DNA of 64,000 nucleotides from Gemmatimonadota bacterium. Its GTDB lineage: Bacteria; Gemmatimonadota; Gemmatimonadetes; Gemmatimonadales; GWC2-71-9. Each line of letters begins with the position of its first letter. The first letter of the stretch is position 1. Under the pieces are notes generated by a model. That model had not been told where the DNA came from, did no database searches, and worked only from the letters and a program-made list of their open reading frames with translations. The stretch is from the NCBI GenBank assembly GCA_029262195.1, contig JAJCZX010000006.1, positions 1 to 64,000 on the forward strand. Direction: 5' to 3'. The position numbers were made by a program, and so were the translations under genes. This document shows positions 1 to 64,000 of this stretch, piece by piece.

Positions 1-1425
<1,425 letters not shown>

Positions 1426-1574
1426 AGTTTATAATTCTGAGCTCTTCCGAACGATCTGGTTTTTACCATGTCGTCAGAATCACTATTTTAAATTCGGAGT
1501 TTTTCCTCACGACGAACGTCCGAACGCTCGTCGCTAATAACGGAACCGCACTCCTGATGATTCCCATTCGATCG

Positions 1575-1587
1575 ATTATCAAAGATC
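1575..1587 (-). promoter_or_regulatory. boxA-like antitermination site
   Basis: The minus strand reads GATCTTTGATAAT just downstream of the leader hairpin. This resembles the boxA core (CTCTTTAA/GA) bound by NusB-S10 in rRNA leaders. Position in the 16S leader supports the reading; the match is imperfect. Confidence 0.45.
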
Positions 1588-1590
1588 ATG

Positions 1591-1617
1591 TCCCCGTCGA
1601 GAAAAAATCTCGTGGGG
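1591..1617 (-). promoter_or_regulatory. Hairpin at the start of the rRNA leader
   Basis: The arms TCCCC..CGAGA and TCTCG..GGGGA form a nearly perfect stem around a loop of five T, immediately after the predicted start site. It is not followed by a U tract, so it is more likely a leader structure or processing element than a terminator. Confidence 0.5.
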
Positions 1618-1625
1618 AGCATGCA

Positions 1626-1654
1626 ATTGTACCTACCACTCCCGCATGTGTCAA
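1626..1654 (-). promoter_or_regulatory. Strong sigma-70-type promoter of the rRNA operon
   Basis: On the minus strand the -35 is a perfect TTGACA (1649-1654), the spacer is exactly 17 bases, and the -10 is TACAAT (1626-1631, 5 of 6). Transcription would start near 1619 and leave a leader of about 190 bases before mature 16S. This is the best match to consensus that I found in the window, as expected for an rRNA operon. Confidence 0.8.
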
Positions 1655-2076
1655 GGGTTAGAAAGTCGCGAATTTAGGAGGAGAACCCCTGAGTTTTGAT
1701 CCCGAGCCGGTCCTAACCAGCCACTATCGAGCCCGTGACGCCGATTCTTCCCCATAAAACCTGGGGATTCCTATCCAATCCCTGGCTGGGCTGACGCCCG
1801 AAAAAGTACCAAAAAATCCGATTTAAGCCCTTGTTTTACATTGACTTGACTCTAAGCGCCAGAGTTTCGGTAGTTAAATACTGGTGACAAATTTACATCT
1901 CGACACCAAAAACCATCCTGACTTACATCATAGATCGTCAAATAACGAGTTGCCGCAAACAGGAATGATCTACAATTTCGGTGGTTATTACTGCCCGATG
2001 TTAGAATAGCTGAGACCTATTTCCCGGGCACGCCTTAAGTGAATTCAGTTTGCAGCCGCCCGTTCTCCAGGAGACC
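1655..2076. other. Divergent spacer between rRNA promoter and kdsB
   Basis: About 420 bases with no credible reading frame. It must hold the kdsB promoter. The overlapping TTGACTTGACT at 1841-1851 is a possible -35 on the plus strand, but no good -10 lies at the right distance, and TAGAAT at 2002-2007 has no convincing -35. I could not assign a promoter with confidence. Confidence 0.5.
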
Positions 2077-2835
2077 ATGAAAGTCACTATTGCAATTCCA
2101 GCCCGTCTGGAATCAACCAGACTACCGGAGAAACTTCTGATGGAAGTGTCGGGCAAGCCGGTGTTGCGACACGCCTGGGAAGCCACTCGGACCTGGACAC
2201 GGGCAGACGACGTTGTGGTACTGACCGACTCACCCCGCATTCGGAACGAAGCAGTTTCCTGGGGGGCATCGGTCGTCGAAACCGCTTCTACCTTTCGCAA
2301 CGGTACCGAGAGGATCGCGTCGGTTGCTGACGGTTTTGACAGCGATCTGGTAATCAATGTTCAGGGGGATCAAGTCGGAGTGACTCATGACCTCCTCGAC
2401 CAACTGTTATCCACCTGGGGCGACCATTCCGAAAAGGTTGTGACACCGATTTTTAGAATTGACGATTTGTCAGACAACGCTAATTGTGACGTCGTCAAGG
2501 TACGCATTAACAACTCGGGCGAAGCCGTAGATTTTTCACGGCGACCACAAGCAGGACGTATGGAATCGGAAGAAGACGGCGGTGATCATCCGGGTTGGAG
2601 ACACGTGGGAGTTTACGGTTACAGCCCTGCCCTCCTCCAGGCCTATTCCAACCTCCCCCCTTCAGAGAACGAAATGCGCGAACGGCTTGAGCAATTGCGA
2701 TTCACCCACAACGGCTTCTCAATCCAGACCTTTGAGACACATCGGAAACCAATCTCAATTGATTCCATGGGCGATGTAGTGAGAACAAACCAACTGGCTG
2801 ACCGAATTAGCAGACGTTTGTTAAGAAATCTTTAA
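2077..2835 (+). CDS. kdsB: 3-deoxy-manno-octulosonate cytidylyltransferase family
   Basis: KdsB activates Kdo with CTP to CMP-Kdo in the cytoplasm for lipopolysaccharide inner core, which implies an outer membrane with Kdo. The 252-residue product starts IAIPARLESTRLPEKLL, the family's CTP-binding N-terminus, followed by GTERIA, VINVQGDQ, WRHVGVYGYSP, and a C-terminal SIDSMGDV corresponding to the VDTPEDL metal site. The ATG at 2077 was chosen because CCAGGAG lies 4-5 bases upstream; a TTG at 2050 is possible but less likely. Oddities: the normally invariant QGDEP is QGDQV, and the usual FSRAPIPYPR segment is FSRRPQAGR, so it is a divergent member that could use a Kdo analogue such as 8-amino-Kdo. 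Confidence 0.82.
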   Translation: MKVTIAIPARLESTRLPEKLLMEVSGKPVLRHAWEATRTWTRADDVVVLTDSPRIRNEAVSWGASVVETASTFRNGTERIASVADGFDSDLVINVQGDQVGVTHDLLDQLLSTWGDHSEKVVTPIFRIDDLSDNANCDVVKVRINNSGEAVDFSRRPQAGRMESEEDGGDHPGWRHVGVYGYSPALLQAYSNLPPSENEMRERLEQLRFTHNGFSIQTFETHRKPISIDSMGDVVRTNQLADRISRRLLRNL

Positions 2836-3040
2836 GTTAAAGGATTACTCTTACCCTTCGCTAACATGCATGGCAGCTTGAACATTAGGTAAGCACCCGC
2901 TCAATCGTTTGGTTTCTTCACAACACGATTCACCTGATTATCCTGGGCCATGGTGACCCAACCTGAAACCTCCGAGCGCGGCCGGTTGCACCCTTCAACG
3001 CGCGGGCCGCAGCATTGCAGAGAGAAAGAAGTTGTGCACG

Positions 3041-3343
3041 ATGGCGTATCGGGAAGCGACAAATTCCGAGAGCAACGTGGGCGAAACGATGCTTCGAGCA
3101 ACTATGGACCTTTCCATCGGTATGGACAGTTCCGGAAATTTTCTCGCTGATGCCGTCGACCACAGCGCCGCGGGAATACCCCCCCTGATAAGTATTTACG
3201 ACCGAGCCGTAGGTCCGACGGAACTCACGGATTGGGTTGATCTCGAAATACCGGCGACCTTTAGATATCGAAAAGCTCCGCACGTTCGTTGCCAGCTCAA
3301 AATAACAAACCAGGATGAAGTTTTTTCGAGGTACGGATGGTGA
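3041..3343 (+). CDS. N-terminal PAS segment of sensor kinase, split by frameshift
   Basis: This frame encodes about 94 residues ending ..FRYRK..HVRCQLKITNQDEV, which looks like the start and middle of a PAS domain. Adding one T to the T6 run at 3321-3326 continues it as DEVFFEVRMVKHGPDEF..LVRDVTSR, a typical PAS/PAC C-terminus whose second half sits in the next gene's frame. I therefore read 3041-6075 as one gene (1011 residues if repaired). The ATG at 3041 follows AGAAAGAAG, a fair ribosome site. As it stands, this frame would end at the TGA at 3341-3343, overlapping the downstream ATG at 3337. Confidence 0.65.
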   Translation: MAYREATNSESNVGETMLRATMDLSIGMDSSGNFLADAVDHSAAGIPPLISIYDRAVGPTELTDWVDLEIPATFRYRKAPHVRCQLKITNQDEVFSRYGW

Positions 3344-6075
3344 AGCACGGACCAGATGAATTCACCAAGTTGGTCCGAGACGTGACATCCCGCGCTGAAT
3401 TGGAGAAGGGCCTGCGTAGATACGAGCACATCCTTTCGACCACAAAGGACATGATTGCCCTCGTTCGCAGCGATTTCACTTATGAGGTAACGAACGAAGC
3501 CTACGGGAGAGCGCTCGGACTAACTGCAGGAGAGATCACTGGACGTCTCATGACCGACGTTCTGGGGCTGGAAACTTTCACCAGGGTTGTCAAACCGCGT
3601 GCCGAGCGTTGTCTGGCTGGCGAGGCCATCACCTTCGAGGCCTGGTTCGACTACCCCGTCACCGGTCGACGTTTCATGTCCGTCGCGTACGACCCCTATC
3701 GAGACCCCTCGGGAAAGGTACAGGGGATAGTCGTTTTAGCGCGAGATATCACGACCAGAAAGGAAACCGAAGCTGCCCTTGAGGCCAGTGAGGAACAATT
3801 CAGGTCTTTGGTTCAACACCTGAGGGTGGTTCCCTGGAGATTCGACCTGACGGAAAACAGGTTCACGTTCGTGGGCGACCAAAGTGAGGAAATCTTTGGT
3901 TACCCCTCGAGTTCGTGGACCGACATGGATTCATGGTCGCAGCGAATTTTTGCCGAAGACCGAAACTCGGCCATAAATTTTTGCATGGCCAGCTCCGAAC
4001 GCGGAGAAGACCATGAATTCGAATACCGCGCCGTTACCTCGACGGGAGACATCATCTGGGTTCATGACATCGTGCGTGTGACAAGCGATGAGTCCGGCGT
4101 CCCGCGCGAGTTAATCGGGCTAATGCTGGACATTACCAGGCGCAAGGGAATGGAGGAATCACTCCGTATCAGTGAGGAACGTTATCAGCAACTCTCTGGA
4201 ATGACCTCCGATTTCGTTTTCCGCACCACTTTTGTCGGCCAATCCGAGACGGAGCTGGAATGGATTTCTGACGGTTTCACAAGGCTAACCGGTTATAGCC
4301 TGGATGAAGTCAGAACCCATAAGCAATTGACAGCTTTCGTGCACCCGGAGGACATCGAAGCCTTCGAGGGTAACAACCGCAGACTGGTCGGCGGAAAAAC
4401 TGTCGATTTTCAATATCGGATTATTACTAAGACCGGAGACACAAGGTGGGTCAGATTATACGGTCGCCCGGAGTGGGACGAAACGGGGACTAAAGTAGTC
4501 GCGGCGCTGGGCGCCGTTAGAGACGTTACCAAACGTAAGGAAGCCGAAGAAGGGCTCCACGTTTTGGGCACCGCTATCGAACAGGGCCCGGCCACCGTAG
4601 TGATCACAGACGCTGACGGAATCATTCAATACGTCAACCAGAGGTTCTGCGATGTCACAGGCTATAGCTCTTCGGAAGTTATCGGGCGCAAACCAAGCTT
4701 GCTAAAAGGTGGTAACACCCCTCCCGAAGTTTACTCCGACCTCTGGGAAACGGTTCTTTCTGGCTCGAGCTGGCACGGAGAATTTCAGAACAAAAAGAAG
4801 AGCGGTGAGTTGTACTGGGAAAGCGGGTCGGTATCGTCGGTGGTCAACGAACGGGGCGAGATCACCCATCTTCTTTCGGTCCGAGAAGAAACCACCGAGC
4901 GCAAATTATTGGAATTGGCGAAGACAGAATTAGAACAACAGGTCCGGCGGTCTCAGAAGCTCGAAACAATCGGTACTTTGGCCGCCGGGATCGCTCACGA
5001 TTTCAACAACATTTTAACACCGATTCTCGGGTACACCGAATTGGCAATCGGCGAAGCCAACCCTGAAAGCAAACTCCGGGAAGATCTCTCCAAAGTTATG
5101 GAAGCTGCTGGACGGGCCAGAGATTTGGTTGATCGAATTCTCCTCTTTAGCAGGCAGACTGAACAAGAGCGCAAGTCGGTGGATATTCCAAGCCTGGCAA
5201 AAGAAGCTCTTTCGCTGGTTCGGGCGTCCATCCCATCAACGATTACGATCAAGGACTATATTGACGCGGACTGCGCGCGAGTTCTGGCCGACGGAACCCA
5301 GATTCATGAGGTTCTGGTGAACCTGTGTACCAACGCCTCCCAGGCAATGAAGGGACCTAAAGGGGTCCTGACAATCATAGTTGAGCAGGTGACGGTTGAA
5401 AGGTCTCTGACAGAGTCTAATCCATCGCTTAGAGAAGGCGATTACGTTAGCATAGCCGTTGAGGACACCGGGGTCGGCATGACGCCAGCAATAAAGGAGC
5501 GTATCTTCGAGCCGTTTTTCACCACCAGACGTTCTGAAAACGGAACGGGGATGGGACTGGCGGTGGTTCACGGCATAGTCCGAAACCACGACGGCGACAT
5601 AACGGTAAAGAGTGAACCTGGGATGGGATCGACTTTTACGGTTTACCTGCCGGTTTCAGACGAGATTTTGGAAACTGGAGAAGCCATCAAACCGAGAAAG
5701 ACCCCGGGCGCCGGAGAATCCATTCTAATCGTTGATGATGACCCGACCGTGGCAGATGTCGTAGCAAAAATGGTCCGGAAACTGGGATATAATGCTTTCC
5801 CAACCGCGAACGCCAGGGACGCGTTGTCGGAGTTAAAAACCAACCCATACCAACACGACCTCGTCATATCGGACTTAACCATGCCGGATCTAACAGGGGC
5901 CGAGCTTGCTGAGCAGGTTAATCAATTTGCCCTTCATATTCCGGTGTTGATAATGACCGGTTATGGCGAGAGTTTGGATCGGCATGCGCACTCGATCAAG
6001 AAGGTGATCGCCAAACCTGTGACGTTGAGTGCGCTGTCCGCGGCCATTCGAGAAGTATTGGCAAACAACGATTAA
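3337..6075 (+). CDS. Multi-PAS hybrid sensor histidine kinase with receiver domain
   Basis: 912 residues with no membrane segment, so a cytoplasmic sensor. Order: the tail of a first PAS domain (1-25), then four PAS domains (about 25-145, 148-275, 280-405, 405-530), each ending in a PAC-like motif (ARDITTRKE, MLDITRRK, VRDVTKRKE, REETTERK). Next come a HisKA dimerisation helix with phospho-acceptor His554 in GIAHDFNNILTPI, an HATPase with NLCTNASQAM, DTGVGM and GTGMGLAVVHG, and a C-terminal receiver with Asp846 in ISDLTMPD. The AHDFNN class usually relays phosphate through its own receiver. No partner regulator lies next to it. The N-terminal domain is split by a one-base deletion in T6 at 3321-3326. 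Signal unknown. Confidence 0.9.
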   Translation: MVKHGPDEFTKLVRDVTSRAELEKGLRRYEHILSTTKDMIALVRSDFTYEVTNEAYGRALGLTAGEITGRLMTDVLGLETFTRVVKPRAERCLAGEAITFEAWFDYPVTGRRFMSVAYDPYRDPSGKVQGIVVLARDITTRKETEAALEASEEQFRSLVQHLRVVPWRFDLTENRFTFVGDQSEEIFGYPSSSWTDMDSWSQRIFAEDRNSAINFCMASSERGEDHEFEYRAVTSTGDIIWVHDIVRVTSDESGVPRELIGLMLDITRRKGMEESLRISEERYQQLSGMTSDFVFRTTFVGQSETELEWISDGFTRLTGYSLDEVRTHKQLTAFVHPEDIEAFEGNNRRLVGGKTVDFQYRIITKTGDTRWVRLYGRPEWDETGTKVVAALGAVRDVTKRKEAEEGLHVLGTAIEQGPATVVITDADGIIQYVNQRFCDVTGYSSSEVIGRKPSLLKGGNTPPEVYSDLWETVLSGSSWHGEFQNKKKSGELYWESGSVSSVVNERGEITHLLSVREETTERKLLELAKTELEQQVRRSQKLETIGTLAAGIAHDFNNILTPILGYTELAIGEANPESKLREDLSKVMEAAGRARDLVDRILLFSRQTEQERKSVDIPSLAKEALSLVRASIPSTITIKDYIDADCARVLADGTQIHEVLVNLCTNASQAMKGPKGVLTIIVEQVTVERSLTESNPSLREGDYVSIAVEDTGVGMTPAIKERIFEPFFTTRRSENGTGMGLAVVHGIVRNHDGDITVKSEPGMGSTFTVYLPVSDEILETGEAIKPRKTPGAGESILIVDDDPTVADVVAKMVRKLGYNAFPTANARDALSELKTNPYQHDLVISDLTMPDLTGAELAEQVNQFALHIPVLIMTGYGESLDRHAHSIKKVIAKPVTLSALSAAIREVLANND

Positions 6076-6159
6076 GCGCCATCCCACCCACTGTGCCGTA
6101 GCCCCCCTTTCGATTACAATTCAGCGTTTATCCAAACGTGTCGACCACACCTCTATAAT

Positions 6160-8007
6160 ATGACGACCCAAAAACAACGCGAGACCGTAGAAACGGTAGT
6201 AATCAGGTTTGCTGGTGACTCCGGAGACGGAATGCAGCTAACTGGAAACCAATTCACTGTTTCCACTGCTCTTTCCGGCAACGACCTCGCAACGTTTCCA
6301 GATTATCCTGCAGAAATACGTGCGCCCGTCGGAACAACTTTCGGAGTCTCCTCTTTCCAGATCCACTTCGGATCTCACGACATCCTGACGCCCGGGGACA
6401 GCGTCGATGTACTGGTCGCGATGAACCCGGCTGCCCTTAAAGTGAACCTGGACACGCTCAAGGTCGGGGGTCTTATCGTAGCTGACGCCGATTCCTTCAC
6501 CGATCGGAACCTCTCGAAGGCCGGTTACGACTCCAACCCCCTCGTGGACGGTACAGTAGCCCCTTATCAGCTACTCGAATTGGAGGTTTCGCGCTTCACC
6601 CTGGAAGCAGTGGCTGAACTGAAACTTTCTAAGAAGGACGGACTTCGCTGTAAAAATTTCTGGACGCTGGGCCTGTTGATGTGGATGTTCGATCGGCCGC
6701 GAGACCCGGTGCACGAATGGATTAACAAGAAGTTCGCCAAACGCGAAGACCTTGCTCGGGCAAACACTGCTGCGCTCAACGCAGGACACATCTATGGCGA
6801 AACGGCCGAGCTCTCTGGAGTTACGGGTTATTCGGTTGCACCGGCGGAAGTTGCTCCCGGCACCTATAAAACCATTACCGGCACCGAAGGGCTGGCCCAG
6901 GGTCTTGTGGTCGGAGCCAGGGCAGCTGAAACCGAGGTTGTCTTCGCCTCATATCCGATTACTCCGGCCTCCCCCGTACTGCATTACCTTGCCGACCTGA
7001 AAGAATACGGAGTGATGACATTTCAGGCCGAAGACGAAATCGCCGCTGCCTGCGTCGCGATCGGGGCGTCTTTCGCCGGTAAGCTGGGGATCACTTCAAG
7101 TTCAGGTCCGGGCATTGCTCTCAAAGGCGAAGCCATCGGTCTGGCCGTGAGCACGGAACTTCCGATGATAATCATCAACGCTCAGAGGGCCGGCCCGTCC
7201 ACTGGAATGCCTACCAAGGCCGAACAGGCAGATCTTTTGCAGGCTCTCCACGGGCGTAACGGGGAGTCACCGATAGCCGTTTTGGCAGCGGCAACTCCTT
7301 CGGATAGTTTCGAGGTGGCCATTGAAGCGGTTCGGATCGCCACGCATTACATGACTCCCGTGATGCTCATGACCGACTCCTACCTGGTAAACGCCGCAGA
7401 ACCATGGCTGCTCCCTAACGCCGATGATCTTCCGTCGTTCCCCGCTCCCAAAGCCACTGAGACAGAAGGGTTTCACCCTTTCAAGCGAGACGAACGCGGT
7501 GTTCGCCCATGGGCTGTACCCGGGACACCCGGACTGGAGCACCGGATAGGCGGGTTGGAAAAAGGATTCGATTCCGGCAACATCTCCTACGACCCGACCA
7601 ACCACCAGCAAATGACGGATGCTCGGGCGGCAAAGATCGAAGCAATCGCCGACGACATTCCCAAACAAACAGTGGATTCGGGACCGCAAACCGGGAAACT
7701 GGTCGTAGTCGGCTGGGGCTCCACTCATGGATCGATCAAAACCGCCGTAGCCAGGGCTCAGGAAGAGGGGCTCGAAGTATCTCACGTCCACATCCGCTAC
7801 CTCTCCCCCTTGCCGAGAAACCTCGAAGCGGTGCTCAAAGGGTTCGACAAGGTGCTGGTGTCCGAGATGAACTCGGGACAACTACTCTCCATGCTCCGCG
7901 CCCGGTATTTAATACCCGCCGTCGGCCACAACCGGGTCACCGGGCAGCTCATCAGAGTCGATGATCTGGTTAACCAAATTCGGAACGTGTTGGAGGAGAC
8001 AAAATGA
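6160..8007 (+). CDS. korA: 2-oxoacid:ferredoxin oxidoreductase, fused gamma-alpha subunit
   Basis: 615 residues. The N-terminal gamma domain (about 14-190) begins VIRFAGDSGDGMQLTG. The alpha domain (about 215-615) contains SYPITPASPVLHYL, a TPP-dependent pyrimidine-binding fold, and EAIGLAVSTELPMIIINAQRAGPSTGMPT. With KorB it oxidatively decarboxylates a 2-oxoacid (2-oxoglutarate is most likely from the fused architecture) to the acyl-CoA, reducing ferredoxin. The last four bases overlap korB. No Shine-Dalgarno is visible; instead TATAAT (6154-6159) directly abuts the ATG, which would put transcription start inside the gene if it were a real -10. Substrate choice between 2-oxoglutarate and pyruvate cannot be decided by eye. 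Confidence 0.92.
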   Translation: MTTQKQRETVETVVIRFAGDSGDGMQLTGNQFTVSTALSGNDLATFPDYPAEIRAPVGTTFGVSSFQIHFGSHDILTPGDSVDVLVAMNPAALKVNLDTLKVGGLIVADADSFTDRNLSKAGYDSNPLVDGTVAPYQLLELEVSRFTLEAVAELKLSKKDGLRCKNFWTLGLLMWMFDRPRDPVHEWINKKFAKREDLARANTAALNAGHIYGETAELSGVTGYSVAPAEVAPGTYKTITGTEGLAQGLVVGARAAETEVVFASYPITPASPVLHYLADLKEYGVMTFQAEDEIAAACVAIGASFAGKLGITSSSGPGIALKGEAIGLAVSTELPMIIINAQRAGPSTGMPTKAEQADLLQALHGRNGESPIAVLAAATPSDSFEVAIEAVRIATHYMTPVMLMTDSYLVNAAEPWLLPNADDLPSFPAPKATETEGFHPFKRDERGVRPWAVPGTPGLEHRIGGLEKGFDSGNISYDPTNHQQMTDARAAKIEAIADDIPKQTVDSGPQTGKLVVVGWGSTHGSIKTAVARAQEEGLEVSHVHIRYLSPLPRNLEAVLKGFDKVLVSEMNSGQLLSMLRARYLIPAVGHNRVTGQLIRVDDLVNQIRNVLEETK

Positions 8008-9005
8008 CCGGTTCCACTGTCGAACTGAAAGCCAAAGATTTCGCCTCTGACCAGGAGGTCCGTTGGTGCCCCGGTTGCGGCGACTATGCAATCCTCAAAG
8101 CGGTGCAGCGAACTCTTCCTGGCCTTGGCGTGCCCAAGGAAAACTTTGTCTTCGTTTCAGGCATCGGTTGTTCCTCCCGATTCCCCTACTACATGTCAAC
8201 CTATGGATTCCACACGATCCACGGCAGAGGTCCGGCAATCGCAACGGGTGTGAAGGTTGCAAACCCCGAACTGGACGTGTGGTTGATCACCGGTGACGGA
8301 GATGCCCTCAGTATTGGCGGCAACCACCTCATTCATCTGTTACGCAGGAACGTTAACCTGCAGGTACTGCTCTTCAACAACGAAATCTACGGATTAACCA
8401 AAGGCCAATATTCGCCTACTTCGAAACGTGGCACACGCTCTCCAACCAGTCCGCGAGGGTCGGTCGAGCATCCGCTTTCTGCCGGTTGGTTGGCGATGGG
8501 AGCCGGAGCACATTTCGTGGCGCGCAGCATCGACACCGCGAAAGAACTCACTACCGTGTTAACTCGCGCCCATGAACACAAGGGCACCTCCCTGGTGGAG
8601 ATCCTACAGAATTGCATCGTGTTTAACGACGGCGTCTTCGAGGCGGTGACTGACCGGGCCACAGCAGCCGACAGACAGATCCATGTTGAGCACGGCAAGC
8701 CGCTGGTATTCGGTAAAGAAAAAAATCTCGGTTTGAAACTTAAGGCGGGATCGCTCACCGTTGAGGTTGTGACGATTGGCGGGAACGGCATTACAACAGA
8801 TGACATCATGGTGCACAACGAAAAAGACAAAGTGCTTGCTGCCCTTCTGCTTGGCATGGAAGCTCCCGAATTCCCTGTGGCTCTGGGCGTCATTTATTGC
8901 GACCCCGCACCAACCTATGAGCAGATGCTTTACGAACAGGTGCGTGAAGAAAGCCCGACCCTCGACTCTCTGCTTAACCGCGGACAGACATGGGAAGTGG
9001 TTTGA
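8004..9005 (+). CDS. korB: 2-oxoacid:ferredoxin oxidoreductase, beta subunit
   Basis: 333 residues. It carries the cysteines for the 4Fe-4S cluster (WCPGCGDYAIL, SGIGCSSR, LQNCIVFND) and the thiamine-diphosphate motif starting GDGDALSIGG and ending FNNEIYGLTKGQ. It starts in an ATGA overlap with korA, so the two subunits are translationally coupled. The product accepts the electrons released from the TPP intermediate and passes them to ferredoxin. It would supply reduced ferredoxin as well as succinyl-CoA or acetyl-CoA. Confidence 0.93.
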   Translation: MTGSTVELKAKDFASDQEVRWCPGCGDYAILKAVQRTLPGLGVPKENFVFVSGIGCSSRFPYYMSTYGFHTIHGRGPAIATGVKVANPELDVWLITGDGDALSIGGNHLIHLLRRNVNLQVLLFNNEIYGLTKGQYSPTSKRGTRSPTSPRGSVEHPLSAGWLAMGAGAHFVARSIDTAKELTTVLTRAHEHKGTSLVEILQNCIVFNDGVFEAVTDRATAADRQIHVEHGKPLVFGKEKNLGLKLKAGSLTVEVVTIGGNGITTDDIMVHNEKDKVLAALLLGMEAPEFPVALGVIYCDPAPTYEQMLYEQVREESPTLDSLLNRGQTWEVV

Positions 9006-9009
9006 GAGA

Positions 9010-9034
9010 ATGCAAAGTGCAGAGTGCAAAGTGA
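9010..9034 (+). repeat. Short GCAAAGT/GCAGAGT tandem repeat
   Basis: Just after the korB stop codon a heptamer is repeated three times with one change (GCAAAGT, GCAGAGT, GCAAAGT). It lies in the spacer before the M3 peptidase and resembles a decayed microsatellite. No function can be assigned. Confidence 0.5.
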
Positions 9035-9124
9035 GCGTACAGAACGCGCAATGAGAACCGTAAAATTGGAGATGAGTGCCCGGAATAGACCTGTGCCGAC
9101 ACTCGATAGAGGTGGTTTGCGATA

Positions 9125-11152
9125 ATGTCGACAGGTAAAACCAATCCGCTGCTCGACCTGAGTTTTGAGATATCGTTTGACCGGATCAAAGCTGAACACG
9201 TTGAACCAGCGATTGAGAAACTCATAGAAGAAGCTCAGAGCGAAGTCGATGCCATTGCTAATTCAGGTTCACCCCGGACATATGACAACACTCTGGGCGC
9301 CCTTGAAAAAGCTACTGAGCGGTTAGATTTTGCGGCATCGGTCGTGGGCCACATTGAATCCGTTGCCACCTACAATGAATACCGAAAGGCGTACCAGGCA
9401 ATCCAACCCACTTTGAGTCGGTTCTCTACTCAAGTCACACTCAACGAGAGGCTGTGGAAGGCATTGCGCGAGTTTGCGGCAACCGATGAAGCACAGGGCC
9501 TCGACCCGCTACGGGCCAGGCATCTTCAACAGACGATTGATGAATTCAAACGCCACGGCGCCGACCTGGACGCGGCAGGCAAAAAACGAATCGAAGCAAT
9601 CAATTCGGAACTTGCCGAGATAACCACTCTGTTTTCCCAAAACCTGCTTGACTCCACAAATGTTTTTGAGTTGATCGTCGAAGACAAAACTCGTCTTTCA
9701 GGCCTGCCGGATTCAGCACTGGAGGGCGCACGCCAAAGCGCTATTTCAAAAGGAATGGACGGTTGGAGGTTCACACTTCAGGCACCGAGTGTTATCCCGA
9801 TCCTCACCTACCTGGATGACAGGGAGATCCGACAAACCGTCTGGGACGCCTACAACAATAGAGCGACCGTGGCGCCACATGACAACCGCGACATAATTAA
9901 CTCAATATTGCGACTCCGATCCGAGAAATCGAAATTGCTGGGGTACGAAGACTTCTCAGATCTTGTCCTGGAAAACCGCATGGCGAAAAATGGCAATACC
10001 GCCTGGCAATTCGTGACGGATCTAAAAACCAGAACAGAGACCGCCTTCAACGAAGAGAATGCAACGCTTCGTGATTTCGTTGCGACCAGGGACGGCGAAG
10101 TCGCCGAGGATCTAAGACCATGGGATGTCGGCTACTTCGCAGAGAAACAACGCGCAGCTCGCTACGATTTCGACGAAGAAGAATTGCGTCCCTATTTCCC
10201 CGCCGATGCTGTACTGGGAGGGGTGTTCGAGACCGTGTCCAGATTGTACGGTGTGTCCGTAGAACCTGTAAACATGCCGGTGTGGGACCCTGCTGTAATG
10301 ACGTTCAAACTCCTGGATGAAGATGGTGCCCACCTCGCTTCTTTCTACGTAGACCTTTATCCACGCGAGAATAAGAGGGGGGGCGCATGGATGAACGATT
10401 TCATAACCGGAGCAGAAGGCGAGCCTCACCTCGGCCTTATTTGTGGGAATTTCACTCCACCGATTGACGGCAAACCAGCACTACTGACCCACCGGGAAGT
10501 TGAAACGCTTTTCCATGAATTCGGGCACCTGATGCATCACTGCCTCACCACCGTTCCGATCAAGAGTATGGCAGGGACTAGTGTGGCGTGGGACTTCGTG
10601 GAGCTACCCTCCCAAATCATGGAGAACTGGTGCTGGGAACGCGACTCGTTGGATGCTTTCGCAAGACATTATGAGACAGGTGAGGTAATTCCGGACGACC
10701 TTTTTGAAAAGATGGTCAGAGCCCGCACCTACAGAGCAGCCAACCACCAGATGAGGCAACTGGCTTTCGCCGCCCTTGACCTTTCCCTCCACAGGGACCT
10801 GGATCTGGATGGTGGAGACGACGTTATGGGATTTTCCCGAGACATCCTCAGCGAGTTCAGTTCCACCCAACTACCGGAACGCTACGGTTTTCTCGCGGGC
10901 TTCGGTCATCTCTTTTCCAGTTCGGTTGGGTACGCGGCTGGTTACTACTCCTACAAGTGGGCCGAAGTACTGGATGCAGATGCGTTCACTCGCTTCAACC
11001 GAGCCGGGATTCACGATCGCGAAACAGGTAACGCTTTCCGGCGCACAATCCTCGAAAAGGGAGATAGCGCGGATCCGATGTCTCTCTACATGGATTTCAT
11101 GGGCAGGAAGCCTGAGCAAACAGCGTTGATGGAAAGGTTGGGGTTAGCGTAA
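9125..11152 (+). CDS. M3 family oligopeptidase (thimet/oligopeptidase A type)
   Basis: 675 residues, the usual length for bacterial M3A enzymes. The zinc site is HEFGH (His464, Glu465, His468) in LFHEFGHLMHHCL, with the downstream glutamate in ELPSQIMENW. No signal peptide, so it is a cytoplasmic Zn endopeptidase that degrades short peptides, including cleaved signal peptides in the E. coli homologue. The ATG at 9125 is the only reasonable start. Its stop is immediately followed by the FMN-reductase start, so the two are probably co-transcribed. Confidence 0.92.
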   Translation: MSTGKTNPLLDLSFEISFDRIKAEHVEPAIEKLIEEAQSEVDAIANSGSPRTYDNTLGALEKATERLDFAASVVGHIESVATYNEYRKAYQAIQPTLSRFSTQVTLNERLWKALREFAATDEAQGLDPLRARHLQQTIDEFKRHGADLDAAGKKRIEAINSELAEITTLFSQNLLDSTNVFELIVEDKTRLSGLPDSALEGARQSAISKGMDGWRFTLQAPSVIPILTYLDDREIRQTVWDAYNNRATVAPHDNRDIINSILRLRSEKSKLLGYEDFSDLVLENRMAKNGNTAWQFVTDLKTRTETAFNEENATLRDFVATRDGEVAEDLRPWDVGYFAEKQRAARYDFDEEELRPYFPADAVLGGVFETVSRLYGVSVEPVNMPVWDPAVMTFKLLDEDGAHLASFYVDLYPRENKRGGAWMNDFITGAEGEPHLGLICGNFTPPIDGKPALLTHREVETLFHEFGHLMHHCLTTVPIKSMAGTSVAWDFVELPSQIMENWCWERDSLDAFARHYETGEVIPDDLFEKMVRARTYRAANHQMRQLAFAALDLSLHRDLDLDGGDDVMGFSRDILSEFSSTQLPERYGFLAGFGHLFSSSVGYAAGYYSYKWAEVLDADAFTRFNRAGIHDRETGNAFRRTILEKGDSADPMSLYMDFMGRKPEQTALMERLGLA

Positions 11153-11740
11153 ATGAAAGGGGTTAAAATAGCAGTGATTGTGGGTACCACACGTCCAGGA
11201 AACATGACGCGTACCGTAGCAAATATTGCTGTAGCTGAGATCGAAAGAAACGGCGCTACGGTTAGTATCGTTGATGCCGCCACGGTAACTCTCCCCCTCC
11301 CCGGCAGCCCAGGCGACGAAACCACTGAAAATATGAAGGCCACCATTGAGTCCGCTGACGGAATTTTGTTTTCGACACCGGAGTACCACGGGACATTTTC
11401 TGCTGCGGCCAAACTCGTAATCGAAAACCTCGGCTTCCCGTCGAGCCTGAAGGGAAAACCGATGGCTTTGCTGGGCGTAGCTGCAGGACGAATCGGTGCG
11501 GTAAAATCCATCGAGCATTTGCGGGGCGTGTGCTCGCATGTGGGCGCAATGGTCCTGCCGGGCCCGACCTCGGTGGCAAATGTTGACAAGGCCTTTGACG
11601 AAGCCGGGAACTGTATCGACGCCGAGGTTGAGAAACAGGTTAAGGGGCTGGCTAACAGCCTCCTCGACTACCTGCGGCTCAACGTATGTCCCCGGATTGC
11701 ATTAGAAGACCTCACCCGACGGAATCAGGAACCGGGATAA
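11153..11740 (+). CDS. NAD(P)H-dependent FMN reductase / flavodoxin-like oxidoreductase
   Basis: 195 residues with a flavodoxin-like fold: VIVGTTRPGNMTRTVA is the FMN phosphate loop and FSTPEYHGTFSAAAK is the family's conserved STPEY motif. Such enzymes reduce flavin or quinone-like acceptors with NAD(P)H. It begins directly after the M3 peptidase stop codon. Its last 16 bases overlap the end of the convergent gene on the minus strand. Confidence 0.85.
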   Translation: MKGVKIAVIVGTTRPGNMTRTVANIAVAEIERNGATVSIVDAATVTLPLPGSPGDETTENMKATIESADGILFSTPEYHGTFSAAAKLVIENLGFPSSLKGKPMALLGVAAGRIGAVKSIEHLRGVCSHVGAMVLPGPTSVANVDKAFDEAGNCIDAEVEKQVKGLANSLLDYLRLNVCPRIALEDLTRRNQEPG

Positions 11741-12798
11741 AGCACCACCTTTGTGATACGCCCACCCGGACCGACTGCCCATCCGGCCCCCGGGCCGGCA
11801 AAACCCACGGCCCAGTAACTAACAGTGTCCAGACTGCTCCAGGTGTTTCCCAGATCAATCGTATAGTCCATCCCATTGGGCCCCACAACAACTACGGCCG
11901 GGAACCCGGTGCCCGGTACATGAGCCGACCCATAAACGCCACCCAACAACTCGGGGTGGTTGGTCAGTCTCCAGGTCCGTCCACCGTCAGACGTAATGGC
12001 GGCGTTATCGGTGTATGCGCTCGTGATGGCCAGATCGCCTCCAAACGCCATTCCGTTGTCATTATCCCAGAAGGTGATCGTTGCGATGCCTGCGGCGGGC
12101 GCGTTGCTCACAATAGGAGTCTCGACAACATCCCACGACTCTCCCTTGTTTTCAGTCCGCAAGATTCTGGCAGTCCTTACCCCGGTGCCTACCCAACCGA
12201 CTGAATTGTCGCCGGCTATCATACAGGTACCACTCGCGGCAAACCCTCCCTCGTACCCGTCCTCCTCTGACCCGCGCGCTGGCGGTAGCCCGTCCTGGGA
12301 AACGGGGTGCCAGGTTTCGCCGTCGGTCGTCCGTATTAACCTGAGCTGACCGTCAATCGCGTCACCGTACGTTACGGCTGTATTTTCATCCCAAAAATCA
12401 AGGCAATCGTAGAAACCTCGAGGTTCCGGATTGGTCCACTGCAGATCCCAGGAGTTACCTCCGTCGCTGGTTTTGTATATCCGCGACATGTCCCCCGGGC
12501 CGGCTCCCATCAAATAGGCAACGGTGGAACTAAAGGCGTGAACATCTCTAAACTGCAGTGTGTCGGCACCCGGGACTTGAGCCGAACGCCAGGTATCGCC
12601 GCCATCGGTAGTCACCGCATACGTACCCTGATGCCCGCTCACCCAGACAACGTTCTCGTCTACGACGCTTACGGCCTGAAGCAAACTTGTAGTACCGGAT
12701 GTTTGAGACGTCATTGAGGGTTGCGGCGGACCCAGAGGCGCTGGTGTTGCATTCTGGCAGGCCACGGCAACGACGAGGAGAGACGGAGCGAAACGCAT
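11725..12798 (-). CDS. BNR/Ycf48-like beta-propeller lipoprotein
   Basis: 357 residues. The N-terminus MRFAPSLLVVAVAC looks like a lipoprotein signal with Cys14 as the lipidated residue. The rest consists of propeller blades with the BNR/Asp-box pattern: TTDGGDTW, TSDGGNSW, TTDGETWH, RTENKGESW, TSDGGRTW, TIDLGNTW. It is related to the photosystem assembly factor Ycf48 only in fold; in heterotrophs such proteins are secreted and of unknown role. It runs convergently to the FMN reductase with a 16-base overlap. Confidence 0.78.
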   Translation of the reverse strand: MRFAPSLLVVAVACQNATPAPLGPPQPSMTSQTSGTTSLLQAVSVVDENVVWVSGHQGTYAVTTDGGDTWRSAQVPGADTLQFRDVHAFSSTVAYLMGAGPGDMSRIYKTSDGGNSWDLQWTNPEPRGFYDCLDFWDENTAVTYGDAIDGQLRLIRTTDGETWHPVSQDGLPPARGSEEDGYEGGFAASGTCMIAGDNSVGWVGTGVRTARILRTENKGESWDVVETPIVSNAPAAGIATITFWDNDNGMAFGGDLAITSAYTDNAAITSDGGRTWRLTNHPELLGGVYGSAHVPGTGFPAVVVVGPNGMDYTIDLGNTWSSLDTVSYWAVGFAGPGAGWAVGPGGRITKVVLYPGS

Positions 12799-12969
12799 TC
12801 GGAAGCACCTTGTCTTTTGGATGAAGCGAAAACACTACCCCAAACCTGGTAGAAAAGAAAGACCGATTCACCAGTCCATTCAGTGATGCCCCCTGTCGCA
12901 GTGCCACTACTCTGTTACCTTAATTCCGGACCGTCAACCACTCCCTGACCAACCAAAGTGAGATAATCG

Positions 12970-14298
12970 ATGCCCTGGTACAAAAAGTTGCACTGGCAGA
13001 TAATACTCGGACTCGTCCTCGGACTGATTTATGGAGTCATTGCCGCTTCTCAGGGTTGGGTGAAATTCACGTCAGATTGGATCACCCCGTTCGGTACCAT
13101 CTTCATCAACGCTCTCAAGCTCATCGGCGTACCTCTGGTGTTGGGCTCTCTCGTAACGGGAGTCGCGTCTCTGAGCGACATCAAGAAATTATCTCGTATC
13201 GGCGGACGGACCATCCTCATTTACGTTTCCACGACGATTGTGGCGGTTACGATCGGCCTCGTAATTGTAAATGTCGTACGGCCCGGAGATCGAGTTCCCG
13301 AGCAAATGCGGCTTGAGTTGCAGGAAACCTACTCGGCAGATGTTGAACGACGCGAAGCTGCCGCAACCGAAACGCGCGACCGTGGCCCTTTGGCCATGTT
13401 CGTGGACATGGTGCCCGACAATTTCTTCTCGTCGGCCTCCAATAACCGGAACATGCTGCAGGTCGTGATTATTTCCATCGTCCTGGGTATCGGTTTGATC
13501 CAACTTCCCCAGGAAAAGGCCAAGCCCCTCGTCGACGTCTTCGATAGCCTCAGTCATGTTGTTATTCGCCTGGTCGACCTCATCATGAAAATGGCGCCGA
13601 TCGGAGTTTTCGCACTAATCGGTGGTACGATCACCTCCGTAACGGGCGACGATCCCTCCCAAATACTGCAACTACTCGGCGCTCTCGGCTTCTACATGAT
13701 GACCGTGGTCGGAGGTATGATCCTGCATATCATCTTCACCTACGGTTTCCTTTTGAAAACCATGACACCGCTAAGTTTCAAAACCTTCTACCAGGGAATT
13801 GCGCCGGCCCAGTTGGTTGCATTCTCAACCAGTTCCAGCGGTGCCACATTGCCCGTGACAATGGAGCGTGTAGAAGAAAAGCTCGGCGCATCAGAAGAGG
13901 TCTCATCGTTCGTGTTGCCTCTTGGAGCCACGATTAACATGGACGGGACCGCTCTTTACCAGGCGGTAGCGGCCGTATTCATCGCTCAAAGCCTTGGAAT
14001 GGGACTCAGCATTGGTGCACAACTGACTATCGTCCTCACGGCAGTTATGGCGTCAATTGGCACGCCGGCCGTCCCCGGTGCGGGAATCATTATGCTCGTG
14101 ATCATCCTCGAGTCGGTCGGAGTTCCCAGCGCAGGAATAGCTTTGATACTCGGCGTCGATCGAATCCTGGATATGCTCCGTACCGTCACCAATATCACCG
14201 GTGATGCCACGGTCGCGTGTGTCGTTGCACACGCCGAAGGAGAGCTGCGGGCTCCAGATTTGAGCGAAGAGAACGATCGGATGGTTTCACACCGGTAG
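12970..14298 (+). CDS. Dicarboxylate/amino-acid:cation symporter (DAACS family)
   Basis: 442 residues, integral inner-membrane protein of the GltP/DctA family. It shows the hairpin-1 serine-rich motif STSSSGATLPVTME, the unwound helix motif NMDGTALYQ, and the final NITGDATVACVVA. It imports glutamate, aspartate or C4-dicarboxylates with Na+ or H+. GAGATAATCG before the ATG gives an acceptable ribosome site. A clear terminator follows. Confidence 0.92.
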   Translation: MPWYKKLHWQIILGLVLGLIYGVIAASQGWVKFTSDWITPFGTIFINALKLIGVPLVLGSLVTGVASLSDIKKLSRIGGRTILIYVSTTIVAVTIGLVIVNVVRPGDRVPEQMRLELQETYSADVERREAAATETRDRGPLAMFVDMVPDNFFSSASNNRNMLQVVIISIVLGIGLIQLPQEKAKPLVDVFDSLSHVVIRLVDLIMKMAPIGVFALIGGTITSVTGDDPSQILQLLGALGFYMMTVVGGMILHIIFTYGFLLKTMTPLSFKTFYQGIAPAQLVAFSTSSSGATLPVTMERVEEKLGASEEVSSFVLPLGATINMDGTALYQAVAAVFIAQSLGMGLSIGAQLTIVLTAVMASIGTPAVPGAGIIMLVIILESVGVPSAGIALILGVDRILDMLRTVTNITGDATVACVVAHAEGELRAPDLSEENDRMVSHR

Positions 14299-14350
14299 TT
14301 TTTTTCCGACCCGGGAAATCAGCGACCAAGGAACCGGTCCCGAAACGGCA

Positions 14351-14384
14351 GGGGTGGTGAATTATTTGATTCCCCACCCCTTTT
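14351..14384. terminator. Bidirectional Rho-independent terminator
   Basis: GGGGTGG (14351-14357) pairs with CCACCCC (14374-14380), followed by TTTT on the plus strand. It lies between the convergent symporter and outer-membrane protein genes. Confidence 0.7.
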
Positions 14385-14391
14385 GGTTCAA

Positions 14392-14976
14392 CTAATGGAC
14401 GGTCAATCCCAAACGAACATCAAACACACTTTGCGTATAGTCCCGCGCCATCGTTACATCGCGCCGATCCTTTAGCCGACCCACCGAACCAAACCAGAAG
14501 TTGGCCTCGCTCGTCACTGAAATGTTGTCAAAAATCCGTAGGTCGTAACCAATGCCACTGGCGACGGCCCAACCGTCGCCGCGCAGCCCGTCCTCAGACT
14601 GGAATCGAGTGTGGCCCATTCCGCCTTTGATAAATAACCCCTGGTCGGCCCACGGGTACACATAAAGACTAACGAGATCCGCATCCCTGCTCTGCTCAAC
14701 TCCCGCCTCGGAGCTAACCCAATCGCCGAACTCAGCTCCGAGCAAGACGTGCCGGTTCAGCGTGCCACCCAACCTTATGTACCCCGTTTGATCGGTTCCG
14801 GTGAGGTCAGCAACCCGACAACCGCTGCAAGTCGATGCCACCGACCCGAAACCGCTACCCAAACTGAACCAAAAACCAGACCGATTTTGTGATCGTTGAG
14901 CATTGAGGTCGGTCGCTGCCAGCCCCGCAGCGAAAAACACCAAACTCGATCGCACGACCACCGCAGACGTTTTCAT
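14392..14976 (-). CDS. Small outer-membrane beta-barrel-like protein
   Basis: About 194 residues from the internal ATG (MKTSAVVV); an upstream start at 14997 would add seven residues. A signal peptide ends near LAATDLNAQ. The mature part has alternating aromatic/hydrophobic strands (WFSLGSGFG, YIRLGGTLN, SLYVYPW, LFIKGGMGH, WAVASGIGYDL, VFDVRLGLTVH) and ends in a beta-strand, as outer-membrane barrels do. This fits an 8-stranded barrel of the OmpA/OmpW size class. No specific family recognised. Confidence 0.65.
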   Translation of the reverse strand: MKTSAVVVRSSLVFFAAGLAATDLNAQRSQNRSGFWFSLGSGFGSVASTCSGCRVADLTGTDQTGYIRLGGTLNRHVLLGAEFGDWVSSEAGVEQSRDADLVSLYVYPWADQGLFIKGGMGHTRFQSEDGLRGDGWAVASGIGYDLRIFDNISVTSEANFWFGSVGRLKDRRDVTMARDYTQSVFDVRLGLTVH

Positions 14977-15227
14977 CGTTTTTCCCCTGACTTTCATCGT
15001 GAATTAGCACAATCGGAAATCAGCATATTGGAAGGGCCGTGCCACAATTTCTTGAAACACTTAAGTTGTTGTATTACAGGAATTTGCCAATCGGCAAGCG
15101 CTATTTTGCAGAGGCTGATTGACCGGTTGGGAATCGCCCTGTCCACATGTTAGGACGCCGCTCCTGTGCAGCTGGGTTCTGTTACTCCCCCGCTGTCCTA
15201 TGAAATCTCGGGTGAAACGTGCTCTTT

Positions 15228-16694
15228 TTATCCATTGTTCTCGTACAGGTAGATCAGATCGTCTATCTCGTCGATCCCTGTTACATCAAGGTCTCCGTCG
15301 CCATCGCGATCATAAATGATCGCGCAAGACCCCGCTCCGGTAGCCTCGAACGTGTACCGTAGCGAGAATTCCCCACCACCGAGGTTTTCATGCACGGAAA
15401 AGGATTTACCCTCGAAATCGCTGGTCACCACGTCCAGGTCCCCATCGCCGTCTATATCACCGACATCGACGGAAAGGGCTCCGTCGCCGGTGGAATAAGT
15501 GGTTGCTGGCTGCAGATTGCCGTTACCGTCGCCCAAAATCACCGAAAACGTTCCCTGCCGCCTGTTCGAGGTTACTACGTCGACGTGGCCGTCCCCATTC
15601 ATGTCTCCCGGCACGATGGTCCAGGCGTTGCCCCCTGCCGAAATTTTTTGCTGCAGAGTTAATCCCCCGTTGCCATCTCCGAGAAAAAGGACAACATCGC
15701 CACTTCCGACTGCCCCAACAAAGAAATCAGTAATCCCGTCTCCGTTGGCATCTGCAGCGGCGCAGGTTTTACCTCCACGGGCGGTGGTCTCAATGCTTCC
15801 AGAGACCGAGAAATTGCCCGAACCATCGTTGATGAGCAGAGAGACGTCGCCTGAACCAGTCGCCCCTCGCCAGTTGGCGGTAGCGACATCAGGGTCGCCG
15901 TCCCCGTCCAAGTCCAACACGCAGGCTCCGGTGGGACTCCTGCCAGTTACCGTGTTAGAGGAGTGTTGGAAACTCCCACCCCCCAGGCCAATAAAAAGCG
16001 ACACCAGGTTGTTGCCGCCGTTGCCGACAACCAGGTCGGTAATACCGTCTCCGTTGAAATCGCCCCCTTCGTTGGTGGAAGGGACTGAACCCGACGGGAT
16101 CGGGTGGATAGAAAACTCTCCGTAATCTCCAGACCCATCGTTCATAAAGACCCGGACATCGTTGGCAATTTCATTGGGTATCATGAGATCAGAAAACCCG
16201 TCCCCATCAAGATCTCCGGCGTATGCCCCGTAGGATTGGACCAGACCTTCTCCGGGGCGCCTCACTTCGCGTCGCCCTATTTCGCTCAAATCCAGGCTTG
16301 TTCGGCGGGTGGCCGCCCAAAAATTCCAAGAATACCGGGATTGCACCTGACCTTGGCCTGCGGTACTCACTTCGCCACTCAACGAAGCGGAGACCCACTC
16401 TCCAGCCAAGAACGCTCGATCCGGGATGAAGGTCAGCACCCGATTGCCTTCAGACAGTTCTGTTTCCCCCCGAATGACGCCCGACCAACGACCGAAAACA
16501 GAGACAGATGCCGAAGTGACAGAAGATGGGTTGATTGGATCTGAAAACCGGATCACAATACGGGAATCCCTGGGAGCGCCGATTCTTTGAGGGGCCGGAC
16601 TTACCGATTGAAGGCTTGGGGCATCAGGGTTGACTGCTTCGGAGGAGCCGCACGACAAGGCGGCAATTAACAGGACCAGAGATCTGTTTGACAT
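15228..16694 (-). CDS. FG-GAP/VCBS-repeat lipoprotein with SbsA Ig-like domain
   Basis: About 488 residues from MSNRSLVLLIAALSC, a lipoprotein signal with a lipobox-like ALSC; the longer frame from 16754 has no signal at its start. Residues about 25-130 resemble the SbsA-type Ig domain (PSLQSVSPAP..FSDPINPSSV..FIPDRAF..GEW). Then come seven FG-GAP calcium-binding loops: DLDGDGFSDL, DFNGDGITDL, DLDGDGDPDV, DANGDGITDF, DMNGDGHVDV, DIDGDGDLDV and DRDGDGDLDV. This predicts a seven-bladed, Ca2+-loaded, surface-exposed propeller. Function unknown; adhesion or binding is typical of the repeat. Confidence 0.85.
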   Translation of the reverse strand: MSNRSLVLLIAALSCGSSEAVNPDAPSLQSVSPAPQRIGAPRDSRIVIRFSDPINPSSVTSASVSVFGRWSGVIRGETELSEGNRVLTFIPDRAFLAGEWVSASLSGEVSTAGQGQVQSRYSWNFWAATRRTSLDLSEIGRREVRRPGEGLVQSYGAYAGDLDGDGFSDLMIPNEIANDVRVFMNDGSGDYGEFSIHPIPSGSVPSTNEGGDFNGDGITDLVVGNGGNNLVSLFIGLGGGSFQHSSNTVTGRSPTGACVLDLDGDGDPDVATANWRGATGSGDVSLLINDGSGNFSVSGSIETTARGGKTCAAADANGDGITDFFVGAVGSGDVVLFLGDGNGGLTLQQKISAGGNAWTIVPGDMNGDGHVDVVTSNRRQGTFSVILGDGNGNLQPATTYSTGDGALSVDVGDIDGDGDLDVVTSDFEGKSFSVHENLGGGEFSLRYTFEATGAGSCAIIYDRDGDGDLDVTGIDEIDDLIYLYENNG

Positions 16695-16854
16695 CGGTTT
16701 CGGGTCGTTTCGGGTTAAAGTGAATGACGGGCCGAAGTAGTGGTGGTTGTACATATCCGTTGATATTCAGTTCCGGAGAGGATTCGTTGGAGTGCGCGAG
16801 GAGGGCGGAGAAGCAATACGTATGGGAGATATATTCATCTCGAATATACTTTAT

Positions 16855-16883
16855 GTGATAGCACTTAAATCACTACTTGTCAA
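16855..16883 (-). promoter_or_regulatory. Candidate promoter for the FG-GAP lipoprotein
   Basis: On the minus strand TTGACA (16878-16883) is followed after 17 bases by TATCAC (16855-16860, 4 of 6). This would give a leader of about 150 bases before the ATG at 16694. Confidence 0.45.
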
Positions 16884-17016
16884 TTAGTTACGCGACTTTC
16901 CACAAAAAGCACCAGCAACGCCTTCACTATGTTTACCCGAACTATCGGACGCCGCTTTCGCGGCCTCCCGGATGATGTGGTTGAAACCCTGTCTCATTCG
17001 GTCCGTAGGTCTCCCC

Positions 17017-17094
17017 ATGTCCCAAGACAAACAATTCCAAGCCTTTTCGCTATTTGCTATCACGACGTTGTTGATCATCGCGACGCTGCTTTGA
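17017..17094 (+). CDS. Possible 25-residue membrane peptide
   Basis: ATG at 17017 to TGA at 17092-17094 encodes MSQDKQFQAF followed by a hydrophobic stretch (SLFAITTLLIIATLL), which could be one transmembrane helix. It sits in the roughly 400-base gap between the FG-GAP promoter and the sigma factor gene. The ribosome site is weak and chance cannot be excluded. The rest of the gap (16884-17284) shows nothing else that I can support. Confidence 0.2.
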   Translation: MSQDKQFQAFSLFAITTLLIIATLL

Positions 17095-17284
17095 GGCCCA
17101 CCGCAACATAAGCCCTCAATGGCTCCGCACTCTGCGCTCCATTTTTGGCTCGATTGCCTCCTCCCACCAAACTCCTCCCTTTTCCCGTCTTCTCTCAAGA
17201 CTTTCTCGATTCGAACAAAAACGGGATTCACGCCATCAAATATCCAGAACAGAGCGGGAAGCAATACTAGCAGGGAGTTGACTT

Positions 17285-17902
17285 GTGCCGTTACCGCTGG
17301 AGATTCCACAGCGAAAGCAGACTTTTGATGGACAAAAACCTTCGCTGGTGGAGATGAGAAACACAACCGAAACGCAACCAGGGCTTGATGAGAGTGAACT
17401 TATTCGAAAAGCCCAAAAGGGAAACTCGGAGGCATTTGAATGGCTTTACCAGCGGCACGTAAGACGGATTTACGCGCTTTGTCTCAGAATGGTCAGCGAC
17501 CCGTCTCGAGCGGAGGATTTGACTCAAGACGTTTTCGTCCGGCTATGGAAGCAACTGGGATCATTTCGCCACGAGAGCGCCTTTACGACGTGGATGCATC
17601 GGTTGGCGGTCAATGTCGTGGTAAGCGACATAAGATCGACCAAGCGGCGAGACAGCCGGGTGGTTCACACCGATACGCTGGAGGATTTCGAGCGCGAGGT
17701 AAAAGAAGCCATGCCGGAGACGAGGATGGATCTCGAAAAGGCGATAGCGGCTCTGCCTGCCGGAGCCAAGGAGATGCTCGTCCTTCACGATATCGAGGGT
17801 TATCGATACAGGGAGATCGCCGAAATGTTGGAAGTCGCGGAAGGCACAGTAAAATCGCAGATCAGCAGAGCGCGAAGGCTCCTGAGAGAGGTTCTGAATT
17901 AA
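17285..17902 (+). CDS. ECF-type RNA polymerase sigma factor
   Basis: 205 residues from a GTG at 17285, which has GGGAG seven bases upstream. An ATG at 17354 would give 182 residues but its only purine run abuts the start. Region 2 (about 50-115) holds LCLRMVSDPSRAEDLTQDVFVRLW, and region 4 (about 150-205) holds LVLHDIEGYRYREIAEMLEVAEGTVKS, a helix-turn-helix. It redirects RNA polymerase to stress or envelope promoters. The next gene, one base after its stop, is its anti-sigma factor. Confidence 0.92.
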   Translation: MPLPLEIPQRKQTFDGQKPSLVEMRNTTETQPGLDESELIRKAQKGNSEAFEWLYQRHVRRIYALCLRMVSDPSRAEDLTQDVFVRLWKQLGSFRHESAFTTWMHRLAVNVVVSDIRSTKRRDSRVVHTDTLEDFEREVKEAMPETRMDLEKAIAALPAGAKEMLVLHDIEGYRYREIAEMLEVAEGTVKSQISRARRLLREVLN

Positions 17903-17903
17903 A

Positions 17904-18959
17904 ATGACGGATCATACAGAGAAAACTACCGGTTGTGAGGTCGCCGACGATCTTTTGTCGGCATATCTCGACGACGAATTGGACGCGACAGAAACGAAGT
18001 TCGTCCAGGACCATGTGGTAGACTGTGAGATTTGCCCCAGGGTTCTCGACGATATGGAATCGACAATGAATACCCTGGCCACTCTTCCGAAAGAGGCCAT
18101 CCCCGAACACGATCTCTGGGATGACATAGTCGCCCGGTACGATGGGAGTGACATAGTCAGCCTTGATACTGAAAGAGAGAAACGCGGCTGGTTTGGGATG
18201 ACCAAGGGTCAATTGATAGCTGCTGGAATCGGTATCTTGATGCTTCCGGGAGTCTTTGCCGGGGGATTGATGGTAGGGATGGCGTCAGATAAGGATCGAT
18301 CCGACCGAAACGGAATCGTTAGGGTAGTTGACAGACCGACGGCTCCCCGTGCGGCTCCTGCGCCTCGACCAAGTTCGGCTCCGGTAGTGGTTATCCCCAG
18401 CGAACCGACTCCTCCGGACATCGGGGGAATCGTGTCGGGGAACCGCGTTCGGGGGCGGAATAGCTCTGCGAGGTCTGCGGTTGAAGCGGGCCTAATCCGC
18501 GCTCTCCGGGACCCCAGCGCTGAAGTCAGCCGTCAGGCTGCCATGTCGCTTGCCGAAATGGACGACCTTAGCGACGCCGGAGTTGCAGCTCTAGTAGATG
18601 CTTTGCACTCCAACACCAATGGTGAGACCAGACGTTGGGCAGCATACGCACTCGGCGAAATCGGCTCAGATGAAGCCGTCCCAGCGCTTTCTCAAACTCT
18701 GATAACGGACAATTACGCTCCAGCCCGTCGTTGGGCAGCGTACGCCCTTGCGGAGATTAACGAGGAGTCAGCTCTACCAGCATTAATTCATGGGCTGGAG
18801 GATTCCAATGCGGAAGTACGGAGGTGGTCGGCATATGGACTGGGCGAGATAGCCGATCCGGCAGCGGCAGCGGCTCTTACCAACGCACTTGACGATTCGA
18901 ATTCTGAGGTCCGCCGGTGGGCGGCCTGGGCACTGTCTGAAATCGCGGATGATCTTTAG
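17904..18959 (+). CDS. Anti-sigma factor with zinc finger, one TM helix and HEAT repeats
   Basis: 351 residues. The N-terminal zinc-finger anti-sigma domain (about 8-60) has Cys11, His37, Cys41 and Cys44 in the HxxxCxxC pattern. A membrane helix spans about 103-126, then a Pro/Ala-rich linker (about 143-172). Residues about 193-351 are five HEAT-like repeats of 27-33 residues with recurring RRWAAYALGEI, RRWAAYALAEI, RRWSAYGLGEI and RRWAAWALSEI. The layout predicts a cytoplasmic sigma-binding end and a periplasmic repeat domain, probably the sensor or protein-binding part. It starts one base after the sigma gene, and the pair shares a terminator. Confidence 0.88.
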   Translation: MTDHTEKTTGCEVADDLLSAYLDDELDATETKFVQDHVVDCEICPRVLDDMESTMNTLATLPKEAIPEHDLWDDIVARYDGSDIVSLDTEREKRGWFGMTKGQLIAAGIGILMLPGVFAGGLMVGMASDKDRSDRNGIVRVVDRPTAPRAAPAPRPSSAPVVVIPSEPTPPDIGGIVSGNRVRGRNSSARSAVEAGLIRALRDPSAEVSRQAAMSLAEMDDLSDAGVAALVDALHSNTNGETRRWAAYALGEIGSDEAVPALSQTLITDNYAPARRWAAYALAEINEESALPALIHGLEDSNAEVRRWSAYGLGEIADPAAAAALTNALDDSNSEVRRWAAWALSEIADDL

Positions 18960-18981
18960 ACCACGAATATTTACGTTTTTC

Positions 18982-19016
18982 GGCCCCGGAAGCAGTCATG
19001 TTTTCGGGGCCTTTTT
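18982..19016 (+). terminator. Rho-independent terminator of the sigma/anti-sigma operon
   Basis: GGCCCCG (18982-18988) pairs with CGGGGCC (19005-19011) and is followed by five T. It begins 23 bases after the anti-sigma stop codon. Confidence 0.88.
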
Positions 19017-19074
19017 GCAGGCCAATGCCGGAAAGTGCGGGAACCTAAAGTGCGGCACAGTGTGATAGAACCAA

Positions 19075-20586
19075 ATGGATAGACCAATCGTCAGAATTCC
19101 TGGTTTTGTGCGACCTCTAGTCCTTCTGGGATTGGTCTCATTTTCCACCCCCGCTCCAGCCTCCGCAACACAGGTAGAGACCATAACTTCGGAAGATATA
19201 GTCCGCCGGATCGGTATCCTCGCACACGACTCCATGGGCGGACGCAATACACCGAGCCCGGGCCTGGAAATGGCGGCCAGCTACGTAACGAATGCCTTCC
19301 GGGCGATGGGGGTTGAGCCAGCGGGAACAGTTGGGTTCGAGCAGCGTTATGACATACGCGTCACCCGCCCCGATCCCAATAACACCAATGTCACATACGG
19401 TCTCAATGCGAACTGGGAGTACGGAAGAGATTTCGTCATGCTCCGACGGAGTTTTTCCGAGGTGCCAGCGACGGGAACTGCCGTTGTTCTTTGGGGCCCA
19501 CCCCGCCAGGCTGCTGAATTGGAACGCCTATCGCTTGCCGGGAAAACCATCATCGTTTTCGAGGAAGAAACGGCCAGAGGAATCGACCGATTCAACCCGG
19601 CAGCCATTGTTATCGCGGCTCCGCTTGTAGATATCATCTGGACGCGCACAATCAATTCTTCAGTCGGATCTTTGATAGACCCTGCCGACGCTCCGCGAAC
19701 AACGCGACCGCCACGGGTGCTGGTCAGGAGAACATTGGTTGATTCGATGCTGGCAGCACACGGTGTGACCCGATCGGCCTTCTCAGGAAAAGAATCGGGG
19801 CACGTTGATATAGTCCAACTTCGATTGACCATATCGCATCCGATGGATCGAGTTTCCGCACCGAACATCGTGGGTGTAGTTCGGGGTAGCCACCCCACGC
19901 TTCGCAATGAATTCGTCGTTGTTAGTGCCCATATGGATCATATAGGCACGGCTGGCGACCCCTTCGCCGATTGCAACCGAAGTCGGGACGATCCGGTTTG
20001 TAACGGTGCCGATGACGATGCATCAGGCGTGTCGGCAATGCTAGAAATCGCTGAGGCTGTTTCTGGCCTCTCAAGGAAACCGGACCGGTCCTTCTTGTTT
20101 CTCGCGGTAAGTGGCGAAGAAAAGGGTCTATGGGGAAGTGATCACTTTGCGGCCAACCCCACCGTGCCGCTCGAGAATATGGTCGCAGATCTCAACATCG
20201 ACATGGTGGGCCGCAACTGGCCTGATACGATCGTGGCGATCGGCAAGGAACATTCCGACCTCGGTGCCACCCTGGAACGAGTAAACCTCTCGCATCCGGA
20301 GTTGGGGATGGCAGCAATCGACGACCGCTGGCCAGGGGAGCGGTTCTATTTTCGATCGGACCATTTCAATTTTGCGAGACGGGGCGTTCCGATCCTGTTT
20401 TTTTTCAACGGTACACACCGAGACTATCATCGAGCCAGCGACGAATTGGAGTTAATCGATGGTGACAAAACCGCGAGGATCGCGCGGCTCATTTTCTACC
20501 TGGGGATGGATATCGCTAACGCGGATGAGAGGCCGCGCTGGAATCCGGCCAGCATCGCTGATATCGTCGACTCCACGCTCCGGTAG
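19075..20586 (+). CDS. Secreted M28 family Zn aminopeptidase with PA-like insert
   Basis: 503 residues with a signal peptide (about 1-32, ending PAPASA-TQ). The di-zinc ligands of M28 are visible in order: His in SAHMDHIG, Asp in NGADDDASG, Glu-Glu in SGEEKGLWGS, Asp in NIDMVGRNW, and His in GTHRDYHRASDE. The segment between the signal and the first ligand (about 110-260) resembles a protease-associated domain. Expected to remove N-terminal residues from peptides in the periplasm or outside the cell. Confidence 0.9.
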   Translation: MDRPIVRIPGFVRPLVLLGLVSFSTPAPASATQVETITSEDIVRRIGILAHDSMGGRNTPSPGLEMAASYVTNAFRAMGVEPAGTVGFEQRYDIRVTRPDPNNTNVTYGLNANWEYGRDFVMLRRSFSEVPATGTAVVLWGPPRQAAELERLSLAGKTIIVFEEETARGIDRFNPAAIVIAAPLVDIIWTRTINSSVGSLIDPADAPRTTRPPRVLVRRTLVDSMLAAHGVTRSAFSGKESGHVDIVQLRLTISHPMDRVSAPNIVGVVRGSHPTLRNEFVVVSAHMDHIGTAGDPFADCNRSRDDPVCNGADDDASGVSAMLEIAEAVSGLSRKPDRSFLFLAVSGEEKGLWGSDHFAANPTVPLENMVADLNIDMVGRNWPDTIVAIGKEHSDLGATLERVNLSHPELGMAAIDDRWPGERFYFRSDHFNFARRGVPILFFFNGTHRDYHRASDELELIDGDKTARIARLIFYLGMDIANADERPRWNPASIADIVDSTLR

Positions 20587-20601
20587 CTCCGGGAGAATAA
20601 G

Positions 20602-20630
20602 AAAAGGGGGAGCCACCACCGGGGCAGCCC
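20602..20630 (-). terminator. Weak terminator-like hairpin after the M49 peptidase gene
   Basis: On the minus strand GGGCTGCC can pair with GGCTCCC with an internal mismatch, followed by CCTTTTC. It lies between convergent genes. The stem is imperfect. Confidence 0.35.
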
Positions 20631-20646
20631 GCCGAATTGCGACCGG

Positions 20647-22275
20647 TTAGCTAGCCGGCTCCAACACAGACATCCCCTGCTCGAAGACAATGTCTACCGG
20701 AATACCCTGGCTGCGTAAACGATCCAGATCCGTTTGGAGTCCTGGACGGATCACACCCAACTCTTCGACCAGCCGGGCAACTCCATCATAGTCCCCGTTT
20801 CCCTGGAGCGTGAGGATTCTCCGAGATAACTCGTTGACGGCTTCAGCAAACCGGTCAAAGTCCACCCGGTAGGTGCCGGTAGCATCGTCTCGGGTGAACG
20901 CCCCGAAGTCCTGGAAGAAATTGAACCGAATCATATTTGCTCGCCCATGAGCGGAGGAAGCTCCGAACCGCACCGAACGGAAGATGCTGGCAAGGAAAGT
21001 GACGTAGTTATCCCTGAGGCTCCCCTGCTCTATCTCGCCCCTCTCATAGAGTTGCGTGATCATGAACAGGCCCAGAACGTCGGCCTTTCCTTCTTCCAAA
21101 GCGGAGGCATGATTCTGGAGCGCTTGCCGCACGGTCCCGTTGCCGTTGATAGTGTTCTTTATACCAAGCCCGTGAGCGACCTCATGAAACATTGTGTTAG
21201 CAAAAAACGCGTCGAAAGTGATGTGTTGTCTCTGGTCTTCAGCGATCAAGAGCCCCGCGATCGGCTCAAGGATAAGGTCGAACTTCGCCCGCATTGCATT
21301 TTTTAACTGCAGCCGACGGGTCCCCTGTAGAAGCTGGACCTCTTCGTCGTTGGGAAGGTTGATAGCAATGGTTTTCGATCCTGAATTGGCCTCCCCCGCG
21401 TAATAAATCACTTCATAGGCATTGAGCTCGGAGTCCCTACCCGGAGTCTCCTGTTTGTACTCATCCGGAACCGGGAGTGCCCGTTGCAGGCCAGGCAGCA
21501 ACTCTGCGTATCGCGCCAGGCGCCGACTCCACTCAACGTCTTTGATGAGAACGTACGCTTCGTAAGAGGCCTTATACCCAAAAAGCTGATCCTCGTAGGT
21601 CTCGATCGGACCGACAACAAAGTCGATGCGATTGTTTTTCATCTGCATCCACGCCAAGTCGCTAGGCTGGTAGTCGTCGGTCAGCAGCGCCTCGGCTCGA
21701 AGCTCAAGGTAATTTCTCAAGCCCGGGTCTTCCGCCAGCTCCGCGGCAACGCGAATGTGTTCGGAAGCTGCCGCGACCTGCTCAGCAAACTGTTCCCGGT
21801 AAGGCACCGCCTGCAGGGAGCCGTCCCCCCCACGCCGGACAAAGGTGTAAAGGCTCGCAAGTTCTGGATTGTCGGCGGCTGCGGCCTCAAACTCCTCTCG
21901 TGTCATATCGCTTGGATAAAAATTCGCTCCGGCAGGCTTTTCTCCAATTCCGTCCATAAACGAAACATTCCCGCTCAACCGATCCCAGGGGCCATAGTTT
22001 ATGTCAAGGTAGGCCCGCTCAGCTTCGGAGGATGCGCCGTCCAGGAGCTCCTCCCTACTTCCCGAATACGTCTGCATCCAGAATATCTCGTCCATCAATT
22101 CAGCAGCTTGAATCAGATGTGGAATCATCTGACGCTCAGAAGGAGTGAGCTGCCCCATGTCTGTGGTCAACTGAAAAAGAGAGTAGGAATTGGTGCCGAC
22201 TTCCTGGGCAGGCAAAGTCCCCGCAGGGACGACCATCGCCGCGGCGGTTATTGAAAACAACAGTGGGATTTTCAT
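20647..22275 (-). CDS. Secreted M49 (dipeptidyl-peptidase III-like) zinc peptidase
   Basis: 542 residues from MKIPLLFSITAAAM, a signal peptide ending TLPAQ; the longer frame from 22356 lacks a signal at its start. The zinc site is HEVAH (His364, Glu365, His368) in TMFHEVAHGLGIKNT, and EEGKAD (about 394-399) matches the second M49 motif EECRAE, supplying the third ligand. Classical DPP III has a hexapeptide HELLGH; pentapeptide HExxH versions are known in some bacteria. DPP III removes dipeptides from N-termini. It lies downstream of the GWxTD gene on the same strand. Confidence 0.82.
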   Translation of the reverse strand: MKIPLLFSITAAAMVVPAGTLPAQEVGTNSYSLFQLTTDMGQLTPSERQMIPHLIQAAELMDEIFWMQTYSGSREELLDGASSEAERAYLDINYGPWDRLSGNVSFMDGIGEKPAGANFYPSDMTREEFEAAAADNPELASLYTFVRRGGDGSLQAVPYREQFAEQVAAASEHIRVAAELAEDPGLRNYLELRAEALLTDDYQPSDLAWMQMKNNRIDFVVGPIETYEDQLFGYKASYEAYVLIKDVEWSRRLARYAELLPGLQRALPVPDEYKQETPGRDSELNAYEVIYYAGEANSGSKTIAINLPNDEEVQLLQGTRRLQLKNAMRAKFDLILEPIAGLLIAEDQRQHITFDAFFANTMFHEVAHGLGIKNTINGNGTVRQALQNHASALEEGKADVLGLFMITQLYERGEIEQGSLRDNYVTFLASIFRSVRFGASSAHGRANMIRFNFFQDFGAFTRDDATGTYRVDFDRFAEAVNELSRRILTLQGNGDYDGVARLVEELGVIRPGLQTDLDRLRSQGIPVDIVFEQGMSVLEPAS

Positions 22276-22370
22276 GTTATGCACGTTGGTGAAGGTTCCA
22301 GGTTTGAATCTGGAATCTACGGCCGAGGATGCGGGTTTGCTACGCTGGCAATGCACATCCAGTGGGAACC

Positions 22371-24650
22371 CTACTGCCCCGGAGCCACCACCGTCATTCT
22401 AGAGATACGTTGCTGTATACTTCCATCTTGCAACTCCACCTCGAGTTTGATTTCGTAGTCGCCCGGGCGCAACGTGGCCAGATCCAATTTGTGGTCGACC
22501 ATGGTCTCTCGTCCTTCAGAAACCCCCGTGAATTCCAACGAGATTCGGTCACCCCTGCCACCAAAGATCCCACCAATAAGGCCGCGTTTCCTCTTGACCT
22601 CTAACTTGGATTGGAAAACCTCACCAACGGGGATGTTGAACAGTTCGTAATGAACCATGACCTCGGCATCTGACGGGTAGATACCGGTCGGGTTTATGTG
22701 GACAGAGTCGCCGCGGCTCACCCACGCCAGGCCACCATCCCGCAGACCGGTCACAAGCGTGCCAACCATTGGGTCTTTTTCGGGGGGAGGAACCACTACG
22801 GAGTCAATCTTCACCAGTCCGCCGGCACCACCATTCAGGTCGCGGAAGGCGATTCTAATCGTGTATAGGCCCGAAGCGAGTTCGATCTCCTCAAGCCCCA
22901 GCAAGAACTCTCCATCACTCAATGACACTGGTGCTTCGAATACGCGAGTCGTGTCCACCCGGCCTGCTTCACGACCACCCACATCTTCAGCGGTCACCCT
23001 GATTTCGATCGGATAACGAACCCCCTGTTCAACCCTCGTCCCCTTGAGGTTTTCGGTCGGGAGGGCAAAGACAATCAACACGGTGCCATCCAAGCCGTTA
23101 CCCTGCGTCAGAGAATAACGGAGTACAAACGGCTCTAGTTCCTTTTCGAACCTCAGGATATGGGTATCGGTTGTAGTCCCGATAGAAATCGCCCTGCGGC
23201 CCTGGTTCCTTTCGCTGGCAAGTCGCGCCAGGTTGCCCGTCCCTCCACCACCAAGGTGCTGGTACCGCGGGTCCATAACGACTCGTCGTTCGAACAACTC
23301 AGGGTCAACAAAGTCCACCGGCACGCCGGTTGCCAGTAACATTCCGGGTCTAAAGCCATAGGCGTCCAGAACGCTTTCCACCAATTTGTAGTCCTGGACA
23401 TCGCCTTCTGCCACGAAATGGAAGATCATCGGGCCATCGGGCCAGAGGTATTGCCAGGACTTGTTGGGTTCGATTCCGGGAATTACGGATGCGTCCGGCC
23501 GCAAGGCCGGCTGGCGGCCGCCATGGCTGGCGATCCTGTCGGGTTCACCGTGACGAAGATAGATGATACCCCGATCGTCGAATTCGTCTTGACCGCTGCG
23601 ATAGCGGTCGATTATCCCATGGTGACGATGTTGGCTGAGCAACCGGTAGCTCTCCATCGCGAACTGGAAGCGGCGATAATGCTCGGCAACCCTCTCGCCG
23701 GGACGTTGGAAGCCTGTTAGGTCACGCCGACCCCAAAAATCGCGGAGAAAATTTTCAAGAACACCGTTTTCAACTGCGAGATCAAAGTTTTCGAGTTCCT
23801 CCTCGTTGGCAATCCACTTGATATCCCGCCGAAAGAATCCACCGTCGTCGACCCCTTGCGCTAACGATGCTGAGAGATAGTAGTTGTCAACGCCAGCGTG
23901 GTTGCGGCCCAACACAAAGTCGGTGCGAGCGATTTCCAGAAAACCGACAACTGAATCTCCTCCCGCTCCCAGGTATCGATGGAAAGCGACCCGAGCTGAA
24001 TCGGTTTCGCCAACTTCACGGAGCAACGTGCCAAGTGCCAGATTTATGTCCGGCACACTCTGCGCGGAGGTTTCGACCGCTCGGCGCAAAGCTCCGATAG
24101 CAATCTGCCTGCGGGGTTTGATCCGTTGTTGAGAAACACCATCAGCAAGGCTCAACAGGGCTGGAACAAAACTCGGGTCGGAGCTAGCGGCGCGGGCAAA
24201 AGCCGCGGTGGAAAGGGAAAGATGATCGATGCCGAGGATTTGCCGAATATTCTGAATCGCGATGGAGGAGTGTTCGCCAATGGCAAGTTCGGCCAACCCC
24301 AGCCCGTACCACGAATGTGGCCAATCCGGTCGCAGGTCAGCTGCCCATTGGAATTCCCCTGCAGCATCCCTATAGCGCCCGTCATTGTCCCCTTCAAGCT
24401 GCCCGAGACGCAACGCAATGTAGCCGAGTTCGATGTGAATCATCGCATCATCCCGGTTCAGCTTCGCGCGTTCAATAGTGAGGCTTTCGCGGGTGGCCAG
24501 TGCGGGGGCGTCAACGATCGAGTCCAATTGCGTTCTTATGCCTTCGATCGTTGACCGTTGTTCTGGCGATTGGGCGTTCGCGGCGGTTACAAACGCTTGG
24601 GCAGCGATTAGCGTGACAACTGTTTTAGCACCGAAAAACCTGCGAGACAT
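22371..24650 (-). CDS. GWxTD-domain protein with N-terminal TPR-like repeats
   Basis: 759 residues with a signal peptide (about 1-26, TAANAQ). Residues about 50-270 form helical TPR-like repeats (LGYIALRLGQL, AAGEFQWAADLRPDWPHSWYGLGLAEL). The GWxTD family motif appears as FWGRRDLTG (about 305-313) followed by EHYRRFQFA and the hallmark GIIYLRHGEPD. The C-terminal third is beta-rich. GWxTD proteins are common in Gemmatimonadota, Acidobacteriota and Bacteroidota, are secreted, and have no settled function. It precedes the M49 peptidase gene on the same strand. Confidence 0.85.
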   Translation of the reverse strand: MSRRFFGAKTVVTLIAAQAFVTAANAQSPEQRSTIEGIRTQLDSIVDAPALATRESLTIERAKLNRDDAMIHIELGYIALRLGQLEGDNDGRYRDAAGEFQWAADLRPDWPHSWYGLGLAELAIGEHSSIAIQNIRQILGIDHLSLSTAAFARAASSDPSFVPALLSLADGVSQQRIKPRRQIAIGALRRAVETSAQSVPDINLALGTLLREVGETDSARVAFHRYLGAGGDSVVGFLEIARTDFVLGRNHAGVDNYYLSASLAQGVDDGGFFRRDIKWIANEEELENFDLAVENGVLENFLRDFWGRRDLTGFQRPGERVAEHYRRFQFAMESYRLLSQHRHHGIIDRYRSGQDEFDDRGIIYLRHGEPDRIASHGGRQPALRPDASVIPGIEPNKSWQYLWPDGPMIFHFVAEGDVQDYKLVESVLDAYGFRPGMLLATGVPVDFVDPELFERRVVMDPRYQHLGGGGTGNLARLASERNQGRRAISIGTTTDTHILRFEKELEPFVLRYSLTQGNGLDGTVLIVFALPTENLKGTRVEQGVRYPIEIRVTAEDVGGREAGRVDTTRVFEAPVSLSDGEFLLGLEEIELASGLYTIRIAFRDLNGGAGGLVKIDSVVVPPPEKDPMVGTLVTGLRDGGLAWVSRGDSVHINPTGIYPSDAEVMVHYELFNIPVGEVFQSKLEVKRKRGLIGGIFGGRGDRISLEFTGVSEGRETMVDHKLDLATLRPGDYEIKLEVELQDGSIQQRISRMTVVAPGQ

Positions 24651-24726
24651 GGCCCTCTACTCTTCGCCTGGGTTGTTAATCGCAATAACCCCGCGGGGTC
24701 CCACGAAGTTCCCTAGAACGCCGTCT

Positions 24727-26004
24727 TCATTGACTCTCCGCCATGAAACGCAACACCCGAGATTCGGCAAATACAAGCTCTTTTCTGATGCGATCAAACG
24801 TCTGGCTCCACGGAAGGCCCATCTGGGACGGAGTCAGGTCCGTTTCTGACGGCGAGTCACCCGGTTGTCGGTTATCGAAAAAAAGGTTGTTCTCGACAAC
24901 GAACCCATCGGGGACTCCGTCCCTGGCAATCGGTCTCTGCGTGCAATACGGCTCTCCAGAGTCGTAGCGTTCGTTTTGGCCGGTTTGAATAAACAGATTA
25001 TCGGTGAGGCTCCCCACAGGTTCAAACCCGCCCGATGGACGATCAAGTATGACGCCACAAGCACCGGTGTGGAAGATTACGTTGTCCATAATTACTGCCG
25101 AGCCACCTGTTGAGTCCGCACCCCAGTATGCTATTCCCCACGTCAGCATATCCTCCACAACGTTGTCGGCTATCACGCCCTGAGCGTTGACGAACACGCC
25201 GATGCCTTTCCAATAGCGGCGTACGAGATTTCTCTCGACATCGGCCCGTGCATTCCACGTCAGCCCGATCCCAACGCCTCGTCCGCCCCCTACGGCTCCT
25301 CCGGCGTTGTCGACCCCATCAATGACATTGTCAGAGATTGCTGCTGTAGCGTCCCGATAAAGAGCTACTCCGTCCCAGGAGTTTCGCTCGATGCGACAGT
25401 CGTGCAATAGGATCTCGCTGCCTTCCCGACCCACCACTCCGGAAATCCCGACAACGGTTTCAGAAATGGTCGAGTTCTCCCCGATATTGTCCCTCAGGCT
25501 GCAGTACCCGATTTGGACCGAGCTCCGACGGACGACCACGGCAGCATCTGTGGCATTGGGGTCCAGATCCCGAACTCCCCCCGTGACTGTTACGCCCGAA
25601 AGGCTGCAATCAGAACAGTCTTCAAACAGTAGCCCATAGCCGGCGTTGGTTACTATTACCACCGAATCGGGTGAGGCGCCAACCAACTTGATCCCGGTGC
25701 CAGAAACGATCATGCCGACTGACGCATTGACGTCCGTTGACGCATCCTGGCAGTTCCCGCAGGAAGAATCGATAAATACTTGCGGTTTGAAATTGTAAAC
25801 GCCCGGAGCCAACCTGATCTCAGCCGGCTCGTCCACCAATTTCATTATCGACTGAAGAAACGACTCCTGGCTCGGCAGTGAGACTTCTTCACCGAGCCGG
25901 GCATCAGGCCGAACCGCCACAACGCGTTGCCCTGCCAGAGGACTGGCGAGTAGCCCAAATCCGAGCCCCCATAGGACATGGCGGAACGCCCCCCGGATCA
26001 TCAT
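24727..26004 (-). CDS. Secreted right-handed parallel beta-helix protein
   Basis: About 425 residues starting MMIRGAFRH, where the ATG overlaps the TGA of the M61 gene (ATGA), so translation is probably coupled. A signal peptide ends near SPLAGQ. From about residue 130 the sequence runs in repeated coils of the NosD/pectate-lyase-like kind: VVVRRSSVQIGYCSLRDN, ILLHDCRIERNSWDGVALY, AAISDNVIDGV, GVIADNVVEDM, SAVIMDNVIFHTG, GSLTDNLFIQTG, FVVENNLFFDN. No catalytic signature stands out, so polysaccharide binding or cleavage is only a possibility. Confidence 0.78.
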   Translation of the reverse strand: MMIRGAFRHVLWGLGFGLLASPLAGQRVVAVRPDARLGEEVSLPSQESFLQSIMKLVDEPAEIRLAPGVYNFKPQVFIDSSCGNCQDASTDVNASVGMIVSGTGIKLVGASPDSVVIVTNAGYGLLFEDCSDCSLSGVTVTGGVRDLDPNATDAAVVVRRSSVQIGYCSLRDNIGENSTISETVVGISGVVGREGSEILLHDCRIERNSWDGVALYRDATAAISDNVIDGVDNAGGAVGGGRGVGIGLTWNARADVERNLVRRYWKGIGVFVNAQGVIADNVVEDMLTWGIAYWGADSTGGSAVIMDNVIFHTGACGVILDRPSGGFEPVGSLTDNLFIQTGQNERYDSGEPYCTQRPIARDGVPDGFVVENNLFFDNRQPGDSPSETDLTPSQMGLPWSQTFDRIRKELVFAESRVLRFMAESQ

Positions 26005-27824
26005 TTTCCGCCAAGCCAATCTTCCCTGAACCTGACTCTCTCAGGTGTCAGGCGAATGCCATCTTCCTCCGCTGCCACGACTACAAAACGAGGGTCCTCA
26101 ACCAGGGTGACCAGCACGGACAGTTCGCTACCCCGTTGCTCCACATCCATGTCTACACGATCACCAACCGAAAGACGACCGACTAAGTCGACTATCTGAT
26201 CTCGAGAAGTAATGGACTGGCCGTTAATGGAACTGATCACATCTCCGCGATCGAGACCAGCTTCATAAAGAGGACTGCCTATCAAGGTCGAAGAAGAGAT
26301 TGCTACAGTTCCGTTTCGTTCAGAAAAATTGACGGCACCCAGATAGGCTGACCCGGGGTTTCTGGGCTTCAGAAGAAAGCCCGCGTGCGACAGCAACCTC
26401 TCGTAGTCGACCGCTTCATGCCCTCGGATAAATCGATCAAAGAAATCTTCTGCAAAATCGGCATCGCCCACGACGTCGCCCAGCACCAGTTGAAGGTCAT
26501 CGACCGTGTAGGGGATCTCCGGAACCCCGAACCGACGCCACACCGCAGCCATCACTTCATCGAGGGTGTGCCCGGGGTAGTTAGAACGGATGGTCAAGTC
26601 GAGGCCAAGTCCAATGGCCGCGCCCCATGTGTAATATGAGATAAATGTGTTCGCTCGATTATGGGGATCGATTGAAGTCGCAGCATCAACGAAGGGAGCC
26701 TGCATACTCATCTCTACTGCCGTGAAGAATTCCCTGCCCGGGGAAAAGAGCACCGCGTTGATCCGACCAGCGAGTTGTTGAGCATACTGTGCATCGGTCA
26801 TGATACCGGCTCTGCGAATCGCAAGGTCGTCGTAATAAGACGTGAACCCTTCGGCGAACCACAGTTCACGGGACATATTCGCCCGCTCAAAATCAAACGG
26901 CTCCAACGCCTGAGGGCGAATGCGCTCGACGTTCCAGGCGTGGAAAAACTCGTGTGAGAGGGTGCCCAGTAACCCACGGCCTGCGGCCGCGAGGCTGGCA
27001 GTACTACTGAGGATAGTAGAGTTACGGTGCTCCATCCCATCGCCATTCACGTGGGGCAAATAATCAGCGATAAACGTGTATGTGCCGTAATCAAAACGCG
27101 GCAGTTCGCCATACACGGCGATCTCCTGTTCAACGACGGCTTCAGCCCACTCAGCGTACTGATCCACGTCATCTTCGGAACCGGCGTGGTGCACAGCCAA
27201 GCGAATGGTTTGATCGCCAACCTGCCACTCACGAAGCGAATAGTCGCTAAGTTCGATCGGGCTGTCCATAAAGTAGTAGAGGTCTGGTGCTTCGAGCGTT
27301 ATCGGCTCGTCACCGGTCTGTACCAACTGAGTGGCGGGCCGCCAGCCAGAGTTCTCAGGGATATTGAAAACCGCTCGAATCGGTCGCTCCTCCATTCCGC
27401 GTGCCCACGCAAAGGTCGCGGGGATGTTCAGATGGGCGTGGGTGGCATCGATTCCGGAGTAGGTCCCCCCCGCCCGGTCAGCGAAAAGTGTGTACTTAAA
27501 GACGACCGTTCCGTCATGTCCAGACACATTCCATTGATAGGGATCAGGCCGGTAAACATCCAGCGGACGCCCGCGACTATCGGTTGCAGTTACGCTATAA
27601 ATGTTCTTCGCAAACTCATGAATGGCGTACCTGCCCGGCGAACTTCGGCTCATACGAACTTCAAGCACATTGGACGTCACGTTGGGGAATGTCACCTCGA
27701 TCTGGGCCTCGTGGTGCACCGCGTTGTCAAAACTCATGTTGTAAATCACCGCCTGTTGGCCGGACAAAGACGACGGGATCACAACAAGCGCGGCAAAAAC
27801 CGCCTTCTTCATATTTTTCATCAA
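26001..27824 (-). CDS. Secreted M61 glycyl-aminopeptidase-like protease with PDZ domain
   Basis: 607 residues with a signal peptide (about 1-22, SSLSGQ). The N-terminal beta domain (about 25-180) is followed by the M61 catalytic domain with GMEHRNST and zinc site HEFFHAWN (His291, Glu292, His295), then FAEGFTSYYDD supplying the third ligand. A PDZ domain near 500-580 (YLGAVNF..GLDRGDVISSINGQ) is typical of M61. These enzymes favour N-terminal Gly/Ala. Its stop overlaps the start of the beta-helix gene. Confidence 0.9.
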   Translation of the reverse strand: MMKNMKKAVFAALVVIPSSLSGQQAVIYNMSFDNAVHHEAQIEVTFPNVTSNVLEVRMSRSSPGRYAIHEFAKNIYSVTATDSRGRPLDVYRPDPYQWNVSGHDGTVVFKYTLFADRAGGTYSGIDATHAHLNIPATFAWARGMEERPIRAVFNIPENSGWRPATQLVQTGDEPITLEAPDLYYFMDSPIELSDYSLREWQVGDQTIRLAVHHAGSEDDVDQYAEWAEAVVEQEIAVYGELPRFDYGTYTFIADYLPHVNGDGMEHRNSTILSSTASLAAAGRGLLGTLSHEFFHAWNVERIRPQALEPFDFERANMSRELWFAEGFTSYYDDLAIRRAGIMTDAQYAQQLAGRINAVLFSPGREFFTAVEMSMQAPFVDAATSIDPHNRANTFISYYTWGAAIGLGLDLTIRSNYPGHTLDEVMAAVWRRFGVPEIPYTVDDLQLVLGDVVGDADFAEDFFDRFIRGHEAVDYERLLSHAGFLLKPRNPGSAYLGAVNFSERNGTVAISSSTLIGSPLYEAGLDRGDVISSINGQSITSRDQIVDLVGRLSVGDRVDMDVEQRGSELSVLVTLVEDPRFVVVAAEEDGIRLTPERVRFREDWLGGK

Positions 27825-27919
27825 AGTCCCCTATTGAGTTCGAATATCTTCCAGTGCATGGGAAGCAACTCTCGTCACCGAGTTTGTTACGCCAAAGCTA
27901 CATCAAACGTTTCTCCTGC

Positions 27920-27962
27920 GAAGCAGTAAAGTGTTCACAGGCGTTCTGAGTTCTACTGCTTC
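27920..27962. promoter_or_regulatory. Inverted repeat in a divergent promoter region
   Basis: GAAGCAGTA (27920-27928) and TACTGCTTC (27954-27962) are perfect 9-base complements separated by 25 bases. They sit between the divergent M61 and nucleotidyltransferase genes, so they could be an operator pair or an RNA hairpin. No regulator gene is nearby. Confidence 0.3.
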
Positions 27963-28056
27963 TTCATCTTTGGTTCGGGGCTGTCGGCTGATCCAGTGGA
28001 GTAAATACCAACTTAGCCCTCGCTTTATAGACCGGCTCAATCTAAAGTCTACAGCC

Positions 28057-28911
28057 ATGACATTTCCAACGACCCTTGTGATTTTGGCTGCCGGGAAATC
28101 GACTCGTTTCGGAGCCCATAAACAACTAACTCCCGTCGGCCCGGGAAGACAATTTCTGTTCGACTACAACATTTACGACGCTGTCCAGGTTGGTTTTGAA
28201 AAGGTTGTGTTGGTGACGAGCGCGGAGTTGGAAGCCGAGTTGATTGGCCATTCGAGCGATATGGAATGGGACGTTCCGTTGGCGGTTGCGATCCAACATT
28301 CCGACGGACGACCAAAGCCATGGGGTACTGGCCAAGCGGTTCTCGCAGCAAAGGATGAGGTGATAGGCTCCTTCGCGGTATGCAATGCCGACGACTTTTA
28401 CGGCCGAACGAGTTTCGAGCTGGCGCACAACCACCTGGTTGAGACAGCTGGCAGCACTCTCCCCGCCCACGCGAACATCACTTACAGACTCGACTCCACG
28501 CTAAGCCCCACTGGTGGCGTATCGCGAGGGGTTTGCCAGGTTGTAGACGGGCATGTCACAGAAATTGACGAGGTTGCCGACCTGAAGTGGGCAGACGGAA
28601 GAGTGGCTGGTCGAGCCGCAGGACGCTCGCACGCCGTCTACAACGGCGACGAGCAGGTCTCAATGAACCTCTGGGCTTTTGACGGGCGCGTTGTTGAGAT
28701 CCTGGCGACCCAGTTCGCGGATTTCAGGGAGAAGACGGGGGACGACCCTGGCGAGTTTTACCTCAGCGAAGCATTGGGCGAACAGGTCGATAGGGACCAG
28801 GCAACCCTTTCCTGCCTCCCCTCCGCTGATCAATGGTTCGGAATGACGTTTGCCGAAGATTTACCCGAGGTCAGACACAAGATCAAGGAGTTGAAGGGCT
28901 ACGACTGGTAG
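28057..28911 (+). CDS. Sugar-phosphate nucleotidyltransferase family protein
   Basis: 284 residues from the ATG at 28057; a longer frame starting at 27931 runs through promoter DNA and lacks homology. The nucleotide-binding loop is LAAGKSTRFGAHKQLTPVGP and the metal-binding aspartates are in AVCNADDFYG. Substrate-side motifs are PKPWGTGQAV and SMNLWAFD. It is related to UTP/GTP-dependent sugar-1-phosphate nucleotidyltransferases. With a Na+/sugar symporter and galactokinase next door, a role in activating galactose-1-phosphate or a related sugar is a reasonable inference. No galT or galE is in the window. Confidence 0.78.
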   Translation: MTFPTTLVILAAGKSTRFGAHKQLTPVGPGRQFLFDYNIYDAVQVGFEKVVLVTSAELEAELIGHSSDMEWDVPLAVAIQHSDGRPKPWGTGQAVLAAKDEVIGSFAVCNADDFYGRTSFELAHNHLVETAGSTLPAHANITYRLDSTLSPTGGVSRGVCQVVDGHVTEIDEVADLKWADGRVAGRAAGRSHAVYNGDEQVSMNLWAFDGRVVEILATQFADFREKTGDDPGEFYLSEALGEQVDRDQATLSCLPSADQWFGMTFAEDLPEVRHKIKELKGYDW

Positions 28912-28999
28912 CGGGTAGGTCGGAACGTGATAGGTGCGTAAGGTTCAGTCGACAATCGTTCCCCCTTCCCCCGATCTCCTGGCGATGTAGCTTCTCCGA

Positions 29000-30769
29000 A
29001 TGCAATTAACGACTTCTGACTGGATCGTCATTCTCGTTTACGGCATCGCCGCAATGGTGGTTGGTCTCTACTTCGCCAGACGCGCCGGTTCGGGAACGAG
29101 TGAGTTCTTCCTCGCCGGAAGAAAACTCCCCTGGTGGCTACTCGGCACTTCGATGGTCGCGACTACGTTTTCGACCGACACTCCGAATCTCGTAACCGAC
29201 CTGGTCAGGAACGGTGGCGTTAGCCAGAACTGGCTCTGGTGGGCCTTTCTCATCACGGGAATGCTCACGGTCTTTTTCTACGCCAAACTCTGGCGGCGCT
29301 CCGGGGCATTGACCGATATCGGTTTTTACGAGCTGCGCTATTCGGGAAAGCCGGCGGCGTTCCTCAGAGGTTTCCGCGCAATTTACCTGGGCGTGTTTTT
29401 CAATGTCATGATCATGGCCACAGTAACGCTCGCTGCCATCAAGATCGGAAGCGTGTTACTTGGCGCAAGCAAATACGAAACAGTCCTCATCGCCGGATCC
29501 ATCACCGCGCTCTACTCGATGACATCGGGTCTCTGGGGTGTTGTTGCAACAGATCTGATGCTTTTTGCAGTCTCGATGGTCGGCTCTTTTGCAGCTGCGT
29601 ACTATGCTGTGAGCCAACCGCAGGTCGGGGGGCTCAGCGGCCTATTCACACACCCCAACGTTGTCGACAAATTGTCGTTTCTGCCAGACTTTTCGGATTG
29701 GAAGGCCGCCTCCACGGTAATTTTGATCCCGTTGGCGGTCCAGTGGTGGAGCACCTGGTACCCCGGGTCCGAACCAGGGGGCGGCGGCTACGTCGCACAA
29801 CGGATGTTGGCGGCGAAGAACGAAAAAGAATCGATGCTGTCCACCCTGTGGTTCAACATGGCTCACTACGCGCTGCGTCCCTGGCCGTGGATAATTGTAG
29901 CGCTGGCATCAATGATTATTTACCCGAACCTGGAGTCCATCTCCACCCAATTCCCCAACGTGGATCCGAGCATCGTACGCGACGACCTGGCGTACCCTGC
30001 GATGCTGGTGTTTATCCCGCACGGATTACTGGGACTAGTAATCGCGTCCCTGGCAGCTGCGTATATGTCTACCGTAAGTACGCACCTCAACTGGGGGGCC
30101 TCTTACATCGTGGACGACGTTTACAGGCGTTTTGTGACTCCGGATGCCACGGAGAAGCACTACGTGCTGGTAGCCCGCGTGGCGACTGTTGTTCTGATCA
30201 TGCTGGCGTCAGTGCTTAGTCTCTGGCTGGAAAACGCAAAACAGGCTTTCGAGATTCTCCTGCAAATAGGCGCCGGTACCGGGCTGGTGTTCATCCTTCG
30301 ATGGTTCTGGTGGCGTATAAACGCGTGGAGCGAAATCAGCGCTATGATCGCTTCTTTTGTTGTGGCGTGTTACTTCCAATTCGTGCATGTAAAGATGGGC
30401 TTCGCCGCCATACACCCATCGCTAGAGTTGATAATCGGAGTGGTGTTGACCACCGCGGTCTGGATGTTGGCCACCCTGGCGACCCCGACCACAGACGTCG
30501 GGACCCTACAATCGTTTTACGACGCGATCCGACCCTCGGGCAAGGGATGGGCGACGGTTGTAGACACCACCGCTAAAGCGCCCGCGGATAACCTGAGTGC
30601 CGCAGCCCTGGCATGGTTACTCGGCTGCGTCACGGTCTACGCCCTTTTGTTTGGTACCGGCTATCTCCTGTACGGCAACCTGGCGTGGGGAACGATTTGC
30701 ATAGCGGGCTCTGCCCTGGCAGGATGGGGACTTTTCAAAACTCTTCCGTCGGTTGGGATGCTCGACTAA
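29000..30769 (+). CDS. Na+:solute symporter (SSS/SGLT family)
   Basis: 589 residues, polytopic inner-membrane protein. N-terminal SSS features are visible: DWIVILVYGIAAMVVGLYFARR, EFFLAGRKLPWWLLGTSMVATTFSTDTP. Further helices include TLAAIKIGSVLL, LYSMTSGLWGVVATD (a typical SGLT segment) and SLAAAYMSTVSTHLNWG carrying Na2-site-like serines. Sugar transport is suggested by its position between the nucleotidyltransferase and galactokinase genes. Its stop overlaps the end of the convergent galactokinase gene by four bases. Confidence 0.9.
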   Translation: MQLTTSDWIVILVYGIAAMVVGLYFARRAGSGTSEFFLAGRKLPWWLLGTSMVATTFSTDTPNLVTDLVRNGGVSQNWLWWAFLITGMLTVFFYAKLWRRSGALTDIGFYELRYSGKPAAFLRGFRAIYLGVFFNVMIMATVTLAAIKIGSVLLGASKYETVLIAGSITALYSMTSGLWGVVATDLMLFAVSMVGSFAAAYYAVSQPQVGGLSGLFTHPNVVDKLSFLPDFSDWKAASTVILIPLAVQWWSTWYPGSEPGGGGYVAQRMLAAKNEKESMLSTLWFNMAHYALRPWPWIIVALASMIIYPNLESISTQFPNVDPSIVRDDLAYPAMLVFIPHGLLGLVIASLAAAYMSTVSTHLNWGASYIVDDVYRRFVTPDATEKHYVLVARVATVVLIMLASVLSLWLENAKQAFEILLQIGAGTGLVFILRWFWWRINAWSEISAMIASFVVACYFQFVHVKMGFAAIHPSLELIIGVVLTTAVWMLATLATPTTDVGTLQSFYDAIRPSGKGWATVVDTTAKAPADNLSAAALAWLLGCVTVYALLFGTGYLLYGNLAWGTICIAGSALAGWGLFKTLPSVGMLD

Positions 30770-31971
30770 ACGATGTCGGCGATGTCAGCACCACCCATGG
30801 GATCGGCGAGGAAGACGTGGTCTGTAGCAACGCCGTCAATCCCCCGGGCTTCATAGAACCGGTCTTGCAGACTGACCATTACAGAGGAGGCACGGTCCTT
30901 CTCTGCCAGGACCACAACGCAGCCACCGAACCCCGCCCCCGTAAGGCGGGCTCCCACTGCTCCCGAATCAAGAACTATCTCCACGAGTTGATTCAGTTCG
31001 GGACAACTAACCTCATAATCGCCCCTCAAACTCAAATGTGAAGCGGTCATCAGGCGCCCGAATTCCACAATATCGTTGGCACGCATAGCGTCGGCGGCGA
31101 GGGCGACCCGCTCGGCCTCCGTCACGACGTGCCTGAAACGCTCCAACACCGGAGAAACCAGCACAGAATCAGCAATTCTCAAAAGTTCGGGGATCTCGTA
31201 TCGATCGAGTAAGTCCTTGTATGAAATCAGCTGATCATCGGCGACCGCTCTCACAACCGATTCAAGTGCCTCAGCGCACTGGCGCGTACGGAGGTTGTAG
31301 TCTCGTTGCCTGTCACCAGATTTTTCTGCGTTGACCATCGACGACGCAACAATGAACTGCCAGTGTGAGGGGATTAGCACTGTCGTAACCTGAAGCGGTT
31401 CAAAATCTACGAGGCATGCGTGCCCCGGCTCCGACAAAAGACACACTGCCTGGTCCATTCCCCCTCCCTGAGTACCAACGAATCGTTCACCCGCGGCCAT
31501 CAACTGGGCGAACTCGGTACTGGAAATTTCCAGGTTATTGACACGCAGCAGGCTCAACCCAACCGCTACTACCAACGAAGACGAAGAGCTGAGACCGACC
31601 GCAATCGGCACATCTGACTCAACGAACCCGTCAAATCCAACCTCAATACCGGGCCGGTCGGCCAGCGCGCTGGCTGCAGCCTTCGCATAGTTGCCCCAAT
31701 CACCGTGAGCATGGAAGGGCTCCAGGGGGCCGTCAAAGGAGAACTCCCGAGAGCCGAACCGCTGGTCTCCCGTAACTAATTTCACGACTCCGTCTGCCCG
31801 CGGCTTCAACGCGATGCGACATGCACGAGCGATTGCGATTGGGAGCACCGGGAGACCATTGTAGTCAATGTGGTCGCCGATCAGGTTCACTCGGCCGGGA
31901 GCCGTCACCACCGCTTCGGGAGCCGACGAAAAAAAATCAGAGAACATCTTCGCGGTTTCGGAAACGTCCAT
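30766..31971 (-). CDS. galK: Galactokinase-family GHMP kinase
   Basis: 401 residues from MDVSETAKMFSDFF; the longer frame has no homology before this ATG. The galactokinase signature appears as APGRVNLIGDHIDYNG (usual form GRxNLIGEHTDYN), the GHMP ATP loop as GLSSSSSLVVAVG, and the catalytic-base region as GGGMDQAVCLLSEPGH; a third motif is GARLTGAGFGG. It phosphorylates galactose, or a close analogue, at C1 with ATP. The E-to-D change in GDH may alter the sugar pocket. Position beside a symporter and nucleotidyltransferase supports galactose uptake and activation. Confidence 0.85.
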   Translation of the reverse strand: MDVSETAKMFSDFFSSAPEAVVTAPGRVNLIGDHIDYNGLPVLPIAIARACRIALKPRADGVVKLVTGDQRFGSREFSFDGPLEPFHAHGDWGNYAKAAASALADRPGIEVGFDGFVESDVPIAVGLSSSSSLVVAVGLSLLRVNNLEISSTEFAQLMAAGERFVGTQGGGMDQAVCLLSEPGHACLVDFEPLQVTTVLIPSHWQFIVASSMVNAEKSGDRQRDYNLRTRQCAEALESVVRAVADDQLISYKDLLDRYEIPELLRIADSVLVSPVLERFRHVVTEAERVALAADAMRANDIVEFGRLMTASHLSLRGDYEVSCPELNQLVEIVLDSGAVGARLTGAGFGGCVVVLAEKDRASSVMVSLQDRFYEARGIDGVATDHVFLADPMGGADIADIV

Positions 31972-31988
31972 GTGCTCCACCGACTTAT

Positions 31989-32432
31989 TTACTGTACCCG
32001 CTGCTCCCGCTCTAAGATCACGTTGACCTGGACGCCGCTGAAAACACCGGTACCCGTCAGCGTACCGCCCGGGATCACCACCCAATCAATGTCACGGACA
32101 AAAGTGTCTGCTTCTTGATCCATTTGGATAGAATTGCGAAGCAGGGTCCAGTCCCCCGCCATGTCTGCGTCGAGATTGCCACCCGGGAAAAACAGCCGTC
32201 CCGTCATCGTCAGGTCGGCGACCAGGTTGATCGTCATCAAAGCACCGTTGGCGATCTCATCGGTAGTAGTACCGTCGGTGGTCGTTTCGAAGAGCGTGGC
32301 CCGGTAAACACCCGCTACGTCTACCGGCGTAGCAACATCGTCCCCGCACGCAGCGATACCACCAGCGGCGAGCACCGTAACGAGCATTGTTTTGAAGGTC
32401 TTCTTAAGGTTTTTCAAGTTCCAAGGTCTCAA
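31989..32432 (-). CDS. Small hypothetical lipoprotein
   Basis: About 147 residues or fewer. A lipoprotein signal (LVTVLAAGGIAAC) gives Cys29 counted from the TTG at 32432. Possible starts are TTG 32432, TTG 32414 (giving MKNLKKTFKTML) or ATG 32387; I favour 32414 or 32387 since a lysine-rich stretch then precedes the hydrophobic core. The mature part is beta-rich with alternating Thr/Val (TLFETTTDG, LMTINLVADLTMTGRLFF, VFSGVQVNVILER), suggesting a small lipocalin-like barrel. No family recognised. Confidence 0.6.
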   Translation of the reverse strand: MRPWNLKNLKKTFKTMLVTVLAAGGIAACGDDVATPVDVAGVYRATLFETTTDGTTTDEIANGALMTINLVADLTMTGRLFFPGGNLDADMAGDWTLLRNSIQMDQEADTFVRDIDWVVIPGGTLTGTGVFSGVQVNVILEREQRVQ

Positions 32433-32511
32433 TTAAGGTTCGCAATTGAACAAATATAGGCAATTGAAGAGGTAACCTACCAGACCGGCTGTCGGTTCCA
32501 CCTCGCGAGGA

Positions 32512-34041
32512 TTATCCACCCTCCCCGCGCGCAATGCGTGCGAGCTTGTCGACCAGAGCCTTTGCCTCCTCTTTCTGCTCGCGCGTTTTTCTTTTGAACC
32601 AGTTGCGCCCAAGAGCCAGGCTGCTGCCGAGAAAGGTTGATCCAATCGCTATGGCCCCTGCGACTGCGCCACCCGCCGACACACCAATGGAGTCAAGTAT
32701 CGCCCCGCCGATCATAAAGCTGATAAAAGTCCCAAACCCACCGGCTGCGACAAGCAGGTTTTTTACCGTCGTTTCGTCTGTTTTGACCCTGATCCTCGTC
32801 TCGCCCTCTCCCGGACTGATAATCACGTTTGTGATCTTGCCAACTTCCCCGGTCTTGCAACTCCACCAGAGGGAGTTATCGAGCGTGTCGTGCAAGTCTC
32901 CAACCGTGCCTGTTTCGAACCTCAATTCCTCAAGCATCCGGGCACGTGAGGCGGTTGAAATTGGGAACTGGAGCGTGTTTTCAAACTCGAAGATTGGCCC
33001 CCGACCGAAGAAGTCCGTGCCGGATTTTCTCGGTAGCGCCATAAGCTCATCGGCGGCTTTTTCAATATGCTCTGGTCCGATACCGGCTTCTGCGGCAATC
33101 CGTTGAAGTCCGCCCAGGGAATACTTGGTCTGGTCTGTTTCCTGCGAGTCCAATTCGGCGGCCCGCCTGACGACGAGGTCGGCTCCGTTTTCATCAAAAG
33201 CTAGATCTGATGGGCTTTTTGCCAGTGCGGCTGAAAATTCTCCAGGGGTAGGAAAACGCAACTGCCGTTTCATCGCCAGCGCTCTGACCAGCGCCTGCTC
33301 GACGAAACCCGGAAGTCCGTCCAGCAAGGCTCGCTCACCGGGATCGGCGTCGGCAAAGCGTTTGGATCGTACCACATCGTCGGTAAGCCACATTCCCGGC
33401 GTCTTGCCGACCAACGCCTCATAGGTCACACATGCCAATCCGTATACGTCGGTTCCAACGTCAAGGTCGGTTAATCCTGCCGCCTGTTCCGGGCTCATAT
33501 AGCCCGGAGTACCAAGGGGAAACCCCGAACGGGTGAGATTTTCTGAACCGGCTGTCACCAGGGCCTTGGCTATTCCGAAATCGGTGACAACAGCGTGTCC
33601 TTCCGAAAAAAGAATGTTTTCAGGCTTGATATCTCGATGGATTAGATCTTTCCGATGGGCATAGTCCAATGCATCGGCTACCTCCCCAACAATATCCGTC
33701 ACCTCGGCCAACTGAAGCCGTTTCTCCCGAACAAGCCGATCTCTCAGGGACTCCCCCGAAACGAATGGCATCACGAAGAAAAGGTGTCCGTCTGCCTCGC
33801 CTGAATCGATGAGGGTCAAGATGTGCGGATGATTTAGCCGAGCAGCGATCTCAATTTCAGCTAGAAAGCGCTCTTTCCCGATGGAAAGAGCAAGATCAGG
33901 ACGCAGGACTTTGATCGCGACATCTCGTCCATGGCGCTCGTCTGTAGCCAGATAGACGATGGCCATGCCCCCTCGACCTATCTCGCTTTGCACTGCGTAG
34001 CGTCCCTCAAGGGCCGCCTTTATGGAACCGACGTCAGCCAT
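32512..34041 (-). CDS. Membrane-anchored serine/threonine protein kinase
   Basis: 509 residues. The Hanks-type kinase domain (about 14-275) has IGRGGMAIVYLA, AIKVLRPD with the catalytic lysine, HRDIKPENILF, TDFGIAK and GTPGYMSPEQ. A linker (about 280-420) resembles regulatory tails in related kinases, and two hydrophobic segments (about 425-475, NLLVAAGGFGTFISFMIGG and GGAVAGAIAIGSTFLG) form a membrane anchor before a charged C-terminus (RKTREQKEEAK). The kinase domain would face the cytoplasm. Such kinases are numerous in Gemmatimonadota. Its substrates are unknown. Confidence 0.9.
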   Translation of the reverse strand: MADVGSIKAALEGRYAVQSEIGRGGMAIVYLATDERHGRDVAIKVLRPDLALSIGKERFLAEIEIAARLNHPHILTLIDSGEADGHLFFVMPFVSGESLRDRLVREKRLQLAEVTDIVGEVADALDYAHRKDLIHRDIKPENILFSEGHAVVTDFGIAKALVTAGSENLTRSGFPLGTPGYMSPEQAAGLTDLDVGTDVYGLACVTYEALVGKTPGMWLTDDVVRSKRFADADPGERALLDGLPGFVEQALVRALAMKRQLRFPTPGEFSAALAKSPSDLAFDENGADLVVRRAAELDSQETDQTKYSLGGLQRIAAEAGIGPEHIEKAADELMALPRKSGTDFFGRGPIFEFENTLQFPISTASRARMLEELRFETGTVGDLHDTLDNSLWWSCKTGEVGKITNVIISPGEGETRIRVKTDETTVKNLLVAAGGFGTFISFMIGGAILDSIGVSAGGAVAGAIAIGSTFLGSSLALGRNWFKRKTREQKEEAKALVDKLARIARGEGG

Positions 34042-34115
34042 TTACGAAATTTAAGTGTTGGGCCCCAATAAATCCCTCGCAGCTACGCTTCCGATCCCCC
34101 GTCATCTCGATACGG

Positions 34116-36071
34116 TCAGGGGGTCCACGATTGGTTGGACCTATCGGTGTCGGGGAAAGCAACATCAATGTCCAGTTCCATGGAGACTACATCGGATCCC
34201 CGAGGAACGGTCACCACGACTTCGAGTTCGTCGTCCAACCACCCATCGACCGCCGCAACGAACTCTTGCCGCGTACCATCAGCATACTCGACGGATAGAT
34301 ACGCGGGCATCACCATCTCGCCCAGGTTGGTGAGAGTCACGACCAGTTCAGCACCGTTTTCTTCAACAGATCCGATCGCCTGATCAAGTGCCCAGGTCTC
34401 AAAAAACCATGATCTCCAGAACCATCCCAGGTCCCGGCCGGTCACGTCGTCAAAGGTATTCCAGAGGTCCCACGGCGCGGGGTGTTTGCCAACCCACCGG
34501 CGTCCAAATTCGCGCAAGGCCTCCAGAAACAACTCATCTCCCAGCATTTTGTTCAACGCCACAAACGCGTTGGCCGGTTTGAAGTAACTGGCCACTCCAT
34601 AGCCGAAGTCAGATTCATATCGGTCGCCGTGAACCATTAACGGCTCCTCCATCCCCGCGTTCACGATTGACAGGTAGATATTTCGGTTTTGTGCCCGAAC
34701 GTCAGAATTCGGAAACATGTCTTCCATCCCGGGGATTTCATTGAACTGAGTCAGGCCCTCGTCCATCCAGGCATGGGCTTTCTCGTTCGACCCTACCTGC
34801 ATGGGGAACCACATGTGTCCTATCTCATGCTCGGTCACATTGTACATACTTTCCGGAGTATTGAACGCGCCTGTCCCGATGCAAGTCATCATCGGATACT
34901 CCATGCCGCCACAGGACGAAGGTCCCTCCACCGCGGTCATATGTTCGTAGGGATAAGGCCAGAGGTATTCCGAAAGCAATTCGATCGAGGCCTGGCTGAA
35001 TCGAGCGCTTTCCAACCAGCCGGTGCTCTCGGCTCTGTAGAAGCTGTGAATCGCCGTGGTATCGGGAATCCCGTCCCCTTCGATATCTCCGACCACTGCG
35101 TGGGTAGCGTCCCAAACAAAACTGTCAGAAGTCGACCATGTCACATCCCGGACATTTCTGGCTTCATACCTCCAGGTTAGCGTACCATCTTCACCTCTCC
35201 TGGTGGACCCGCCGGGCCCCTGCTCTGCCGGGGAAACAACATTTACGGTTTGTCGTTTCTCTCTCGCCCCGGCGAGACGCTCCATCGCCCGATCGGTCAG
35301 TACTTCAGACGAATTGGTTAATTCCCCCGTAGCTCCGACCAGATAACCAGCTGGAACCGTGACCTCGTAACGGTAGTCGCCGTAGCCCATGTAGAACTCG
35401 GCGTTGCCAAGGTACTGATCGATATTCCAACCGGCGAGATCGTCGTATACCGCCATCTGCGGATACCAGTAGGCCAGAAAATATACCTCCCCATCAAAGC
35501 CGCTTCTGGGTGCGTTGGGAGGAACCGGATAACTCCACTCTAACTCCAAGAAGACCGAATCCCCAGACCTCAACTCCACATCCAGGGGGAGACGCAGGAT
35601 CGTTCCCTCAACATCGGCGAACACCACGAGTCCGTTCACAGCTACGTCGCCGAGCGTTACTCCTCCGCTAGTCGGGGCATTGGTATTTCGCTCGGATTTT
35701 GGGGAAAAGAGATTGGGGCGCAAGTGAAGAAATACTTCGTCCAGCGAATCTGGAGAGCGATTGAAATACCATATGCTTTCGGATCCTGAGAGGATTCCTG
35801 AAGGCGGGTCAAGTTGAGCTGAGATATCGTAGCGCGCCCATTGCTGCCAATAACTGTTTCCGGGATGTCCAGTTTCAACTCTGGTACCGTTCTCAATCGC
35901 GTGGCGGAACTCTTCAGAGAGGGGAACGGATCGTCGATCGATCGGCCGGGCTTCCGACACTTCTGTACGCCCCTTGTCACCCTCTTTGGACTGGGCAGCT
36001 GCAACGGTCGGGGCCAACATCAATCCTGCCGTCAGCACAACAAAAGGCGTTTTCATGAGAAGACTTTTCAT
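34116..36071 (-). CDS. Secreted M1 family zinc metallopeptidase (first paralogue)
   Basis: 651 residues with a signal peptide (about 1-26, TVAAAQ). The exopeptidase motif appears as GGMEYPMM (GAMEN in classical M1 enzymes), and the zinc site is HEIGH (His415, Glu416, His419) with the distal glutamate in WMDEGLTQF. The ATG at 36071 has GGAG nine bases upstream. It shares the N-terminal SYWQQW..D pattern with the M1 gene at 40882-42936, so they are paralogues. Probably cleaves N-terminal residues from peptides outside the cytoplasm. It begins seven bases after the acyl-CoA synthetase gene. Confidence 0.9.
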   Translation of the reverse strand: MKSLLMKTPFVVLTAGLMLAPTVAAAQSKEGDKGRTEVSEARPIDRRSVPLSEEFRHAIENGTRVETGHPGNSYWQQWARYDISAQLDPPSGILSGSESIWYFNRSPDSLDEVFLHLRPNLFSPKSERNTNAPTSGGVTLGDVAVNGLVVFADVEGTILRLPLDVELRSGDSVFLELEWSYPVPPNAPRSGFDGEVYFLAYWYPQMAVYDDLAGWNIDQYLGNAEFYMGYGDYRYEVTVPAGYLVGATGELTNSSEVLTDRAMERLAGAREKRQTVNVVSPAEQGPGGSTRRGEDGTLTWRYEARNVRDVTWSTSDSFVWDATHAVVGDIEGDGIPDTTAIHSFYRAESTGWLESARFSQASIELLSEYLWPYPYEHMTAVEGPSSCGGMEYPMMTCIGTGAFNTPESMYNVTEHEIGHMWFPMQVGSNEKAHAWMDEGLTQFNEIPGMEDMFPNSDVRAQNRNIYLSIVNAGMEEPLMVHGDRYESDFGYGVASYFKPANAFVALNKMLGDELFLEALREFGRRWVGKHPAPWDLWNTFDDVTGRDLGWFWRSWFFETWALDQAIGSVEENGAELVVTLTNLGEMVMPAYLSVEYADGTRQEFVAAVDGWLDDELEVVVTVPRGSDVVSMELDIDVAFPDTDRSNQSWTP

Positions 36072-36078
36072 CGCAGGC

Positions 36079-38190
36079 TCACTCCTCTATTCTGATTCTT
36101 GCGTCGACCGCGGTTGCCCCGGTCGCCAGAGATACAAGCGGGTTGATATCCATTTCAGCGATTTCAGGATGGTTGGCACACAACTCGGACACCCGTTGAA
36201 TTACCCCCTCAAGCGCGTCGAGATCACGCGGAGCTTCGCCGCGGACCCCTTCAAGCAACCGGTACATCTTCACTTCTCGGACCATCCTCGCAGCATCACT
36301 ATCGGTTACGGGGCAAAGGCGCATGACTACATCCCTCATGACCTCAACGTAGATACCGCCCAGTCCAAACATCACCATGGGTGACATCCCCGGGTTCCGG
36401 GTGGTGCCGACGATCGTTTCGAGCCCTTTCTCAGCCATCTTTTGCACGAGGAAGCCTTCAATAGGGTATCCGGCCTGGGTTGTGACCCGATCGATCATGC
36501 GCGCTATGCTCGCTGCGCATTCTGCATCGCTCGAAACTCCAATCTCGATCCCACCGATATCGCTCTTATGGGAGACCTCCGGCGAAACCGCTTTCAATGC
36601 CACCGGATAACCTATCTCACCCGCGGCTTTTTGAGTTCTCTCGACAAGCGACTCACCACGCTCGACGAACGACCACGGTACCACGTCAATCCCAACTGCT
36701 TCAAGCACTCGCAAGGAATCAGCTTCAGACATCTTCGTACTCCCAGCCTCCCTCGTGGCCGCGATCAACCGGGACACTTCCGTGTCATCAATTTCGAAGC
36801 TGCGTACCTCTCCCACGGGTCGCCCGAGTTCCTGCGCGTAACGCCACATAGCACTGAGCGCCCGCGCCGCTGATTCAGGGAAGATGTAGGCCGGAACGTC
36901 CGCGCCATGGAGTTCAGCGAGTCCCGCAGGGAGCCCCTGTTTCCCCATTAACACGGCAAGAAGCGGTTTTTCTTGGTGGGCGGCGTTGGCCCTCACAATT
37001 GCGTTTGCTACGTCTCTGGCGAGTATTCCCAACGGAGGGACAAAAGCGGCAACAACGGCATCGATCCCGGGGTCATCCAGAACGCAATTCAGAGCGTACT
37101 CATAAGACTCTGCATTTGCACTGGCAATCAAATCGACGGGATTGCGAACGCTAGCTTCCTCGGGGAGCCTGGCACTCAAGCGGGCCCTGGTTTCTTCCGT
37201 AAGGGGCGCCACCTCGAGGTTTTTCGCCTCACAGGAGTCAGCGATGATAATCCCTGGGCCACCGGCATTGGTTACGATGGCCACCCGGTTGCCCTTCGGC
37301 AGCGGTTGGTTGCCGAAGGCCATTGCGTAGTCAAACAGCTCCTCGACCGTTTCGGCACGGATGGCACCGGCCTGCTTTATCAAGGAGTCCGTCACCAGAT
37401 CGGTTTGAGCAAGGGCACCGGTGTGAGAACTTGCGGCGCGGGCCCCGGCACCCGTGCGCCCCGATTTGACAATAAAAAGAGGCTTCTTCTGTGTGATGGC
37501 CTTGCCAACGCGAACGAACCTGGCCGGGTTGCCAATGTTCTCGAGATACATCAAAACCAGGCCGGTGGCATCGTCGTCCTTCCAATACTCCAGAAGGTCG
37601 TTGCCGGACACATCCATTTTGTTTCCAACCGATACGAACTGGGAAATCCCTATCCCCAGACTTTCAGCATGGTCGAGAATGCTCACTCCCATCGCGCCTG
37701 ATTGGCTGATCAGAGCTACAGGTCCCGTCGGCGGCATAGAAGGGGCAAACGTCGCATTGAGGCTCACATCAGGCGCCGTATTCATAACTCCCATGCAATT
37801 GGGTCCGACAACCCGAACTCCAGAGTCCCTGAGAGCTGCATCCAAATCCCTCTCCCTCTCAACTCCTTTGCCGCCTATTTCCTTAAAGCCCGCCGTAATT
37901 ACAATGATGCCTTTGACTCCTGCATCGCGACACGCGCCCACCACTTCGAGGACCAGGGATGCGGGAACTACCACGATCGCCAGGTCGATTTGTTCGGGAA
38001 TATCTGCGATCGACGGATATGATCGCACCGAATGCACCGTGGGCGAGCGCGGATTTACCGGATATACAGCTCCCTGAAAGCCATAGGTGAGCAAATTGTG
38101 CAAGATCTGCCAACCGATACTCCCCTGCCGGCGGGAGGCACCGACTACGGCGATCGACCCAGGTCTCAGGATCGAATCAAGGGTTTTCAC
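36079..38190 (-). CDS. ADP-forming acyl-CoA synthetase, fused alpha-beta (acetate-CoA ligase type)
   Basis: 703 residues from a GTG at 38190, chosen because AGAGG lies five bases upstream and the protein then starts at the conserved LDSILRPGSIAVVGAS. The CoA-binding domain (about 5-130) and succinyl-CoA-synthetase-like domains (about 130-450) include GPNCMGV, LISQSGAMGVS and the phosphohistidine region SSHTGALA. The C-terminal ATP-grasp beta part (about 480-700) includes YPVALKAVSPEVSHKSDIGGIEIG and DINPLV. It converts acetyl-CoA or another acyl-CoA plus ADP and Pi to the acid and ATP, so it can conserve energy from acyl-CoA made by enzymes such as KorAB. Transcribed divergently from ahpC. 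Confidence 0.9.
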   Translation of the reverse strand: MKTLDSILRPGSIAVVGASRRQGSIGWQILHNLLTYGFQGAVYPVNPRSPTVHSVRSYPSIADIPEQIDLAIVVVPASLVLEVVGACRDAGVKGIIVITAGFKEIGGKGVERERDLDAALRDSGVRVVGPNCMGVMNTAPDVSLNATFAPSMPPTGPVALISQSGAMGVSILDHAESLGIGISQFVSVGNKMDVSGNDLLEYWKDDDATGLVLMYLENIGNPARFVRVGKAITQKKPLFIVKSGRTGAGARAASSHTGALAQTDLVTDSLIKQAGAIRAETVEELFDYAMAFGNQPLPKGNRVAIVTNAGGPGIIIADSCEAKNLEVAPLTEETRARLSARLPEEASVRNPVDLIASANAESYEYALNCVLDDPGIDAVVAAFVPPLGILARDVANAIVRANAAHQEKPLLAVLMGKQGLPAGLAELHGADVPAYIFPESAARALSAMWRYAQELGRPVGEVRSFEIDDTEVSRLIAATREAGSTKMSEADSLRVLEAVGIDVVPWSFVERGESLVERTQKAAGEIGYPVALKAVSPEVSHKSDIGGIEIGVSSDAECAASIARMIDRVTTQAGYPIEGFLVQKMAEKGLETIVGTTRNPGMSPMVMFGLGGIYVEVMRDVVMRLCPVTDSDAARMVREVKMYRLLEGVRGEAPRDLDALEGVIQRVSELCANHPEIAEMDINPLVSLATGATAVDARIRIEE

Positions 38191-38397
38191 ATCCACCTCT
38201 CGGAATTCATACGGGTATTCTAACGGTGAGGCCAACGCCACGCATGTCACGTGAGATTCCTTAAGACTTTTTTCAATATCTTCAACGGTACGCCTTGAAT
38301 GCCCGACACGGCCATCTATCTTTAGGTACAGTCACTCAAAAGGTGGCTCCGTGGCGCATCACGCCCGCAATAAGAGACACAAACACATTGAGGAACA

Positions 38398-38961
38398 ATG
38401 ATAAGAATAGGCGATAAACTCCCCGGGTTCAGCCTGGAAGCGTATCAAAACGGTGAGTTCAAGACGATTACCGACAAATCCCTTCGCGGCAAATGGGTGG
38501 TGATTGCGGCGTATCCCGCTGATTTCACGTTCATCTGTCCCACCGAACTTGAAGACCTGGCTAAGTTATACAAAAAATTCCAGGCCGAAGGTGCCGAGGT
38601 TCTGGGCCTCAGCACAGACACTCATTTCACCCACAAGGCATGGCACGATTCATCACCGTCTATCGGCCAGATCACTTACCCGATGCTCGCCGACCCGACT
38701 GGCAAGCTTTGCAAGAAACTCGGGACGTACATAAAGGATGAGGGCCTTTCCTTGAGAGGCACGTTCATCTTCAACACTGATGGCGAATTGACGTCAATGG
38801 AGATTCACGACAATTCAATTGGTCGAAACGCGCAAGAAATTCTTCGCAAACTCCAGGCATCTATCTTCGTGAGCGAACATGACGGTGAAGTCTGCCCGGC
38901 CAACTGGACCCCCGGCAGCGACACATTGAAGCCCGGAATCGAACTTGTAGGTAAGATCTAA
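38398..38961 (+). CDS. ahpC: Alkyl hydroperoxide reductase C (2-Cys peroxiredoxin)
   Basis: 187 residues, standard AhpC length. Peroxidatic Cys47 is in DFTFICPTELED and resolving Cys166 in GEVCPANW; the C-terminal tail is complete. It reduces H2O2 and organic peroxides in the cytoplasm. AhpF is not in the window, so its electron donor lies elsewhere. AGGAACA precedes the ATG. I found no clear OxyR or PerR box in the 207-base divergent spacer. Confidence 0.95.
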   Translation: MIRIGDKLPGFSLEAYQNGEFKTITDKSLRGKWVVIAAYPADFTFICPTELEDLAKLYKKFQAEGAEVLGLSTDTHFTHKAWHDSSPSIGQITYPMLADPTGKLCKKLGTYIKDEGLSLRGTFIFNTDGELTSMEIHDNSIGRNAQEILRKLQASIFVSEHDGEVCPANWTPGSDTLKPGIELVGKI

Positions 38962-38976
38962 GAAAGAGAGAGCGGA

Positions 38977-39002
38977 AACCCGGCCTCTGATGGGGCCGGG
39001 TT
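38977..39002 (+). terminator. Hairpin between ahpC and ackA, without U tract
   Basis: AACCCGGCC (38977-38985) pairs perfectly with GGCCGGGTT (38994-39002). No T run follows, so it may be a partial terminator or an mRNA-stability element. It ends 12 bases before the ackA ATG and so could cover the ackA ribosome site. Confidence 0.5.
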
Positions 39003-39014
39003 CCCAACCACCTC

Positions 39015-40259
39015 ATGAACGTCCTTGTCCTCAACTGCGGTTCTTCGTCGGTCAAATTCCAGATAGTGGACACCGACCTCGAACGGATAGAAGCAGACAG
39101 CGACTCTTGCCTCGCCAGCGGGATAGTCGAGCGAATTGGCGGTCAGGCTCTCACCACATTTCAGGCTACCGGGCACCCCAGAGACCGTCACGCCGAACCC
39201 CTGCGCGATCAACGCGCCGCGATCGATGTGATCCTGAGATGGGTTATTTCCCACGCATCCAGAATCGATCACATATCTTCTCTGGCGGATATCCACGCAG
39301 TAGGACACCGCGTTGTCCACGGCGGAGAAGAGTTCCAAAAATCAGTTTTGATTGACGACGAGGTGCTCCACGGGATAGCGGACTGCATTGACCTTGCTCC
39401 GTTGCACAATCCTGCAAACATCAAGGGGATCAAAGCCACCACCGAACTTCTGGGATCCGGGATCCCCCAGGTTGCGGTATTTGACACGTCTTTTCATTCA
39501 ACTATGCCGGAAAGTTCGTACCTGTACGGAATACCCTACCAACTCTATCGCCGCCACAAGATCAGAAGGTACGGGTTCCACGGGACATCGCACAGGTACC
39601 TCTCCTACCGATACCGACAGATCACGGATCAGCCACTGGACGACATCAACATCATTACGCTCCATCTTGGGAACGGTTGTTCGGCCTGTGCGATCGTCAA
39701 CGGAAAGTCGTATACGACGTCGATGGGCTTCACGCCCCTTCAAGGTCTGGTTATGGGCACCCGTTCCGGGGACATTGACCCATCATTAATTGAGTTTTTG
39801 ATGATAAAGGAAGGCCTGAGCATATCCGAGGTAGACACCATGCTCAATAAACAATCAGGCCTCCTGGGGATCTCCGGCCTCACCGGCGACATGCGCGAAC
39901 TACTTGAAGAAGAAGCCGAGAACGGCGATCGGCGCGCTCGCCTGGCAATCGACATTTTCAGTCGTCGCGTAAAACAGTACATCGGAGCCTACCTGGCCGA
40001 AATGGAGAATGGCACCGAATCCATAGTCTTTAGCGGTGGCATCGGTGTGAACTCCCCCGCAATTCGCTCGCGAATCTGTGGAAGTCTAACTTCCTGTGGG
40101 ATCAAGTTGGATGAGGCCAAGAACCAGGTCGTCGATGAGGTTATGAAGATCAGCACTGACGATTCACGAATAGCTGTTTACGTCATTCCGACCAATGAAG
40201 AATTGCTAATTGCGAGGGACACATATCGCGTTGTAGCAAATGTTCCGAGGAGGTGGTGA
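39015..40259 (+). CDS. ackA: Acetate kinase
   Basis: 414 residues. The ASKHA-fold signatures are present: VLNCGSSSVKFQ at the N-terminus, FDTSFHSTMP, RYGFHGTSHRY and HLGNGCSACAI. It interconverts acetate plus ATP with acetyl phosphate plus ADP. No pta lies nearby. With the ADP-forming acyl-CoA synthetase across the ahpC gene, the cell has two routes touching acetate within 4 kb. The 53-base gap to ahpC contains a strong hairpin. Confidence 0.95.
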   Translation: MNVLVLNCGSSSVKFQIVDTDLERIEADSDSCLASGIVERIGGQALTTFQATGHPRDRHAEPLRDQRAAIDVILRWVISHASRIDHISSLADIHAVGHRVVHGGEEFQKSVLIDDEVLHGIADCIDLAPLHNPANIKGIKATTELLGSGIPQVAVFDTSFHSTMPESSYLYGIPYQLYRRHKIRRYGFHGTSHRYLSYRYRQITDQPLDDINIITLHLGNGCSACAIVNGKSYTTSMGFTPLQGLVMGTRSGDIDPSLIEFLMIKEGLSISEVDTMLNKQSGLLGISGLTGDMRELLEEEAENGDRRARLAIDIFSRRVKQYIGAYLAEMENGTESIVFSGGIGVNSPAIRSRICGSLTSCGIKLDEAKNQVVDEVMKISTDDSRIAVYVIPTNEELLIARDTYRVVANVPRRW

Positions 40260-40285
40260 GAAAGGGTGAAAACAACCGGATTCAA

Positions 40286-40313
40286 CGTTCAGTCGTTTAA
40301 CCGTTCGGTCGTT
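40286..40313 (+). repeat. Imperfect direct repeat CGTTCRGTCGTT
   Basis: CGTTCAGTCGTT (40286-40297) and CGTTCGGTCGTT (40302-40313) are tandem 16-base units between convergent ackA and the DUF6702-like gene. Probably a small decayed tandem repeat. Confidence 0.45.
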
Positions 40314-40319
40314 GGCCAC

Positions 40320-40862
40320 TCAGAATCTCAATCGCTGCTCCTGGGTATCTCCTGAAGCGAAGTAGAAGGAGTGTTCTCTCTCGGTACCAGTGTGCAAGAC
40401 CTTCAAAATATTCCGTTGATCTGAGAAAGTCTCGAAGAACATCGCGTTATTGACTCCTATTTCTTCGATTGGAGCAGTCGCATTAAACTCGAGCATATAC
40501 CACCACACGTCCTCGACTCCGCCGTCCGCCCGCATTTGCTCTTCACCGCTGGAGAGAATTTGCGCTTGCATCCTTGTGCCCTCTGATCGCAACAAAAACA
40601 TGTCGTTGAAATAACTCTCGAAAACAGAATCAATCGCGGCGCTGGCGATCATTTCCAGAGCATCCGATTGAGCGTATGTTCGCAGCACCAGTGCGAGGTC
40701 GTCCTTGAACATGCGGACCCGCACGATGGCAGCGTCATCTTCGACGACCATCCTGCCGAAGATCACATGGCTATCATGCGGAACAGAGTGAGCGGCTCCT
40801 CTTCTCTCGGGTACCGAGACCGTCGAGAATAGGAGCCCGCTCAAAATCAGCAATGACTTCAC
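40320..40862 (-). CDS. DUF6702-like periplasmic protein
   Basis: 180 residues from a GTG at 40862 (MKSLLILSGLLFSTVSV, a signal peptide). The frame upstream of this GTG overlaps the preceding peptidase gene and lacks signal character. The mature protein starts with HVIFGRMVVEDDAAIVRVRMFKDDLALVL, resembling the DUF6702 pattern of a short beta-strand followed by FxDDLE. It lies 20 bases after an M1 peptidase that itself follows a HupE/UreJ-like gene; this three-gene order recalls Bacteroidota genomes. Function unknown. Confidence 0.65.
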   Translation of the reverse strand: MKSLLILSGLLFSTVSVPERRGAAHSVPHDSHVIFGRMVVEDDAAIVRVRMFKDDLALVLRTYAQSDALEMIASAAIDSVFESYFNDMFLLRSEGTRMQAQILSSGEEQMRADGGVEDVWWYMLEFNATAPIEEIGVNNAMFFETFSDQRNILKVLHTGTEREHSFYFASGDTQEQRLRF

Positions 40863-40881
40863 AAGGGTCGAATTCCCGGCA

Positions 40882-42936
40882 CTACGAAGTGGCTGCTTCC
40901 CACGTATTGTTCTCCGTATCGACATCGGCAAAGACTTCGTCCGGATCGATAACCACTTTCACGACATTCCCGTCGTCGAAGAATCCGTGCGTGAAGGTCA
41001 ACTCGTTTCGTCGCCAGATATCAACCGGCAGGTTAATCCTCCTGGTCCTACCATCGTCATACGTGAGTTCGATCTGGACAGGCATAACGAGGCCACCTTC
41101 GTTATCGATTTGGATCCGATAGTAATTACGTCCCCGCTCGTAGTCACCCATCAATTCCTGAGCATCCTGGACGGTCACGCTCGCCAGATTCTGATCGTTT
41201 GTATAGGTGGTGTAAAACCAACCCCTCCAGAACCAGGCAAGGTATTCCCCGGCACCCTCCTCAATCGACCTGAAGAAATCAAACGGCTGTGGATGTTTAA
41301 ACGCCCAGCTCTCAGAGTACTCACGAAACGCCTGATCAAACGCCTCAGGGCCGAGCACCTGCTCGCGGAGCATCACAAGGCCGGCGGCCGGTTTCGCATA
41401 GCCATTGTTTCCGAATTGCGCCTGAATAAGATCAGATTGCGTCATCAGAGGAACCTGATTTTCACTCCTCATGTAGTTGACGATTTGGTTCGCCGGGCCA
41501 CGGCTACTGGGGTAATCAGAATCCCAATCCTGCTCGGCGTAGTATTGAAGGAACGTGTTAATGCCTTCGTCCATCCAGGTCCATTTACGTTCGTCCGAAG
41601 CGACGATCATCGGAAACCAGTTGTGTCCTACTTCATGAATAGTCACCGAAATAAGCGCGTGAGCAAGCTGGGTACTGTAGCTACCGTCGGGTTGCGGCCG
41701 AGCACCGCAAAAGGCGATCATCGGGTATTCCATCCCGAAGACTGGACCGTGGACGTTGACGGCCTTCGCATAAGGATACTTCAGCGACATCCGTCCGTAC
41801 GTTTCAAGAGTTTGAGCAATTGCCTTTGTAGAAACCGAATCCCACAGAGGCATCGCATCTCGGGGATAAAGTGAGTGCAACGCGATCGGGTCATCGCCCG
41901 GCTCGTAGCGGAAACCCGCCGCATCCCACACGTAGGTTTCCGAAGACACCCACGCGAAATCACGAACGTTTTCGGCTACGAATCGCCAGGTCAGAGTACC
42001 TTGGTTTGTAGGACGGGTATCCCGGGTCTGAACTTCGTCGGGCTCAATGATGAATACAGGTTCGGTGCTTTCCATCGCCCGATCGAGTCGACTACGTTGT
42101 TCGCGGGTCAAAACGTCCTGCGGGTTTTGCAGGATCCCAGTACCATCAACAATGTGAGAGTAAGGCACTGTGATGCGTACGTCGTAATCGCCAAATTCGA
42201 GATAAAACTCGCCCTGCCCGAGGAATTGGTCAGTCTGCCAGCCATTAATGTCGTCATAAACAGACAGCCGAGGGAACCACTGGGCTACCTCGTACAGCCA
42301 CCCGTCGGAGACCAGTTCTTTGGCGCCGCGGCCAAATTGCGGGATCCGAAAATCCCAATCAATCTCGAGTTCCACCGAAGCGCCGGGCTCAACCGGTTCA
42401 AGGAGGTTGACCCTCATTTCGGTACCGCGAATCATGTATTCTGCGTCAACCAGATCCCCGTCGCTGTCAACAAGTTGAACGCGATGAATATTGTGCCCCC
42501 CGTCGAACTGCGGCCGGGCGAAGAAACGACGGGCCTGGGGACTCATCTGTGGGGGCAATGCCCTCGCCACCTGGTAACTGCGGCTGTGTTCAATAGACCT
42601 TACGTTTTGGTCCAATTGTATCCAGAGGTACCCGAGGCGATCCGGCGAATTGTTGTGGTATGTGATACGCTCAGACCCCCTGATTGCCTGTTCGAGCGTA
42701 TCCAGTTCGGCATCAATGGAATAATCGACCTTCTGTTGCCAGTAGTCCGTCCCTGGCATTCCACCAGCATTGCGGACTCCGGTCGGATCCGGCATTTCGA
42801 TGGGCCGGAAAATGGATTGGTTAGTTCGTGGGTCCTCCTCGGCATTAATCCACTGCTGGGCCGCAACGCCACGAACGCTACCCAGCAGTGCAACGCCGGC
42901 AATCACCAGACGCGTCGGAAAGCGAAAATATCGCAT
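40882..42936 (-). CDS. Secreted M1 family zinc metallopeptidase (second paralogue)
   Basis: 684 residues from MRYFRFPTRLVIAG, where GGGAG lies nine bases upstream; a signal peptide ends GVAAQ. The exopeptidase motif is FGMEYPMI, and the zinc site is HEVGH (His434, Glu435, His438) with WMDEGINTF downstream. Paralogue of the M1 gene at 34116-36071. Coupled in one transcript with the HupE/UreJ-like gene upstream and the DUF6702-like gene downstream. Confidence 0.9.
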   Translation of the reverse strand: MRYFRFPTRLVIAGVALLGSVRGVAAQQWINAEEDPRTNQSIFRPIEMPDPTGVRNAGGMPGTDYWQQKVDYSIDAELDTLEQAIRGSERITYHNNSPDRLGYLWIQLDQNVRSIEHSRSYQVARALPPQMSPQARRFFARPQFDGGHNIHRVQLVDSDGDLVDAEYMIRGTEMRVNLLEPVEPGASVELEIDWDFRIPQFGRGAKELVSDGWLYEVAQWFPRLSVYDDINGWQTDQFLGQGEFYLEFGDYDVRITVPYSHIVDGTGILQNPQDVLTREQRSRLDRAMESTEPVFIIEPDEVQTRDTRPTNQGTLTWRFVAENVRDFAWVSSETYVWDAAGFRYEPGDDPIALHSLYPRDAMPLWDSVSTKAIAQTLETYGRMSLKYPYAKAVNVHGPVFGMEYPMIAFCGARPQPDGSYSTQLAHALISVTIHEVGHNWFPMIVASDERKWTWMDEGINTFLQYYAEQDWDSDYPSSRGPANQIVNYMRSENQVPLMTQSDLIQAQFGNNGYAKPAAGLVMLREQVLGPEAFDQAFREYSESWAFKHPQPFDFFRSIEEGAGEYLAWFWRGWFYTTYTNDQNLASVTVQDAQELMGDYERGRNYYRIQIDNEGGLVMPVQIELTYDDGRTRRINLPVDIWRRNELTFTHGFFDDGNVVKVVIDPDEVFADVDTENNTWEAATS

Positions 42937-42968
42937 TTTCAAAGTCTCCCATTTTTCAATATTTATGG

Positions 42969-43589
42969 TCATGTCGACCCAACCAGGCGGTCGATCATCA
43001 ACGCGATCGAAACAAGGGCCGTGACCCCGGAAAGCGTAATTGTCCAGATCCCGCGCCTGCCATGAACCAGGCGGGTGACCAGGCTCCCTACCCCGAGAAC
43101 CGCCAACACAATCACCAGCTGGCCCAATTCTAACCCGACATTGAACGCAAAGAGCGGAAAGACCACTCCCTCCTCGCCCCCAAGCGCCGCCCTCAAGAAA
43201 TTGGAGAAGCCCATGCCGTGGATCAATCCAAAAACCGAGGCGGCGCCATACCGACCCCTCCCAACCCAGTCTTTCGCCTGCTCACTCTTTTCTCCGCCGA
43301 TGTCTGCCCGAGCGGCAACGGCGATGTTCATAATACTGGTGATTAGTATCGTCAACGGAATCAAAAACTCGACCAACCCGGACGATACCCTGACCAAATC
43401 CAGGGTCGCCAGCCCTAACGTCAACGAATGACCAACCGTAAACGCCGTTACCAGCCACAACAATCTCCGCCACTCTGAGTACCCGTAGGCCGCAGTAAGC
43501 GCTCCCACAAAAAGCAGGTGGTCGTAACCCTGAATATCCGTGATATGTTCAAACCCGAGCCGTAGATAGACAGAAAATTCAGAAATCAT
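42969..43589 (-). CDS. HupE/UreJ_2-like membrane protein
   Basis: 206 residues with about six hydrophobic helices. The N-terminus GFEHITDIQGYDHLLFVGAL, the VGHSLTL motif and LIHGMGFSNFL match the HupE/UreJ_2 family, whose conserved histidines suggest metal handling. Located in the inner membrane. It heads a three-gene set with an M1 peptidase and a DUF6702-like protein, so nickel, copper or zinc supply to extracytoplasmic enzymes is a guess. Neither urease nor hydrogenase genes are in the window. Confidence 0.78.
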   Translation of the reverse strand: MISEFSVYLRLGFEHITDIQGYDHLLFVGALTAAYGYSEWRRLLWLVTAFTVGHSLTLGLATLDLVRVSSGLVEFLIPLTILITSIMNIAVAARADIGGEKSEQAKDWVGRGRYGAASVFGLIHGMGFSNFLRAALGGEEGVVFPLFAFNVGLELGQLVIVLAVLGVGSLVTRLVHGRRGIWTITLSGVTALVSIALMIDRLVGST

Positions 43590-43798
43590 TTCCCTGGTTT
43601 ACATGCCGGGGTAGACAACAGTTCCTCGGATAATTCTCGAGCCCTGTTAAGGAAGGAAGCTCTGCGAAGTGATGGGTCAACTGGTGTTAAGGCATCTTAA
43701 TGTAGGATTGAGAAAAGAGGGAGGTCAGTACGGTCAGAAACAATCTACGAGACGGTTAAGTAAGGATAGTGGAGGCCCTGCTCCCTGCTCTGACGTTC

Positions 43799-43903
43799 CT
43801 AAATCCATTCGTCACTCGTGTCCATCAGGGATGTGAGTTCCTCGTTCGGAACCACGCGAGGAGGAAGGTACTTGCCTATTCCAGCAATCCTGCAGCAAGC
43901 CAT
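43799..43903 (-). pseudogene. Relic of a FabH-like 3-oxoacyl-ACP synthase III
   Basis: In the 341-base spacer between preA and the HupE-like gene, the minus strand reads ATG then 33 codons to a TAG at 43799-43801. The peptide contains [12 protein letters not shown] and LMDTSDEWI, matching the N-terminus of FabH-type ketoacyl synthases (GxGxYLPxRVVTN..DTSDEWIRERTGI). In functional enzymes the next residues are Q/RERTGI; here the codon at that place is TAG, followed by ERQSREQG, and homology fades. The remaining 300 residues are missing, so this is a deletion remnant. The rest of the spacer (43590-43798) shows nothing else recognisable. Confidence 0.7.
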
Positions 43904-43930
43904 AAATGTCTCCGAAGGTGTTTGTTACTT

Positions 43931-45289
43931 CTAACTTCTGGGCGGCAAATCCTTGATTCCTCCGGGAATCTCCGCACCACCTGACGCCACCCTTTCGTTC
44001 CACGTCTCCTTTTCCGGATAACGTCGGCGTTCAGCCATCGTGATACACCCGTCGACAGGGCAAACCAGAGAGCACAGGTTGCAGCCTACGCACTCGGTTT
44101 CATCCACCCATGGGACCCGGTACGGTTCAGCCGCGGATCTTGATGCCCTGGTAGCTGCAATTTCAGCCATTGGAGCCACATGCCCTGGAACGGCCGCGAC
44201 ACCAGGTTGATGGATACACTGATGAGCACCATCGTGACAGGCAACGACGCACAATTGACAGCCAATACAACTGTTGTCATCAATCTCGGCAACGACGTGG
44301 TAGTTCAGGTCCAACTCGCCCCATTCCTTGAACCCCGGCACCGCCTTACCAACAAGTTCATTCACGGATTTCATTTTCTTTTCAGCGAGATAGTTGTCGA
44401 GCCCGTCGATCATATCTCGAACGATTCTGAAACCGTGATGCATCACGGCCGTCGCGACCTGAACACTTCCCGCTCCCAGCGCAATAAACTCTGCTGCGTC
44501 TCTCCAATCGGATATTCCACCGATTCCGCTGAGGGGGATGTTAATTCTCGGGTCACGGGCGAGCACACCAACCATCCGCAACGCAATGGGTTTGACCGCT
44601 GGACCACAGTACCCCCCGTGAGTGGAGCCGTCCGCAACTCGCGGGAGTGGAACCAGTAGATCAAGGTCTACTCCGATCAGACTCTGAACCGTGTTGATGA
44701 GCGAAATTGCGTCGGCGCCCGCTTTGCACGCGGCCAGGCCCGGTTCGGTAATGTCGCCGATATTGGGAGTCAGCTTTACAATCACAGGTATGGAAGCGGT
44801 TTCCATCACCCAGTGAACCAACTCCTCCAACACCCTGGGCTCCTGCCCCACCGCGGAGCCCATGCCACGTTCACACATCCCATGAGGGCAACCGAAATTC
44901 AGCTCGAGGCCATCACATCCCGTATCTTCGGAACGCTTGATAAGCTCATCCCACTCCTCGCGCGTTTCAACCATCAGGGAAGCGATCACCGCGTGGTCCG
45001 GGTAGCGCTTCTTAACCTCGGTCATTTCGCGGAGATTTACTTCGAGAGGCCTGTCGGTGATCAGTTCAATATTGTTTAGACCCAACATTTTCGATCCGGA
45101 GTAGTCCACCGCCCCCAACCTGCTGGACACGTTAACGATGGGATTACCCAGCGTCTTCCAAACTGCCCCGCCCCATCCTTCATCGAAGGCCCGCATTATC
45201 TGGTCACCACTGTTGGTCGGGGGCGCCGAGCCGAGCCAGAATGGATTGGGGCTTTTGATGCCAGCAAAATCAATTGAAAGGTCGGGCAC
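43931..45289 (-). CDS. preA: NAD(P)-dependent dihydropyrimidine dehydrogenase, catalytic subunit
   Basis: 452 residues. An FMN-binding TIM barrel (about 1-310) contains LNFGCPHGMCERGMG, whose cysteine is the general acid of DPD enzymes. The C-terminal ferredoxin domain (about 335-430) has two clusters, CIGCQLCVVAC and CVGCNLCSLVCPVDGC. With PreT it reduces uracil or thymine to the dihydro form using NAD(P)H. The C-terminus is about 20-30 residues longer than usual. It overlaps preT by one base at the end of the pyrimidine operon, so the whole set should be co-expressed. Confidence 0.93.
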   Translation of the reverse strand: MPDLSIDFAGIKSPNPFWLGSAPPTNSGDQIMRAFDEGWGGAVWKTLGNPIVNVSSRLGAVDYSGSKMLGLNNIELITDRPLEVNLREMTEVKKRYPDHAVIASLMVETREEWDELIKRSEDTGCDGLELNFGCPHGMCERGMGSAVGQEPRVLEELVHWVMETASIPVIVKLTPNIGDITEPGLAACKAGADAISLINTVQSLIGVDLDLLVPLPRVADGSTHGGYCGPAVKPIALRMVGVLARDPRINIPLSGIGGISDWRDAAEFIALGAGSVQVATAVMHHGFRIVRDMIDGLDNYLAEKKMKSVNELVGKAVPGFKEWGELDLNYHVVAEIDDNSCIGCQLCVVACHDGAHQCIHQPGVAAVPGHVAPMAEIAATRASRSAAEPYRVPWVDETECVGCNLCSLVCPVDGCITMAERRRYPEKETWNERVASGGAEIPGGIKDLPPRS

Positions 45290-46629
45290 TATGCAGACTC
45301 CTTCTGTTTGCCTGGAATCAGAAGCTCGTGGATCGCCCGGGCGGCCCTCTGACCCTCGTCGACAGCGTTGACAACCTCTTTGCCTCCGTTGCAGGCGTCG
45401 CCACCGGCGAAGATGAGCCGGTTGCCCGTTACGCCCGAAGCCGGATCGGTTACAATATGTCCTTTGCCATCCACTTCAACCGAGGGAAAGGACTCGATCA
45501 GGTCCCGCATGCGCGCCTGTCCGGTAGCAACGACCACCAGATCAACTGGCAAGATCCCGGTGTTTTCTCCCGTCGGCTGCCCGTTGTCGGCTCGAACCAA
45601 TTTCAGTGCCACGGCTTTCCCATCTTCGACGACGACCTCTTCGACAAGGGTATCGGTTACTACTATCACTGAATCGCGTCGGGCACCCGCGAGCTCGTGT
45701 GAATACCCGGGCATCCGATCAACAGTCCGCCGATAAAGAAGCCGCACCTCTTCAACCCCCAACTGGGCCAACTCACGAGCGGCATCCAGGGCGGTGTTTC
45801 CTCCACCGATAACTGCCGCGCTTTTGACATGGTGCACGGACATCGTGTCGCCGGTTTTTAAACCTCGTATCCACTCCACTGCGCCGATCACCCCGTCGGC
45901 ATCACCGCCGCGAACTTCAAGAGAGGAATCTCCCCCCAGGCCAACACCGAGAAAAATGGCATCGTGTTTTTCAAGCAGCTCTTCAGGAGTGATGTCCTCA
46001 CCGATGGCAACGCCAGTTTCGATCGACACACCGAGTGACTCGACGAATTCGGCCTCTTCGATCGCCCCGGGCGCTTGCATTTTGTACGGAGCGATCCCGG
46101 TGGCGTTCAACCCGCCTGGAATGTCCGACTTCTCATAGATCACGGCGCCGTGCCCCAAAAGTGCAAGGCGACCGGCACAGGCCAACGACGCCGGCCCAGC
46201 ACCGACCAGGCCCACAGAGAAACCGGTAGGCGGTTGTTTGTCGAACGAAACATCTCCTGCTCCGTTATCAGTGGCATACCGTTGGAGCCTGCCTATTTCA
46301 ATCGGTTTTCTACCCCAACCGGTGTACACACAACTCCCCTCACACAAAACTTCCACCGGACAAACGCGAGCACAGCTTGCGCCGAGAAGATTGGCCGTAA
46401 GGATTGTGTCTGCGGCACCAACAACATTTTCGGTGGCTATTCTCCGGATGAACTCCGGGATATCAATCGAGGTCGGACAGGCAACCGTGCAGGGAGCGTC
46501 GTAACAATAGAGGCAGCGGGCGGCTTCAGATAGCGCTTCCCCAGCATCATAGGCCGGATACTTAGCTACCAGGTCGTTTTCAAGTCGGACCCGGGGGAGC
46601 TGGTATTTGTTCGACATCCCACCCGTCAC
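45289..46629 (-). CDS. preT: Dihydropyrimidine dehydrogenase, FAD/NAD(P)H subunit
   Basis: 446 residues, like the GltD-type N-terminal half of mammalian DPD. The Fer4_20 cysteines are in CLYCYDAPCTVACPTSIDIP and CARVCPVEVLCEGSC; the FAD loop is GLVGAGPASLACAG and the NAD(P) loop is VIGGGNTALDAARE. It passes electrons from NAD(P)H to PreA. Its stop overlaps the preA start by one base, and its own start overlaps the aminotransferase stop by four. Confidence 0.94.
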   Translation of the reverse strand: MTGGMSNKYQLPRVRLENDLVAKYPAYDAGEALSEAARCLYCYDAPCTVACPTSIDIPEFIRRIATENVVGAADTILTANLLGASCARVCPVEVLCEGSCVYTGWGRKPIEIGRLQRYATDNGAGDVSFDKQPPTGFSVGLVGAGPASLACAGRLALLGHGAVIYEKSDIPGGLNATGIAPYKMQAPGAIEEAEFVESLGVSIETGVAIGEDITPEELLEKHDAIFLGVGLGGDSSLEVRGGDADGVIGAVEWIRGLKTGDTMSVHHVKSAAVIGGGNTALDAARELAQLGVEEVRLLYRRTVDRMPGYSHELAGARRDSVIVVTDTLVEEVVVEDGKAVALKLVRADNGQPTGENTGILPVDLVVVATGQARMRDLIESFPSVEVDGKGHIVTDPASGVTGNRLIFAGGDACNGGKEVVNAVDEGQRAARAIHELLIPGKQKESA

Positions 46630-47948
46630 GCTCGTGACATCTCCTCGAAGGATTCGACAAATATGCTCAGCGCTTCATCGATCGCGGCCTCACCGACGGT
46701 CAGGGGTGGCGCTATTCGGATGACGTTTCCATACAAACCACCCTTGCCTATTAGCATCCCGCGTTTCTTGGTCGCCTCAAAAAGAGCGACAGCGGCGGTC
46801 GGGTTCGGAGTCCGATCGCCGTTCGTTTCGTCTACGACCAACTCGAAAGCTTGCATCAAACCCATTCCTCTAACGTCCCCGATTACATCCGGGAACCTCG
46901 ATTGGATTTCTTCCAAACCCGCCCGAAAACGTTTGCCCATTGTTTCGGCGTTCGCCGGAAGGTTTTCCTGCTCCATGACATCGAGCGTTGCGTTGGCTGC
47001 CGCGGCAGAAATCGGGTTTCCCCCGAATGTCGAAATCGTCAATTTCTTGAACGCATCAGCGATTTCAGATTTAGCTATCGTGATTCCGAGTGGCATTCCG
47101 TTGGCAACACCTTTGGCCATCGTCATGATGTCCGGTTCAACGTCCCAGTGCTCAATCCCAAACATCTTAGAACCCGTCCGACCGAACCCCGTCTGAACCT
47201 CGTCGCAGATGAAGACACCTCCGTATTTCCGAACTATCTCAACCGCCATTTTGAAGTACTCCGGCGGCGGCGTCACGAAGCCGCCAACCCCCTGGATCGG
47301 CTCAGCCAGCATTCCGGCGATTTCCCCGCAAGTGGTGGTCTGAATCAATTCTTCAAGATCCGACGCACAGCGCACTTCACAATCGGGGTATTTCAGCCCA
47401 AACGGACAGCGGTAGCAATACGGCGCAGGCGCGTGTTTGATACCGGCCACCTGAGAAGGACCCGCCCTCCAGGGTGCGTGACCCGTGAGTCCCTGGGCCA
47501 GCATACCCCGTCCAGAGTAGCCATGCCGAAGTGCAATGATTTCAGAGGCACCTGTATAGACCTGTGCGAGGATGACAGCGGTCTCATCGGCGCTGGTACC
47601 CGAAGCCGTGAAGATGCTCTTTTGGAGATCTCCCGGTGTGATGCGAGCCAACCGTTCCGCAAGGTCTACTGTCGGTTGGGTCGGGTAGAGACTGGATACA
47701 TGCCCGAGCTTGTCGATCTGATCTTTGGTGGGTCCGGTAACGCGAGGATCGCAGTGACCGATGGAAACAGTCAGGATTCCGCCGAAAAAATCGAGATAAC
47801 TGTTGCCGTCAACGTCGGTTACCCTCAGGCCGTCGCCCGACTCCAGCACCAGAGGATCAGCATAGTAATTGGCTACGGCGGGCCAGAGGTATTTCTCGTG
47901 TTTGTCTTTTATCTCCTGGGCCGACGATTTCACTTCGACTCCATTCAC
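46626..47948 (-). CDS. Class III aminotransferase, AGXT2-like (beta-alanine / 3-aminoisobutyrate)
   Basis: 440 residues. The PLP lysine is in MTMAKGVANGMPLG, and the aspartate holding the pyridine N is in FICDEVQTGFGRTG. The cysteine-rich segment PYCYRCPFGLKYPDCEVRC is characteristic of the AGXT2-like branch, which includes beta-alanine-pyruvate and D-3-aminoisobutyrate-pyruvate activity. In this operon it should convert beta-alanine (from uracil) and 3-aminoisobutyrate (from thymine) to malonate and methylmalonate semialdehyde. Four-base overlaps with both neighbours. Confidence 0.88.
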   Translation of the reverse strand: MNGVEVKSSAQEIKDKHEKYLWPAVANYYADPLVLESGDGLRVTDVDGNSYLDFFGGILTVSIGHCDPRVTGPTKDQIDKLGHVSSLYPTQPTVDLAERLARITPGDLQKSIFTASGTSADETAVILAQVYTGASEIIALRHGYSGRGMLAQGLTGHAPWRAGPSQVAGIKHAPAPYCYRCPFGLKYPDCEVRCASDLEELIQTTTCGEIAGMLAEPIQGVGGFVTPPPEYFKMAVEIVRKYGGVFICDEVQTGFGRTGSKMFGIEHWDVEPDIMTMAKGVANGMPLGITIAKSEIADAFKKLTISTFGGNPISAAAANATLDVMEQENLPANAETMGKRFRAGLEEIQSRFPDVIGDVRGMGLMQAFELVVDETNGDRTPNPTAAVALFEATKKRGMLIGKGGLYGNVIRIAPPLTVGEAAIDEALSIFVESFEEMSRA

Positions 47949-49321
47949 GAGCGGCTCCTCTCGATATAGCGACCGGCACCTCTTTCGACTTTCAAGTCGC
48001 CGTTCCTGTATTGGATTCGTCCATCGACCACAACGTGCGAGGCGAGGCCTTTAACCTTGAACCCCTCGAAAATATTCCGGTCGACTTTGTGGTGGTGCGT
48101 TGAAGCCGAGATCGTACCGGTGGCTTCGGGATCCCACACCACCAGATCCGCGTCCGAACCGACCATCAAAGCACCCTTTCGCGGATACATACCGAATATT
48201 TTGGCCGCCCGCGTCGAAGTAACGTCAACGAACTCGTTCAATGTCAGCCAACCCTTACCGACACCGTAGGTGTACATCAGAGCGAGTCTATGCTCGATGC
48301 CCGCCGCTCCGTTGGGAATCTTTCTAAAGTCATCTTTCCCCATGTCCTTCTGCCCTACCTGATTGAACGGGCAGTGATCCGTAGCCAGGCAATGCAACGT
48401 TCCCGCCTTTAGAGCTGCCCAGAGAGGTTCCTGGTGTCCGAGCGGTCTTATCGGGGGCGACATCACATAGGCAGCACCTTCAAAATCCGGTTTGTCGTAC
48501 ACCGAATCGTCCAGCAAAAGGTACTGAGGACAGGTTTCACCCCAGACGGTCTCGCCGCGCAGTCGCGCCCTGGAGATCGCTTCTATTGATTCCTGACAGG
48601 TAACGTGTACGACATAAAGCGGCACTCCGTTGAGACGGGCAAGTTGCGCAGCGCGCTCGGTTGCTTCCCCTTCGACAGGAGTGGGGCGCGAGCGGGCGTG
48701 ATATTTTGGAGAAGTATGCCCCTCACCGAACAATTTATTCTGCATCTCCACTACCTGGTCCCCATGCTCAGCGTGCACGGTGACAAGTCCCTGGAGCTGT
48801 GCCGCAGTTTTCATGATGTTAATCAATTCATCGTCGAAAACGCCGATAGCCCCACGATAGGCCATGAACGTCTTAAACGAGGGGATCCCTTCTTCGTCGA
48901 TGCACTTCCGCATCCATTCGGCGGTCTTATCTCCCCACCAGGTGACCGCCATATGGAAGGCATAGTCGGCAACCGACTTCTCGGCCTTTTCGTGCCACCA
49001 CTTCAGGGCCTTCATCATGTCTTCGTCACGCTGAGGAATCACGAAGTCAATTATGGTCGTCGTCCCCCCGGCAACTCCGGCAGCAGTTCCAGTCTCAAAA
49101 TCGTCAGCAGAGACGGTGCCCATGAAGGGAAGCTCCATGTGCACATGCGGGTCGATCCCCCCGGGAAACACATATTGCCCTGAGGCATCAACGACCTCAT
49201 TTCCGGAGCTCGCCTCAATGTTCGGTCCTATTTCGACAATTTTTCCGTCTTCGCACCTGACGTCGTTAACCCATTGATCAAGAGCAGTAACCAAGGTTCC
49301 GTTTTTTATCACTACACCCAT
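47945..49321 (-). CDS. hydA: Dihydropyrimidinase (D-hydantoinase family)
   Basis: 458 residues of the amidohydrolase superfamily. Metal ligands are visible in order: GIDPHVHME (two His), the carboxylated lysine in SFKTFMAYRG, VHAEHGD, VVHVTCQES and ATDHCPF. The substrate-stereochemistry loop is like that of dihydropyrimidinases. It opens dihydrouracil or dihydrothymine to N-carbamoyl-beta-amino acids. AAAGGAT precedes the ATG. The 92-base leader between it and the upstream gene is unusual (see the G-rich element). Confidence 0.93.
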   Translation of the reverse strand: MGVVIKNGTLVTALDQWVNDVRCEDGKIVEIGPNIEASSGNEVVDASGQYVFPGGIDPHVHMELPFMGTVSADDFETGTAAGVAGGTTTIIDFVIPQRDEDMMKALKWWHEKAEKSVADYAFHMAVTWWGDKTAEWMRKCIDEEGIPSFKTFMAYRGAIGVFDDELINIMKTAAQLQGLVTVHAEHGDQVVEMQNKLFGEGHTSPKYHARSRPTPVEGEATERAAQLARLNGVPLYVVHVTCQESIEAISRARLRGETVWGETCPQYLLLDDSVYDKPDFEGAAYVMSPPIRPLGHQEPLWAALKAGTLHCLATDHCPFNQVGQKDMGKDDFRKIPNGAAGIEHRLALMYTYGVGKGWLTLNEFVDVTSTRAAKIFGMYPRKGALMVGSDADLVVWDPEATGTISASTHHHKVDRNIFEGFKVKGLASHVVVDGRIQYRNGDLKVERGAGRYIERSRS

Positions 49322-49343
49322 CTTCGTATCCTTTCAAAAATAC

Positions 49344-49413
49344 GACGGGCGGACGGACGGACGGGCCGACGGGCGGGATTGGCTCCCTCCCTCTTCCCTC
49401 CTCCCCCCTCCCT
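49344..49413 (-). repeat. GGAC repeats plus G-rich tract able to form a G-quadruplex
   Basis: On the minus (mRNA) strand, five runs of at least three G (complement of 49385-49387, 49389-49391, 49396-49398, 49403-49408 and 49410-49412) are separated by short loops, the pattern of a G-quadruplex. Next to it (49344-49378) is a GGAC/GACGG-type repeat. It lies between the beta-ureidopropionase stop and the hydA ribosome site, in the middle of an otherwise tightly packed operon. Confidence 0.6.
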
Positions 49414-50283
49414 CTAAATCAATTCAACCATCTCATCGTAAGTCTCAGGCCTGCGGTCCCGATAAAACTGCCAGACCTGGCGAACCTCTTCGATAACATC
49501 CAGGTTCATTTCTGCGGTAATCATTTCGTCTTTGTCCTCTGAGGCTTCTGCGAGGAACGCACCCCGGGGATCCACGAAATAACTCGACCCGTAAAACTTG
49601 CCTATGTCCCAGGGAGCCTCGGTGCCAACGCGATTGATGCACCCCATGAAGTAGCCATTGGCCACGGCGTGGGCCGGCTGCTCAAGCTTCCAGAGGTATT
49701 GAGACAAACCAGCCACTGTCGCGGAGGGATTCATGACGATCTCAGCACCGTTTAGTCCGAGCAACCGCGCTCCTTCCGGGAAATGTCGATCGTAGCAGAT
49801 GTACACGCCGACCTTTGCGTAGGCTGTTTCGAAAACGGGGTAGCCGAGATTGCCGGGTTTGAAGAAAAATTTCTCCCAGAAGCCAGAGGTCTGCGGTATG
49901 TGGTTCTTGCGATACTTGCCGAGGTATTTGCCGTCAGCGTCTATCACCGCTGCAGTGTTGTAGTAGACCCCCGCCTGTTCGCGCTCGTAGGTCGGCACCA
50001 CGATTACCATCGAATATTTCTTCGCGTACTCCGACATGAGGTCGGTCATCGGCCCTGGCACAGCTTCCGCAGCCTCATACCATCGTTTGTCCTGACTGCA
50101 ACAAAAGTATGGGCCGTCGAAGATCTCCTGGAGACACAGAACTTGCACACCGGCTTTGCCAGCCTCTTCAATCAGTGGGATATGTTTTTCTAAACCGGCT
50201 TTGCGGATTTCGGCAACCGGCACGCTTTCATCGTTGATGGGGTTGGCGCATTGTATTAAACCACCTTTGACAATTCTTGCCAC
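49414..50283 (-). CDS. Beta-ureidopropionase (nitrilase-superfamily N-carbamoyl amidohydrolase)
   Basis: 289 residues. The catalytic Glu-Lys-Cys triad is in CLQEIFDGPYF, GKYRKNHIPQ and VYICYDRHFPEG; HFPEGAR is the usual form in beta-ureidopropionases. It hydrolyses N-carbamoyl-beta-alanine to beta-alanine, CO2 and ammonia, the third step of reductive pyrimidine breakdown. It lies 14 bases after mmsA and 92 bases before hydA on the minus strand. Confidence 0.92.
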   Translation of the reverse strand: MARIVKGGLIQCANPINDESVPVAEIRKAGLEKHIPLIEEAGKAGVQVLCLQEIFDGPYFCCSQDKRWYEAAEAVPGPMTDLMSEYAKKYSMVIVVPTYEREQAGVYYNTAAVIDADGKYLGKYRKNHIPQTSGFWEKFFFKPGNLGYPVFETAYAKVGVYICYDRHFPEGARLLGLNGAEIVMNPSATVAGLSQYLWKLEQPAHAVANGYFMGCINRVGTEAPWDIGKFYGSSYFVDPRGAFLAEASEDKDEMITAEMNLDVIEEVRQVWQFYRDRRPETYDEMVELI

Positions 50284-50297
50284 GTTTTTCTCCCGGT

Positions 50298-51743
50298 TTA
50301 GTCCCAGCGTGAGATAAAGACTTTGCGATCGGTGTAGAAATCAAAAGACTCTCGGCCGTGGGCTTTAAGGTCTCCGAAGAACGACCCTTTGGCGCCTCCG
50401 AATCCGAAGAATGACATAGGGGTAACCACGCCGATGTTGACTCCCGCCATACTGGCCTCAACACGGTATTTAAACGTCCGGGCGCTCTTCCCGCTGGTCG
50501 TGAAAATCGAGCATGCGTTGGCGAGCGGATGCTTCTTAATGATCTCAAGAGCTGATTCGAGATTCTCTGCTTTCAATATCCCGAGTACGGGACCAAAAAT
50601 CTCCTCCCGAGCAATCACCATCTCAGGCGTCACGTTGTCGAAAACGCACGGACCTATAAAATGCCCATCTGAATTAATCTCGACCCCCCGACCGTCCACG
50701 ATAAGGTCAGCTCCCTCATCGACGCCCTGTTGCACGTAACCCCGAACCTTTTCCAGGTGAGCGGCAGAAACAACCGGACCCATGGTGACTCCCTCTTCAA
50801 GACCGTTGCCAACTTTGAAAGCTTTGGCGTTTGCAACGACGCGCGAGCGGATTTCCTCTTCGCAACCTCCCACAGCCAAAATCAAACTTGCGGCCAGACA
50901 CCTTTCGCCGGCGCAGCCGTACGCCGAATTAGCAATGGCCTCGGCAGCCTTATCCATGTCGGCATCGGGCATAACGATCATGAAATTCTTTGCCCCACCC
51001 AACGCCTGCACCCGTTTGCCGTGTCCGGCGGCTGTCTTATAGACATACTCAGCGATCGGACTTGAACCAACAAACGACACGCCCTGAATGTCTTTGTGTT
51101 CAAGGAGCCCGTTCACTACATCTTTGCCGCCGTTTACCAGGTTCAGCACTCCCTTTGGGAACCCTGCTTTATCAATCAGGTCGAATATGAACCTTTGACA
51201 GAGGGGTACCTGCTCAGACGGCTTACATATGAACGTGTTGCCGCAGGCTACCGAGAAGGGGTAAAACCACAGGGGAACCATCGCCGGGAAATTGAAGGGA
51301 GCGATGCAAGCAAAAACGCCCATAGGTTGCCGAACCGATTCGCAATCGATACCGGCAGCTACGTCTTCCAGAGTTTGCCCCATCAACAATGAGGGGGCTC
51401 CACAGGCTACCTCAACACACTCTATACCGCGTTGAACGCTGCCGCGCGACTCGTCGAGCGTTTTGCCGTGTTCCATAGTCAGGATGCGCGACAGTTCTTC
51501 TTTGTTCTCCTCAAGGAGATGCTTCAGCGTGAACAAATAGCGAGCACGTTTTGCAGGGGGCACCATCCGCCACTCGGCAAACGCCGCATCTGCCGCCTTC
51601 ACCGCGCGATCGACATCCGCCGCTCCACCCATAGGGACCTTAGCCAGCAGGTCGCCAGTGGCGGGGTTTCTAATCTCTCTGGTTTCAGAAGCGAGTGAAT
51701 CGACCCATTGGCCGTTTAAGTAATCTTTGATTGTTTCAGTCAT
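50298..51743 (-). CDS. mmsA: Malonate/methylmalonate semialdehyde dehydrogenase (CoA-acylating)
   Basis: 481 residues from MTETIKDYLNGQW at 51743; the longer frame is promoter DNA. Typical MSDH motifs are present: PFNFPAMVPLWF, the nucleophile in CAGERCLAAS, FVGSSPIAEYVY, and the C-terminal GGAKGSFFGDLKAHG. It converts malonate semialdehyde to acetyl-CoA and methylmalonate semialdehyde to propionyl-CoA, completing uracil and thymine catabolism. It is the first gene of the pyrimidine operon; a candidate promoter lies 30-60 bases upstream. Confidence 0.93.
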   Translation of the reverse strand: MTETIKDYLNGQWVDSLASETREIRNPATGDLLAKVPMGGAADVDRAVKAADAAFAEWRMVPPAKRARYLFTLKHLLEENKEELSRILTMEHGKTLDESRGSVQRGIECVEVACGAPSLLMGQTLEDVAAGIDCESVRQPMGVFACIAPFNFPAMVPLWFYPFSVACGNTFICKPSEQVPLCQRFIFDLIDKAGFPKGVLNLVNGGKDVVNGLLEHKDIQGVSFVGSSPIAEYVYKTAAGHGKRVQALGGAKNFMIVMPDADMDKAAEAIANSAYGCAGERCLAASLILAVGGCEEEIRSRVVANAKAFKVGNGLEEGVTMGPVVSAAHLEKVRGYVQQGVDEGADLIVDGRGVEINSDGHFIGPCVFDNVTPEMVIAREEIFGPVLGILKAENLESALEIIKKHPLANACSIFTTSGKSARTFKYRVEASMAGVNIGVVTPMSFFGFGGAKGSFFGDLKAHGRESFDFYTDRKVFISRWD

Positions 51744-51776
51744 GCCCGGTCCGTGTGCGATTGAGATCTTCTTTAG

Positions 51777-51803
51777 ATTATCCTTGAAAAACAGGGGAAT
51801 CAA
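51777..51803 (-). promoter_or_regulatory. Candidate promoter of the pyrimidine operon
   Basis: The minus strand has TTGATT (51798-51803) and GATAAT (51777-51782, 5 of 6) with a 15-base spacer, about 34 bases before the mmsA ATG. The spacing is short, so this is tentative. Confidence 0.35.
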
Positions 51804-51907
51804 GCGGTTAAGGCGGGCCTTTCCCAAAAACGGAACCCCCTGACTTGCCTGAGGTATTAAAACGGCACTCACGCGGGCCGTCGCGAACTCTTTCCGGAAC
51901 CAGCATT

Positions 51908-52946
51908 GTGCTAACACCTGTCCTTTTTATGCTTTCGGTTATTGTGACGCCGGCCAATGCGATTCAACAGGATACGCCTCGCATTGAGTTTTTGAGGACG
52001 CTCCCCCCCGATGATGCTGAAGTTTTTTTCGGAGCGGTTTCAGACATGGACGTTCGTTCGGATGGATCGACGGTAGTTCTGGACGGGCTCTCCCACTCGC
52101 TACTTTTTTTGACGCTCAAGGCAACTTCGACCGAGTAGTGGGGCGAGAGGGCCAGGGACCCGGAGAGATAGGTGGATCACAGGATTTTGAGTTGGCACCT
52201 GATAATCGGTTGGCCTGGTCGACTTCAAGAACCTCCGGATTTCGCTCTGGGATCCCGAGGGCGACCCCCTCTCTTTGGTTCCTCTTAGAACTCTATCAGG
52301 TGGCCAGATGTCCTGGCCTCAGGAATTTACCTGGAATTCCACAGGCCCCGTCCTTAAGACCAGCGGATTCATACCAACAGAACCGATCCTTTTTTTACTT
52401 TTACGCGATGACCTGTTGGCGATCGCGGATACTCTGGTGGTATTCCTCGAAGAGGACCCCGAAACGATGTCTTGCATATTTTGCACGACCAGCCTCACCG
52501 ACTTCGGCGTTGTCGCAGCCAGAGGCGACACCATATATCAAGTTTCTTTACTCGACAGCATCGGCAGGGCACAACGCATTTGGTCTCGAAGCGATCTCCC
52601 TGCTGCCAACCGTTCTTCGGCGGAGTTGGAACGACTGGATGCGGCTTCGAACCGTTTACGGGGAACCGAAGGCGGCGGCGGCAGGACTGCCTTTTCCCAG
52701 TTCAAACCCAGATTCCCACCCAAAAGTATTTCAGCGGATTCTGATGGCCGTCTCTGGTTAGCACCATCCGCAAACGACGGAGAAGCCGGAGCACTGGATG
52801 TCTTCGCGGAAAGTGGCGAATTACTTGCGACCCTGGAAACCGATCACCCGGTCCTTTCGATAAAAATTCGGCACGGATACCTGTTAATTGGGAGCGAATC
52901 GGACTTGGGGGAACCAATCGTCCAGGTCTACCGGATCAGAGACTAA
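51908..52946 (+). pseudogene. 6-bladed beta-propeller secreted protein, broken by two frameshifts
   Basis: A GTG at 51908 begins a signal peptide (MLTPVLFMLSVIVTPANA). The propeller motif GREGQGPGEI follows, but the reading frame breaks twice. One extra T in T7 at 52104-52110 restores LLFFDAQGNFDRVVGREG; one extra C at about 52214-52215 restores DNRLALVDFKNLRISLWDPEG. With both, the gene is 346 residues and stops at 52946. Open segments are 51908-52138, 52138 to about 52215, and 52275-52946. Such propellers (GxGPGEF proteins) are secreted and of unknown function. Either a young pseudogene or two base-call errors. Divergent from mmsA and convergent with the permease. Confidence 0.75.
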
Positions 52947-52989
52947 CCCGGCAGCGGGCTTCTCCACCTCCCTCCTAACTCCTCCCCCC

Positions 52990-54372
52990 TTAAGCCTCCC
53001 AGGCCGTAAGCCCCCGCTCTTCATCAGTCCCAGGTATCGTATTGTCGAGCACCAGCGCGCACATAGCCCCAACCGCCATTCCGGTATTCCCCAACGTGTT
53101 GAGCACATCAGAGATCAAGCCGGGAGAAAAACTTAACGGATTAGCTGCGAAATATTCCGGTACCGAAAGACCCATAAAGAAGGAAAACCCAAGGATGAAA
53201 AGATTGCGGGCGGAGTTCAGATCGACGAATTGGAGATTCGATAAACCTACCGCAGCGATCATACCGAACATCGCACAGTACATTCCGCCTACGATGGGTT
53301 GAGGAATTGTGGTGAACAGGGCGCCGAATTTCCCGAACATCCCCAATAGCAACATGATGCCCGCTCCAATCTGCACGACTCGCCTTGAACCGACCCGAGT
53401 CAATCCAATAGCTCCAATGTTTTCAGAGTAGGACGTCGTACCGTTGCCGGTACCGAATATTCCGGCTATCAGACATCCAACACCTTCCATGCCGATTCCG
53501 CGACTGATGACTTTTGAGTCAGGCACCGGCGCACCGGCCAATCGAGCGGCGGCATAATAGTCTCCGACCGATTCAACCATCGACGCCACGTACCCGGCGA
53601 GCATGCCCACAACCGCTGCTGCTCCAAACACAGGCATTCCCCACTGGAAGGGGTACGGGACACGGAACCATGAAGCTGCGCCGACATTGGCCATCGACAC
53701 ATGAGCGGGGTGGTCGGCCGAGAAAACTCCGGTGGAGGTGAGAACAGCTGCGACTCCCCAAGCCACCAGAATCCCCATCATTATTGGAAACAACTCGAAG
53801 GCCCGGTGAGTGAATCGCATGTACTGACTGAAAACAATAATCAGCGCAATGGTCAGCCCACCTATTCCCCAGTGGGTGCCGGCAACCGGCGCACCGAATT
53901 TGAAAAGCGCCAGGCCGATCAATGCGATGGTCGGAGCGATCGTTATCGGACCGACGAAACGCAGCACCTTGCCAACCAATCCAGAATAGCCGACAAATAT
54001 CTCGACAACTGCTCCGACGATCACAGCGCCCTGTACATGTTGCAAGCGCACCTCCCAACCCGAGTTGGCCAGAGCGGCCATGCCAAGGATCGTGAACGTC
54101 GGCTGGAGAAACGAGAAAGTCCCTCCCTGAACCAGCGGCAACCTGTTGCCCCAGGTTGTCTGGAGAATGGTCGTAATACCACTGACAAAAAACATCGTGC
54201 TGATCAACCAACCCAGTGCCACCGGGTTATCTGCGATTCCCAGAGGTTCCGAAAGCAGGAGGGGAATAGCCACCGTCGAGCCGAACATCGTGAGGTAGTG
54301 CTGAAAGCCCAGCGGCAGAGCTTCCTTCAGAGGCGGAATGTCGTCAATGCCGTAAATCAGTTTATGAGCCAT
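52990..54372 (-). CDS. NCS2/NAT family nucleobase permease
   Basis: 460 residues with about 12-14 hydrophobic segments. The NAT hallmarks are QGGTFSFLQPTF in TM3 and the signature ENIGAIGLTR after GTGNGTTS. The family moves uracil, xanthine or urate with H+ (or ascorbate in animals). It is the last visible gene of the purine-type operon and sits next to the pyrimidine operon, so it is the obvious importer for this region. The E in ENIG also occurs in uracil and purine carriers, so I cannot choose the substrate. Confidence 0.9.
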   Translation of the reverse strand: MAHKLIYGIDDIPPLKEALPLGFQHYLTMFGSTVAIPLLLSEPLGIADNPVALGWLISTMFFVSGITTILQTTWGNRLPLVQGGTFSFLQPTFTILGMAALANSGWEVRLQHVQGAVIVGAVVEIFVGYSGLVGKVLRFVGPITIAPTIALIGLALFKFGAPVAGTHWGIGGLTIALIIVFSQYMRFTHRAFELFPIMMGILVAWGVAAVLTSTGVFSADHPAHVSMANVGAASWFRVPYPFQWGMPVFGAAAVVGMLAGYVASMVESVGDYYAAARLAGAPVPDSKVISRGIGMEGVGCLIAGIFGTGNGTTSYSENIGAIGLTRVGSRRVVQIGAGIMLLLGMFGKFGALFTTIPQPIVGGMYCAMFGMIAAVGLSNLQFVDLNSARNLFILGFSFFMGLSVPEYFAANPLSFSPGLISDVLNTLGNTGMAVGAMCALVLDNTIPGTDEERGLTAWEA

Positions 54373-54457
54373 GCAGGAATCTCAGCGGTTGTAGAAACGA
54401 ACGCTAACATACGCCTCAAAAACCGAGGCCGACAGAGGAAGCGATGGGGGGCACTGT

Positions 54458-54520
54458 GGCACCGGGGCATTGGGACGCTGAACCGTAATTCTTATTCCAT
54501 CCCGACCTACCGACTTCCCG
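54458..54520. repeat. Bipartite intergenic repeat, copy 1
   Basis: GGCACCGGGGCA (54458-54469), a 25-base gap, then TTCCATCCCGACCTACCGAC followed by TTCCCG (54495-54520). The same two blocks recur at 56514-56557 in the same orientation. It lies between the permease start and the vapC stop. Confidence 0.55.
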
Positions 54521-54528
54521 ACTTCTAC

Positions 54529-54954
54529 CTATCCCGGCAGTTCCCACCGCAAATCTGAAAACCTCGCGAAGTCCCTGTCAGTCGTAACCCATCGTGCTCC
54601 CTGCTCAATTGCCATGGCGGCGAGATAAGCATCGGGAACGAGATTACCTCGGGCTTCGGCATCAATGCAGATCTTTCTGAAGACGCTCCAGTGCATTGGG
54701 CCTGGCTGCACCGCCACAGAAACGGGCGCAGAGCGGATAGCGTCAATAAAATCGAAAACGTCTTCGAGTGAACTGGGGCTCTTGAAAATCTTGGGATGAG
54801 TTACAATCCTGACAACTGAGCTCAGCACGTGCTCGGAATAACCAAAATTTTCCGGTCCAGCCAACGACCGCTGCAACCAGGTTCGGCACTGCTCATGTTT
54901 ATCGCTGTCCTGACGCAACGCGTAAATCAGGACGTTCACATCGGCTATTATCAC
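54529..54954 (-). CDS. vapC: PIN-domain toxin ribonuclease of a VapBC pair
   Basis: 141 residues. The PIN acidic residues are visible in IIADVNVLIYAL, LSSVVRIV, LVPDAYLAAMAIE and VTTDRDFARF. VapC toxins cleave specific RNAs with Mg2+ when freed from VapB. Its start overlaps the antitoxin gene by four bases, the usual arrangement. It sits inside the purine-type operon between the threonine-synthase-like gene and the permease. Confidence 0.85.
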   Translation of the reverse strand: MIIADVNVLIYALRQDSDKHEQCRTWLQRSLAGPENFGYSEHVLSSVVRIVTHPKIFKSPSSLEDVFDFIDAIRSAPVSVAVQPGPMHWSVFRKICIDAEARGNLVPDAYLAAMAIEQGARWVTTDRDFARFSDLRWELPG

Positions 54955-55205
54955 CTGTGCGATTCGTCCATCGAATCCAGAATCGAAGACATATCGTCCA
55001 GGTCAACGCCCGGCAGTGTTCCGCCGGAGCCATGCCGTGGCAAATCGAGTTTGTCCTTTTTGTTTTTTTGTCCCCCTTCAGGGGGCCTCGCCATATAGGC
55101 CACAAGAGCCTCCTTTACCAGCCCCGTTAATGACATTCCAGCCTGGGCCGCCCAGATTTTAGCTTTCTTTAGCAATGGATCTTCTATGCGTAATGTTGTT
55201 CTCAT
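54951..55205 (-). CDS. vapB: Ribbon-helix-helix antitoxin of the VapBC pair
   Basis: 84 residues. MRTTLRIEDPLLKKAKIWAAQAGMSLTGLVKEALVAYM is a ribbon-helix-helix DNA-binding domain; the lysine-rich, disordered C-terminus (about 45-84) would wrap the VapC active site. Autoregulation is likely. Its four-base overlap with vapC supports the pairing. Confidence 0.82.
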   Translation of the reverse strand: MRTTLRIEDPLLKKAKIWAAQAGMSLTGLVKEALVAYMARPPEGGQKNKKDKLDLPRHGSGGTLPGVDLDDMSSILDSMDESHR

Positions 55206-55248
55206 GACATAGAGACGTTACCATGACGACATAAATATGTCAACTATC

Positions 55249-56481
55249 TCAGTTCATCATCTTTTCCACCATTTCAAGCGTCGGCTCGACCGGATCCGGA
55301 CGCCTGACGGCCCTCGCCGCTGCATCCACGTCCTTCAACCCTGACCCGGTCACCGCCAGAACGATTCTTTCGTCAGCCCCCACGATCCCATCGGCGACCG
55401 CCTGCCTGAGACCCGCAACCGAAATTGCCCCCGCAGGTTCGGCAAAAACCCCTGTACTCGAGGCGAGGACCCTGATGGAATCGAGGATGTCGCGGTCTTC
55501 AACAATAACGCCCGCCCCTCCACTGGCCTGTACCATTTTCACGCACTGAAAAGCATTTCGTGGCATCAAAACATTGAGACTGTCGGCGACGCTGTCAGCC
55601 ATGGGATCAGGTACCGGAACTGTCCCTGCGCGCAACGCAGTAGCAATCGATGCCGACCGTGAAGGCTGCACCGCGATCAACCGTGGCACACTTTCCAGCA
55701 ACCCCGCCCTGCGAAGGTCGGCAAACCCCTTCGCTATGCCCGATATGATCACGCCATCTCCGACGGGCACCAACACCACATCCGCTTTTCCCCAACCGCG
55801 AATTTGATGAGCTATCTCAAGGGCCATCGTCTTTTTGCCTTCGATCGTAAACGGATTCAACGCCGTGTTTCGATTGTACCAACCAAACGCCTGGCATGCC
55901 GCCAGACAAAGTTCAAAGGCGTCATCGTAGGTGCCCAGCACGGGAATAAGATTGATGCCGTAGGAGAGCATTTGAATGAGCTTCGCCTCTGGAGCCTTTG
56001 CCGGCACAAAGGCTACGGCCTTTTTGCCGGCGGCCGCAGCCATGGCGGCCAGCGCAGTCGCTGCATTGCCAGTCGAAGCCGCGGCGATGGTATCGATCCG
56101 GTACTCGCTGGCTTTGGCGACCACAAGCTGGGAAGCCCTATCCTTGGTCGAACCACTCGGGTTACGAGTGTCATCCTTGACCCACAAATATTCCACTCCA
56201 ATAGCGGCGGCCAGCGCGTCAGTTTTTATGAGAGGAGTGCCCCCCACCGGGATCGGTGGTAGATGGCCTGCATCATTGATAGGAAGAAATCCCGTCAGAA
56301 ACTCACTGGACCCGAAATCGTCTATCCACCTGTCCGGAAGGTGGTCGATAACAACCTCCAGAACGCCTCTTGTCTCTCCACCGATTCGCTGTTGTGCCGA
56401 ACACGCATCACAAACGAGTCGGGTTGGTTCTTCAGCGTATGTAGCGCCACACTCAACGCACCGGAGTTTAAACGAGGCCAT
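55249..56481 (-). CDS. Threonine-synthase-like PLP enzyme with zinc-ribbon N-terminus
   Basis: 410 residues from MASFKLRCVECG; GGAGG lies five bases before this ATG. Cys-pairs in RCVECG and LVCDACS form a zinc-ribbon-like N-terminus as in many threonine synthases. The PLP lysine is in NPSGSTKDRAS (usually NPSGSFKDR), and the glycine loop is PVGDGVIISG. It could be a true threonine synthase or a beta-eliminating enzyme recruited to the cluster, where it follows ygeW by 93 bases. No other threonine biosynthesis gene is near, which favours a catabolic role. Confidence 0.8.
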   Translation of the reverse strand: MASFKLRCVECGATYAEEPTRLVCDACSAQQRIGGETRGVLEVVIDHLPDRWIDDFGSSEFLTGFLPINDAGHLPPIPVGGTPLIKTDALAAAIGVEYLWVKDDTRNPSGSTKDRASQLVVAKASEYRIDTIAAASTGNAATALAAMAAAAGKKAVAFVPAKAPEAKLIQMLSYGINLIPVLGTYDDAFELCLAACQAFGWYNRNTALNPFTIEGKKTMALEIAHQIRGWGKADVVLVPVGDGVIISGIAKGFADLRRAGLLESVPRLIAVQPSRSASIATALRAGTVPVPDPMADSVADSLNVLMPRNAFQCVKMVQASGGAGVIVEDRDILDSIRVLASSTGVFAEPAGAISVAGLRQAVADGIVGADERIVLAVTGSGLKDVDAAARAVRRPDPVEPTLEMVEKMMN

Positions 56482-56513
56482 GGGAGCCTCCTTCTGCGGC
56501 TCGGTGGTACGGC

Positions 56514-56557
56514 GGCACCGGGGCACAGGGTAGTTCCATTCCGACCTCTCGACTTCC
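56514..56557. repeat. Bipartite intergenic repeat, copy 2
   Basis: GGCACCGGGGCA (56514-56525) and TTCCATTCCGACCTCTCGAC followed by TTCC (56534-56557), matching the blocks at 54458-54520 but with an 8-base gap. It lies between ygeW and the threonine-synthase-like gene. Confidence 0.55.
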
Positions 56558-56574
56558 CCCCTTCCCTACTGGCC

Positions 56575-57549
56575 TCACATCGTCAGCGCCATGAGCGCTT
56601 TTTGAACATGCAACCTGTTCTCCGCCTCGTCATAAACCACTGATTGCGGACCATCGATCACGTCGTTCGTTACCTCTCTACCCCGGTCAGCAGGGAGCGG
56701 GTGCATATAGATCATCTCTTTGTGCCCCAGGTCCATGTGCTTTTGCTCGCAACGCCAGGTAGGATATTTCTCTATCAACCCAATTCCTTCGTCGTGATCT
56801 TCTGTGACAACTAGCGGGCCCCATGATTTGGGAATGACTACGTCGGCATCCTGGAATGCACTTTCAAATTCGTTGGTGATGTTGAACTTCGATCCCGACG
56901 CTGCCGCATTTTCTTTTGCCTGAGCTTCAATCTCCGGAAGAAGTTTGAACTCCGGCGGGTAGGCCAGTGTGACGTCCATACCGAAACGGGGCATCATCAA
57001 AATTAAACTCTGCGGTACAGAGAGAGGTCGGACGTAGTTCGGGGCGCTCGTCCACGCGACTCCAATCTTTAGCCCTTTGGTTTCACCAAATTTTTCACGA
57101 ATCGTCAGGTAGTCGGCAAGTATTTGACATGGGTGATAGATGTCGCATTGCATACTCAATAACGGGATGCTTGCAAATTCGGCGACCTCCTGCAAATACT
57201 GATTCCCCTCACCGTGGGCACAATGCCTTATCGCGATGCCATCGCCATAGCGGGATAGGACGTTCGCCGTGTCTCTGGCGTTCTCGCCGTGGCTTATTTG
57301 CATTTTGTCAGGCGACAGGAAAATACCGTGCCCCCCGAGTTGCGTAATCCCGGTTTCAAACGAATTGCGCGTCCGGGTAGAAGCGTCGAAGAAAATCATG
57401 TACAGTGTTTTCAACTCGAGCAGAGGCATCGGCTTGCCGGCAGCCTTAGCTTTCTTCAACTCGGCCGCCAGTGCGAACAGAGTGTTAAGTTCGTCTACCG
57501 ACCAATCCTGGGTCGTAATGAAATCCCGTCCCTTGAGTTTCGAATCCAT
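56575..57549 (-). CDS. ygeW: YgeW-type knotted carbamoyltransferase
   Basis: 324 residues of the aspartate/ornithine carbamoyltransferase superfamily. The carbamoyl-phosphate loop is DASTRTRNSFE, the second anion site is IAIRHCAHGEG, HPCQILADY is the HPxQ motif, and MHPLPADRG is the C-terminal signature. The length and the insert around KSWGPLVVTEDHDEG fit YgeW, a catabolic transcarbamylase of the ygeW-ssnA cluster. It probably releases carbamoyl phosphate from an N-carbamoyl amine. Its ATG overlaps the ygeY TAA by one base. Confidence 0.9.
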   Translation of the reverse strand: MDSKLKGRDFITTQDWSVDELNTLFALAAELKKAKAAGKPMPLLELKTLYMIFFDASTRTRNSFETGITQLGGHGIFLSPDKMQISHGENARDTANVLSRYGDGIAIRHCAHGEGNQYLQEVAEFASIPLLSMQCDIYHPCQILADYLTIREKFGETKGLKIGVAWTSAPNYVRPLSVPQSLILMMPRFGMDVTLAYPPEFKLLPEIEAQAKENAAASGSKFNITNEFESAFQDADVVIPKSWGPLVVTEDHDEGIGLIEKYPTWRCEQKHMDLGHKEMIYMHPLPADRGREVTNDVIDGPQSVVYDEAENRLHVQKALMALTM

Positions 57550-58775
57550 TATTTGTTCCCGTCCTTCATCAACTCGTCCTTGCGTCGGGCAATAATTTCG
57601 GGAAAAACGCTGTACACCGCCGTTGCCTTAACCAGATCTTCCGTCGCTACCCATTCTCCGGTGGTGTGGGCCAATTCTTCCAATCCGGGAGCGAAACCCA
57701 CCGACGGGATTCCATGTCTCCCCATACTGGCCACACCATTGGTTGAAAACGACCAGCGTGAAATTTTGGGAGCCTCGCCGAGTACCGATTCGACGGCTTC
57801 GGCCATCCCCTGGACCAGCGGGTGGTTTTCCGGTACCACCCAGGTGGGATAAAACTTCTCCTGTTCAGCGGGTTCGCCTCGCCAACTGGTCTCTTTGTAT
57901 TGCAGCACTTCGACCCTCGCATCGCCGAGCGACGGCAGCCCGTTGATTTCCTGCAGCACTGATTCCACCGTCTCTCCGGTGCTCATCCTGCGGTCAATGA
58001 ACATCGTCGCGCTATCTGGTACAGCGTTAAGACTGGGGGTGGTCGCCTCAATGTATGTCACGGCGACGGTGCCTTTACCAAGAAACTCATCGTCTTTCAA
58101 GGTCTTATTGAGCTGTTCTATTTCAGAAATAATCGGTGCGGCCTTGTAAAGAGCGTTCACGCCCAGGTCACACTGTGCAGCGTGACAGGACTCTCCTTTG
58201 GTGGTAATCGTCAACTCGACTCGACCCCGTTGACCGCGATAGACATCCATATCAGTGGGCTCTCCGATCACCACTACATCCGGAACGATCTTTTCTTTTT
58301 CAATCAGATGAAGCAGGCAATACCCGTCGCATTCTTCTTCCATTACGGTCGCCGACAAATAAATCGTAACGTCATCGGGCACACCCCGTTCCATCAGCAG
58401 TTTCGTTCCGTAGGCCATGCAGGCGACTGAGGGCAGTTCATCAACGGCCCCCCTTCCCCACACCTTGCCATCTTCGTGTTTGCCCTCAAACGGATCGAAG
58501 TCCCACGCCTCAGGGTCGCCGACGCCTACACAATCAATGTGGCCGTCCATGAGAATTTTGAGAGGTCCGTTACCGATACGCGCGATGACGTTACCCAGCT
58601 TGTCGAAAAAGACTTCATCGAAACCAAGTTTTTCGTATTCTTCTTTTATCCGCGCGCAACGCTCTCCCTCTTTCATGCTTTCACTTCTTATTGCGATCAT
58701 CTCCCTCAAAAAAGAGATTACGTCTTTTTCATATTTTCTTGCGCCGTCAAGCGCGGCAGCTACAGTATCGTTCAT
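57549..58775 (-). CDS. ygeY: YgeY-type M20 family metallohydrolase
   Basis: 408 residues from MNDTVAAALDGARKYEK; the frame upstream overlaps the PLP gene and is spurious. M20 metal sites are visible: LMDGHIDCVGVGDP, GRGAVDELPSV, VMEEECDGY and GEPTDMDVYRGQRG. YgeY belongs to the purine-linked gene set of E. coli and gut anaerobes, where it is thought to hydrolyse an N-acyl or N-carbamoyl intermediate. It is followed directly by ygeW and separated from the PLP gene by 67 bases carrying a strong hairpin. Confidence 0.9.
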   Translation of the reverse strand: MNDTVAAALDGARKYEKDVISFLREMIAIRSESMKEGERCARIKEEYEKLGFDEVFFDKLGNVIARIGNGPLKILMDGHIDCVGVGDPEAWDFDPFEGKHEDGKVWGRGAVDELPSVACMAYGTKLLMERGVPDDVTIYLSATVMEEECDGYCLLHLIEKEKIVPDVVVIGEPTDMDVYRGQRGRVELTITTKGESCHAAQCDLGVNALYKAAPIISEIEQLNKTLKDDEFLGKGTVAVTYIEATTPSLNAVPDSATMFIDRRMSTGETVESVLQEINGLPSLGDARVEVLQYKETSWRGEPAEQEKFYPTWVVPENHPLVQGMAEAVESVLGEAPKISRWSFSTNGVASMGRHGIPSVGFAPGLEELAHTTGEWVATEDLVKATAVYSVFPEIIARRKDELMKDGNK

Positions 58776-58813
58776 TGCGTTCTCTGATTCTTTGTTGGGG
58801 AGCGGATGGCGGT

Positions 58814-58840
58814 GTGCGGGGAGCGGTAATCTCCCCGCAC
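58814..58840 (-). promoter_or_regulatory. Perfect 10-bp intercistronic hairpin
   Basis: GTGCGGGGAG (58814-58823) pairs perfectly with CTCCCCGCAC (58831-58840) around a 7-base loop. It lies just after the PLP gene stop and before ygeY, in the minus-strand operon. There is no U tract, so it may protect the mRNA or set different dosage upstream and downstream. Confidence 0.55.
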
Positions 58841-58842
58841 AA

Positions 58843-60291
58843 TCACGCAGCCGACGTGCCCACTCCGGTTTCATTGTTGAATTCTTTGATCTTCTTATCC
58901 AACTCTGGGATTTGTGCGGCGAGGTCACTCCAGAAAATGGGGCTCCACAATTCGTCCAGTTCCTCGACAGTTTTTCCCTGCTGCTCAACCCAGGTGAAGT
59001 ACTTGAGATTGTGCATGGCTTTACGATCGGTAAAGGTCATCTCTTTCATATTGTCAGTGGTTGCACCGGCAAGGTATCGCGCGAAATGGGCAACCGCATC
59101 CAGCTGCGTGTATTCCCCTTTTTCAGACGATAGTTCCTCAAGTCGTGTCAGGTAGAGGTCAGAAGAATCGGTGAGGGATAAGAACAACACGTCATTCGAA
59201 TCCATCTTGAAATATTTCGCCGTCTTGATCGCGGAAAGCATATTGCAGATCCCTGAAATCCCCATCAGGTCAAGCTGATCAATGGTCTCCTGAGGGACCC
59301 CCTGGCGTTGGAGCTCTTCTCGGCCCGGCCCTTCGTTGAACAGCCTCAAAAGCGACATCGCAGCTTCATCGTCAATAGCCGTAACCACATCCGTATTGCG
59401 AGCGTTGTGGATCCAGGGAACATGCTTGTCTCCTATGCCCTCAATCCGATGCCCCCCGAATCCGGCCCGCAACAAGGTTGGGCATTGCAACGCTTCTGCA
59501 GCCGTAATGCGAGCCCCCGGGAAGCGATCCTTTATATAGTCACCCGCAGCCAGGGTGCCGGCTGAACCCGTCGCGCCGACCCAGGCAGCCATCCGACTAT
59601 TCGAGTCCGAGATAGAACGGAAGACCTCTTCAGCCGCCGGTCCCGTAACTCCATAGTGCCAGAGGTAATTCCCGAATTCGTCGAATTGGTTGAAAACGAC
59701 AACTTCCGGGCGGTCTTTCTTTATCTGAAGGCATGCATCGAAAATTTCTTTGACGTTACTTTCACAGCCCGGCGTGGCGATGATCTCAGCGCCGATCGAC
59801 TCAAGCCACTCGAAGCGTTCGCGGCTCATTTCTTCGGGAAGTATTGCAATTGCGTCGCAGCCCAGGAGGGCGCTGTCGAACGCACCACCTCTGCAGTAAT
59901 TCCCGGTAGACGGCCAGACCGCTTTCTGCGTCTGGGGATCGAACTCGCCCGATACCAACCTCGGTGCCAGGCATCCGAAGGCGGCTCCAACCTTGTGGGC
60001 ACCCGTGGGAAAATGCTTACCAACCAGGCCCACAATTCGGGCCGGCACGCCTGTCAGTTCAGACGGCAACTCGAGGTAATTGACGGGACCGAACCCCCCG
60101 GTCGTCGGGTCGTTGTGCCAGGTAATCCGGAACAGGTTCACGGGGTCCCGATCTTGCATGCTAACTAAGCCCAAACGGGCCACTATGTTAGGTTCGATTA
60201 ATCCCGGGTCCCGCATCTGTGCGAGTGTTGGGATAAGAACTCCGCGCTCACGGCATCGTTCAATCGCGCTTTTTCTTGAAGCTTGTGTCAT
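58843..60291 (-). CDS. Fold-type-II PLP enzyme of the ygeW-ssnA cluster
   Basis: 482 residues. The PLP lysine is likely in HFPTGAHKVGAAFG, and the glycine-rich phosphate loop is VGATGSAGTLAAG; the fold matches cysteine synthase/tryptophan-synthase-beta proteins. It is not YgeX (diaminopropionate ammonia-lyase), whose active-site region reads differently, but it occupies that place in the cluster. A role as an ammonia-lyase acting on a diaminopropionate-like intermediate is inference. Four-base overlap with ssnA. The N-terminal 80 residues and the charged C-terminus are unlike typical cysteine synthases. Confidence 0.78.
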   Translation of the reverse strand: MTQASRKSAIERCRERGVLIPTLAQMRDPGLIEPNIVARLGLVSMQDRDPVNLFRITWHNDPTTGGFGPVNYLELPSELTGVPARIVGLVGKHFPTGAHKVGAAFGCLAPRLVSGEFDPQTQKAVWPSTGNYCRGGAFDSALLGCDAIAILPEEMSRERFEWLESIGAEIIATPGCESNVKEIFDACLQIKKDRPEVVVFNQFDEFGNYLWHYGVTGPAAEEVFRSISDSNSRMAAWVGATGSAGTLAAGDYIKDRFPGARITAAEALQCPTLLRAGFGGHRIEGIGDKHVPWIHNARNTDVVTAIDDEAAMSLLRLFNEGPGREELQRQGVPQETIDQLDLMGISGICNMLSAIKTAKYFKMDSNDVLFLSLTDSSDLYLTRLEELSSEKGEYTQLDAVAHFARYLAGATTDNMKEMTFTDRKAMHNLKYFTWVEQQGKTVEELDELWSPIFWSDLAAQIPELDKKIKEFNNETGVGTSAA

Positions 60292-61670
60292 TTACTCTTT
60301 CCTGGAGAACCGAGGAAGCCCGTGCCGGTGTCAAGTTCATGAAAGCGCCGCCAGAGGTCGGGAGACGCAGTGCGTGCACGTGCGCTCAGGGCTTCAACGT
60401 CCACAGTTGTCGGTTGATAATTTTCCAGAACGGTCTTTCCGCGAGCGATCGTGTGGCTCACCCTTGCTTCCGAAACGCCATAGGCAAGATAGGCGAACAG
60501 GTTTTGTTCATCCAATGGGGTTATCTCGGATCCGTCCAAAACGATCAGGTCCGCCGGGGCATCTTCAACAAGTTCGCCCAACAACGGTTCCTCAAAGAAC
60601 CTCCGAGCGACCAGAACATTGTTACCCAGGAGATTGGGAAGGTGTTCGAAACCAGAATTCGCATCCCCCGTCGAGGCGCGATGCATCAAATACGCGAACC
60701 GCAAAGCTTTCAGTACGGAGGAAGACATTCCATCTGTGCCGAGGCATACTTGAACCCCGCGCGCTGCCACCTCCGGCACGTCCAAACGGCCCACGCCGTT
60801 GTTGGCGTTGGACTCCGGATTGTGAATGATTGAGGCCCCACTCTCGGCAATCCGTTCGTAAGCGCCGTCGGGAAGATGTATACCGTGCGCCAGCAAAGAT
60901 TTTTCATCGAGGATGCCAAAGTCGTGTAATCTTTCAACCGGACCTTTTCCAAATGCCACAAGCGACGCAGAAACGTCCACGGGATCTTCGGCTACATGGA
61001 TATGGCAACCTTCACCGCTATAGGTGGCAGCGACGTTGGACATCGTTTGATCCGAAACCGTAAAACTCGCGTGTAATCCCACCAGACCCTTCAATCGCGG
61101 TTGTTGGCGGCAGGCCTCAATGAACCGTCTGTTTTCGGCGATACCCCGCGCAGCCTCCTCGACTCCATTGCGGTCCGTCACTTCGTAACACAACGCAGCA
61201 GAAAGCCCCACCTCCGCCACAGCACTACCGATCAGGTCCAAAGATCCATCAATAAAAGAAGGTGAGGCGTGGTGGTCGAACACCGTGGTACATCCCCATC
61301 GAATGCAGTCGAGGAGGGAGAGGTGAGCAGATATCTCCACCGTTTCCTTATCAAGCGCGCGGTCAAGACGCCACCAGAGAGTATCCAACACATCCGAAAA
61401 GGAGTTCATCGGAGCACCAGGGTTGAGTCCCCGCGCGAGCGCCGAATAAAAATGGTGGTGAAGATTAACAAGCCCGGGCATGATGATTCCTCCGCGGGCA
61501 TCGATTTCCTCCGCCCCACCGTGCATCCCCTTTAAGTCGGACTCCTCCCCAATGGCAACAATGCGTTCTCCGTCAAACACCACTGCTCCACGGGAAATAA
61601 TCACCGGTCCGCCAGGCGACACGCCCGGCATCGACGTCACCACAGTGCCGTTGCGAACCATTCGCGTCAT
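60288..61670 (-). CDS. ssnA: SsnA-type aminohydrolase (amidohydrolase superfamily)
   Basis: 460 residues. Metal and active-site residues are visible in GLVNLHHHFYS, GLHASFTVS, CHIHVAEDP, LAHGIHL and LGTDGMSS, the pattern of cytosine/guanine-deaminase-like amidohydrolases. SsnA accompanies ygfK and xdhD in E. coli and in gut purine degraders and probably acts on a purine-derived ring or amidine. It overlaps ygfK and the PLP gene by four bases each. Confidence 0.9.
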   Translation of the reverse strand: MTRMVRNGTVVTSMPGVSPGGPVIISRGAVVFDGERIVAIGEESDLKGMHGGAEEIDARGGIIMPGLVNLHHHFYSALARGLNPGAPMNSFSDVLDTLWWRLDRALDKETVEISAHLSLLDCIRWGCTTVFDHHASPSFIDGSLDLIGSAVAEVGLSAALCYEVTDRNGVEEAARGIAENRRFIEACRQQPRLKGLVGLHASFTVSDQTMSNVAATYSGEGCHIHVAEDPVDVSASLVAFGKGPVERLHDFGILDEKSLLAHGIHLPDGAYERIAESGASIIHNPESNANNGVGRLDVPEVAARGVQVCLGTDGMSSSVLKALRFAYLMHRASTGDANSGFEHLPNLLGNNVLVARRFFEEPLLGELVEDAPADLIVLDGSEITPLDEQNLFAYLAYGVSEARVSHTIARGKTVLENYQPTTVDVEALSARARTASPDLWRRFHELDTGTGFLGSPGKSK

Positions 61671-63601
61671 TGACCAACCCCTTCCGGTTTCACCGGATTC
61701 GGCCTGGACGATTCGTAAATCGTTTCTCTCACCCTGCGAAGCCGCTCGCCGACAGTACCTTCAACATCGCCATCTTCCCGGATCAATATTCCTTCGACTC
61801 TTCCGAACATTTTATTCCCGTCGTACCAGAATCCATCGAAGGTAGATTCCTCGAACCCGCTCCGCGTTGCGAACACACGTTCTTTTACTTTGAATGGCGC
61901 TCCATTTTCGGGGCAGAATATTTCACAGTTCGAGCATTCGTTGCAGAAGTCATCGACAAACGCCAATTGATGTTCTTCGGCAACACCATCACCAGGAGCG
62001 ACATCATACGAAAAGAAGGCGTCGTTGGGGCAAACGGCAATGCAGATATCGCAATTGAGGCAGTCGTACAACGCCAATTCGCTATCCACCATACGAGGCG
62101 CTTTGGAATTGGCGGCCGCCTGGTACCGCGGGTTCTCTTCCAAAGTCGGCACGAACTGTCGGCCATTAAATCGTCCAGCCACCCTGCCAAATTGGGTCTT
62201 GAATTTTTCGGCGGACAATCCGGCGTCTCCGGCAATTCCCCCCGCGACAACGGGAAGATTGTTCGAAGACGTCGCCGCTATACGATCCAATTGTTCTCGG
62301 GACGCATTTCTTCCGGCCATGTCCAAAAAGGCCTCCGCAAACGCCTCAGACGCCTGTCCCGTTGCCGCCAGAACGTAGGCCTCGCGACTGGTCACTCCGA
62401 GTTTATCCATCTCCCTGGCAAGTGCCTTCAGGTAGGCAGGCAGGCGTCCGTAACCGCCCTTCCGGAGAAGGTCTGTGCAGGTAGTAATGGGCACCATCCC
62501 ACAGGCTACTGCATCCGGAAAATTTCGGGCATCAATACCGGCGGAGAACGAAACCGGAAAATCGAACCCAACGTCCTCGCGGACCATTTGCATGAGGTTC
62601 ATGGATATCACATGCAGTGGAGGACCGGAGACGTACATGTAGGGATCGCTCTGTGTCGGGAAAACCGATTCATCATTGGCAACGACAAGAGTGTTCGTGA
62701 ATTTCGCCCCGACGATCGAGCCCCGATCCTCGGCCACCGTTCTTAGGTTCGTTAAAATCCCCAGTGCGTCCTCATATTTGAGGTCAGCTTCGAAGGCTTC
62801 TCTCTTGAGCTGGTATCGAGTGTAACCGAGCCGATCAACCAACAGCTCACGCACTCTGTCGAAGCCGAGGAGGGTCGGGTTTAATTTGACAATCGCGTTG
62901 AACCCTAACTCTTCGATCAAATACCGTGTTATGGCTTCTATCTCGTCCGCGGGACATCCGTGGAAGGTGGATAACGTCACGCAGTCAGAAATCGTATCCG
63001 ACAGCTCTGTATCCCTGTAAACAGCCAGTTCCCCATCCAATTCGCCTCGCAGTTCATCAAAAAGATGTGCTCCGCTCCGCAAATCGTTCAAAAAACCGGT
63101 TACTGAACCGGATTTGATACCGGCAAGGTCATAACCAACGCTGGTGTCAAAGACAGTTTCCAATCCCTCGTTCGAAGGGAATCGGCCAAAACACTGTGTT
63201 TGCTTCAGGATTTCGATGAGAAACGCTGCTTTGGCGTACTCCCGCACCGATTGATCGATCTTCAACTCCTGAGACCACTCGACGTTTAAGCCAACGTTTG
63301 GCGCATGGATGCAAGGTCTGGGAATCTCAAGTTCATCGTTTACCTGGACGGTCTTGAGTTCGATTATTCTGGCTCCCCCCAACCAGGACAAGACGATGTT
63401 CTGTGCCAGCTGAGTATGCGGACCTGCGGCCGGACCGACCGGAGTGGAAGCCTTACGACCGAAATGCATCGCTGAAAAATCGTAGGCAGAGTCGGGAACC
63501 CACCACTTTCTAACAGGCAGGTCGAAGATGGCATCACTGGCCTCTACTTCGTGTTTCATCCGCAAGAGGAGGTCGCGAAAAGGAACCGGCCTCAGGCTCA
63601 T
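61667..63601 (-). CDS. ygfK: YgfK-like oxidoreductase, short form without flavoprotein domain
   Basis: 644 residues against about 1000 in E. coli YgfK. The N-terminal DHOD-like barrel (about 1-470) includes SAMHFGRKASTPVGPAAGPHTQLAQN and TLSTFHGCPADEIE. The C-terminal ferredoxin domain (about 515-600) has CLNCDICIAVCPNDAF and CNECSNCEIFCPENGAPF. The middle GltD-like FAD/NAD(P) part of full YgfK is absent. The reading frame is intact, so this looks like a natural short form needing a separate electron donor. Likely reduces a purine-derived substrate. Overlaps xdhD and ssnA by four bases. Confidence 0.85.
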   Translation of the reverse strand: MSLRPVPFRDLLLRMKHEVEASDAIFDLPVRKWWVPDSAYDFSAMHFGRKASTPVGPAAGPHTQLAQNIVLSWLGGARIIELKTVQVNDELEIPRPCIHAPNVGLNVEWSQELKIDQSVREYAKAAFLIEILKQTQCFGRFPSNEGLETVFDTSVGYDLAGIKSGSVTGFLNDLRSGAHLFDELRGELDGELAVYRDTELSDTISDCVTLSTFHGCPADEIEAITRYLIEELGFNAIVKLNPTLLGFDRVRELLVDRLGYTRYQLKREAFEADLKYEDALGILTNLRTVAEDRGSIVGAKFTNTLVVANDESVFPTQSDPYMYVSGPPLHVISMNLMQMVREDVGFDFPVSFSAGIDARNFPDAVACGMVPITTCTDLLRKGGYGRLPAYLKALAREMDKLGVTSREAYVLAATGQASEAFAEAFLDMAGRNASREQLDRIAATSSNNLPVVAGGIAGDAGLSAEKFKTQFGRVAGRFNGRQFVPTLEENPRYQAAANSKAPRMVDSELALYDCLNCDICIAVCPNDAFFSYDVAPGDGVAEEHQLAFVDDFCNECSNCEIFCPENGAPFKVKERVFATRSGFEESTFDGFWYDGNKMFGRVEGILIREDGDVEGTVGERLRRVRETIYESSRPNPVKPEGVGQ

Positions 63602-64000
63602 TTTGGTGCCCTCGATTTGGGAACCAGCCCTCGCGCAGCTGGGGCGTCAACCATCGGCAGAGTAAATCGATCGATACCATCAAAAGACCGCAGGGCACCG
63701 GCCACCGCACCTGCGGTGGGTACCAACCCGATCTCCCCCACCCCTTTTGATCCGTATCCGCCCAACTCGTCGGGGACCTCGATAAGAATGACATCTACCT
63801 CTGGAGTGTCTTTTGCACGCATCACGCCAAGGTCCTTCATGTCGGTTGAATCAGGCATTCCGTCGGTACACGGGAGATCTTCAGACAGCGCATAACCGAG
63901 ACCCATATGGACGGCCCCTTCTATCTGACCGGCACACATCAGCGGATTGATCGCTCGACCCACGTCGTGTGCCGCGACAACCTTTTCGAGACGACCATTG
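63598..64000 (-). CDS. xdhD: XdhD-like molybdenum hydroxylase, C-terminal end (partial)
   Basis: The last 133 codons are visible; the gene continues past the right edge. AHDVGRAINP and GAVHMGLGYALSED are typical of the large molybdopterin subunit of the xanthine dehydrogenase family, and GSKGVGEIGLVPTAGA carries the catalytic glutamate of GVGE. With YgfK and SsnA next to it this fits XdhD, which is tied to purine hydroxylation or reduction. The stop overlaps the ygfK start by four bases. Confidence 0.85.
   Translation of the reverse strand, partial: NGRLEKVVAAHDVGRAINPLMCAGQIEGAVHMGLGYALSEDLPCTDGMPDSTDMKDLGVMRAKDTPEVDVILIEVPDELGGYGSKGVGEIGLVPTAGAVAGALRSFDGIDRFTLPMVDAPAARGLVPKSRAPK

Follow-up and report, generated by a model that had tools for sequence, protein, structure and literature searches.

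A purine operon with a shortened YgfK beside a pyrimidine operon in a Gemmatimonadota genome may encode a variant reductive urate pathway

The purine operon at the end of the window (the whole 64,000-nucleotide stretch analysed, positions 1 to 64,000 of contig 6, JAJCZX010000006.1, of a Gemmatimonadota bacterium) encodes a YgfK without its FAD/NAD(P)H module, and is read here, with confidence a little better than even, as a modified version of the reductive urate (2,8-dioxopurine, "yanthine") pathway that would be fed by ferredoxin, or else by PreT, and would borrow HydA from the neighbouring operon. Judging from its genes, the organism probably breaks down urate and other purines by this reductive route, to which the uracil operon may supply one missing enzyme. 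The pathway was published in 2025, the E. coli enzymes acting on urate and 2,8-dioxopurine (PMC12507026); the link between this gene set and urate catabolism, already drawn in a preliminary description of the locus, thus has a biochemical basis in the urate degradation shown for the E. coli set.

Gene content and layout of the locus

The purine and pyrimidine genes named in the preliminary description were recovered by family matches at the positions given there, all on the minus strand (Table 1). Among its purine gene identities, SsnA, YgeY and XdhD scored above model cut-offs, but YgfK was short (431/835 bits) and YgeW fell below its cut-off. The purine operon extends beyond the window, whose end truncates xdhD at 64000, up to contig position 71569, with a small deaminase-like gene and the xanthine dehydrogenase genes of the operon (XdhC, XdhB, XdhA) upstream of xdhD. 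Overlaps of 4 bases join xdhD to ygfK, ygfK to ssnA and ssnA to the following PLP enzyme gene. The purine and pyrimidine operons look like two units, since the permease gene is separated from mmsA by an apparently frame-broken plus-strand gene (51845-52946) and from the thrC-like gene by a VapBC-like pair (54529-55205). A promoter scan between the operons found 0 promoters, against 2.4 expected from shuffling, an uninformative outcome.

Table 1. Features of the window, with positions, strand and supporting matches.
Feature	Position	Strand	Evidence
xdhD, C-terminal end	63598..64000	-	whole gene contig 6 63598-66252, 884 aa; TIGR03311 881 bits vs 830 cut-off
ygfK, 644 aa, shortened (FAD/NAD(P)H module absent)	61667..63601	-	TIGR03315 431/835 bits
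ssnA	60288..61670	-	PRK07203 452 bits > 444; TIGR03314 420 bits < 455.5
PLP enzyme, 482 aa	58843..60291	-	PF00291 64 bits; no curated subfamily above cut-off
ygeY	57549..58775	-	PRK13004 485 bits > 321; start set at MNDTV methionine
ygeW-like carbamoyltransferase	56575..57549	-	tree placement with E. coli YgeW
Threonine-synthase-like PLP enzyme	55249..56481	-	PF00291 234 bits
NCS2/SLC23 permease	52990..54372	-	459 bits vs SLC23A1 chain; motif SYSENIGAIGLTR
mmsA	50298..51743	-	TIGR01722 557 bits > 448.5; start chosen manually
beta-ureidopropionase-like amidase	49414..50283	-	nitrilase-type; aguB model 240 bits < 410; position
hydA, dihydropyrimidinase/D-hydantoinase	47945..49321	-	TIGR02033 586 bits > 393
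Aminotransferase (beta-alanine assumed)	46626..47948	-	class III family; no model above cut-off
preT	45289..46629	-	36% to E. coli PreT; aligns also to E. coli YgfK 455-847
preA	43931..45289	-	PRK08318 629 bits > 335
2-oxoacid:ferredoxin oxidoreductase, alpha and beta	6160..9005	+	alpha 621 bits > 483; beta PRK11866 243 bits < 402

The mmsA, ureidopropionase-like, hydA, aminotransferase, preT and preA genes all lie in one operon, although the names of the ureidopropionase and the aminotransferase rest only on position and broad family membership; the PreT identity to its E. coli counterpart holds across almost the full length.

The permease is identical to mammalian SLC23A1 at about 239 of 456 residues (about 52%), and haloarchaeal proteins 50-53% identical to it bear the same annotation name. 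Its motif, S-Y-S-E-N-I-G-AIGL-T-R, fits the nucleobase-type NAT pattern T/S-F/Y-A/S-Q/E/P-N-x-G-x4-T-G/R/K, which PMC5972032 sets against S-S-S-P-N in ascorbate transporters. One importer common to purine and pyrimidine bases is plausible, given this motif and the lack of any other permease in either operon.

The window also carries a 16S gene at positions 1-1425, which has 2 mismatches to a Gemmatimonadetes probe and no match to an Acidobacteria probe. In the ten matches listed of 576 to plasmid records its identity was at most 82%, and one plasmid record beyond these ten lay in the 95-99% band by identity alone.

A short YgfK clade without the FAD module

The window YgfK matched TIGR03315 mainly over model positions 3-399 of 1012, its low score being due to a missing middle part. 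It aligned to E. coli YgfK at 5-405 and 898-976 only, with the FMN part and the Fe-S tail retained and the FAD part absent. In a YgfK tree (91 loci, less 7 undetermined and 2 without N-terminus, L116 and L123, giving 82 rows, plus E. coli), the short forms made up one side of a single branch (36/83 rows, support 100/100) and represented no fewer than five phyla (Acidobacteriota, Myxococcota, Planctomycetota, Gemmatimonadota, Actinomycetota). Their tail contains eight invariant cysteines and, by Pfam, a single dicluster region.

The predicted fold of the short YgfK resembles the FMN half of dihydropyrimidine dehydrogenase. A Foldseek comparison with the pig enzyme gave a TM-score of 0.34 over the whole model, a low value that reflects the different placement of the domains in the two proteins, and the FMN barrel superposed alone fitted well; this fold search gives no indication of the electron partner. 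XdhD adjoined the short YgfK in 18 of the 30 named short loci, as did SsnA. No candidate donor gene common to short-YgfK loci was found among the 45 neighbour ORF clusters listed, many of them containing reverse-frame ORFs, when these were searched by eye and with query genes.

Other enzymes of the purine route

XdhD is of the TIGR03311 type and shares 25% identity with E. coli XdhD. The preliminary description had advised extending the contig rightwards for xdhD partners, ygfM and selenium genes: xanthine dehydrogenase was indeed found there and selD in the genome, but neither a FAD partner nor a ygfM-like gene lies beside xdhD at the locus. The genome's own SelD has an in-frame TGA at GAG-x-ACK. 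The YgeW-like protein reached 212 bits against the YgeW cut-off of 500, and a tree placed it beside E. coli YgeW (96/97), away from the genome's own paralogues on contigs 34 and 30. YgeX (PRK08206) was above cut-off in none of the 10 YgfK genomes, and its place in the purine operon is occupied by two neighbouring PLP enzymes, for one of which, the threonine-synthase-like enzyme, ThrC models scored near cut-off, below or barely above (TIGR00260 170 > 167). The PLP pair co-occurred in 23 of 80 named loci, on the same strand in 23 and within 1.3 kb in 22. A selenoprotein reading of the PLP gene, raised by "1 TGA" in four relatives, was rejected: tblastn detected no stop inside the aligned regions, and the TGA is therefore taken as an ordinary stop codon.

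The purine operon contains no hydantoinase, and HydA of the pyrimidine operon is the sole one above cut-off in the genome. The PreA-bearing genomes G000, G007, G078 and G080 had a hydantoinase only in the pyrimidine operon (interrupted by a contig end in G007), and in six YgfK genomes without PreA it was located elsewhere. In the HydA tree, the window protein was not placed among purine-linked hydantoinases. A carbamate-kinase-like gene on contig 38, unlinked to the locus, scored 315 bits, below the 358 cut-off; ATP formation from carbamoyl phosphate, as suggested in the preliminary description, is possible given this gene elsewhere in the genome.

Proposed pathway

In the proposed route, bases would be deaminated, XdhAB would then oxidise xanthine to urate, and XdhD would reduce urate to 2,8-dioxopurine, whose ring would be reduced by the short YgfK at its FMN barrel. 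SsnA would perform the first ring opening and HydA of the adjoining pyrimidine operon the second, hydantoinase step; YgeW and YgeY would take off the two ureido groups, with carbamoyl phosphate as the product from one of them, and the PLP pair, replacing YgeX, would convert 2,3-diaminopropionate to pyruvate and ammonia. XdhD and YgfK probably use reduced ferredoxin, since neither has a flavin or NAD(P)H partner here, in parallel with the proposal for the C. difficile enzymes; the 2-oxoacid:ferredoxin oxidoreductase of the window is a possible source. Counted on paper from xanthine, 2 electrons from XdhAB and 2 from pyruvate oxidation would balance the 4 used. What the sequences show is the gene set and its order, the loss of a domain, a single clade and a predicted fold; the substrates, the electron donor and the sharing of HydA are inferred.

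The family matches, the short-YgfK clade, its predicted fold, the loci, the PLP pair, the hydantoinase placement, the oxidoreductase and the published biochemistry (PMC12507026) together tilt the balance slightly towards this pathway. Against it stand XdhD, which at its level of identity is not an orthologue of E. coli XdhD, the separation of the window HydA from purine-linked HydA, and the chance that some gene absences are gaps.

Linkage in relatives and alternative readings

Among 121 genomes, YgfK was found in 10, PreA in 14 and both in 4. The joint locus for which the preliminary description had advised a search finds no support as a rule: relatives carry either operon alone, G078 has the purine and pyrimidine sets on separate contigs, and in the other genomes with both YgfK and PreA the contigs break. 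The unlinked arrangement that it had named as evidence against its reading was thus partly observed. Beyond the four genomes with both, one more PreA genome, G009, has SsnA, PLP, YgeY and YgeW genes on a short contig. Gene absences may be gaps, as the genomes are 89-100% complete and the G007 hydantoinase lies at a contig end.

These distributions bear on the reading of two independent, ordinary operons that are neighbours by chance and share nothing, with another amidohydrolase opening the hydantoin ring. It accords with the relatives that have one operon only (6/10 YgfK genomes without PreA, 10/14 PreA genomes without a YgfK match) and with the different contigs of G078, but joint presence exceeded expectation (4 observed against about 1.2, Fisher p 0.016, kinship ignored) and the genome has no second hydantoinase above cut-off; we regard it as rather unlikely.

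An electron donor for the short YgfK could also lie in the pyrimidine operon itself. PreT, encoded in the same locus, aligns to the very portion of E. coli YgfK that is absent from the window protein and carries a Fer4_20 domain, which is missing from the short YgfK, so that PreT and short YgfK would equal one long YgfK, PreT serving as a shared electron-entry subunit that passes NAD(P)H electrons to PreA and YgfK. As a general donor PreT is weakened, however, by PreA matches (E 1e-60) in no more than 3 of the 30 genomes that carry the named short-YgfK loci, one of these at 43% identity, and by the absence of a PreT match in 3 of the 10 YgfK genomes (G024, G036 and G082), and this reading, unlikely in our judgement, is kept as a rival only. 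The fuller proposal of one working unit, in which PreT would be common to PreA (for uracil) and the short YgfK (for 2,8-dioxopurine), with HydA and the SLC23-type permease also common, appears distinctly doubtful.

A role of the purine operon in selenate reduction or selenium metabolism, suggested by the NCBIfam model names of YgfK and SsnA, by selD and by the reading of ygfK of UBA5794 actinobacteria as a selenate reductase in PMC12008989, is highly improbable. Urate breakdown suits the presence of a ring hydrolase, a carbamoyltransferase, PLP enzymes, a xanthine dehydrogenase and a nucleobase-type permease, and the substrates of the E. coli enzymes are urate and 2,8-dioxopurine (PMC12507026).

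Implications

If the urate reading is true, the short YgfK clade extends the reductive urate pathway to at least five phyla. Model-based surveys may miss such proteins, the window YgfK being far below its model cut-off. Two environmental papers that report ygfK take it as a sign of selenate reduction or of selenium cycling (PMC12008989, PMC8857189); the purine-type enzymes beside ygfK in the present neighbourhoods argue against that interpretation. The hydantoinase seems to be mobile between purine and pyrimidine operons, and both its movement and the replacement of YgeX are directly testable on purified enzymes.

Comparison with known systems

The locus shares with the reductive urate pathway known from E. 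coli and C. difficile (PMC12507026) an XdhD-type molybdenum hydroxylase, the FMN and Fe-S parts of YgfK, SsnA, a YgeW-like protein, YgeY and a nearby xanthine dehydrogenase. It differs in having no FAD/NAD(P)H module in YgfK, two PLP enzymes in place of YgeX, no HyuA in the operon, no YgfM beside XdhD and an unlinked carbamate-kinase-like gene. The pyrimidine operon has the same gene set as reductive pyrimidine (Pyd) operons that include PreT and PreA; it has no permease inside, whereas in G007 an NCS1 permease gene sits between the aminotransferase gene and preT. The permease is close in sequence to the SLC23/SVCT clade, but with SYSEN instead of SSSPN. PydAc and UacX are FAD-less FMN reductases (PMC7332683, PMC12507026). 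The short YgfK belongs to the YgfK family, unlike these two proteins, and one Fe-S tail is seen in it, against the two Fdx domains of C. chromiireducens PydAc; it is like both in combining an FMN barrel and an Fe-S tail without a FAD domain.

Gene content of the locus

In the available text of PMC12507026, experiments on purified enzymes of E. coli and C. difficile show that XdhD reduces urate to 2,8-dioxopurine, which is then reduced by YgfK; SsnA and HyuA open the rings, YgeW and YgeY remove the ureido groups, and YgeX cleavage releases pyruvate. An independent second study of the pathway is reported in the available text of PMC12990295, where the order of ureido cleavage is considered open.

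The source genome (4.21 Mb, 42 contigs, 92.6% complete) carries the locus on contig 6, of whose 92,632 bases the window covers the first 64,000. The purine and pyrimidine genes named in the preliminary description were all found on the minus strand, with scores by which chance is no issue. In transcription order, the purine operon comprises the xanthine dehydrogenase small and large subunits, XdhC, a deaminase-like protein, XdhD, YgfK, SsnA, a 482-aa PLP enzyme, YgeY, a carbamoyltransferase, a threonine-synthase-like (ThrC-like) PLP enzyme, a VapBC-like pair and a permease, while the minus-strand pyrimidine operon reads mmsA, ureidopropionase-like, hydA, aminotransferase, preT and preA. The frames between them, which differ in phase, resemble one frame-broken secreted, beta-propeller-like gene.

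Features of the purine operon and its border with the pyrimidine operon
Feature	Position	Strand	Evidence
Xanthine dehydrogenase small subunit		minus	TIGR02963, 620 bits (cut-off 467)
Xanthine dehydrogenase large subunit		minus	TIGR02965, 1228 bits (cut-off 850)
XdhC		minus	256 bits (cut-off 162)
Small deaminase-like protein		minus	named from own sequence; nothing matched in NCBIfam at E 1e-30
XdhD		minus	TIGR03311, 881 bits (cut-off 830)
VapBC-like pair	54529-55205		inside purine operon; VapC TIGR00028, 135 bits (cut-off 73.6)
SLC23-type permease	52990-54372	minus	nearest PDB entry SLC23A1, 459 bits
Apparent frame-broken gene	51845-52946	plus	between permease and mmsA

Elsewhere in the window, a 16S rRNA gene (1-1425, minus strand) has its 3' end truncated by the window start, and 36079-40259 holds a gene resembling ADP-forming acyl-CoA synthetases (622 bits against a cut-off of 1300) and an acetate-kinase-like gene, whose products could make ATP from the acetyl-CoA that both operons supply. 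On contig 1, selD (locus L151, 50719-51648) carries a TGA codon in frame at GAG-x-ACK, and the SelD protein may therefore contain selenocysteine; the same '1 TGA' was reported for selD of eight further relatives.

The permease scored 459 bits against SLC23A1 vs 74 for UraA and 56 for UapA. It shares ~239 of 456 residues (about 52%) with mammalian SLC23A1, above the 24-33% of the microbial-animal pairs in the available part of PMC5972032, and is 50-53% identical to haloarchaeal plasmid proteins (ten listed of 507 records). Of the nucleobase and ascorbate transporter motifs defined in that part, it has the nucleobase form. No match to this permease was seen in relatives' loci; the pyrimidine operon of genome G007 contains an NCS1 permease.

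Linkage of the two operons

Among 121 genomes, YgfK was found in 10 (E 1e-20), PreA in 14 (E 1e-60) and both in four (Fisher p 0.016 without kinship correction), two of these belonging to one genus. G009 had PreA plus a fragment of the purine operon. In G001, from the genus of the window and 79% complete, the pyrimidine genes run to a contig end, and YgfK and the PLP enzyme were without match. The same joint locus, looked for in relatives, did not recur: no second genome with joined operons was seen, most being uninformative, and G078 has the two sets on separate contigs (93 and 22 kb).

The TIGR02033 cut-off was exceeded by one gene per genome in 8 of the 10 YgfK genomes; of the others, G007 has a partial hydantoinase gene that meets a contig end, and G024 a gene of the allantoinase type. 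The gene lay within the pyrimidine operon in PreA-bearing G000, G007, G078 and G080, within the purine cluster in PreA-less G024, G076, G082 (adjoining SsnA and a 36% PLP homologue) and G092, and elsewhere in PreA-less G036 and G074. This pattern suggests that the pyrimidine-operon HydA can serve both pathways, the best-supported link between the operons. Sharing gains nothing from the HydA tree, in which the window protein groups with pyrimidine-operon and Bacteroidales sequences; HydA occurred in 6 of 80 named loci, whose flanks extend at most 10 kb.

PLP pair and carbamoyltransferase

YgeX was over cut-off in none of the 10 YgfK genomes (weak matches in two), and an E. coli YgeX query matched 19 other loci in the set searched, at ≤64 bits and always inside the ThrC-like gene. 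Of the 80 named loci, 29 encoded the 482-aa enzyme, 27 the ThrC-like enzyme and 23 both, on the same strand in all 23 and ≤1.3 kb apart in 22. The survey in PMC12507026, in its available text, assigned YgeX by PF00291; as both window PLP enzymes match this family, it was unable to separate them. Two rhizobial-plasmid homologues had no such partner among the genes listed. A RidA gene near the Bosea one of these two would, weakly, suit an elimination reaction.

The genome has three carbamoyltransferases, of which that of the window clusters with E. coli YgeW and those from other such clusters (96/97); the other two lie outside this group, and long branches leave the outer joins of the tree unsure.

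Loci L143 and L150, in G082 and G074, place SsnA next to a more remote PLP homologue (36%), with a YgfK end and YgeW there as well in G074; this arrangement is a further variant of the cluster. In six mostly Acidimicrobiia-labelled loci (L016, L017, L020, L027, L029, L033), ureidopropionase-like amidases adjoin the ThrC-like gene, possibly another way of cleaving ureido groups.

Short YgfK and its electron donor

E. coli YgfK (1032 aa) aligned with the 644-aa window protein at 5-405 (40%) and 898-976 (41%), and its residues 455-847 align with PreT of the neighbouring pyrimidine operon. Of the 91 loci, 38 encode a short and 46 a long protein, while 7 were not assignable to either form. In a tree built from the FMN part alone, short proteins formed one side of a single branch (36 short vs 47 long including E. 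coli; 100/100), present in 200/200 bootstrap trees, so in this sample a single event, loss or gain, accounts for the difference in the module. Named short members belong to Acidobacteriota, Myxococcota, Planctomycetota, Gemmatimonadota and Actinomycetota, and eight Fe-S tail cysteines are invariant across 28 aligned short proteins. No earlier description of this clade was found in the open-licence PMC literature.

The predicted structure (pLDDT 88.2, pTM 0.91) had pig dihydropyrimidine dehydrogenase as top Foldseek match (whole-model TM-score 0.34). It fitted the FMN part of the pig enzyme with Z 25.2 and rmsd 2.8 over 292 residues, and many dihydroorotate dehydrogenases did equally well; the substrate is not deducible from this common fold.

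Window XdhD lacks an FAD domain, as short YgfK lacks the FAD module, and no YgfM-like gene was found beside XdhD among the neighbouring genes of the operon. For C. difficile enzymes without the same FAD parts, ferredoxin is proposed as donor in the available text of PMC12507026, and a PydA lacking an FAD domain reduces uracil with ferredoxin as driver in that of PMC7332683. The window encodes a 2-oxoacid:ferredoxin oxidoreductase, alpha over cut-off and beta under. PreT would be an alternative donor to ferredoxin, its sharing a bolder link than that of HydA; two counts speak against PreT as a rule, since among 30 genomes that have named short-YgfK loci just 3 carry PreA, and in 3 of the 10 YgfK genomes no PreT match was found.

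Comparison with the known pathway

The reductive urate pathway itself is known; the purine locus is a real, coherent variant of it beside a standard pyrimidine operon, and is of interest for its differences. By arithmetic, xanthine to urate would yield two electrons, the two reductions consume four and pyruvate to acetyl-CoA return two, a balance that would account for xanthine dehydrogenase within the purine operon. In E. coli, too, a xanthine dehydrogenase adjoins the urate-pathway cluster.
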